From the IMG/VR virus record IMGVR_UViG_3300031785_000037, positions 1 to 29,777 of that record: DNA of 29,777 bases; one strand, written 5' to 3'. This document shows positions 1 through 29,777 of the stretch, piece after piece. How positions within the stretch are numbered: the first letter of the stretch is position 1; the number at the start of each line of letters is the position of its first letter. The notes beneath the pieces were generated by a model. That model saw only the letters and a program-made list of their open reading frames with translations, was not told the DNA's origin and made no database searches. The translations under genes and the position numbers were made by a program. Source of the stretch: a virus.

Positions 1-782
1 TCTGCGCCTCCTCCTTGATGCTGACCAACTTTAACTGTTATTGATTCTCCGGGGGTTACAGGAATATTATTCTTCCAACCTAGACCACCTCCTGCTCCTC
101 CAGCTTTTGTCATTTGATATGGATAATAAGTGCCTGGTGCGCCTCCGGCTCCTACTGCTACAACATGAACTGAAGTAACACCAGCTGGTACAACCCAAGT
201 GTGTGTTCCAGGAGTATCAAATAATACTCCACCTGATTTTATATATGATACTGAAAATGAAGAGTTTCTTAGCTGCTCAGCTCTTCCGTCCGTAACTTTA
301 AAAGCTATATTAAAAGATCCTCCACCTGAGTCGAATCCAGGTTGAGCATTTAATGAGTCTACACCTAACGGAGTAATTGTAAACTGACTGTTAGAATCTT
401 GGATTATTCTTGCGAGATACTGTGCAGAGTCTGCTGCAGTGTGTATGAAACGAGGAGCAAACCCATCAGAGTCTGCCCCATATAACTTAATGATTGTAGG
501 ATTACCTGGTGAGTCTAGAACATAGGCAGATTGTGTAAGTGGTGCTATAAAACGAGGAGTAGCATTAACTATTGACATTCTAAACCAACCGTCACCGCCC
601 CAAACATACATGTTGTCGTTATCAACAATGTAGCTCAGTTCGCCGGTGGTGTTCGATGATCCTGTTGGTAGATCTGTTTGAAATTGCTTAGTGCCTGAAG
701 TAGCAATGTCGGCGCCTAGTTTTTCCTTTGATAGTGTACCAGCTGCGCCTAATAATTTACCTAGATTTCTTCCTCTTGACAT
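1..782 (-). CDS. Fibre/adhesin protein with glycine-rich C-terminus, 3' partial
   Basis: This open frame starts with ATG at 782 and runs off the left edge after 260 codons. The N-terminus (MSRGRNLGKLLG) and the module ending near residue 75 (NMYVWGGDGWFRMSIVN) match the shared N-terminal module of the other fibre-like proteins in this window. A cadherin-like stretch follows at about residues 80-180 (ADSDGFAPRF, then TITPLGVDSL and FKVTDG). From about residue 190 comes a segment of the type TPGTHTWVVPAGVTSVHVVA, which recalls glycine-rich C-terminal domains of phage fibres. After it glycine-rich runs begin and continue past the edge. It probably sits at the tail or capsid surface and binds host structures; the receptor is unknown. 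Its start overlaps the stop of the 81-residue gene by 22 bases. Confidence 0.85.
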   Translation of the reverse strand, partial: MSRGRNLGKLLGAAGTLSKEKLGADIATSGTKQFQTDLPTGSSNTTGELSYIVDNDNMYVWGGDGWFRMSIVNATPRFIAPLTQSAYVLDSPGNPTIIKLYGADSDGFAPRFIHTAADSAQYLARIIQDSNSQFTITPLGVDSLNAQPGFDSGGGSFNIAFKVTDGRAEQLRNSSFSVSYIKSGGVLFDTPGTHTWVVPAGVTSVHVVAVGAGGAPGTYYPYQMTKAGGAGGGLGWKNNIPVTPGESITVKVGQHQGGGA

Positions 783-1006
783 GTTGTATCCTTAGAATCT
801 CTTCTATGGCAATCTAAAATTTTCGTACATAGATGGATAGCTTCATCGTATCCATCACGAAAACGATTCTTTCTGTTACCATAGCGTTTAAACCACTTTA
901 AGCTATTTATAACAGATGATCTCTTGTCTTCAGGAATTTCGAAGTTTCTTATTAGTTCTTCGTATTGGTAACGCCAATTTAATATTTCAGCCACCGAGTT
1001 GTTCAT
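761..1006 (-). CDS. Hypothetical protein, 81 aa
   Basis: A small charged protein (MNNSVAEILNWRYQYEEL start) rich in Arg, Lys, Glu and Asp, with two Cys near the C-terminus. No domain is recognised and no membrane segment is seen. ATG at 1006 is supported by a GGAG about 8 bases upstream. It overlaps the 3' end of the HAD phosphatase gene by 20 bases and the start of the partial fibre gene by 22 bases, so it is probably translationally coupled to both. A TATAAATA box lies inside it (904-911). Its function is unknown. Confidence 0.7.
   Translation of the reverse strand: MNNSVAEILNWRYQYEELIRNFEIPEDKRSSVINSLKWFKRYGNRKNRFRDGYDEAIHLCTKILDCHRRDSKDTTCQEEEI
904..911 (-). promoter_or_regulatory. Putative T4-type late promoter box (TATAAATA)
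   Basis: An exact match on the minus strand to the T4 late consensus TATAAATA, inside the 81-residue gene and about 120 bases upstream of the fibre start at 782. Function is inferred from the match and from the structural gene downstream. In AT-rich DNA one such octamer could occur by chance. Confidence 0.35.
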
Positions 1007-1565
1007 ACACCATTCTCCAATTTGACATTTTAGGGATACCCTCAGTATTTTCAGTTTTAATGTGAGGGTGTTTCATTAAGAGGGGTTGAAGACCAAACTC
1101 AGCACCTTGTACTGCGTTCTTAACTTTGTCCTCAATCCAATATGCACCTGGGTACCATGTAGCAAATTTACCCAAGATGTCATCTTTATCTGCACCTGTA
1201 TCTAGGTACACAAACTCATCGAAAACTTCTTTACCAAAAATGTTTTGAAGATTTTTAGTTCTTAATTCTTGTGTGTATCTGTTTAGAGATAGTGAAGTTA
1301 TAACTGTAAACTTATGACCAAACTCTTCGTGTATTTTTTTAACATATTTGACTGAGTCATATAGTGGAGGTAAGAAACCAATGTTTGAAGAGTTATTGAA
1401 CTCTAATACATATTCAAATATATCTGGCATATTGTATCGATCTGCTTGATCGTATACTCTAACATCTCCTTCAGCGAAGATATTCTTTTCTCTCATCATC
1501 CAAGCATCGAATGGATCTCTCCAGTTTAGTAAAACTCCATCACAATCTGTTAATATTATACTCAT
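987..1565 (-). CDS. HAD-superfamily phosphatase, 5'(3')-deoxyribonucleotidase-like
   Basis: At 192 residues it starts with the HAD motif I, TDCDGVLLNW (Asp7 as likely nucleophile, Asp9 as acid/base). Motif II is FTVITSLS (Thr90/Ser91), and a motif IV-like YWIEDKVKN carries an acidic pair (Glu145, Asp146) for Mg2+. The compact size, with a small cap between motifs I and II, fits the mitochondrial-type 5'(3')-nucleotidase group, which dephosphorylates (d)NMPs. That would suit a phage metabolic block containing a ribonucleotide reductase. Other HAD substrates cannot be excluded. A sigma70-like promoter lies just upstream (1588-1616). Confidence 0.8.
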   Translation of the reverse strand: MSIILTDCDGVLLNWRDPFDAWMMREKNIFAEGDVRVYDQADRYNMPDIFEYVLEFNNSSNIGFLPPLYDSVKYVKKIHEEFGHKFTVITSLSLNRYTQELRTKNLQNIFGKEVFDEFVYLDTGADKDDILGKFATWYPGAYWIEDKVKNAVQGAEFGLQPLLMKHPHIKTENTEGIPKMSNWRMVYEQLGG

Positions 1566-1587
1566 AAATTTTCATTCCTTATTAGTT

Positions 1588-1616
1588 ATTATAGTACCAA
1601 TCTACCATACTTTCAA
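1588..1616 (-). promoter_or_regulatory. Sigma70-like promoter upstream of the HAD gene
   Basis: On the minus strand, TTGAAA (1611-1616) is followed by a 17-base spacer and a perfect TATAAT (1588-1593). The HAD start codon at 1565 lies about 20 bases downstream. A second, offset -35-like TTTACT lies just upstream and pairs at 17 bases with a weaker TAGATT, so two overlapping promoters are possible. It sits in a short intergenic gap after the 108-residue gene. Confidence 0.7.
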
Positions 1617-1640
1617 TCAAAAGTAAACCATTAAATGCGA

Positions 1641-1967
1641 TTAATTGCACTTTTTTTCAAGTACTGTGACATTTTTATCACTGTTTCTCCACTCTCTATG
1701 GACAGACTTAGGTATAACAACATACTCTGGTGTTCTTATTTTCCAATACGTCCAAGATCTCTTGCAGTGATTCTTATCGAACCATGCAAGAGAATCAATG
1801 AACCAAACTAAGTTATATTTTTCTTTTCGCTTCCAACCATAATTTCTGGCTGAAAACGTTTGATTTGAAGGTCCTCCTAAGAAGACGTTAAAAAGAATAG
1901 AGATCGCCACTCCTAATCTAGCAAGATACTCTTTGATACTCCTTAAACTCAATAATTTCTTCTTCAT
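1641..1967 (-). CDS. Conserved phage hypothetical protein with N-terminal membrane segment, 108 aa
   Basis: The N-terminus is basic, followed by a hydrophobic stretch at about residues 15-32 (LARLGVAISILFNVFLGG). A soluble aromatic region then contains NQTFSARNYGWKR, NLVWFIDSLAWF and HCKRSWTYWK. The Trp/Cys/His-rich region looks conserved in style, but I cannot assign a function. It overlaps the 3' end of the upstream 59-residue gene by 50 bases, which is long for this genome. The upstream sequence has only a weak ribosome-binding site, so translation may begin further in. A small membrane-anchored cytoplasmic protein is the safest description. Confidence 0.6.
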   Translation of the reverse strand: MKKKLLSLRSIKEYLARLGVAISILFNVFLGGPSNQTFSARNYGWKRKEKYNLVWFIDSLAWFDKNHCKRSWTYWKIRTPEYVVIPKSVHREWRNSDKNVTVLEKKCN

Positions 1968-2097
1968 CGGCGATCTTCTGTGGTCTCAAAACATTTTTCT
2001 TCTCAACATGTCGAATCCTCAGATTCTTATGCTGAGATTGCAACTTGTTTCTACCCTTCTTCTTATTACGCGGGTCGAATCGAGAATATTTAGTCAT
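1918..2097 (-). CDS. Small basic hypothetical protein, 59 aa
   Basis: I chose ATG at 2097 (MTKYSRFDPRNKKKGRNK) over an in-frame ATG at 2124. It lies two bases after the endolysin stop codon and gives a compact basic N-terminus. The protein is rich in Lys and Arg, then acidic near the end (IADEEEIIEFKEY). No motif is recognised. A nucleic-acid or membrane-surface role is possible but unproven. It follows the endolysin directly and overlaps the start of the 108-residue gene. Confidence 0.6.
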   Translation of the reverse strand: MTKYSRFDPRNKKKGRNKLQSQHKNLRIRHVEKKNVLRPQKIADEEEIIEFKEYQRVSC

Positions 2098-2098
2098 T

Positions 2099-2566
2099 TT
2101 ACATAAGTTCAAAATGAGGACCATCGATGAAAGGACGTCTACCTTGACTCCTTCTTAAATCGATGTATGCATTCATAGCATCTTCAGATGTTCCTTCATA
2201 AGAACGAATATCTCCTTCTGACCATGCTGCACCCCATTTGATTGCAACTCCCTTTTCTTTTGCTGCTTGCTTAAATGCGTCACAAATATCATCATATACA
2301 TTTAATTCCCAGACAACATCTGATCCGTCATATGCTACAACATCGACAGCGTGTGAAAACCCACTGTCTTGAATTAAATGTTTGGACTTCATTGTTTGAG
2401 AACGACCAGATGCAACAAGTTTTTCTTGTTCTTCTACTGTTCGGACTCCGTAAGTTACGCCAAAATCAACTTTAGTGAGTTCGATTGCTCTTTCTACGAC
2501 AGCAACCATATCTGGGTGAACTCCTTCCAGTTTTCCTTTTGATCTACTAGATAGATTAAAAGCCAT
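2099..2566 (-). CDS. Endolysin, M15-family L-Ala-D-Glu / D-Ala-D-Ala-type peptidase
   Basis: This 155-residue protein degrades peptidoglycan cross-links at lysis. The M15 zinc ligands are visible: SKH (His63), HAVD (Asp75) and a C-terminal GPHFEL (His151). VRTVEEQEKL and IKWGAAW are also typical of the phage endopeptidase group. The usual SxHxxGxAxD motif appears stretched, with about five extra residues between SKHL and HAVD. The start was set at 2566 because GGAG lies just upstream; an in-frame ATG at 2575 lacks this spacing. The ribosome-binding site lies inside the end of the glutaredoxin gene, which it overlaps by 11 bases. It has no signal peptide, so a holin or similar would be needed for export. 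Confidence 0.88.
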   Translation of the reverse strand: MAFNLSSRSKGKLEGVHPDMVAVVERAIELTKVDFGVTYGVRTVEEQEKLVASGRSQTMKSKHLIQDSGFSHAVDVVAYDGSDVVWELNVYDDICDAFKQAAKEKGVAIKWGAAWSEGDIRSYEGTSEDAMNAYIDLRRSQGRRPFIDGPHFELM

Positions 2567-2807
2567 TATCTCCATAGCCTCCTATAGTGTTTTCTATTTC
2601 TGTTGTTAATCCTTCGAAACCACCAACATGTTTCTCATTCATCCAGATTTGAGGTACTGTTCTTACACCTGGTAGTTTTTCGAAGAGCTCTACTTTATAG
2701 TGATCATTCACTATATTCTTATATTCATAATCCAGTTTGTAGTCATCACACAACTTCTTGGCACGTTCGCACCAACCACAATCTGACTTTCCGTAAATTG
2801 TTATCAT
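2556..2807 (-). CDS. Glutaredoxin
   Basis: An 83-residue thioredoxin-fold protein with the redox motif CGWC at residues 10-13, the cis-proline region VRTVPQIW, and the GG motif (HVGGFEGL) used for glutathione binding. Its length is standard for phage and bacterial glutaredoxins. Phage glutaredoxins usually act as electron donors for ribonucleotide reductase or for disulphide reduction. The class II reductase encoded here (7913-10129) has a C-terminal Cys pair that needs such a donor, so a link is plausible, though relatives of that enzyme classically use thioredoxin. Its ATG overlaps the stop of the upstream membrane-protein gene (ATGA). Confidence 0.92.
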   Translation of the reverse strand: MITIYGKSDCGWCERAKKLCDDYKLDYEYKNIVNDHYKVELFEKLPGVRTVPQIWMNEKHVGGFEGLTTEIENTIGGYGDNGF

Positions 2808-2965
2808 TCAGCCTTCCAGATAGTCCATGCTCCATAGACTATTGCTAGTCCCGCAGCAATTTTTGCTAATGGCGCTAAGAATAGAACCATTAGTCCTAGT
2901 GCTACTAATGCAGCTCCATCCCAACTTGTACGTTCTTTCATTCTATTATTAAGCCAACTTTTCAT
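2804..2965 (-). CDS. Small membrane protein, 53 aa, holin candidate
   Basis: The frame runs from ATG 2965 to TGA 2804, with a strong AGGAGG site upstream. A basic N-terminus (MKSWLNNRMKER) is followed by two hydrophobic stretches separated only by a short AKIA segment: GAALVALGLMVLFLAPLA (about 17-34) and AAGLAIVYGAWTIW (about 37-50). Size, charge and position (one gene away from the endolysin) fit a small holin or holin-like protein. No functional signature confirms this, and a general inner-membrane protein is equally possible. It is co-transcribed with glutaredoxin through an ATGA overlap. Confidence 0.7.
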   Translation of the reverse strand: MKSWLNNRMKERTSWDGAALVALGLMVLFLAPLAKIAAGLAIVYGAWTIWKAE

Positions 2966-3001
2966 ATTTGCCTCCTTAGATTACAGTTATACTTATACAT
3001 G

Positions 3002-3685
3002 TTATAAGTTCAACATCTCTTTTGTCATAATATAATCTCTAACAAAATCAGATCGAACAATGTCGACCCATTCAAAATTAATAACTCTAAAAAATCTCAT
3101 CTGTTCTACGATGCTTATAAATTTTACTATTCCGTCTTTTTCTTTTGCATTTGTAAAATCAGACTGTCTACTATCACCACAAAAAATAATTTTACACCTA
3201 TGACCAACTCTTGTAATTACAGAATCTAACTCGTGAAAGTTTAAGTTCTGCATTTCATCAACAATTATAATAGTATCATCAAATGTTATTCCTCTTATAA
3301 AAGATGTAGTATCAAAGTCAACAGCCTTAATAGTTCTTAATTTTCCCCATGCACCTACATATCCAAAGAGTTCATCACATATTGCTTTATACGGTGCCTG
3401 ATAAGGTTCTTCTTTTTCTTCCTTTGTTCCGGGTAAATGACCACCGTCTCTTGTTGAGACTATAGATCGAATTACAAGTATTCTTTTATAGTCTTGTGGA
3501 TTCTTTAGCATCATCTTAAACGCCAAATAAAGTGCAATAAATGACTTACCAGTTCCTGCACTTCCACTCAACACTAAGTTGTGTCCTTCTTCCCAAAACT
3601 CAAAAGCTTTCTTCTGATTTTCGGTAATAGGACTGATTGTCTCTAGTTCATCTAGAGCAACCCGCGCGCTCTGTCCTTTTTTCAT
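3002..3685 (-). CDS. phoH: PhoH-like P-loop ATPase
   Basis: This 227-residue protein has Walker A GSAGTGKS (residues 41-48), Walker B IIIVDEMQN (Asp143, Glu144) and a downstream IIFCGDSRQSD that matches PhoH-type motor cores. PhoH homologues are very common in marine T4-like phages and are predicted to be ATP-dependent RNA/DNA remodelling proteins. Regulation by phosphate is often proposed but not settled. Its start overlaps the stop of the FmdB-like gene (ATGA), so the two are probably coupled. The downstream gap of 36 bases carries a short inverted repeat (CTTATA/TATAAG) around the stop. Confidence 0.93.
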   Translation of the reverse strand: MKKGQSARVALDELETISPITENQKKAFEFWEEGHNLVLSGSAGTGKSFIALYLAFKMMLKNPQDYKRILVIRSIVSTRDGGHLPGTKEEKEEPYQAPYKAICDELFGYVGAWGKLRTIKAVDFDTTSFIRGITFDDTIIIVDEMQNLNFHELDSVITRVGHRCKIIFCGDSRQSDFTNAKEKDGIVKFISIVEQMRFFRVINFEWVDIVRSDFVRDYIMTKEMLNL

Positions 3686-3915
3686 GTCTTAATAGTATTA
3701 CCTGAGCCTGAGCCAGATTTAATCTGTTTGAGTTTATCTTTAAACCCATCTGGAACTTTACTTGCTAGTGAACCTACACCTGAAACAATCTTAGGTGCAG
3801 TAAGTACATGAACGAGATCTGGATCAGATCCGAGCATTTGTTGCAACTCATCCCATTTGCATACTACATCATAACTCTTTTGAGTTGCTTTATTACGCAG
3901 CGTATACGTCGGCAT
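3682..3915 (-). CDS. FmdB-like small phage protein lacking its zinc ribbon, 77 aa
   Basis: I chose ATG at 3915 because MPTYTLRNKATQKSYDVV aligns with the MPTYxxR start of FmdB-type regulatory proteins, and an AAAGGA lies upstream. An in-frame ATG at 3945 would add ten atypical residues. FmdB proteins normally carry a CxxC zinc ribbon; only one Cys is present here, so metal binding is probably lost. The middle (HVLTAPKIVSGVG) resembles phage members of this group. The C-terminal tail is Lys/Ser/Gly-rich. It overlaps the upstream 193-residue gene by 23 bases and PhoH by 4. Its function is unknown. Confidence 0.7.
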   Translation of the reverse strand: MPTYTLRNKATQKSYDVVCKWDELQQMLGSDPDLVHVLTAPKIVSGVGSLASKVPDGFKDKLKQIKSGSGSGNTIKT

Positions 3916-4474
3916 ATTCTTTTCCTTTAAACCATTCTGGTACATTACGTTTTGTCCAAACCATTTTAAATCTATCTTGTTTAGTTTGATAGTATTCTTG
4001 ATATGACTTTACTGGCTGTCCTTCATGTATACACTGTGGCTCATGTGTCATAGCAAGAGGAAACGGTGTTAGACCTCCAATTGGAATATTTTTAGGTGGT
4101 ATGGATAACACATCTTCCAGTATAGTTTGTGTACTGTGTGTCTTTTCATATCGGTATTGATACTCAATACATAAGGCCTGAAAGTGATCATAGTGCCAAG
4201 CATAGTTTCCAATACTTTTCATTGACCATGTAGTGCATGGGTGATAGTGATGGACAGCTTTGTACAAAGTATTTTCAAGATTGCTGTCAGGATGCACCCA
4301 ATAATTAACCATACGTTTACCAGACTTAGATGGTCTTTTTTCTGTATAACCATCAAGCATTCTATGTGCAGTTGACAACATTTGACCTGACTCAACAATC
4401 ATCTTTACGACGTGTTTGTCACATTGAAGCTGTGCTGCTTTGATTGGATTTTCATCCAAGATAAAAATATTCAT
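3893..4474 (-). CDS. Conserved phage hypothetical protein (MNIFILDENP family), 193 aa
   Basis: It begins MNIFILDENPIKAAQLQ, followed by CDKHVVKMIVESGQ, LSTAHRMLDG, HHYHPCTTWSMKSIGNYAWH and a C-terminal WFKGKEYADVY. This His/Cys/Trp-rich pattern belongs to a protein family found in many tailed phages. Some members may be labelled as pyrimidine-dimer glycosylases, but the sequence is not like T4 DenV and I do not assert that activity. The conserved His and Cys residues could bind metal or form an active site. It is the first gene after a strong sigma70-like promoter (4499-4527). Confidence 0.75.
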   Translation of the reverse strand: MNIFILDENPIKAAQLQCDKHVVKMIVESGQMLSTAHRMLDGYTEKRPSKSGKRMVNYWVHPDSNLENTLYKAVHHYHPCTTWSMKSIGNYAWHYDHFQALCIEYQYRYEKTHSTQTILEDVLSIPPKNIPIGGLTPFPLAMTHEPQCIHEGQPVKSYQEYYQTKQDRFKMVWTKRNVPEWFKGKEYADVYAA

Positions 4475-4498
4475 AATATACCTCTGTTGATTAATTTA

Positions 4499-4527
4499 AT
4501 TATATCAAACTTTCAATAAAATGTAAA
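4499..4527 (-). promoter_or_regulatory. Sigma70-like promoter upstream of the 193-residue gene
   Basis: On the minus strand, TTTACA (4522-4527), a 17-base spacer, then a perfect TATAAT (4499-4504) preceded by TGA, which makes an extended -10 element. It lies between the 54-residue gene and the ATG at 4474. It probably starts the transcript through the 193-residue gene, the FmdB-like gene, phoH, and perhaps the membrane protein, glutaredoxin and endolysin. Confidence 0.75.
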
Positions 4528-4532
4528 CCTTT

Positions 4533-4697
4533 TTATGCGGCCCTTTCCACAAATTTTTCTAAGTGTTTATCTATGTATTCTTTCTTAGTCTTTATTTTTT
4601 CTACGAGATCGTGTTTTCCTTCTTTTTTCATGGTTTTTGCAAATCTTTCTAGTTCAGTTGAATCTTTCTGAAGTCTTTGTATTTGTAAGTGAGTCAT
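4533..4697 (-). CDS. Small charged helical protein, 54 aa
   Basis: Starts at ATG 4697 (MTHLQIQRLQKDSTELER) and ends at TAA 4533. A GAGGAG site lies about 8 bases upstream of the start. It is rich in Lys and Glu with a heptad-like pattern, so probably a helix or short coiled coil. It has no Cys and no membrane segment. It follows the 141-residue gene after a 41-base gap and is the last gene before the promoter at 4499-4527. Its function is unknown. Confidence 0.65.
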   Translation of the reverse strand: MTHLQIQRLQKDSTELERFAKTMKKEGKHDLVEKIKTKKEYIDKHLEKFVERAA

Positions 4698-4738
4698 TAA
4701 ATTCTCCTCGTAAAGGGGTTATAGGGTTAACATTTTCA

Positions 4739-5164
4739 TTATGTAGAATCTAACAATAGTCCAGGAAATGCTTCCTCAACTACGTTTCTTGTCACTCCTT
4801 TTATTGGCTTCTTACTAACCATATCTATTACTACTTCAGCATCATCCGGATGAATACCTTCAAGTAACGCTAAGAAAAGTTTTTCTCTTTTGAATGAAGG
4901 CATAGATGCGCCGGGTCCACCTTTTACAAAATATTGAAATTGAGTATTCTGCTTCTGTAGATCAGAAGGCGTAGACTGCTCAAGATTAGGAGTAAAAGGT
5001 GGCCTACCCGGAGGTAGTAGCCAATGAATAGTAGAATCATAAGTTCCTCTAAGAACATCTTTTAGTGCCCAAGAGTCGTTATCCTTTAATATTTTTACTT
5101 TCTCATCTTTCTTCTTTTTCTTCTTTACTTCCTCAAGTACTTCAAACACTAATTTATAACTCAT
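4739..5164 (-). CDS. Conserved T4-like marine phage protein of unknown function, 141 aa
   Basis: The N-terminal part is very Lys-rich (a run of six Lys at about residues 14-19) and is followed by LKDNDSWALKDVLRGTYDST, IHWLLPPGRPPFTPN and ALLEGIHPDDAEVVIDMV. The closing part (GVTRNVVEEAFPGLL) looks like a small helical domain. The overall pattern matches a family I recall from T4-like marine phages with no known function. It overlaps the kinase-like gene by four bases and lies in the operon with RNase H, which suggests a replication-related role. That is inference from position only. Confidence 0.75.
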   Translation of the reverse strand: MSYKLVFEVLEEVKKKKKKDEKVKILKDNDSWALKDVLRGTYDSTIHWLLPPGRPPFTPNLEQSTPSDLQKQNTQFQYFVKGGPGASMPSFKREKLFLALLEGIHPDDAEVVIDMVSKKPIKGVTRNVVEEAFPGLLLDST

Positions 5165-5781
5165 TTTTCGCTCCAGTCTTTATCCCAACCTAAGTCATAA
5201 AATAACCTAAGTTGTATATTTGTCATTTTAAATATAGTCTCTTCAAATGCATAATCACCATAACCAATAAGCTCGCGATGTATCATCCACTGATCCGGAT
5301 CAAGAAACATAAGGTTTCCTTCTTTAGTTAATACCATGTTGTGGAGTGATAAGTCGCCAGGAAGAAAGTAATATCCAGCATTAATATCTCTGAGATGTTT
5401 ATTATAGATCAAACTCTGCAATTTTGTTTCTGCTAGCTTGATTTGTACAGCTAGTAAAGATGTCGGATGGAGTTTATCTTTATTTACTAGTTCTATTTTT
5501 TTAGTTTCTTTATTGTAAATTCTATCAGTTAAAAGTTGGTCAGCTGTTACGTCAACGTCAACGTACTCCATTACAATTGTTGAGAACTTATCTTTGTTAA
5601 CGGTACCAGAATTTAATAACTCGTGAACGTGTACGAGTCCCGGTATCTTTTCACAAATGTAACGATAATTATCTAACCATTCCTTTGAAAATATAGCCTG
5701 AGGTTTATATGTCTTATAAACTTTATTTTCTTCTTCATGATGCTCTATTATCGTTTTCTGACTTTCATATAACTTAATCAT
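5161..5781 (-). CDS. Protein kinase / phosphotransferase-like protein, 206 aa
   Basis: The C-terminal half carries a catalytic-loop-like PGDLSLHNMVL (Asp143, Asn148) and a metal-binding-loop-like FLDPDQW (Asp161). Together they resemble the HxDxxxxN...D pattern of aminoglycoside phosphotransferase and other kinase-like folds, with Pro-Gly in place of the usual His-Gly. A hinge-like segment VMEYVD occurs at about residues 70-75. The N-lobe is short, and no clear glycine-rich loop is visible, although a lysine in NKVYKTYK could serve. It may phosphorylate a host protein or small molecule, or be a non-catalytic relic. It is coupled by overlaps to RNase H upstream and to the 141-residue gene downstream. 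Confidence 0.65.
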   Translation of the reverse strand: MIKLYESQKTIIEHHEEENKVYKTYKPQAIFSKEWLDNYRYICEKIPGLVHVHELLNSGTVNKDKFSTIVMEYVDVDVTADQLLTDRIYNKETKKIELVNKDKLHPTSLLAVQIKLAETKLQSLIYNKHLRDINAGYYFLPGDLSLHNMVLTKEGNLMFLDPDQWMIHRELIGYGDYAFEETIFKMTNIQLRLFYDLGWDKDWSEK

Positions 5782-6629
5782 ATAAATTCTTGTACACTCT
5801 CCAATAGTCTCTTACATCTTTTATTTACTAAGTATGGAAAGACTTTTCCTCTGTTCTTCCAAGGATCTTGCCCTTCAAAATTATTTATAATACTAAGTCT
5901 TACAGGATCAGGTGTTTCTGTTAAATCTATCAATTTTTTATTTCTTAGATAGTTACGGTATATTGTATCTCCCATATCACGCTGAAGATTATCTGACTCT
6001 AGCCATGCGTCTATTTTTTTCTTAGTTACTGGTGACTGACGTCTTTCTTCTACAAATACATTATCATCTGAAAGAACATTTGGTACTCCATCACCGCCAT
6101 CACCTTTAAATATATGTTCCATAGAATATAGTCTAGGGTTCTTATGTGTCACGAATTTTTTAGTCATAGGAGAGTACTGTTTGACGTTACTATACTTTTG
6201 TAATTGAATGAAATCATGATCTGCAGATATAATCATTACCGGTTCGTTCTTACCAAACTCTTGTGTCTCTATGGCGATCTGAGCAATAACATCATCCGCT
6301 TCGCATCCTTGTTCATGCATTACTTTATACGGAAAGTTTTCTTTAATTTCTTCTCTTATCATGTTAAGAAGACGAAAGGCTTCGTTCCAGTCTATCTTAG
6401 ACTCCTCTCTACCTTTTTTTCTTTTATACTTATATTGAGGGAATACATCCTTGCGCCAGTTACCTGCACCATCTGCAACAACTACTACTTCACCGTATTC
6501 TTTACCAAACTTTTGACGATACATTCTTATAGAATTTAGTATCATATGTCTAAGTAAATTTTCTTCTACTGCCAATCTTTGTACGACGAGATTACCAATA
6601 GCTACGCCATTATAATCAATCAATATCAT
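5778..6629 (-). CDS. rnh: T4-type RNase H / 5'-3' exonuclease (FEN-like)
   Basis: This 283-residue protein has the acidic clusters of the FEN/T4 RNase H family: LIDYNG at the N-terminus, VVADGAGNWRKDVFP with a basic KYKRKKGR arch region, GCEADDVIAQIA, ISADHDFIQLQ, and GDGGDGVPNV, which corresponds to the helix-hairpin-helix/metal region. In T4 the enzyme removes RNA primers and DNA from lagging-strand fragments. T4 RNase H is 305 residues, so this one is slightly shorter. It is the first gene downstream of the promoter at 6663-6691 and overlaps the kinase-like gene by four bases. Confidence 0.92.
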   Translation of the reverse strand: MILIDYNGVAIGNLVVQRLAVEENLLRHMILNSIRMYRQKFGKEYGEVVVVADGAGNWRKDVFPQYKYKRKKGREESKIDWNEAFRLLNMIREEIKENFPYKVMHEQGCEADDVIAQIAIETQEFGKNEPVMIISADHDFIQLQKYSNVKQYSPMTKKFVTHKNPRLYSMEHIFKGDGGDGVPNVLSDDNVFVEERRQSPVTKKKIDAWLESDNLQRDMGDTIYRNYLRNKKLIDLTETPDPVRLSIINNFEGQDPWKNRGKVFPYLVNKRCKRLLESVQEFI

Positions 6630-6662
6630 GTACTACCACCTTCCATCATTATTCAATAATTT

Positions 6663-6691
6663 ATTATACCATAGTTCGATATAATTGTACA
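6663..6691 (-). promoter_or_regulatory. Sigma70-like promoter upstream of rnh
   Basis: On the minus strand TGTACA (6686-6691), 17 bases, then a perfect TATAAT (6663-6668), about 34 bases before the rnh ATG at 6629. The -35 is the weakest of the four such promoters in the window, but the spacer and position match the others. Confidence 0.6.
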
Positions 6692-6698
6692 CCATTAA

Positions 6699-6947
6699 TT
6701 ACGCTTTTTCCTCTCCATTTACTACTTTTCTTAAACTATCTTCTGGAGAACATACAACCCTTTGAATAGGTTTCATGCTCTGATATTCCATAACTAACTT
6801 TTGAGTAAACACTTGAATTTGACTCGGATCATTTGCTGCTTCTACACACTGCTCTAAGCTAGTGTAGTTTGGCTTATGAAAAATGTATACGTCTTGATAA
6901 CCATCAGGTGTTATTCCTGCAAATATTACAACTAAAAACCATTTCAT
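6699..6947 (-). CDS. Small secreted or membrane-associated hypothetical protein, 82 aa
   Basis: It starts MKWFLVVIFAG, a short hydrophobic N-terminus that could be a signal or anchor. A soluble part follows: QDVYIFHKPNYTSLEQCVEA and IQRVVCSPEDSLRKV. Two Cys (in EQCVEA and VVCSPE) could form a disulphide if the protein is exported. No family function is known to me. Its ATG overlaps the stop of the nuclease gene (ATGA-type), and its stop precedes the rnh promoter. Confidence 0.65.
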   Translation of the reverse strand: MKWFLVVIFAGITPDGYQDVYIFHKPNYTSLEQCVEAANDPSQIQVFTQKLVMEYQSMKPIQRVVCSPEDSLRKVVNGEEKA

Positions 6948-7342
6948 TCTAATTTTACTCTCTTTCTATTTTCTATATGTTGTTCACTTATTTCTTCTTT
7001 CGACTGTCCATGATACTCAACAGCATGTCCTTCTTCAATCATCTTTGCATTTACGTTAGTTTCAAAACACCAGACTTCTCCTAGTATTCTGCCAAACTTT
7101 CCTTTTTCATCTTTGTGAGTTCTGATAGTTACTCCACCAGATTTTACCCACTTTTCTAAATAAGCTGCGGCGGCTTTACCGTATTTCTTTTCTTCTTCAT
7201 CTCGAGTTCTAGACTCTGGAGTATCTATGCCATACAGTCTAACTCTTTCGTTTCTTAGCCATATACCGAAACCAAGATCTATATCTACGTCGATCGTATC
7301 TCCATCGACAACCTTTATTACCTTACATCTATAAGTATGCAT
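6944..7342 (-). CDS. Staphylococcal nuclease-like (SNase) thermonuclease
   Basis: This 132-residue SNase-fold nuclease shows KVVDGDTIDVD, then RVRLYGIDTPESRT and GKFGRILGEVW. The catalytic set Arg35, Asp40, Thr41 and Glu43 falls at the same numbers as in mature staphylococcal nuclease; the second arginine is Arg85 (Arg87 there). Ca2+-dependent phosphodiester cleavage of DNA or RNA is expected. No signal peptide is seen, so it would act inside the cell, possibly breaking down host DNA for nucleotide reuse. It follows the GIY-YIG gene by 3 bases. Confidence 0.92.
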   Translation of the reverse strand: MHTYRCKVIKVVDGDTIDVDIDLGFGIWLRNERVRLYGIDTPESRTRDEEEKKYGKAAAAYLEKWVKSGGVTIRTHKDEKGKFGRILGEVWCFETNVNAKMIEEGHAVEYHGQSKEEISEQHIENRKRVKLE

Positions 7343-7345
7343 TTC

Positions 7346-7756
7346 TTATCCCTTCAAATGTTTAGAGTGAATCTTACCACCTATGAACTCATTGTAATAG
7401 TCTTCTTTAAACAGAACTTCTCTATCAATTTGCTCTTTCATTTCATAGTATGACATTTCACCTTTAGTCTTACAGAGCTTTATTATCTCTCTTTTAAATC
7501 TCTTTTCTCCCTCTGCCTCAACTAAAAGTTTCACCTTTTCATTTGATCCATAGTAGGTTTGCCAGTCTGAATCTTTTTTGGAATGTCTTTTGTTAACTTT
7601 ACCCTTTAATGGTCTTAGCTTATGTATTTTCCAAAAGTTCTTTTTTCCGACATATTTCTTATTGTTATTTAAATCTGTTATTAAATAAACAAAACCAGCC
7701 AAGTTCTCATAAGAGTACTCGACTGGATCGAATATTTTATCTTCATAAAACCACAT
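7346..7756 (-). CDS. GIY-YIG family endonuclease-like protein, 136 aa
   Basis: The GIY-YIG elements appear as GFVYLITDL (residues 21-29) and KKYVGKKNFW (Tyr35-Val-Gly37). They are followed by DWQTYYGSNEKV, FKREIIKLC and a conserved acidic SYYEMKEQ (Glu105, likely metal ligand). This is the single-domain type common in T4-like phages, without a long DNA-binding extension. It could be a host-DNA-degrading endonuclease or a reduced homing endonuclease. Its place next to an SNase and near RNase H favours DNA processing. No intron or intein is seen in neighbouring genes. Confidence 0.8.
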   Translation of the reverse strand: MWFYEDKIFDPVEYSYENLAGFVYLITDLNNNKKYVGKKNFWKIHKLRPLKGKVNKRHSKKDSDWQTYYGSNEKVKLLVEAEGEKRFKREIIKLCKTKGEMSYYEMKEQIDREVLFKEDYYNEFIGGKIHSKHLKG

Positions 7757-7767
7757 GTTATTATATA

Positions 7768-7911
7768 TTAATCTTCTTCATCTTCGTCATCATACTCAAC
7801 TAATTGAGCATTACAATCGTTTCCACACAAGGGACAAAACTGAGGTTCAATATCAGAGGACACCTGAGATTCTCCATCACAGAATGTACATTCAAAATAA
7901 TAATACTTCAC
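7768..7911 (-). CDS. Small zinc-ribbon-like protein, 47 aa, GTG start
   Basis: The first codon appears to be GTG at 7911, one base after the reductase stop (TAGTGTG), and TAA ends at 7768. The product has two Cys pairs, ECTFC and QFCPLC, typical of a zinc ribbon, then a very acidic tail (EYDDEDEED). A further Cys in NDCNAQ lies between. The near-zero spacing implies translational coupling to the ribonucleotide reductase. It could be a partner of that enzyme or a nucleic-acid-binding regulator; neither is shown. Confidence 0.75.
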   Translation of the reverse strand: MKYYYFECTFCDGESQVSSDIEPQFCPLCGNDCNAQLVEYDDEDEED

Positions 7912-7912
7912 A

Positions 7913-10129
7913 CTAGAAGTCTATCTCGCACGCTCCGCCGACACATGCTTCAGAAGCAATGGTGTCTGCGTCAGTGTAACGCTTTTCGGTTAAATCCTCT
8001 TTCCATTCTATTGTTTTAAAGTTTTTGTTTATTTTATTCCATTTGTGTAAAAGATAAGAATCCTTTAAGCAGTGTTCTGCTGTCTTTAAATCTCCTTTTA
8101 GATAGTTATCCGCAAAGTTTTGAAATCTTCTCACCCAATCTTTCTTTATTGCATTATCTGAAGTTTCAAGCGTAATATCCTCTCCCATTCCTTGAGCGGT
8201 AGCGCATGCCTGCCAGAGATTAGGAAATGCTGAGAGTGCATCTACGACAAGACCAGATGCAAATATTGCGGCAGTATCATATTTTTTTACCATTTCTTTT
8301 GCAGAAATAACAGCTGTGTTAGGAGCTTGATTGTAGTCTTTATCTCCTGTCATTGGAAGAAAAGAAATACCAGCAAAAGAGTTTCTATTTTCAAACACAT
8401 ATTTTTCTACTTGATCCCAATCATCTACAATAATAGTATTTGATACGTTGTGTCTAACTCCTTCATCTGCACATAGATCAATATTAGTACCGGCTTCTAC
8501 CCAATGTTTTTGTGCCAGTTTTACTTTTTCAAGATGAGATACTCCTAGGAGTGCATCTTTAAATATTGAACCTTTCTTTGGAAGAATTGGAAACGAAACA
8601 ACTACATCAGATCCAGTGGCAGACCATACTGAGTCTTCAACCATAAAAGGATTTGATTTTTGAATAGCTTGGGTAACTTCTGAATCTTTTGTCATCTGTA
8701 CATTTCGAATATACATTTGCGAATGTTCAGCATGTATTCCAGAACCAGTTTGAAGTAGAACTGAGGCATTTCCCGAAGGTTTCACGCACGTGGTTCTGGC
8801 CGCAGGATTGATTCCAATAGCTTCAGCGACTTCTCTATTAACTTCTTTAACAATTTTTGCTCCTTCTTCTAATACTTCAGGATCAAATAATACATCAGGG
8901 TTGTTCATCCAACCTGTAATAGATGCACCAATCAGTGCTTCTCTGTCAAAGATCTTTTTACTTGTATCACCAAGAAATTTAAAGTCTGTATATCCAGCTT
9001 GTAAAGTTCCTAAAATAGATGCTGCACGACACGCTTTAAAAAACTCTTCTTTTGACGTGCACTTACCGCCGTTTATTTCTGTTAAGTTGCATCCTTGCCA
9101 GCCAGATTTTCCTTTGATCTGTGGAAACATTCCGATCTCAACGCAAGGATTAGTAGTATGTTCTTTTGAATTTACAAAAACAAAACCAGGCTCACCAAAC
9201 TCTCTCACACTTTGCATAAGTTTATTAAACTGTTCTGGAGATGTTTCGTTTCTTACAATAACTGCAGAGTTGTTAGACCTACCTCTTTGAGGGTTATCCA
9301 TAAACCAGTTACCTGTTTTTGCATTCATCATCTCATCATCATCTGGAGAAAATAAACATATTGTTGCTGATCTACGAACACCACCACTTAACACTGCATC
9401 AGCAGTATACATAACAATATCATATACTTGAATAGGTTTAAGTGATATAGATCCCTTTTGATTCATGACCACAGCCTGTAACATGTGTTCTATCTTATCT
9501 AAAGCTAATCTCAACCCATCTGGTCCTGGTGCCTTAAATCCTCCAGAAATTTTTGATCCTTTTGGCCTGATCTGAGAAGTATCAAAGTATACTCTTCTAC
9601 CTTCATATTCAGGATATTTACCACCACCTATAAAATAAGATGAAAGAAGAACGTCCACAGCAGTCGCCCACCCTTCAATTGAATCTTCTACGATCCAACC
9701 TTTAGCTTGTTTCTTTCTTTCTTGAATCTTAGGTAATTTTTTAACGTGATGCTTCTGTACCGAAAAGCCAGCGCCTGCACCACAAAGAAGAATATAAAAG
9801 ACTTCTCCAAAAAATTCAGGCCTATCTGCATAAGAAGATGTACAGTTATACATCCTCATCTGATGCTTTAGTATTTGTTCACCACCAAACTGTAAAGCTC
9901 TTTGAGCTCCTAGTACATATTGATTTTTGTATGCCTCTCTGGCTTCTTCTACATATTCTGTTATTTTATTCATTTTTGTGGAATAGAATTTTTCGTGCAT
10001 TTCCATAACACGGTCCACGGCTTCGTCCCAGGTTTCATATCTATCATTATCATCATTAAACCTAGAGTAACCATCATAAAATTTTGCTTCGGACAAAAGC
10101 TGTCTGGTGTCAACAAACTGTGTTTGCAT
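7913..10129 (-). CDS. nrdJ: Adenosylcobalamin-dependent (class II) ribonucleotide reductase, monomeric RTPR type
   Basis: This 738-residue enzyme would make deoxyribonucleotides using adenosylcobalamin, supplying dNTPs for phage replication. Key residues are visible: Cys96 in MYNCTSSY, the thiyl-radical region NPCVE (Asn327, Cys329, Glu331), Cys347 in GCNLTEING, and the C-terminal redox pair Cys729/Cys734 in ACVGGACEIDF. Length and the 5-residue spacing of the C-terminal Cys match the monomeric Lactobacillus-type reductase (739 residues). It has no intein or split. Cobalamin must come from the host. A strong promoter lies upstream (10176-10204), and an acidic zinc-ribbon protein follows immediately. 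Confidence 0.95.
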   Translation of the reverse strand: MQTQFVDTRQLLSEAKFYDGYSRFNDDNDRYETWDEAVDRVMEMHEKFYSTKMNKITEYVEEAREAYKNQYVLGAQRALQFGGEQILKHQMRMYNCTSSYADRPEFFGEVFYILLCGAGAGFSVQKHHVKKLPKIQERKKQAKGWIVEDSIEGWATAVDVLLSSYFIGGGKYPEYEGRRVYFDTSQIRPKGSKISGGFKAPGPDGLRLALDKIEHMLQAVVMNQKGSISLKPIQVYDIVMYTADAVLSGGVRRSATICLFSPDDDEMMNAKTGNWFMDNPQRGRSNNSAVIVRNETSPEQFNKLMQSVREFGEPGFVFVNSKEHTTNPCVEIGMFPQIKGKSGWQGCNLTEINGGKCTSKEEFFKACRAASILGTLQAGYTDFKFLGDTSKKIFDREALIGASITGWMNNPDVLFDPEVLEEGAKIVKEVNREVAEAIGINPAARTTCVKPSGNASVLLQTGSGIHAEHSQMYIRNVQMTKDSEVTQAIQKSNPFMVEDSVWSATGSDVVVSFPILPKKGSIFKDALLGVSHLEKVKLAQKHWVEAGTNIDLCADEGVRHNVSNTIIVDDWDQVEKYVFENRNSFAGISFLPMTGDKDYNQAPNTAVISAKEMVKKYDTAAIFASGLVVDALSAFPNLWQACATAQGMGEDITLETSDNAIKKDWVRRFQNFADNYLKGDLKTAEHCLKDSYLLHKWNKINKNFKTIEWKEDLTEKRYTDADTIASEACVGGACEIDF

Positions 10130-10175
10130 CGCAGGGTCCTCTTCTTTTATTTGATTAAACTTTTTATCTTGTACT

Positions 10176-10204
10176 ATTATATATTATTTTGCGAAGTTTG
10201 TAAA
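10176..10204 (-). promoter_or_regulatory. Sigma70-like promoter upstream of nrdJ
   Basis: On the minus strand TTTACA (10199-10204), a 17-base spacer, then a perfect TATAAT (10176-10181), about 47 bases upstream of the nrdJ ATG at 10129. It lies in the 111-base gap between the 1210-residue fibre and nrdJ and marks the switch from structural to metabolic genes. GAAGAGG before the start is the likely ribosome-binding site. Confidence 0.8.
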
Positions 10205-10240
10205 CCCCAAAAAGTAAGGTTTTAGCAAAAAAATTATAAT

Positions 10241-13200
10241 TTATAATTTCACTTTTGAAGTAGGTGGAGTCTGTTCTCTACTATAAATAGCCTTTCCTAA
10301 AACGAAGCGAAAATTAGATATCTGTCCGTCCATTCCATAATAAGTGTTATAACCCGATCCACCTAGAGTAAAATGATATCCACTACCAGTTCCTAATACA
10401 TTATAAGCACCTTTAGTACCACCAGTAGATGCATACCTAATGTGTGGAGACTGATAGTGAGGACCTATCGTTCCACTACTTCCATTTACAAATCTACCAT
10501 TAATAAAGATTTCCATGTGACCGTTGTAACCTTGAGGGTGTTCTACTTGATCACCTTCATAGCCTCTTTGTTGCACAACAATGTGATACCACCTACCAGT
10601 CCTTATAGCGACAGAGTATGGAACTGATGTATCGTCATTTGATATAGTACCTTCTCTGTTTCCTAGAGTTCCACACTTTAACGGATAGTATGTCGTCTTT
10701 CCCGCTTGCGGCCACTTCGCTTGTTCGTATTCTATATAACCATCATCTTGGTTATTAATTCTTAAGTTAAAGTTACACCAGTCACTGAGAAACCAACCAT
10801 TTCCTGACATGAGGTGTTGAACCTGATTTGAATTATTGTACTCTTGCCAGTGTCGTCTTCTGTACCACATTTCTGCTGTCCACTCATAATCCCCGGATCC
10901 TGCAAGCTTACTTACGTTTATTACGTCACGTTGACTGGAACCAGGTGCTGTTCCTTCGAAGTTAACACTAGCATTACCTCTGTGTTCATTTTCTGATCTA
11001 GTCAACCAGAAAGGATCTCCAACATGTAAACCTAGAGTTCCTTTTACGTCGGTGTAACTAAATTCTGTCGAAGAGTTATCTGGAGAAGTTAGAAGATTTC
11101 CTCTCTGACATGTCAGAACTTGAGTTATAATTGGATCAGTAGTAGTCCCAGATTGATTAACAGCTCCAGTTGAAGCATCAACTAATTGTAACTCTGAGAA
11201 TATATCATGACTTTCTCCACATCTTAGTCTACCAGAAGTAACTCTAATGTCTGTCATATATCCAGTGAGTGGATAGTAAGCAGTACCGTTAGATCCAGCA
11301 GCATAAGTACTCGTATTATCATAGTCACCAAAACCTTGGCCTCCTATTGAGACAGTATATCCACCTTCAGGATAAGCAGTATTATCAGATCTCTGATACC
11401 TTCCTCTTTCTTTTCCATCAATGAAACATTCAACTCGATATAGACCAAAGAAATGTAAACATACGTGATGCCAGTTTCCATCGTTTAACAAGGTACTAAC
11501 AACCGGTGCATTGGTTGGACTCATTAACTGAATCCATAATTGATTATTATATCCGGTTTGATACTCAGTATTGTTAAACATTATATAGAGATTTCCATTC
11601 TCTACTTTTGTCTTCCAACCTAAGTCAGGAGAGCCTGTCTGACCTCCGCTTACTAATGAGAATAAAGGAGATCCACCAGATGCAGTATCTTTCATCCAAA
11701 AATCAACAGTATGATCATACCTCGACCAAGTTGTATTTTCTCCTTTGAAGTAAACAGGACTTGTTTCTATTCTATCGTTCACACCTCCAGGAAACTTTAA
11801 CATTGGTTCATTTCCACCCCAAGGATCGGTTGTATCTGTAGCAGCAGTAACGTTTCCTAAGACTTTACAACCATCTTTTATAGCCTTATTACCTTTGTCA
11901 ATAATATTAAGTTCTACGCCTCCTCTGTAATGAAACGTAGTTCCAGTTGAACTAGTTTTTATTGTGGGAGGACTAAAGCTAACTGTCCTGTCACACGTCT
12001 TTGTAATCTTAAGATCAGATATATGTCCACCTCTTATATCTGCGTCTCCAGCTCCGTACTTACAACCAAGGTATACTGTTCCAGAAGCGGATCCAAAAGC
12101 AGAAGCGTCTGTCCAGGTTCCTGCAAGTACACCTCGCTTAAAGACTCTTATAAGGTTCGAACTATTTCTGCTCACTGCAATGTGCACCCATTGGTTTGCG
12201 TCTCTTGTACCGTCCCAAAATCCTGTGATGCCACCACCGGTGTTGCCTGCGTGATAACCAAAGGCAAATCTTGTACCATCACTACCAAAAACAAATTTAT
12301 TGTCAGAGTCTCCAGCGTGGTGAAGAGCTGTCCACTTATTATCTACATATGATTGTCCATCACTTCTTATATAGACCCAAGCTTCTATGGTAAATTCACC
12401 AGTAAGATGAAAATCGTTACTTGCTGGTACTGTTACGTGACAAGGATTAGATGTTGCAGTGTGATCATGAAAATATACAGAACCGTTATGAAGAGAAGGT
12501 GCATATTCTTCTGTTGGCAAGAAACAAAAAGATGTCATTTCTGGAAGTGTCTTTCCACTGACAGCTTGTAGATCACCATAAGTTGATGAGTAGTCTTTTA
12601 ACTCGTTTCCAGCAAATAATAGTAACTTAGTTCCAGAGATACTTGTTAAGTTGTTTATTGTAGGTAAGAACTCATTACTATAAACTGCTGATCCACTTAC
12701 GACTCTAAAGTTTGAAAGCCAACCGTCCCATTTATTTACATTAGCTGCTGCATTATCAGCTCCACCCATCTGCCACTTTGTTGCTGTTGAACTTGGAATT
12801 CCAATATTAGCGAAGGCTGTACTATCTTTATCTGCTAATCCATCAAAATAGATTTTAAGATTTCCTGCATATCTAGTGACTGCTACGTGATGCCAATTAT
12901 TATCTAACACATCACAATTGCTAGTAACATCAGCACCTGTTCCAGAACCGTCATATCCATAAACAATTATTCTACCCTCATTGGTCAGGCCTATGCTTAA
13001 GAGATTGTGTTCGGATACTGCATCACCAGTTCTAAATATTAGACTAGTAGTATAAGTAAGAGTTTTATTGTCTTCCTGTCCACATATCCAAAACTCTATA
13101 CAAAAGTCGCCGGTTCCCCAACTCAAATGAGTATCAGGGGTCACTGGTTCTAAACAACGGTCACCAATAAAGTTAGCACTGTATCCGCCACTCGGTCTGT

Positions 13201-13873
13201 AAGGCGTAACTGGAGAAGGATTAGGATTTCCTACTCTCGTCATTGTATGATTTGATGATGAACTATCAACTAAAGTTCTATTATTACCAGTTGATACTGC
13301 TTGAATTAGTTTTTCTGTATGCTGACTACCAGAAACATTTAAAACAAAAGTAAGTGTAAACCTACTTACTGCAGGTGTCGTATTAACTCCGTCAGAGGCT
13401 GTAAAAGTTAAACTAAAGCTACCTACATCGTTTGGATTAGTTGATGGTGTGATAGTAAACACATTATTTGATTGAGATACAGTAGCAGTATTTCCTAATG
13501 AACCTTGTGTTACAGAGTATGCATATGTTAATGGTGATCCTTCTGGGTCAGTAGCATTAATTGTTACTACTGTAGGTGTTCCGTCTTTCGCCAGTATATA
13601 AGAAGTAAGAGCACTTCCTCCTGCAATATTTGGAGTTGTATTAGTTACATTGGCTATTGTTTTCCAAGAACTTCCGTCCCATATCATAACGTTATTTGTA
13701 CTTTGGACAAAGGCCATATCACCAGTTTGATTACCATTTGTCGGAAGGGCAGAAGGATCAGCATGAATATTAGCGGTTGCATCTGCGGCTGATCCTCCTG
13801 CAACTGAAGATCCTTGAATCTTTCCGTTTGAACTAACCATAGTCGCTAAATCAAAAGATCTTGTTGTCGCCAT
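10241..13873 (-). CDS. Giant LamG-domain fibre/adhesin protein, 1210 aa
   Basis: Residues 1-80 form the shared fibre N-terminal module (MIWDGSSWKTIANV at 63-76). Residues 85-180 are cadherin-like (NATDPEGSPLTYAYS, TITPSTNPNDVGSFSL, TASDGV). Four concanavalin A/LamG-like jelly-roll domains follow at roughly 228-405, 460-640, 690-890 and 965-1205. Each has strands such as FTIEAWVYI or YEWTAEMWYRR, a WxH(I/V) strand (QWVHIAVSR, NWHHVAVTR), and a closing strand such as ISNFRFVLGKAIYS. LamG folds commonly bind carbohydrate, so a surface-glycan adhesin is likely. The stop is immediately followed by the nrdJ promoter region. AAGGA precedes the start. Confidence 0.9.
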   Translation of the reverse strand: MATTRSFDLATMVSSNGKIQGSSVAGGSAADATANIHADPSALPTNGNQTGDMAFVQSTNNVMIWDGSSWKTIANVTNTTPNIAGGSALTSYILAKDGTPTVVTINATDPEGSPLTYAYSVTQGSLGNTATVSQSNNVFTITPSTNPNDVGSFSLTFTASDGVNTTPAVSRFTLTFVLNVSGSQHTEKLIQAVSTGNNRTLVDSSSSNHTMTRVGNPNPSPVTPYRPSGGYSANFIGDRCLEPVTPDTHLSWGTGDFCIEFWICGQEDNKTLTYTTSLIFRTGDAVSEHNLLSIGLTNEGRIIVYGYDGSGTGADVTSNCDVLDNNWHHVAVTRYAGNLKIYFDGLADKDSTAFANIGIPSSTATKWQMGGADNAAANVNKWDGWLSNFRVVSGSAVYSNEFLPTINNLTSISGTKLLLFAGNELKDYSSTYGDLQAVSGKTLPEMTSFCFLPTEEYAPSLHNGSVYFHDHTATSNPCHVTVPASNDFHLTGEFTIEAWVYIRSDGQSYVDNKWTALHHAGDSDNKFVFGSDGTRFAFGYHAGNTGGGITGFWDGTRDANQWVHIAVSRNSSNLIRVFKRGVLAGTWTDASAFGSASGTVYLGCKYGAGDADIRGGHISDLKITKTCDRTVSFSPPTIKTSSTGTTFHYRGGVELNIIDKGNKAIKDGCKVLGNVTAATDTTDPWGGNEPMLKFPGGVNDRIETSPVYFKGENTTWSRYDHTVDFWMKDTASGGSPLFSLVSGGQTGSPDLGWKTKVENGNLYIMFNNTEYQTGYNNQLWIQLMSPTNAPVVSTLLNDGNWHHVCLHFFGLYRVECFIDGKERGRYQRSDNTAYPEGGYTVSIGGQGFGDYDNTSTYAAGSNGTAYYPLTGYMTDIRVTSGRLRCGESHDIFSELQLVDASTGAVNQSGTTTDPIITQVLTCQRGNLLTSPDNSSTEFSYTDVKGTLGLHVGDPFWLTRSENEHRGNASVNFEGTAPGSSQRDVINVSKLAGSGDYEWTAEMWYRRRHWQEYNNSNQVQHLMSGNGWFLSDWCNFNLRINNQDDGYIEYEQAKWPQAGKTTYYPLKCGTLGNREGTISNDDTSVPYSVAIRTGRWYHIVVQQRGYEGDQVEHPQGYNGHMEIFINGRFVNGSSGTIGPHYQSPHIRYASTGGTKGAYNVLGTGSGYHFTLGGSGYNTYYGMDGQISNFRFVLGKAIYSREQTPPTSKVKL

Positions 13874-13882
13874 ATTATGTCC

Positions 13883-14110
13883 TTAAGTTACAGTTGAAAC
13901 TTGATACCAACCGGTACCATTCCATATTAAAAATTTATTCAGCGATGTTATTAGTGCCATTCTTCCAGTATGATTTCCAGTTAAAGGAAGATCTGAAGTA
14001 CTTGCTACTGTTAGACTATTATCTGTCTGAAGATTTTCAAACAGTTCTGCTTCTAAAGTTCCATCTGTTTGTAGAGACTTCGCAAATTCAAATGAACGGC
14101 TTATAGGCAT
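13883..14110 (-). CDS. Stand-alone fibre N-terminal module, 75 aa
   Basis: The whole protein corresponds to the N-terminal module of the neighbouring fibres: MPISRSFEFAKSLQ, then LPLTGNHTGRMALITSLN and FLIWNGTGWYQVSTVT, then a stop. The cadherin-like and variable parts are absent. The stop TAA sits 9 bases before the ATG of the 1210-residue fibre, with AAGGA between. It is either a remnant of a duplicated fibre gene that lost its C-terminus, or a functional minimal module that fills attachment sites without adhesive arms. Clean ends and a good reading frame argue that it is still expressed. Confidence 0.75.
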   Translation of the reverse strand: MPISRSFEFAKSLQTDGTLEAELFENLQTDNSLTVASTSDLPLTGNHTGRMALITSLNKFLIWNGTGWYQVSTVT

Positions 14111-14111
14111 A

Positions 14112-14465
14112 TTAAGATGATGGTTTCTTAGTCAACGCTTGACCAGCATAGAATGCTGCTACTATCGCTGCTACAGATACAAAATATGTTGCTGCCATAT
14201 CACCTAAAATTTTAGCTGCTTGATCTAAACCTCCCCAAACTGCTAACACAACTGCGAAAGGATATAGTAACATTCCGAACAAAGCAAACCAAGCCATCAT
14301 TCTCTGAGCATCTTGCTTCTTGTCTTCATTTTCCATGTCACTTCGCATGTCTTCTAACTTAATCATTCTTTCTTCCATAGCCATTTCATCATCAGTGATT
14401 GTTCCATCACCGTCCCTATCTAAGTGTTCATATTGTGAGTCTTTTTGTAATTTCTTTTGTGCCAT
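14112..14465 (-). CDS. EF-hand membrane protein, 117 aa
   Basis: A canonical 12-residue EF-hand loop, DRDGDGTITDDE (residues 16-27), has ligands at positions 1, 3, 5 and 12. It precedes a charged helix (about 28-54) and two membrane helices at about 56-79 (MMAWFALFGMLLYPFAVVLA) and 90-111 (AATYFVSVAAIVAAFYAG). The tail is KKPSS. Calcium binding by a phage inner-membrane protein is unusual. It could be a holin-like or superinfection protein, or an inner-membrane docking protein. It lies between two fibre genes, one base from the 75-residue module's start and six bases from the 337-residue gene's stop. Confidence 0.8.
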   Translation of the reverse strand: MAQKKLQKDSQYEHLDRDGDGTITDDEMAMEERMIKLEDMRSDMENEDKKQDAQRMMAWFALFGMLLYPFAVVLAVWGGLDQAAKILGDMAATYFVSVAAIVAAFYAGQALTKKPSS

Positions 14466-14471
14466 TGTTCC

Positions 14472-15485
14472 TTATCCCCTAAAGTCGTAATACTTACTAC
14501 TAGATGCAGCAGTAAAACCGTTATTTGACGGACCTATAAAAGTGTACTGTGTTGAATCTAAATTTGTATTGCTTCCTATATACGGTTGAGCATATCCTCC
14601 AGTAAAGTAATCATAACCATTAGTCATATCTCCGGAAATAATTATACCAGTTATAGTCCTAGGAGTTGTCCATATTACATCTCTGGTGACGTTGTTCCCC
14701 GAATTTGAAACATATATACTGTAGTACGTAGATCCTAAGTCGACACCAAACGTTGCCAAAGCTTCATCTTTCAAATACTTTCCAAAAAATCCTGATAATG
14801 CGCTACCGGTAACTTCGTATCTAACACCATAACCCCAACTAGAAGCTGTAATAGATGCTTCCGTAGCGAAAGCCGCGGGTTGGTTTATTGCTCCAGTACC
14901 ATCTAATATTGTCGCATGCCACACCGTATGAGCGTAACTTGAACTTGTTTGAGCTATTCTAAATCCATAACAGTTTGCAAGTCCAAACGCTAATGTGACA
15001 TTAGTGCTATTTGTTGACGTGTGTACACCATCAGTAGCGTGTGTTCTCAAAACAAACGATCCAGCATTTGATTCTGATGTACTAGGCGTCATTGTAAAAG
15101 TTCCGTTAGATTCAGCAATTGTGCACTGTTGCTGATTTGTTGGGTTTGTATCATACGCGTATGTAATCGGAAATCCGTCTGGATCATCAGCAGCAATTGT
15201 AAAAGAAGTGGCATTACCACTTGAGTTTAAGGAGTGTTCAGCCGGGGCGGTTGTGGTAATATCTGGCATTGCGTCTGGACCAGAGTTAATTCTATCCCAT
15301 TCGGTGCCGTCATATACGTATAGAGATTTGTTTGCTGTGACAAATTTTTGATCACCAACAGATCCTGTTCCAAGAGATGCTAGGTTAGTTATAGCTTCAG
15401 TTCCACCTACAGACTGACCTTCTGAAGCTTTTGCTAGTACACCCGTTTTCCCGAATGCTTTTGCAATATCTCGTGATCTTGACAT
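14472..15485 (-). CDS. Fibre/adhesin protein with unique C-terminus, 337 aa
   Basis: The shared N-terminal module is present (MSRSRDIAKAFGKTG, LYVYDGTEWDRINSG), followed by a cadherin-like domain (AADDPDGFPITYAYDTNP, TMTPSTSESNAGSFVL, THATDGVHTS) to about residue 170. The C-terminal half (NCYGFRIAQTSSSYAH onward) is unlike LamG or the glycine-rich types: rich in Ser, Thr, Tyr and Gly, probably all-beta, and ending SKYYDFRG. It probably binds a host surface structure. A TATAAATA box lies 21-28 bases upstream of the ATG, and an AGGAG precedes the start. Confidence 0.85.
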   Translation of the reverse strand: MSRSRDIAKAFGKTGVLAKASEGQSVGGTEAITNLASLGTGSVGDQKFVTANKSLYVYDGTEWDRINSGPDAMPDITTTAPAEHSLNSSGNATSFTIAADDPDGFPITYAYDTNPTNQQQCTIAESNGTFTMTPSTSESNAGSFVLRTHATDGVHTSTNSTNVTLAFGLANCYGFRIAQTSSSYAHTVWHATILDGTGAINQPAAFATEASITASSWGYGVRYEVTGSALSGFFGKYLKDEALATFGVDLGSTYYSIYVSNSGNNVTRDVIWTTPRTITGIIISGDMTNGYDYFTGGYAQPYIGSNTNLDSTQYTFIGPSNNGFTAASSSKYYDFRG

Positions 15486-15504
15486 TTCATCTCCTGTTTT
15501 TTAT

Positions 15505-15795
15505 CTATTTATATAGATTTGTTTCTAACTTTTTTAGTCTTTTGTCGAGATCATCAATCTTTTTTGTAACATGTGGATACTTTTTTCTCCAAGCGTTTTC
15601 ATCTGTCTTAAACCAAGTCCAACCCCATCTATCAACAAGATATTTTAAACTATTGTCAAATATTCTATAAGCCCACAGACCTATTCTTGTTCCTTGAAAC
15701 CACGCTAAGAAAGCAGCACCAAACAGAGATCCAGCAATTGCTGTATAGATCCATAAGCGATCAGTCGCCATTCTTTCAATCATTTCCCACATCAT
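15505..15795 (-). CDS. Membrane protein with C-terminal coiled coil, 96 aa
   Basis: A hydrophobic segment at about residues 13-33 (LWIYTAIAGSLFGAAFLAWF) is followed by an amphipathic aromatic region (YLVDRWGWTWFKTDENAW) and a basic/acidic coiled-coil-like tail (VTKKIDDLDKRLKKLE). Its start overlaps the stop of the lipoprotein gene by four bases. Placement right after the spanin-like pair suggests a lysis role such as holin or antiholin, but this is inference. The last codons overlap the TATAAATA box that serves the next gene. Confidence 0.7.
   Translation of the reverse strand: MMWEMIERMATDRLWIYTAIAGSLFGAAFLAWFQGTRIGLWAYRIFDNSLKYLVDRWGWTWFKTDENAWRKKYPHVTKKIDDLDKRLKKLETNLYK
15506..15513 (-). 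promoter_or_regulatory. Putative T4-type late promoter upstream of the 337-residue fibre
   Basis: An exact TATAAATA on the minus strand. It overlaps the stop codon of the 96-residue membrane protein gene and lies 21 bases upstream of the fibre ATG, which is well placed for a late transcript start. This is one of the best-positioned late-type boxes in the window. Confidence 0.6.
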
Positions 15796-16187
15796 TCTAA
15801 GTCTGTTTCTATAATTTTACTAGGTGCAACTGATTTTTCATAGTACAGTATAACATTATTTTGCTGTTCAATAAATCTTTTTATCTGTTCCATATTAAGA
15901 GCAAGTGCTTCAAAGCTTTGTGCAGTCATAGCATAAAGTACAAATTCTCCTTGAGTAGTTTTAATTTTCTCAATAACTTCCTGTAAATTTGCTTCAGTAA
16001 CAATTACAATATCAGCATCTTTCATTTGAACAGGATTGGGTCGAGGAACAACCTGTATGACAGGTGCTTCTATCTTAGGTGTGTCTATTACAGTTGGTAC
16101 TGTTACTATTTCTTTAGTTGGGATTTGACTGCATGCACTTACCAGTAGCGCAGCCGATATCGCCAAAAAACTTATCAACTTCTTCAT
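15792..16187 (-). CDS. Outer-membrane lipoprotein, o-spanin (Rz1-like) candidate, 131 aa
   Basis: A type II signal peptide with lipobox is clear: MKKLISFLAISAALLVSAC, with Cys19 as lipidation site. A Pro-rich stretch (IQVVPRPNPVQ) follows, then a helical domain (LYAMTAQSFEALALN, MEQIKRFIEQQ) ending in YYEKSVAP. The start lies inside the upstream coiled-coil gene in the +1 frame, overlapping by 74 bases, as in lambda Rz/Rz1-type pairs. Together they could fuse inner and outer membranes at lysis. It is longer than lambda Rz1 (60 residues), so a non-lysis lipoprotein role remains possible. GAGG precedes the ATG. Confidence 0.8.
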   Translation of the reverse strand: MKKLISFLAISAALLVSACSQIPTKEIVTVPTVIDTPKIEAPVIQVVPRPNPVQMKDADIVIVTEANLQEVIEKIKTTQGEFVLYAMTAQSFEALALNMEQIKRFIEQQNNVILYYEKSVAPSKIIETDLE

Positions 16188-16545
16188 TTATTTTATCCTC
16201 AGTAGCCTTAGGGTCAGCAAGGGCGTTTTTAATAATATCTGTGTTAGCCAGTAGCTTAGCTATGGCTTCGTTCTTTTCAACAGATTGTTTGAGATTTAAG
16301 CTAAGTTCGTCATTAAGCTCTTGTTGCTTCTTTAGTTGAGCCTTAAAGTTTTCTATCTCTTCAGTTACTTTAAGTCTGTACTGTTCAAACTCTGCGGCTG
16401 TTTGTTTTTGTGCCGTTTCAAGTTTAGCATTGTTTGCGGTGAGTAAACTAATTCTAGTCTGTGTATCAACATAGTACTTATAACCGAACCAACCTACTCC
16501 TCCTATAATTCCTACTATAATAATCGTTAAATATAGCCTAGCCAT
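16114..16545 (-). CDS. Membrane-anchored coiled-coil protein, i-spanin (Rz-like) candidate, 143 aa
   Basis: One N-terminal membrane helix (residues 4-23, LYLTIIIVGIIGGVGWFGYK) is followed by a long, charged coiled coil at about 30-95 (ETAQKQTAAEFEQYRL, EEIENFKAQLKKQQELNDE). A Cys-containing tail (GCATGKCMQS) ends it. N-in, C-out topology, periplasmic coiled coil and partial overlap with a +1-frame lipoprotein gene match i-spanins. The match is of architecture, not sequence. It overlaps the upstream 133-residue gene by 8 bases. Confidence 0.8.
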   Translation of the reverse strand: MARLYLTIIIVGIIGGVGWFGYKYYVDTQTRISLLTANNAKLETAQKQTAAEFEQYRLKVTEEIENFKAQLKKQQELNDELSLNLKQSVEKNEAIAKLLANTDIIKNALADPKATEDKINEEVDKFFGDIGCATGKCMQSNPN

Positions 16546-16939
16546 CTTTGTCGTTTAAAAAAGCTTTAAACCCTCTTCTTACAACAGGTGGTCTATCTTT
16601 TCTATATCTCTTATCAGTTACATCAGTTGTTTTAAATCTAGGTCCCATGTTTGGAGCCATATCTACTCCACCGTGACCAATAGCATTTCCTGGTAGATCT
16701 TCATGTACATATTTAAAATCTAGAGCATCACTCGGTCTGACAGTCTTAGATTTTCCTTTGTATATAACAAAGGCTTTTCCTTTATGAATAAAGTGCTTGG
16801 CGTTCTTTTTTATCCAGTCTTTAGAACTTTGTTCAGTTCCTCTATGTACAATTGACTTGGTTTTCGGTACACCTCTTTGATAAACAAAATGAGTCTTTGG
16901 ACCTTTTCTGTTTTCGTTAGGATCATATGCTCCTCTCAT
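16538..16939 (-). CDS. Basic hypothetical protein, probably structural, 133 aa
   Basis: The protein is rich in Lys, Arg, Gly and Pro: MRGAYDPNENRKGPKTHF, VYQRGVPKTKSIVHRG, KHFIHKGKAFVIYKGKSK and NMGPRFKTTDVTDKRYRK. It has no membrane segment and no recognised domain. The start is supported by GGAGGAG, and a TATAAATA box lies about 40 bases upstream. It overlaps the 196-residue gene by four bases and the i-spanin candidate by eight. A virion component is plausible from composition and context only. Confidence 0.7.
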   Translation of the reverse strand: MRGAYDPNENRKGPKTHFVYQRGVPKTKSIVHRGTEQSSKDWIKKNAKHFIHKGKAFVIYKGKSKTVRPSDALDFKYVHEDLPGNAIGHGGVDMAPNMGPRFKTTDVTDKRYRKDRPPVVRRGFKAFLNDKDG

Positions 16940-17526
16940 TCTATTAGCTCCTCCAAAGCGAAATATATCTTTTGATTAGTATTTATATGTGTTCCCTCAT
17001 AGATATTTAAACCAAAAATATCTCCTACTGGATACGCATTATCACTTACTCTCACTTTATCACCTCTTATAACTAAAGGCTCATACGTACTATTGACTAT
17101 CTTATCATACTTTACTTTGTACAATCCAGGAGATACTCTTCCATCATTCAACACGTACCATTCATTTTTTTCAGCAAGAAAGTCATAACTTTGAAATCCT
17201 GTTTTTTCTAATATCTGTTCTAATTGAGGATCTCTTAAGTTACCGTCTTCTTTTATAAGATACAAAGCTGCACCGTACGAAGCGATAGAAGAACTTCCTC
17301 CTGGAACTTTAGCCATGAGTTTCTTTATATTAAATACAAGTTTGTGGAAAGGTGTATAAGCTGACTTATCAGCAGAATCTACGATCTTATATGATTTATT
17401 TCTATTACCTTTTGCATCTATGATACCGCGCTTAAAAGCATCTGTCTTTTCAAATGGAGTTACTAATAAAGATATGAATCTAAACGTGTATACTAAATCT
17501 CCGGCTCTCTTTAATAATCCAACCAT
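16936..17526 (-). CDS. Conserved T4-like marine phage protein, probably structural, 196 aa
   Basis: The N-terminus MVGLLKRAGDLVYTFRFISL and the segments KTDAFKRGIIDAKGN, SAYTPFHKLVFNIKKLMAKV and PGGSSSIASYGAALYLIKE form a pattern I associate with a widespread protein in the structural region of marine T4-like phages. The C-terminus (VSPGLYKVKYD, VRVSDNAYPVGDIFGLNIYE) looks beta-rich. Its function is unknown. It is coupled tightly to neighbours on both sides. Confidence 0.75.
   Translation of the reverse strand: MVGLLKRAGDLVYTFRFISLLVTPFEKTDAFKRGIIDAKGNRNKSYKIVDSADKSAYTPFHKLVFNIKKLMAKVPGGSSSIASYGAALYLIKEDGNLRDPQLEQILEKTGFQSYDFLAEKNEWYVLNDGRVSPGLYKVKYDKIVNSTYEPLVIRGDKVRVSDNAYPVGDIFGLNIYEGTHINTNQKIYFALEELIE
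16980..16987 (-). promoter_or_regulatory. Putative T4-type late promoter upstream of the 133-residue gene
   Basis: An exact TATAAATA on the minus strand inside the 3' end of the 196-residue gene, about 40 bases before the ATG at 16939. It could drive the 133-residue gene, the spanin-like pair and the 96-residue membrane protein. Confidence 0.45.
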
Positions 17527-17527
17527 T

Positions 17528-17896
17528 TTAAATTTTCCTCAGCTTTTCTATGACATGCTTATCCATTTTGACATTTGTGTATTCATTATTTTTTATATGT
17601 TTTAGGAACACTAAAAATGGTTTTAGAACTTGCCATTGTTTTTCGTCGAACTTATACTCCATAATTCTTAGCGTTGGTTTCGTGTCAAAAACATTAAAGA
17701 CAACAATCATGTGATTTAGTATCAATCTTTCTGATACGTTACCAGATTCATGATATTTGTTCACAAGTCTCTTTATATACTTAAACCGATTTAAGTCTTC
17801 ATAAAACTCTTCGGCGTCCATGCAGATAGGATTGTAATAATGCTTTGCAGCATAGATCACAATATTACTATCATTTAACTCATCAAATAACTTCAT
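17528..17896 (-). CDS. Conserved phage hypothetical protein, 122 aa
   Basis: It starts MKLFDELNDSNIVIYAAKHY and contains MDAEEFYEDLNRFKYIKRLV, RLILNHMIVVFNVFDTKP and a closing helical region rich in Lys. The pattern recalls a T4-like phage family of unknown function found close to the 196-residue family. Composition suggests a soluble alpha-helical protein. The stop lies one base before the start of the next gene. The upstream gap is 19 bases, with GAGG near its 5' end. Confidence 0.72.
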   Translation of the reverse strand: MKLFDELNDSNIVIYAAKHYYNPICMDAEEFYEDLNRFKYIKRLVNKYHESGNVSERLILNHMIVVFNVFDTKPTLRIMEYKFDEKQWQVLKPFLVFLKHIKNNEYTNVKMDKHVIEKLRKI

Positions 17897-17915
17897 AATA
17901 ATTTAAATTAAAACC

Positions 17916-19268
17916 TCAGTCCTTAGGACCAACAGCTCCAGCTTTTCCTATTGGTGCAGGATTAACTGGTTTTTTGTCACCAGCAGTGTTATCCGTATGT
18001 CTATATTTAGGTCCGTTTACACCAGCAGTATACGCTTTGAATGTTTTTGGAATAACAGAGTTAGTGTCTGCAAACTCTGGCATTTGAGGTTCATGCATTT
18101 TTACAAATTCTTCTTCACCCTTACGAGTTGATAGCTGCTTTGAAAATGTATCTCTGGTATCATCACCACCTGCATGAGGTGACTTCTTCATTATATCTTT
18201 AGTTGGCTTAGGAACAGGTGCTATCGCATTTTCAGTTATGATAGTCTCCTGCTTCTCTTTTAGTTTCAACAACCAATTTTCTTTATTAATACCTTCAGCT
18301 ACTCTTTTCTTCACTGGCTCCATTCTTATAACCTCCTTTCCACCGACATTCATTTTAACCGGTCTCTTGTCAGCACTTTTTACTTGTTTGTCTTCATACT
18401 TTACGATCTCACTACCTCTTCCAACCTTTTTAGGTTCTTCTTTTTTCTTCTTCATAAAAGGCATACTCGGTAGTGTCACTGCGGCCTTTCCTTTTGCAGA
18501 ACTCTGCGCTGTCTTAGAAAGTTTTTTCATGAAAGCAGCTTGCTTATTCTCTTTTACATTTTCTTCATGCTCTTCTGGTTTGTCGTGATGTTCATCAACT
18601 TTTTTCTTTTTCTTATTAAGTGGCTGACCTGTTGAATAATGATAATCATCAGTTTCCTCTTTACGAGACTTTCTTCCACTTCCACAAGATGCCTCATCTG
18701 TTGTTGAAGAGTTAACTGCTTTAGCAGTATCCTTCTTAATTGTAACAGGATGTTTCTTACCACCAAAGTTGAAGTGTGACTTACCAGACTTATGTGCTGC
18801 AGCAGCAGCGCCCATGAACGCAGTTCTTTCTTTAGTATCTGTAATTTCTTCTGGAACTACAAACTGAACTGACTCGTCCATCTTTGGTTTTTCATGTACA
18901 TAACCCATTTTAGCATACTTGTTATGGTCTTCTGGAGTTTTAGCTGTAACTTCTTTTCCAGTCTTAGGGTCATACATCTTATGAGGATACTCAACCTTTT
19001 CTTTTACGTCTTTCTCAGCAACGTCTTTTGTAGCAGGTTTTGCCTTGTCGTCCCTCATAGTGAGTTTCTCTTTATTGTTCTTTATGAACTCTAGAGCAGA
19101 TTCTCTGTCGTCAAAAGATCCGGCTTCTGTATCATTATCAGTCATGACACAAAACTTCCCGTCCTTTGTAACGATTCTTGCTTCTTCGAGTTCTTCTTTT
19201 TGGCCTATGCCTAAAACCTTGAGATAGGCCGCTTGCATGTTATCATGATTTATGTCTGAATGATCCAT
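17916..19268 (-). CDS. Large low-complexity charged protein, probably virion-associated, 450 aa
   Basis: Lys/Glu/Asp/Pro-rich and predicted largely disordered, with Lys runs (KKKKKVDEHHDK, MKKKKEEPKKVG) and Met/Ala-rich patches (RTAFMGAAAAAHKSGKSHF). It carries several I/L-x-E sites of the kind cut by T4 prohead protease, notably LEE before Ala30 and ITE within ETIITENAIAP. That composition suits an internal or scaffold-like head protein, but no homology is recognised. It follows the coiled-coil membrane protein by 12 bases and precedes conserved virion-region genes. Confidence 0.7.
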   Translation of the reverse strand: MDHSDINHDNMQAAYLKVLGIGQKEELEEARIVTKDGKFCVMTDNDTEAGSFDDRESALEFIKNNKEKLTMRDDKAKPATKDVAEKDVKEKVEYPHKMYDPKTGKEVTAKTPEDHNKYAKMGYVHEKPKMDESVQFVVPEEITDTKERTAFMGAAAAAHKSGKSHFNFGGKKHPVTIKKDTAKAVNSSTTDEASCGSGRKSRKEETDDYHYSTGQPLNKKKKKVDEHHDKPEEHEENVKENKQAAFMKKLSKTAQSSAKGKAAVTLPSMPFMKKKKEEPKKVGRGSEIVKYEDKQVKSADKRPVKMNVGGKEVIRMEPVKKRVAEGINKENWLLKLKEKQETIITENAIAPVPKPTKDIMKKSPHAGGDDTRDTFSKQLSTRKGEEEFVKMHEPQMPEFADTNSVIPKTFKAYTAGVNGPKYRHTDNTAGDKKPVNPAPIGKAGAVGPKD

Positions 19269-19280
19269 TTTTTACTCCTT

Positions 19281-19592
19281 TTACATCCATATTTGTGCGG
19301 CTATAGCGCCTGACGCCGCTACAATTGCGACCCAAAATAATTTATTAATGACTGCGACAGTTCTTGAGTTTTCCTCAACTTGTAATGTCAGTGCATCCAA
19401 CTTTTCAGAAAACCTATTCATCCTTTCCCAAGATTCGTCTCTATACTTATTATAAGTATCCATCTTTTCTTCGAAGTACTTTGAATAAGAGATTATCTTC
19501 TCTTCAAAACGAGCAAGATTAATGAGAGCGTCTCCCATCTTATCGAGCTTCTCCTCGATTCGATCTAGTCTCTTATTTGTATCTTCTGCCAT
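19281..19592 (-). CDS. Coiled-coil protein with C-terminal membrane anchor, 103 aa
   Basis: I chose ATG 19592 (MAEDTNKRLDRIEEKLDKMG) because GGGAA lies upstream; an in-frame ATG at 19604 has no visible site. The body is a long heptad-rich coiled coil (DALINLARFEEK to EKLDALTLQVEEN). It ends in a hydrophobic anchor (VINKLFWVAIVAASGAIAAQ) and WM. Tail-anchored coiled-coil proteins of this kind occur near fibre and lysis genes in marine myophages; the role is unknown. A late-type box and a 16-base palindrome lie just upstream. Confidence 0.75.
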   Translation of the reverse strand: MAEDTNKRLDRIEEKLDKMGDALINLARFEEKIISYSKYFEEKMDTYNKYRDESWERMNRFSEKLDALTLQVEENSRTVAVINKLFWVAIVAASGAIAAQIWM

Positions 19593-19606
19593 CAGTTTTC
19601 CCATTC

Positions 19607-19622
19607 AACTAAATATTTAGTT
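19607..19622. repeat. 16-base perfect palindrome
   Basis: AACTAAATATTTAGTT is its own reverse complement. It lies between the TATAAATA box and the start of the coiled-coil gene, so it would be at the very 5' end of a late transcript, where it could fold into a weak AU hairpin or be a protein site. Confidence 0.5.
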
Positions 19623-19623
19623 A

Positions 19624-19631
19624 TATTTATA
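19624..19631 (-). promoter_or_regulatory. Putative T4-type late promoter upstream of the coiled-coil gene
   Basis: An exact TATAAATA on the minus strand in the intergenic gap between the 544-residue fibre and the 103-residue gene, about 32 bases before the chosen ATG. An intergenic position in front of a run of late-type genes makes this a strong candidate. Confidence 0.6.
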
Positions 19632-19644
19632 TCTTTTTAAGTTC

Positions 19645-21279
19645 CTATACTGGAATGATTGCAAATCTACCAGGTGCTACTCTTCTCCAGCCAGCAATAT
19701 CTGTTTCAGGTGCACTACCACTATATGGATTTGCTGTTGTTGAATTATGATCGTAGTTTCCTACTCCAGCGTCATCACCCCATTCTGTCTCAGTTCTTCC
19801 CGGAGAAGGACCATCAACATTATAAGCAAGTGCTGTATTCATTCCACTATTCGTTATACTTGCGTCTGACTTTACGTATCCAGATCCACCACCACCTGGG
19901 CCACCAGCGTAGTTATTAGGAGCTCCTGATCCACCACCGTAGTATCCACCGCCGCCACCAGATGGTGAGTATACTCCAGTTCTATTAGAAGGAGAGCCAC
20001 CAAATATTTTATCACCTGCGGACTTAGTTCCAGAACCGTATGATCCTCCTCCTGCGGCACCACCAGCAGACTGTGTCGCGCCACCGCCACCTCTTGATGC
20101 GCCAGAGCCTGATCCACTTGTTCCACCACCTGATCCACCACCACCTTGTTGACCGTATCCGCCTCCACCTCCACCAGCGATTAATAGTGATGCAGTATGT
20201 GCTGCATGAACGTCAGAAAATTCTTTTCCTAGGAATATACCAGTGAGTCCACCACCAGCTCCACGACCATGTTGATGACCACCATTGTTTGCTCTAGCTG
20301 CATGACCTCCGCCGCCGAATGATGCTGGAGCACCATGACTGTTTCCACTTCCGGTGCCGAACGCACCACCTTGTCCTACGATGATAGTGTAGTATTGTCC
20401 TGCTGTAAACTCCATTCTTGCGTATGTGTATCCACCAAATCCACTCCAAGCACTTAAACCTGCATCAGTATCAGTACCACTACCAGCTACACCATCTGAA
20501 CTTGTTGATCCAGCAGCTCCCCACATCTTTAAGTCAGCAGTAAAGGTTGTGCTTGGTAGTAACCAGTACTCTCCAAACTTGTTTAAGATTTGCGTTGTTC
20601 CATTATCAACAATCGTATCGCCTATACCTGATTGTCCATCAACACCATAATTGTAGTTAGTGCCATAAGTATCTCCCCAGAATCCAGTTGAAGCAGCACC
20701 TTTCTTGAATATAGTAAACTTAGAGTAAGTAATACTAAATATAGTTGAAGCAGTTGCGACACGAGCACCGTCTGAAGCAAGTATTCTAAAACTTACATTA
20801 GTGTTCGCGTTACTCTCTCCACTCATAATATTTGGTGTAACTCTAAACACACCTGCAGAGGTTTGAGAAACACTGTCTATTATATTGTTTGATGATGGGT
20901 GTTGATCAAAATCATAAGTAATAGGAAAACCATCAGGATCTACTGCGTTCACATTAAGAGTAACTCTTTGAGAGTCTAATGTTGTTAAATTTGCATCGAA
21001 ACTAATATTCTGAGACAATGCTATTGGTGATGCAACAACACTTCCGCCGCTGTCCCACTGAGGTGGACCATCAATGCCTGACAGTACTCTATCCCAACCA
21101 GTTCCGTTGTAGAGATACAAGCTCTTTTGACCAGCAACAAACTTCTGATCAGCCTGTTGTCCAGATCCCAGACCAGTCGTATCGGAAGTTATTTCTTTCT
21201 TTTGGACTCCTTCAACGTTGTCTGCAGAAAGTGTAGTCTTTCCACCTAATAAGTTTGATAGGTTTCTAGCATTACTCAT
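19645..21279 (-). CDS. Fibre/adhesin with ALK-type glycine-rich domain, 544 aa
   Basis: Residues 1-75 are the shared fibre module (MSNARNLSNLLGGKTTLSA, LYLYNGTGWDRVLSG), then a cadherin-like domain (NAVDPDGFPITYDFDQHP, RVTPNIMSGESNANT, ILASDGARVA). From about residue 225 (YWLLPSTTFTADLKMWGAAG) the protein becomes glycine-rich. It has GGYTYARMEFTAGQYYTIIV, ASFGGGGHAARANNGG and SLLIAGGGGGGYGQQGGGG, which matches the order of elements in the glycine-rich domain of ALK/LTK-type receptors. T4-type gp38 adhesins also use polyglycine sheets. It probably binds host receptors at a fibre tip. It overlaps the 75-residue gene upstream by 8 bases. Confidence 0.88.
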   Translation of the reverse strand: MSNARNLSNLLGGKTTLSADNVEGVQKKEITSDTTGLGSGQQADQKFVAGQKSLYLYNGTGWDRVLSGIDGPPQWDSGGSVVASPIALSQNISFDANLTTLDSQRVTLNVNAVDPDGFPITYDFDQHPSSNNIIDSVSQTSAGVFRVTPNIMSGESNANTNVSFRILASDGARVATASTIFSITYSKFTIFKKGAASTGFWGDTYGTNYNYGVDGQSGIGDTIVDNGTTQILNKFGEYWLLPSTTFTADLKMWGAAGSTSSDGVAGSGTDTDAGLSAWSGFGGYTYARMEFTAGQYYTIIVGQGGAFGTGSGNSHGAPASFGGGGHAARANNGGHQHGRGAGGGLTGIFLGKEFSDVHAAHTASLLIAGGGGGGYGQQGGGGSGGGTSGSGSGASRGGGGATQSAGGAAGGGSYGSGTKSAGDKIFGGSPSNRTGVYSPSGGGGGYYGGGSGAPNNYAGGPGGGGSGYVKSDASITNSGMNTALAYNVDGPSPGRTETEWGDDAGVGNYDHNSTTANPYSGSAPETDIAGWRRVAPGRFAIIPV

Positions 21280-21499
21280 CTTGTTCCTCTTCTTCTTTAC
21301 CTCTTAGTTTTAGTTGCAGTGCTTTTCTTATGTCAGACTTTTGTACTCTTTCTAAACTATTAATCATATCAACTTTTCTTACAATCTTTCGAAGATCACG
21401 CTTTAAAGAACCGGGATTGTCTGTTTGCATATACAGTTTAGGTAGACCTTCTATGTCTACTGCGTAGTGTGCTTCTACAAATTCTTTAAATTTTTTCAT
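21272..21499 (-). CDS. Small protein with capsid-targeting-like N-terminus, 75 aa
   Basis: It begins MKKFKEFVEAHYAVDIEG, which resembles the T4 internal-protein targeting peptide (MKTYQEFIAEA) with a possible prohead protease cut after Glu9 (FVE before Ala10). The rest is basic and helical (RDLRKIVRKVDMINSLERV, IRKALQLKLRGKEEEEQDE). The two fibre genes around it do not share this start. It could be a small internal head protein or a fibre-associated chaperone. It overlaps the 544-residue fibre start by 8 bases. Confidence 0.7.
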   Translation of the reverse strand: MKKFKEFVEAHYAVDIEGLPKLYMQTDNPGSLKRDLRKIVRKVDMINSLERVQKSDIRKALQLKLRGKEEEEQDE

Positions 21500-21502
21500 G
21501 TC

Positions 21503-24500
21503 TTATCCTTTAAATGATTCTGTTGGCGGAGTAAAGTTGGCAGAATATAATGCTTGTCCTTTAACAATTCTAAGATTAGAAATATATCCTCTATATTGGT
21601 GACTGATACCAGTATAGTCCCACAATCTTCCTATTACAGTTGGACTATTACCGCTGTATATCGAAGTAAAAGTTCCATTACCTATATAATTACCATTCTT
21701 ATATAATGTTATGTCATTACCACTTTTTGCAATAGCTATATGAGCCCACTCATTTAATACATTAGTTACTGATACGCTGAAGTATGTTGAACCACTACTA
21801 CCACCATCTGTACTCCAGTATACTTGAAAATCTGATGCACTAATACTAAAATGATATTCTCTTGCAGAAGCCGTGCCTTTTGAGAGAAATACATTGTTTT
21901 GTGAATTAAATGAAGTTGGATATAACCATGCTTCTACAGTGTAATTACCACCATATATTTGATGTTCAGAAGAAGCCGCAACCTGCAAGTAATCATTATC
22001 ACCATTGGGAAAATAAACTGAGTTCATTCCATACTTAGGAATAATCGTACCAGAAGCAGTAGAACCTACTGAAGTAATAGTATGTCCAGTAGCAGAACCT
22101 TCTGTAGTTTTTGAAGAATGATGACATGCAAGAAGTTTAGTATTTGATGCTGTAGCAGTAGGTGTTGTACCGTCTGGTTTTTCCATTCCAGAATTAGTTT
22201 GAGTAAGTGTTACTGGTCTTGAAATATACGGATAACGAGCTAAACCTTTACTGATTCTAAAGTCATGCATGTGTCCGCCTAAACTCCAAGTTGTATTATT
22301 ATTATATCTAGATGCCAATCTTACAGTTGTTGAAGTAATATTTACAGTACTTGTAGAAGTTCCTTGAAGTACACCATTTCTGTAAAGAGAATGAACACCA
22401 CTCTGTCTTTGCAAAACAACATGGCTCCATTCATTATCTGGCACTACTGGACTAAACGAAACTAAGGGAGGGTCTGAATTTGTAGGCCCTCCTCCCATGT
22501 CCTTTGATACGTTGATACCCGAAGTACCATTAGCTGCGATTGAGGACCAGAAACCCTTGTAATTGGCATTGCCGCCAGTAGGATATACCCATGCTTCGTG
22601 CGTATGATCTTCAAGGCCGGAAATAGGATTGTTTATATCGACGTAGTCGTTACTTCCGTCAAAATATATTGTGTTCTCTGAAAAGTGTTGTTGACCAGAT
22701 GAAGCTACTGCTCCGTCTCCTATAGTAAAATTACTGGTCTGTGCCTTGTCTATGATAGAACCGTCTGTACCTTTTATATGAAGTGACGTTCCAGCAGATG
22801 AAACAGGAGCAGTCGGAACCGACGGTGATGAGTTTCCGCTTAGTTTTACAGTTAAATCAGATATGTGACCTTCAAGTCCTAACCCCAAAGCAGGATTATA
22901 ACCAGCGTTACCAATTACGGGTCTGTTCGCGCCAGTTAAGTAATTATTACTGTCAGAATATGTACTACCTGTTTGAGTACCATTTACATACATTTTTGTA
23001 CTTCCACTTACTCTTGTAAGAGTTAAATACGACCAAGCCTTTGCAGGAATAGCAGAAGAGCCAGTAATTTGAGCACCATTTACGTGCAGTATAGGAACGC
23101 CGGTTGCAAGATAAATGTTGACGTAACTACCATTGGTCCCTGCTGGACGCCAGTCTATCAATACATCATCACCAACCAGTGCTGTAGGATACACCCACAT
23201 AGAAATTTCAAAATCTGAAGTTCCTAGGGTAGGAGATGTTGGTAATGTTAAATAGTCGCTAGAAGGATTAATCAATATAGATCCACCGTGTTCAGTTTCG
23301 TCGTATGGCATATTATTATATGGAGCAAAAGGACTTGATTCCATATCACCATAAGGAGTTAATGATAAACTTTGACTAGAGTTATCGGCAAAAGTTAATA
23401 CGCTGTTACAGGTTAATAATTTAGTATTTGCTATAGCTGTAAGACGTTGACTAGGAACTGCAAAGTTAGCAGAATATACACATGTACCAACTACTATTCT
23501 AAAATCTGACACATGGCCCTTCATTTCTTTTGAACTACCATAACCTGCTGGAGGTCGACCTATTTGTATAAATGCACTGCTATATGTGTAAAATTGAGTG
23601 CTTCCTGTATTAGTCGCAAGAACATTGCCGTCAACAAAAGCTCTTATTGTTGTGCCATCGCAGGACCATGCTAAATGATACCACCTGCCTACTTCAGGAG
23701 TAAAATTCATTGTTATATTTTGACCTCCGCCCCATTCAAATTTTAAGGTACTTGAAGTATTAAAATAACACATGTAGTTAATGTTACTCCAACTAAAAGT
23801 GCCATTATCATTCGAAAATAAGTATCTCCCATTTGTACCTGGAGCATCAGTAAAATTATACCACCCTTCTACAGTCCAATTAGTATTATTAGCTAAATTA
23901 AGGGTTGAAGTAACTTCTGATTTTATATAATCATCAGTACCGTCAACAAAGTGTGCACTGTATCCGCCGTGACGATATGGAGAAAATGCACCGGCTTTTA
24001 TATCTCCAGCCGTCGTTATAGTATGATTACTAACAGAAGCATCTGTAATGTCATCATTATCTCCTACACCTGTAGCTGCAGCTAACACTTGTGTACTTTT
24101 AGAGTCAGGGATTACTGTTACAAAATCTAAAGTAAAGCTAGATACTTGAGGTAGAATGTTAATACCGTCAGTGGCCCTGAAAGTTATAGATCCAGTATGT
24201 GTTCCTGGACCGACCTCTGCCTGAGTCTTAGGAGTAATCGTGAACACGCTTGAGTCTTGACTAATAGTTGCTATACTATCCATTGATCCTCCAATAACGT
24301 GGCTATACGTTATAGGTAAACCTTCTGGATCTGTAGCTCTTAAAGTTATAACTGTAGGACTTTGCGGACTGTCTGCATCTAGAGTATATGATGAATTAGG
24401 TTGATACCCCGAAGTCCATGTAGGAGTGGTGTTAATAAGAGCGATGTTATACCAACTAGTTCCATTCCAAATGTACAATCGATTATTTCCTGAAACATAT

Positions 24501-24643
24501 GCTTGTTCTCCAATAACAGAACCTACACCTAAAGAATCAACTCCAGAATATTCTTCTGTACCCGCGATAGCAAGTGAAGATGCTGGAATTTGAGAGCTAC
24601 CGGGTGATAATAGATTAGCTAAGTTTCTGTTGTTTGATGCCAT
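21503..24643 (-). CDS. Giant LamG-domain fibre/adhesin protein, 1046 aa
   Basis: The same plan as the 1210-residue protein. Shared N-terminal module (NRNLANLLSPGS, RLYIWNGTSWYNIALIN), cadherin-like domain (RATDPEGLPITYSHVI, FTITPKTQAEVGPGT, RATDGI), then four LamG-like jelly rolls at roughly 225-405, 435-615, 650-815 and 870-1045. LamG signatures include WTVEGWYNF, FEISMWVYP, HTHEAWVYP and YTVEAWLYP, with closing strands such as ISNLRIVKGQALYSANF. The LamG units are only moderately alike, which suggests old duplication or exchange. It probably binds surface glycans. Confidence 0.9.
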   Translation of the reverse strand: MASNNRNLANLLSPGSSQIPASSLAIAGTEEYSGVDSLGVGSVIGEQAYVSGNNRLYIWNGTSWYNIALINTTPTWTSGYQPNSSYTLDADSPQSPTVITLRATDPEGLPITYSHVIGGSMDSIATISQDSSVFTITPKTQAEVGPGTHTGSITFRATDGINILPQVSSFTLDFVTVIPDSKSTQVLAAATGVGDNDDITDASVSNHTITTAGDIKAGAFSPYRHGGYSAHFVDGTDDYIKSEVTSTLNLANNTNWTVEGWYNFTDAPGTNGRYLFSNDNGTFSWSNINYMCYFNTSSTLKFEWGGGQNITMNFTPEVGRWYHLAWSCDGTTIRAFVDGNVLATNTGSTQFYTYSSAFIQIGRPPAGYGSSKEMKGHVSDFRIVVGTCVYSANFAVPSQRLTAIANTKLLTCNSVLTFADNSSQSLSLTPYGDMESSPFAPYNNMPYDETEHGGSILINPSSDYLTLPTSPTLGTSDFEISMWVYPTALVGDDVLIDWRPAGTNGSYVNIYLATGVPILHVNGAQITGSSAIPAKAWSYLTLTRVSGSTKMYVNGTQTGSTYSDSNNYLTGANRPVIGNAGYNPALGLGLEGHISDLTVKLSGNSSPSVPTAPVSSAGTSLHIKGTDGSIIDKAQTSNFTIGDGAVASSGQQHFSENTIYFDGSNDYVDINNPISGLEDHTHEAWVYPTGGNANYKGFWSSIAANGTSGINVSKDMGGGPTNSDPPLVSFSPVVPDNEWSHVVLQRQSGVHSLYRNGVLQGTSTSTVNITSTTVRLASRYNNNTTWSLGGHMHDFRISKGLARYPYISRPVTLTQTNSGMEKPDGTTPTATASNTKLLACHHSSKTTEGSATGHTITSVGSTASGTIIPKYGMNSVYFPNGDNDYLQVAASSEHQIYGGNYTVEAWLYPTSFNSQNNVFLSKGTASAREYHFSISASDFQVYWSTDGGSSGSTYFSVSVTNVLNEWAHIAIAKSGNDITLYKNGNYIGNGTFTSIYSGNSPTVIGRLWDYTGISHQYRGYISNLRIVKGQALYSANFTPPTESFKG

Positions 24644-24645
24644 CT

Positions 24646-25890
24646 CTACGCTCCTATCACTGATGCAAAATCAGCTATAACAGCATCACCACCACCAAAA
24701 GATATTGGATATACCGCTACTGCCGCCACATCAATTTTCCAAATACTGTGATTCCCACTTCCACCTGATACACCTGGAATAGTATATACATGTGGTGCGC
24801 CTCCAAAGAATGTTATCATGTTATTAGCGTTAGAATAGAACTGAGTTCGTCCTGAACCACTCCAGTTTGGTTTTAATTGAAAAGCCAATCCATTTCCTCC
24901 AACTTCTTTACACCAGATAACGGATGCATTGCTAGAGTCTATAGCATAAACAATATACTTATCCTGCATGTAGTTAGTACCTGCTCCTGGATGTCCATAT
25001 TCACTCAAGTCGGCATATGGGTAATTACCTCTACTATTGGTAAAACTGTTACCGCCATCATTTGAAGTGTACATATTCATTTCATGTATGGTATTGCTTT
25101 GAAATCTTTGCATACCGTCAATAAAATTAATTGTAGTTCCATTCTTGTCTCTTATTGACATTCCATAACCTAAACTTAAAGTTGTTGGAAATCTCATAGC
25201 CCATACTATAAAGTTTTCTCCAGCACCTGGATCAAAATCAAAATCCGGAAGTCCAGTAAATTGTATGTAATTCCCTCCACCGTCGACTCGAAGTCCAGAT
25301 CGGGAAATAGTTGAATGAGATTCAGATGTTGTTCCATTAGTAGTTAGTGAAGTACCTGCATATTCTTTAATTGTAGTCCCATCGGCCCATTGTGCCCACA
25401 CAGCATTGGAGAAACTTAATGTCATAGTTGAGTTTTTTGATATTTTATATAAACCATCACTAGCTATTGTTCTCAAAGTAAAACTTCCTTCATGAGCAGA
25501 ATTTGTTGATGGAGTGACTGTTGTAACACTTGAGTCTTGACTGATCGTAGCTTGTTGTTGGTTTGACGGAGTTGCGACATATGAGTAGTCAATAGGAAAT
25601 CCTTCAGGATCTGTAGCAGGATGATTAATAGTAGTAGGTGTTCCGTCACCTGAAAGAGTATACGCTGCATCTGGTTCGGTTGACCAAGTTAAAGTTTCAT
25701 CAGGACCGGTAAAGAATCTTTCCCACTTCGTTCCGTCCCATATGTATAATGAATTTAAACTTTCTACAATTTTAAGATCACCTACAGCATTTCCACTTGT
25801 AGGAAGAGCAGCTTTATTTGCAACTGTACCTGGCGCAGCTCCAGATTGTTGAGAAAGTTGTTTTAAAAAATCAGAAAGTTTATTTGCCAT
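24646..25890 (-). CDS. Fibre/adhesin protein, 414 aa
   Basis: The shared module (MANKLSDFLKQLSQ, SLYIWDGTKWERFFTG) and cadherin-like domain (PATDPEGFPIDYSYVATP, SQDSSVTTVTPSTNSAHE, RTIASDGLYKIS) occupy about 1-165. The C-terminal region (AQWADGTTIKEYAG onward) contains FIVWAMRFPTT and a Gly/Asn/Ser-rich beta-like tail ending in IADFASVIGA. It may be a single divergent jelly roll, but I cannot assign it firmly. GGAG precedes the start. It directly follows the 622-residue fibre gene, with no gap. Confidence 0.85.
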   Translation of the reverse strand: MANKLSDFLKQLSQQSGAAPGTVANKAALPTSGNAVGDLKIVESLNSLYIWDGTKWERFFTGPDETLTWSTEPDAAYTLSGDGTPTTINHPATDPEGFPIDYSYVATPSNQQQATISQDSSVTTVTPSTNSAHEGSFTLRTIASDGLYKISKNSTMTLSFSNAVWAQWADGTTIKEYAGTSLTTNGTTSESHSTISRSGLRVDGGGNYIQFTGLPDFDFDPGAGENFIVWAMRFPTTLSLGYGMSIRDKNGTTINFIDGMQRFQSNTIHEMNMYTSNDGGNSFTNSRGNYPYADLSEYGHPGAGTNYMQDKYIVYAIDSSNASVIWCKEVGGNGLAFQLKPNWSGSGRTQFYSNANNMITFFGGAPHVYTIPGVSGGSGNHSIWKIDVAAVAVYPISFGGGDAVIADFASVIGA

Positions 25891-27759
25891 TTATTTCTCC
25901 GTTATTATCCAACCGCGTGTAGCGTTATAATAGACTAAAGCAACTATTGACTCATCTATATCTATAATCAAATCTGAATCACTACCTCTAATCTTTTGAG
26001 AAGAACTTACTGTAATGTTGTTAGTTGCTGCTGTGCCAGATCCGTCAACTATTTTTATCTTATTTCCAAAAGATCCTGTTGGTAATGCTATTGATTTAGG
26101 TGTAGTCGTGTCTACTATTAAAGTCTGTCTGTTAACTGCGGTTATTGGAGTTGAAGAAACTTCTACAAATGTATCTACTCTTTCTTGAATATATGCAGTG
26201 TCTACTACAGCTTGGATATTATTAACGTTACCTCCATTTAAGTTGTACTTGAAGTTCTTTATAACGACGTTATCACCTGCAGTTGCACCGGGATTCAGTA
26301 TGATTGAAGTTCCGTTTGTAGCAGTGAAGTCAGTATCGTCAAGTGCAATACCGTTCAAGAATACCATTACGCCCCCAACACCATACGCAAGTGTAGCTCC
26401 ACTAGAATCTCCACCAGTAAACGTTGTTTGACCTGCTGTTGCAGTGTACTTAAATGATGGAAGTGACGCTTGTACAGGATAGTTTGCTTCAATCATAGAC
26501 AGTGTTCTTGCAGAGTCTAACTGTAGAGTATGACTAAATCTCTTATCCCAATCATATACAACAAGTTCAAAGTTAGAGTCAGCTGCTGGAGTAAGAGTAA
26601 TAGTATCTTTAGCTCCGTTAACTGTAAAGTCTGGACCTTCGTCAAGGTTAACACCGTTAAGAAATACAAGATAGTTAGACGTTCCGAGCGAGAGAGTATT
26701 TCCAGCTGAGTCCGTACCAGTAAAGACTGACTGTGGACCAGTTGTTGTAAACTTGTATCTTTCTATTCCTCGAGAATCTGTAAAACTAGGAATTCTTGAG
26801 GTGACATAAGACGAGTCGACTATATCTTCAAACCTATGAACAAATCTGCTTCTAAAGTCTTGTATTATTATTTCCGAACCAGCCGGAACAGAGTCTTGTA
26901 AAGTTATTCTATTGAGTCCAGCATTTCCTACATAGTCATTTCCAGAGGTTAGTAGTATACCATTAACGTTTACTTGCACACCAGATACGTGATCGTATGA
27001 AAGAGTATTTCCATTAGCGTCAGCACCTTCATATATTACTTGTGATGCATTTGATACGTACCTAAAAGTTTCAATGTTTCTATTTCCGGGAAAGACTGTT
27101 TTTGTTCTTGATTGGACAAAAGCAGAATCAAAGTATTGTGCCATGTTAAAGGCACTAGTAGGTTCATATGCTTGTATAGTAATTTCATCACCAGCAGCCG
27201 CGGCAAACACAAGAGTTATAGAATTAGCAGTAATATTTGACGTATAGTCTTCTGTCTTTCTAAGTATAGCACCGTTTAAGTACACGTTAGGTTCGAAAGC
27301 AAACACCATAGTGTTTCCATTCTTGTCATTTCCAGAGAATAATGTCTGTCCTTGTGTAGCATCAAAGTCAAAAGAATTAATTCCTCCACTTGCTATTCCT
27401 GCTTGTGATGCTCTATCGTTAACGTAAGCAGAGTCGACTGTATTAGTTATGAGAGAAATAGTTTGTGCAGAATCTACTGTTCCAGATCCTCCGCCTGATC
27501 TTGCTAAAACATATGCAGAGTCTATTAGAGAAATCACTGCTGCAGAATCAGTTCCACCACCTCCGCCCTGAGGATCTTTAAATGATAAAGTCTTAGTTGT
27601 ATCGTTCCAAGTAAGTACTTGATTAGTTTGAGCTGAGTCAGTGTCTAGTTTTAAGCCAGGCAGAAACAGGCGATCTGTAGCTGAATCGCCTAACTGAATG
27701 TGATCTGAATCTAAACTCGCTGGTGGTGCAAGTTTTGATAATAAACTGGCCTTTGACAT
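25891..27759 (-). CDS. Repeat-containing tail fibre protein, 622 aa
   Basis: The N-terminus differs from the other fibres (MSKASLLSKLAPPASLDS, ILTWNDTTKTLSF). A short repeated motif, DSAxVxxxxDSAYVxxR, links four copies of a roughly 72-residue beta-rich module at residues 130-199, 231-304, 334-408 and 435-505. Each copy has F.Y....Q..F.G.D..GNTL, a VFLNGV..D-type strand and a closing II.DF strand. The C-terminal segment (FGNKIKIVDGSG, ALVYYNATRGWIITEK) is like the ends of marine myophage tail fibres. It may be the shaft of the main fibre, with the following genes as attached adhesins. Confidence 0.88.
   Translation of the reverse strand: MSKASLLSKLAPPASLDSDHIQLGDSATDRLFLPGLKLDTDSAQTNQVLTWNDTTKTLSFKDPQGGGGGTDSAAVISLIDSAYVLARSGGGSGTVDSAQTISLITNTVDSAYVNDRASQAGIASGGINSFDFDATQGQTLFSGNDKNGNTMVFAFEPNVYLNGAILRKTEDYTSNITANSITLVFAAAAGDEITIQAYEPTSAFNMAQYFDSAFVQSRTKTVFPGNRNIETFRYVSNASQVIYEGADANGNTLSYDHVSGVQVNVNGILLTSGNDYVGNAGLNRITLQDSVPAGSEIIIQDFRSRFVHRFEDIVDSSYVTSRIPSFTDSRGIERYKFTTTGPQSVFTGTDSAGNTLSLGTSNYLVFLNGVNLDEGPDFTVNGAKDTITLTPAADSNFELVVYDWDKRFSHTLQLDSARTLSMIEANYPVQASLPSFKYTATAGQTTFTGGDSSGATLAYGVGGVMVFLNGIALDDTDFTATNGTSIILNPGATAGDNVVIKNFKYNLNGGNVNNIQAVVDTAYIQERVDTFVEVSSTPITAVNRQTLIVDTTTPKSIALPTGSFGNKIKIVDGSGTAATNNITVSSSQKIRGSDSDLIIDIDESIVALVYYNATRGWIITEK
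26245..27372 (-). repeat. Four tandem modules of the 622-residue fibre
   Basis: Four coding repeats lie at about 27163-27372, 26848-27069, 26536-26760 and 26245-26457, each about 210-225 bases and separated by DSAYV-type linkers. Similarity is clear at protein level and diverged at DNA level, so recent expansion is unlikely. Confidence 0.75.
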
Positions 27760-27761
27760 TA

Positions 27762-27965
27762 TTAGTTGCCTTTAATCTTTTGTGTTATCCAAAGTACTGC
27801 TGCATAGACGACTAGACCATATATAGTAGCTACACCTATGTCTAATAAATGTTCTCTCATATGATAGATGAACTCTATCCCTGCTTGAACATCACCCATC
27901 CCATTGCCACCTTCATTGATAGTGACAACCTTTGTTCCTTCAAAATTTTCTATGGATTGTTCCAT
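27762..27965 (-). CDS. Small membrane protein, 67 aa
   Basis: A polar N-terminal half (MEQSIENFEGTKVVTINEGG) precedes one membrane helix at about residues 40-61 (LDIGVATIYGLVVYAAVLWI) and a basic end (TQKIKGN), giving likely N-out/C-in topology. No family is recognised. It lies tightly between the 120-residue gene and the 622-residue fibre gene (stop two bases before the fibre ATG), so it is probably translated with the late structural genes. Confidence 0.65.
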   Translation of the reverse strand: MEQSIENFEGTKVVTINEGGNGMGDVQAGIEFIYHMREHLLDIGVATIYGLVVYAAVLWITQKIKGN

Positions 27966-28328
27966 CTAGTTATCTACCTTTGATCCGCCTCTCCACTGAT
28001 AGCATGACCAGTATCTGGCTTTGTGTTTTGGTCCAGGGTTGTCACAGTTATGTCTGGCACGGAAGGAAGCCCTTCTCTTTGGATCGTCTCTTTTGATTTC
28101 CATGTTTGGATCACCAAAACGTACAACAACAACGTTGCCAGTAGGACCTTTAACGTAAACTTTAAATTTTTTGTTAGGATTTTCAGAAGTTCGTATCGGA
28201 TCATTGAGCTTAACTTTTTTACCTTGATACTCCGCTTCTGTAATTTCAAGATCTTCGTATAAGTTGCACTCTTCACAATAGTCATCTATTGCTTTTTCTC
28301 TGATACTTTTAAAACTATCCAAACTCAT
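27966..28328 (-). CDS. Conserved phage protein with Cys-rich C-terminus, 120 aa
   Basis: The C-terminal half has GNVVVVRFGDPNMEIKRDDP, RRASFRARHNCDNPGPKHK and ARYWSCYQWRGG, a pattern seen repeatedly in marine phages and in some giant-virus proteins, with no function I can state. An EECN motif near residue 20 and two further Cys could bind a metal. Its start overlaps the 205-residue gene's stop by 14 bases. It could be a small structural or nucleic-acid-binding protein. Confidence 0.72.
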   Translation of the reverse strand: MSLDSFKSIREKAIDDYCEECNLYEDLEITEAEYQGKKVKLNDPIRTSENPNKKFKVYVKGPTGNVVVVRFGDPNMEIKRDDPKRRASFRARHNCDNPGPKHKARYWSCYQWRGGSKVDN

Positions 28329-28932
28329 GTCCAGCCACCCTTTTCATTTGTTTATTAAATTCTGATTGAGAAGGTTTTTCTTTATACAGTTTAATTGAAA
28401 GGTGAGCTTTGTCTTTACCTTTTATTCTCCAGTTGTATCCCTTCTGCTTATGCTCAGGTTTAGTTGTCTTTACAACTCTTCTCTTATAGCCAGCTTCCCA
28501 AGTTTCAGAACCTTCGTATGCTTTACCATAACCTAGTGCTTTTACTGCATCGAAATCTTTTCCTTTAGCATGAGCAGCAGCTCTATCTTTTTTTACCTTC
28601 GCCAATTTAGCTTTTCTTTTTTGTAAACTAGCTTGTGTAGACTTAATCATTGCAGTTCTTTCAGGTGAATCACCCGGCTTTGGCTGAAATATTGGTTTTC
28701 CTCTACGAGTTGCTATCTCATTAGTCTCTTCGGGTTTAAATCCGTAAGACTTCATAACATCATCGTGAAATTTAGTAGCCTGCTTGTATGATACTTTCAT
28801 ACCCTTCATTATACGCATAATACCGTCTTTTCTGTGTTTTGCAGGACTCATGAGTTCTCTTGCTTTCTTTAAATTCATCGCTGAATATTTACCAGCACCT
28901 ACAGCTTCTCTGATTTCTCTAAAAGTCTTCAT
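28315..28932 (-). CDS. Basic protein with T4 internal-protein-like targeting peptide, 205 aa
   Basis: The start MKTFREIREAVGAGKYSA closely resembles the T4 IPIII start (MKTYQEFIAEARVGAGK). It has a predicted prohead-protease cleavage after Glu9 (IRE before Ala10). The remainder is very basic (KKARELMSPAKHRKDGI, SLQKRKAKLAKVKKDRAA). That fits a protein packed into the head and possibly injected with DNA. T4 internal proteins are usually shorter, so it could instead be a head structural protein. Its start overlaps the 194-residue gene's stop by 4 bases. Confidence 0.75.
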   Translation of the reverse strand: MKTFREIREAVGAGKYSAMNLKKARELMSPAKHRKDGIMRIMKGMKVSYKQATKFHDDVMKSYGFKPEETNEIATRRGKPIFQPKPGDSPERTAMIKSTQASLQKRKAKLAKVKKDRAAAHAKGKDFDAVKALGYGKAYEGSETWEAGYKRRVVKTTKPEHKQKGYNWRIKGKDKAHLSIKLYKEKPSQSEFNKQMKRVAGHEFG

Positions 28933-29513
28933 TCTATTTCACCTCTAAGTCTTCTGATTGCACGATTCTTAGCAAGCTTTATACCAGCTTTTCTTTTACG
29001 CATCGTATCTAAATCTTTTTCCATACCCGGTTCTTTTCTAAGGTGTCTAGCGAAAGCAGAGTTTCCTGCTTTATCATGAGACTGCTTAGCTTTATCATAA
29101 TATTTGTTAAGTGCTGAAACTGATATTTCTGTTTTTAAAGCAGCATAAGCTTTTTTAATCTTTGCACCATCACGTTGAATTTGATCTTCACCAAGATTAT
29201 GAGCAGGTAGTTGTCCCATCATTCTATCGCCTCTACCTTGAGCCATTGGTCTTCTAAGTTTAACAACTCTACCAGATTGCCCTCTGATATTATCTCCTTT
29301 GGCCATTCTATCAGCATCTTTTTCACCAGTAGTCATACCCATAACTCTACCGTCTCTATCTAAAACCATAAACTGATATTTTAACTCATCAATCTGAGCT
29401 TCTTTAGGAACACAATTAGGAACCATACGATTCCCTTTCTTCTTCATACCGACCATTTTATGAGAATCCCAGCAAGGTCCGTCTTCGTTTATGTGTTCCT
29501 TAAACTTTTTCAT
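28929..29513 (-). CDS. Basic protein with targeting-peptide-like N-terminus, 194 aa
   Basis: It begins MKKFKEHINEDGPCWDSHK, sharing the MKxFxE start of its neighbour, with a possible prohead-protease site after Glu10 (INE before Asp11). A short MVGMKKKGNRMVPNCVP segment and a beta-like YQFMVLDRDGRVMGMTTG follow, then a basic helical part (RKRKAGIKLAKNRAIRRLR). It is probably packaged in or attached to the head. It overlaps the 55-residue gene by 14 bases. The function after entry, if any, is unknown. Confidence 0.72.
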   Translation of the reverse strand: MKKFKEHINEDGPCWDSHKMVGMKKKGNRMVPNCVPKEAQIDELKYQFMVLDRDGRVMGMTTGEKDADRMAKGDNIRGQSGRVVKLRRPMAQGRGDRMMGQLPAHNLGEDQIQRDGAKIKKAYAALKTEISVSALNKYYDKAKQSHDKAGNSAFARHLRKEPGMEKDLDTMRKRKAGIKLAKNRAIRRLRGEIE

Positions 29514-29667
29514 TTTCCTTTTCCTTCATTTTTTTATAAGCCTCAGCAGTAGAACTATATGTCATTTCTTCTTTTTTCCATACAGTCTTATCTGCAACTC
29601 CCTTATAAGCGTTATAGATTTTAGTATTAACTACGTTAGCTTTTTCTTCTGCTTCTTTATCAATCAT
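29500..29667 (-). CDS. Small charged protein, 55 aa
   Basis: Runs from ATG 29667 to TAA 29500. It is Lys/Glu-rich and helical (MIDKEAEEKANVVNTKIYNA, ending in KKMKEKENEKV). The start overlaps the previous gene's stop (ATGA), and GAGG lies just upstream. It overlaps the 194-residue gene by 14 bases, which argues for real translation in this packed region. No function is recognised. Confidence 0.65.
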   Translation of the reverse strand: MIDKEAEEKANVVNTKIYNAYKGVADKTVWKKEEMTYSSTAEAYKKMKEKENEKV

Positions 29668-29777
29668 TTATCACCTCTCTTTGCAGAAAGATATGCGGCT
29701 ACTGCCATGTCACGTCTTTCTTTTTCTGACTTACCTTTAAATTGAGGAGCATCAGACTTAGAAAAATCTTTTATGTA
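29664..29777 (-). CDS. Partial gene, 5' end beyond the right edge
   Basis: Thirty-seven codons and a TGA remain: YIKDFSKSDAPQFKGKSEKE, then RRDMAVAAYLSAKRGDK. The end is basic and helical. SEKERRDMAVAAYLSAKRG is a pattern I associate with small proteins in the structural region of marine myophages, but no function is assigned. The stop overlaps the 55-residue gene's ATG. Confidence 0.65.
   Translation of the reverse strand, partial: YIKDFSKSDAPQFKGKSEKERRDMAVAAYLSAKRGDK

Follow-up and report, generated by a model that had tools for sequence, protein, structure and literature searches.

The adhesin-like genes and their ends

The window, by which is meant the whole 29,777-base stretch of DNA analysed, is the complete record of an uncultured virus, and the record is a genome fragment. 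At least seven adhesin-like genes with a common front are present in this virus, every one on the minus strand, and a first-pass annotation that had named these seven as a family was right about each of them. The family is nonetheless larger: the closest contig (G001, IMGVR_UViG_3300026081_000341) carries nine members, six of them syntenic with g2 to g7, together with a complete g1 and two extra genes (397 and 579 aa) past the point where the window ends.

Gene g1 (1–782) belongs to the family but is truncated by the end of the window, so that only 260 N-terminal residues are encoded, against 454 aa for the full homologue in G001. These residues comprise an N-terminal tail, a GTxW beta element, a cadherin-like domain and a glycine-rich end that Pfam assigns to Gly_rich_2 (gene portion 3–782). 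Tail, GTxW element and cadherin-like domain recur in g2 (10241–13873, 1210 aa) ahead of three matches to LamG, a ConA-like lectin domain, in g6 (21503–24643, 1046 aa) ahead of four, and in g5 (19645–21279, 544 aa) ahead of an ALK/LTK-type glycine-rich domain. Gene g3 (13883–14110) encodes 75 aa made up of the tail and GTxW element, with no other domain. Both g4 (14472–15485, 337 aa) and g7 (24646–25890, 414 aa) continue through a GTxW element and a cadherin-like domain into C-termini to which Pfam gives no class and for which AlphaFold models of the full proteins, good in the fronts, have pLDDT mostly below 50; g4 has the common tail, and g7 begins with a helical N-terminus instead. The C-termini thus diverge as had been claimed, with Laminin_G_3, ALK_LTK_GRD and Gly_rich_2 as the binding types recognized by Pfam and two ends unclassified. 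The glycine-rich ends of g1 and g5 have counterparts in the gp38 adhesins of T-even phages and in the ALK glycine-rich domain; the fronts differ, and the likeness is one of domain type only. The LamG parts match PHROGs labelled virion structural, baseplate wedge, tail fibre, and head and packaging; the virion annotation of these PHROGs rests on LamG itself, a promiscuous domain.

The open reading frames of the array are intact and most have a Shine-Dalgarno-like site. The T4 late-promoter motif TATAAATA occurs 6 times in comparison with 3.3 expected, which does not demonstrate enrichment. Adjoining the array on the same strand is a separate repeat-rich, fibre-like gene, g8 (25891–27759), which family profiles place outside the family. 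It contains several repeats of ~70 residues and has 94% amino acid identity in G001, and only 76% of it aligns to the portion compared of a second related contig (G002, IMGVR_UViG_3300012920_000202).

A composite front and a cadherin-like spacer

Do the seven genes really begin in the same way? Profiles trained on six N-termini at a time (~78 residues) and scored on the seventh recover each held-out member at E-values of 7e-11 to 4e-15 (38–52 bits), while the best of 1000 shuffles reaches at most 14.5 bits, so the N-termini align far above background. The fronts are therefore homologous, as proposed, but they are not built on the single 75-residue module first described. They are composites, in which a weakly conserved tail of the type MSRxRxLAKLLGxxGxL (9–17 bits in six genes) precedes a strongly conserved GTxW beta element of ~42 residues that is recovered on its own at held-out E-values of 3e-8 to 1e-15. 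When the front was split in this way, profiles detected no common tail in g7. AlphaFold models of g4 and g7 begin with a short helix, followed by the few short strands of the GTxW element and then by a cadherin-like beta sandwich; Foldseek of these two models found nothing recognizable for the GTxW element.

The cadherin-like domain reported after the module in every gene except g3 holds up equally well. It is present as one domain per protein, shows by eye a DP(D/E)G-type motif of the calcium-binding set of cadherins, and is recovered across the six longer genes by leave-one-out profiles at E-values of 4e-11 to 2e-27, far beyond shuffles. Against the PDB, the front profile hits protocadherin-15 (E 4e-13), and AlphaFold assigns pLDDT above 90 to most of the domain, which Foldseek relates to cadherin/Ig domains (E 8e-6); sequence profile and fold match thus both place it in the cadherin-like/bacterial Ig superfamily. 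Pfam Big_9 matches 3 of 16 family members, at best with 2.5e-5.

Outside the array, fibres of Vequintavirinae hold the GTxW element as internal copies; three copies lie within a single fibre protein of Enterobacter phage F1M1E, and likewise within a single one of Serratia phage ChuuTotoro. It also accounts for the sole match of g7 to cultured phages by tblastn, 35 residues long, in fibres of Enterobacter/Pantoea phages. The full front is absent from cultured Melnitz, Mosig and HTVC008M, and a search of one genome per prokaryote species returned no relatives of g2. A relationship of the GTxW element to Mtd_N was considered and found weak: hhalign to an Mtd_N-looking fibre N-terminus gives a probability of 13%, the GTxW-containing pieces of the window have no Pfam match above cut-off to Mtd_N or DUF2793, and DUF2793 appears with E 0.1 in a Melnitz baseplate protein only. 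A weak GTxW-like element (E 6e-4) was seen at the C-terminus of a gp9/10-like baseplate wedge protein of Melnitz (MZ577096.1, 85327–86211; L151, 36328–37212), possibly a clue to the origin of the module or to its docking place.

Exchange of ends and the genomic slot

The backbone genes of G001 are mostly 98–100% identical in nucleotide sequence to those of the window, and constant-front, swappable-end evolution is directly visible between these near-identical genomes. Only 12% of g5 aligns to G001, everything past about codon 49 having been replaced. The junction falls within the module, about 145 nucleotides into the gene and just before the LYxYNGTxW strand, and homology returns at 19638, just past the g5 stop at 19645. 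Of g6, only 46% aligns: the front, the first LamG region (to 23313) and the last ~85 nt are kept in G001, 21587–23313 cannot be aligned in DNA, and much of the LamG region has been replaced. The ends of the two extra G001 genes include one that is glycine-rich and one that looks SPRY-like by eye (L112, 6683–7876), the latter without a match in Pfam or the PDB. As the swapped versions of g5 and g6 come from one metagenomic contig each, they might conceivably be assembly chimeras; against this, their reading frames are intact, and the window-type g5 is independently present in G002.

G002 is more distant, with conserved backbone genes mostly at 72–94% nucleotide identity. It retains g2, g3 and the window-type g5, gives g4 another end, and replaces g6 and g7 by a single 405-aa gene whose front is of the family type. 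Gene g2, found in the window, G001 and G002, is a mosaic that records exchange among the three lineages: over codons 961–1080 the window has a dS of 0.12 to G002 and of 0.37 to G001, whereas over codons 481–600 dS is 0.12 between G001 and G002 and 0.25 between the window and G001. Between the window and G002, dN/dS in g2 is 0.06 in the module and cadherin-like parts and 0.10–0.33 in the LamG parts, so that constraint on the front exceeds that on the LamG region. For g3 the same two genomes give 89% amino acid identity and a dN/dS of 0.09, which makes it a maintained gene rather than debris. Intragenomic gene conversion was rejected as the cause of the similarity among module genes, which are joined by no long near-identical repeats.

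Many window genes have homologues in the cultured methylophage Melnitz at 33–60% amino acid identity and in largely the same order, and these shared core genes and gene order identify a Melnitz-like T4-type phage (Kyanoviridae). The search of viral contigs for the module that had been suggested yielded, beyond G001 and G002, seven more contigs (G032, G034 and G038–G042, near-duplicates among them) with three or four such genes each. In this distant clade a different N-terminus of ~70 residues leads into the GTxW element, the cadherin-like domain and, where inspected, LamG tandems. The 145-kb contig G034, whose neck protein is 62% identical to its Melnitz counterpart, has three members flanked by homologues of two adjacent Melnitz genes; in Melnitz itself the same place holds no such genes. 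They lie just before the homologue of Melnitz gene 17095–18519, and in the distant clade module genes follow the homologue of Melnitz gene 14914–16866. The fourth G034 member has a tail-fibre gene on one side and the neck genes gp13/gp14 on the other. In the window group, g5 to g8 are likewise flanked by genes matching parts of both Melnitz genes, one of which is broken into small genes: on one side a minus-strand gene (17916–19268) matches Melnitz gene 17095–18519 over residues ~63–133, and on the other small minus-strand genes (27966–29513) match portions of Melnitz gene 14914–16866. Most of the array lies in this shared slot, bounded by homologues of the two adjacent Melnitz genes, and further along.

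What the array may do

The position of the fourth G034 member and the PHROG annotations of the LamG parts point to virion adhesins. The favoured reading, to which we give a probability of about 0.68, is that the array of this T4-like marine phage (uncultured, Kyanoviridae, Melnitz-related) encodes fibres associated with its tail or baseplate, in which the constant front docks, the variable end binds, and specificity is changed by recombination. Each protein starts with a short tail and passes through the GTxW beta element and the cadherin-like spacer to an end that varies and is often lectin-like; g3 is the front alone. The front would dock the protein onto a common acceptor, the end would bind host-surface glycans or proteins, and recombination that preserves the start of a gene while importing a new remainder would alter specificity. 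We infer docking via the tail and/or the GTxW element. The GTxW element lies internally in the fibres of other phages, Vequintavirinae among them, and follows another N-terminus in the distant clade, so it may not be the part that attaches. It may instead be a structural element, with docking left to the tail or to the ~70-residue N-terminus. The first-pass reading of binding domains displayed through one common attachment site is partly borne out: the shared front, the diverging and swapped ends, the tighter constraint on the front of g2 and the place of the fourth G034 member speak for it. The attachment site cannot simply be equated with the GTxW element, and display on the virion is probable.

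Could the proteins sit elsewhere on the virion, or not on it at all? Head fibres or capsid decorations, attached to the capsid by the front, would anchor the phage on surfaces or glycans in place of a role as tail receptor-binding proteins (RBPs). They would suit those LamG parts that match PHROGs labelled head and packaging or virion structural protein, as well as the location of the array outside the pelagimyophage host recognition cluster, which runs from vrlC to gp14 (PMC7029224). The head annotation of these PHROGs is by similarity, however, and a G034 member occupies a tail-fibre position, between tail-fibre and neck genes, which makes this alternative unlikely. Quite unlikely, too, is an array that is mostly a reserve of specificity cassettes, with one or a few members on the virion and the others serving as recombination donors. 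The many genes, several in tandem, and the ends swapped between genomes at junctions in the shared front are what such a reserve would produce, but every member is intact, dN/dS across g2, g3, g4, g5 and g7 is 0.06–0.43, and the lack of long near-identical repeats between paralogues means that recent internal transfer of cassettes is not seen in the window. Most improbable are non-virion late proteins, released or held at the surface of the lysing cell for aggregation, capture of new hosts or exclusion of competitors. Their appeal is that members are scattered among spanin, endolysin, RNR and PhoH genes and are not confined to the structural block; a homologue does lie inside the structural block of G034, and the fibre architecture and adhesion domains fit virion RBPs better.

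If the genes encode virion adhesins, a T4-like phage of marine bacteria might display about nine of them at once through one docking piece, with g3, the docking piece alone, plugging the shared site, serving as its adaptor or regulating stoichiometry there. We regard this as doubtful; if it were true, the result would be a combinatorial, evolvable adhesion coat. The conserved stand-alone g3 is an unusual part of the array and might show how such a common site is controlled. Host-range change in phages of streamlined ocean bacteria is poorly understood, and the array offers a concrete locus with a defined junction, at which genomes that are nearly the same elsewhere trade binding ends. Metagenomes could thereby be used to follow changes of specificity in wild phage populations.

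The strategy itself is named and has precedents, though the first-pass annotation knew of no name for it. Multi-RBP, or branched, adsorption complexes in which several RBPs share conserved N-terminal assembly domains are described in Ackermannviridae and Alcyoneusvirus (PMC10253068, PMC11414711), and the array has two of their hallmarks: several genes with homologous N-termini in one genome, and unrelated ends that recombination within the conserved front has exchanged. The resemblance is close to TSP1-4 of the Ackermannviridae phage CBA120, which also have exchangeable ends (PMC10253068, PMC8825819, PMC11414711). Those proteins, however, combine T4 gp10-like XD with enzymatic beta-helix domains, whereas here the tail, GTxW element and cadherin-like domain carry LamG, glycine-rich or unclassified ends; in the seven genes Pfam found no T4 gp10-like XD or gp9_10 N-terminal domain, and Pfam and PHROGs no beta-helix depolymerase or lyase domain. 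RaK2 and K64-1 (Alcyoneusvirus) assemble nine tail-fibre proteins into long fibres, a number near that of the array (PMC10253068), but these are jumbo Klebsiella phages and seven of the nine proteins are depolymerases. In T4-like marine phages (pelagimyophages, cyanomyophages), tail fibres and concanavalin A domains are encoded in a hypervariable host recognition cluster, which lies between vrlC and gp14 (PMC7029224), whereas most of the array is in a different slot. LamG domains similar to those of g6 occur in virion structural proteins of cyanophages, 226 phage records matching, although among the matches listed the coverage is of the LamG region and not of the cadherin-like and GTxW front. 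No paper describing such a cadherin-like array was found. The strategy is known; what is new, as far as these searches reach, is a front of tail, GTxW element and cadherin-like domain, together with the member count, a slot of its own and a module gene that stands alone.

Two observations concern neighbouring genes. The ribonucleotide reductase at 7913–10129 has its best cultured match in Rhizobium phage RHph_I1_18 (62%), as opposed to the marine Melnitz-like backbone. Small genes at 21272–21499, 28315–28932 and 28929–29513 start with MKxFKEF or MKTFREIRE, similar to the leader found on internal head proteins of T4, and they perhaps encode packaged internal proteins.
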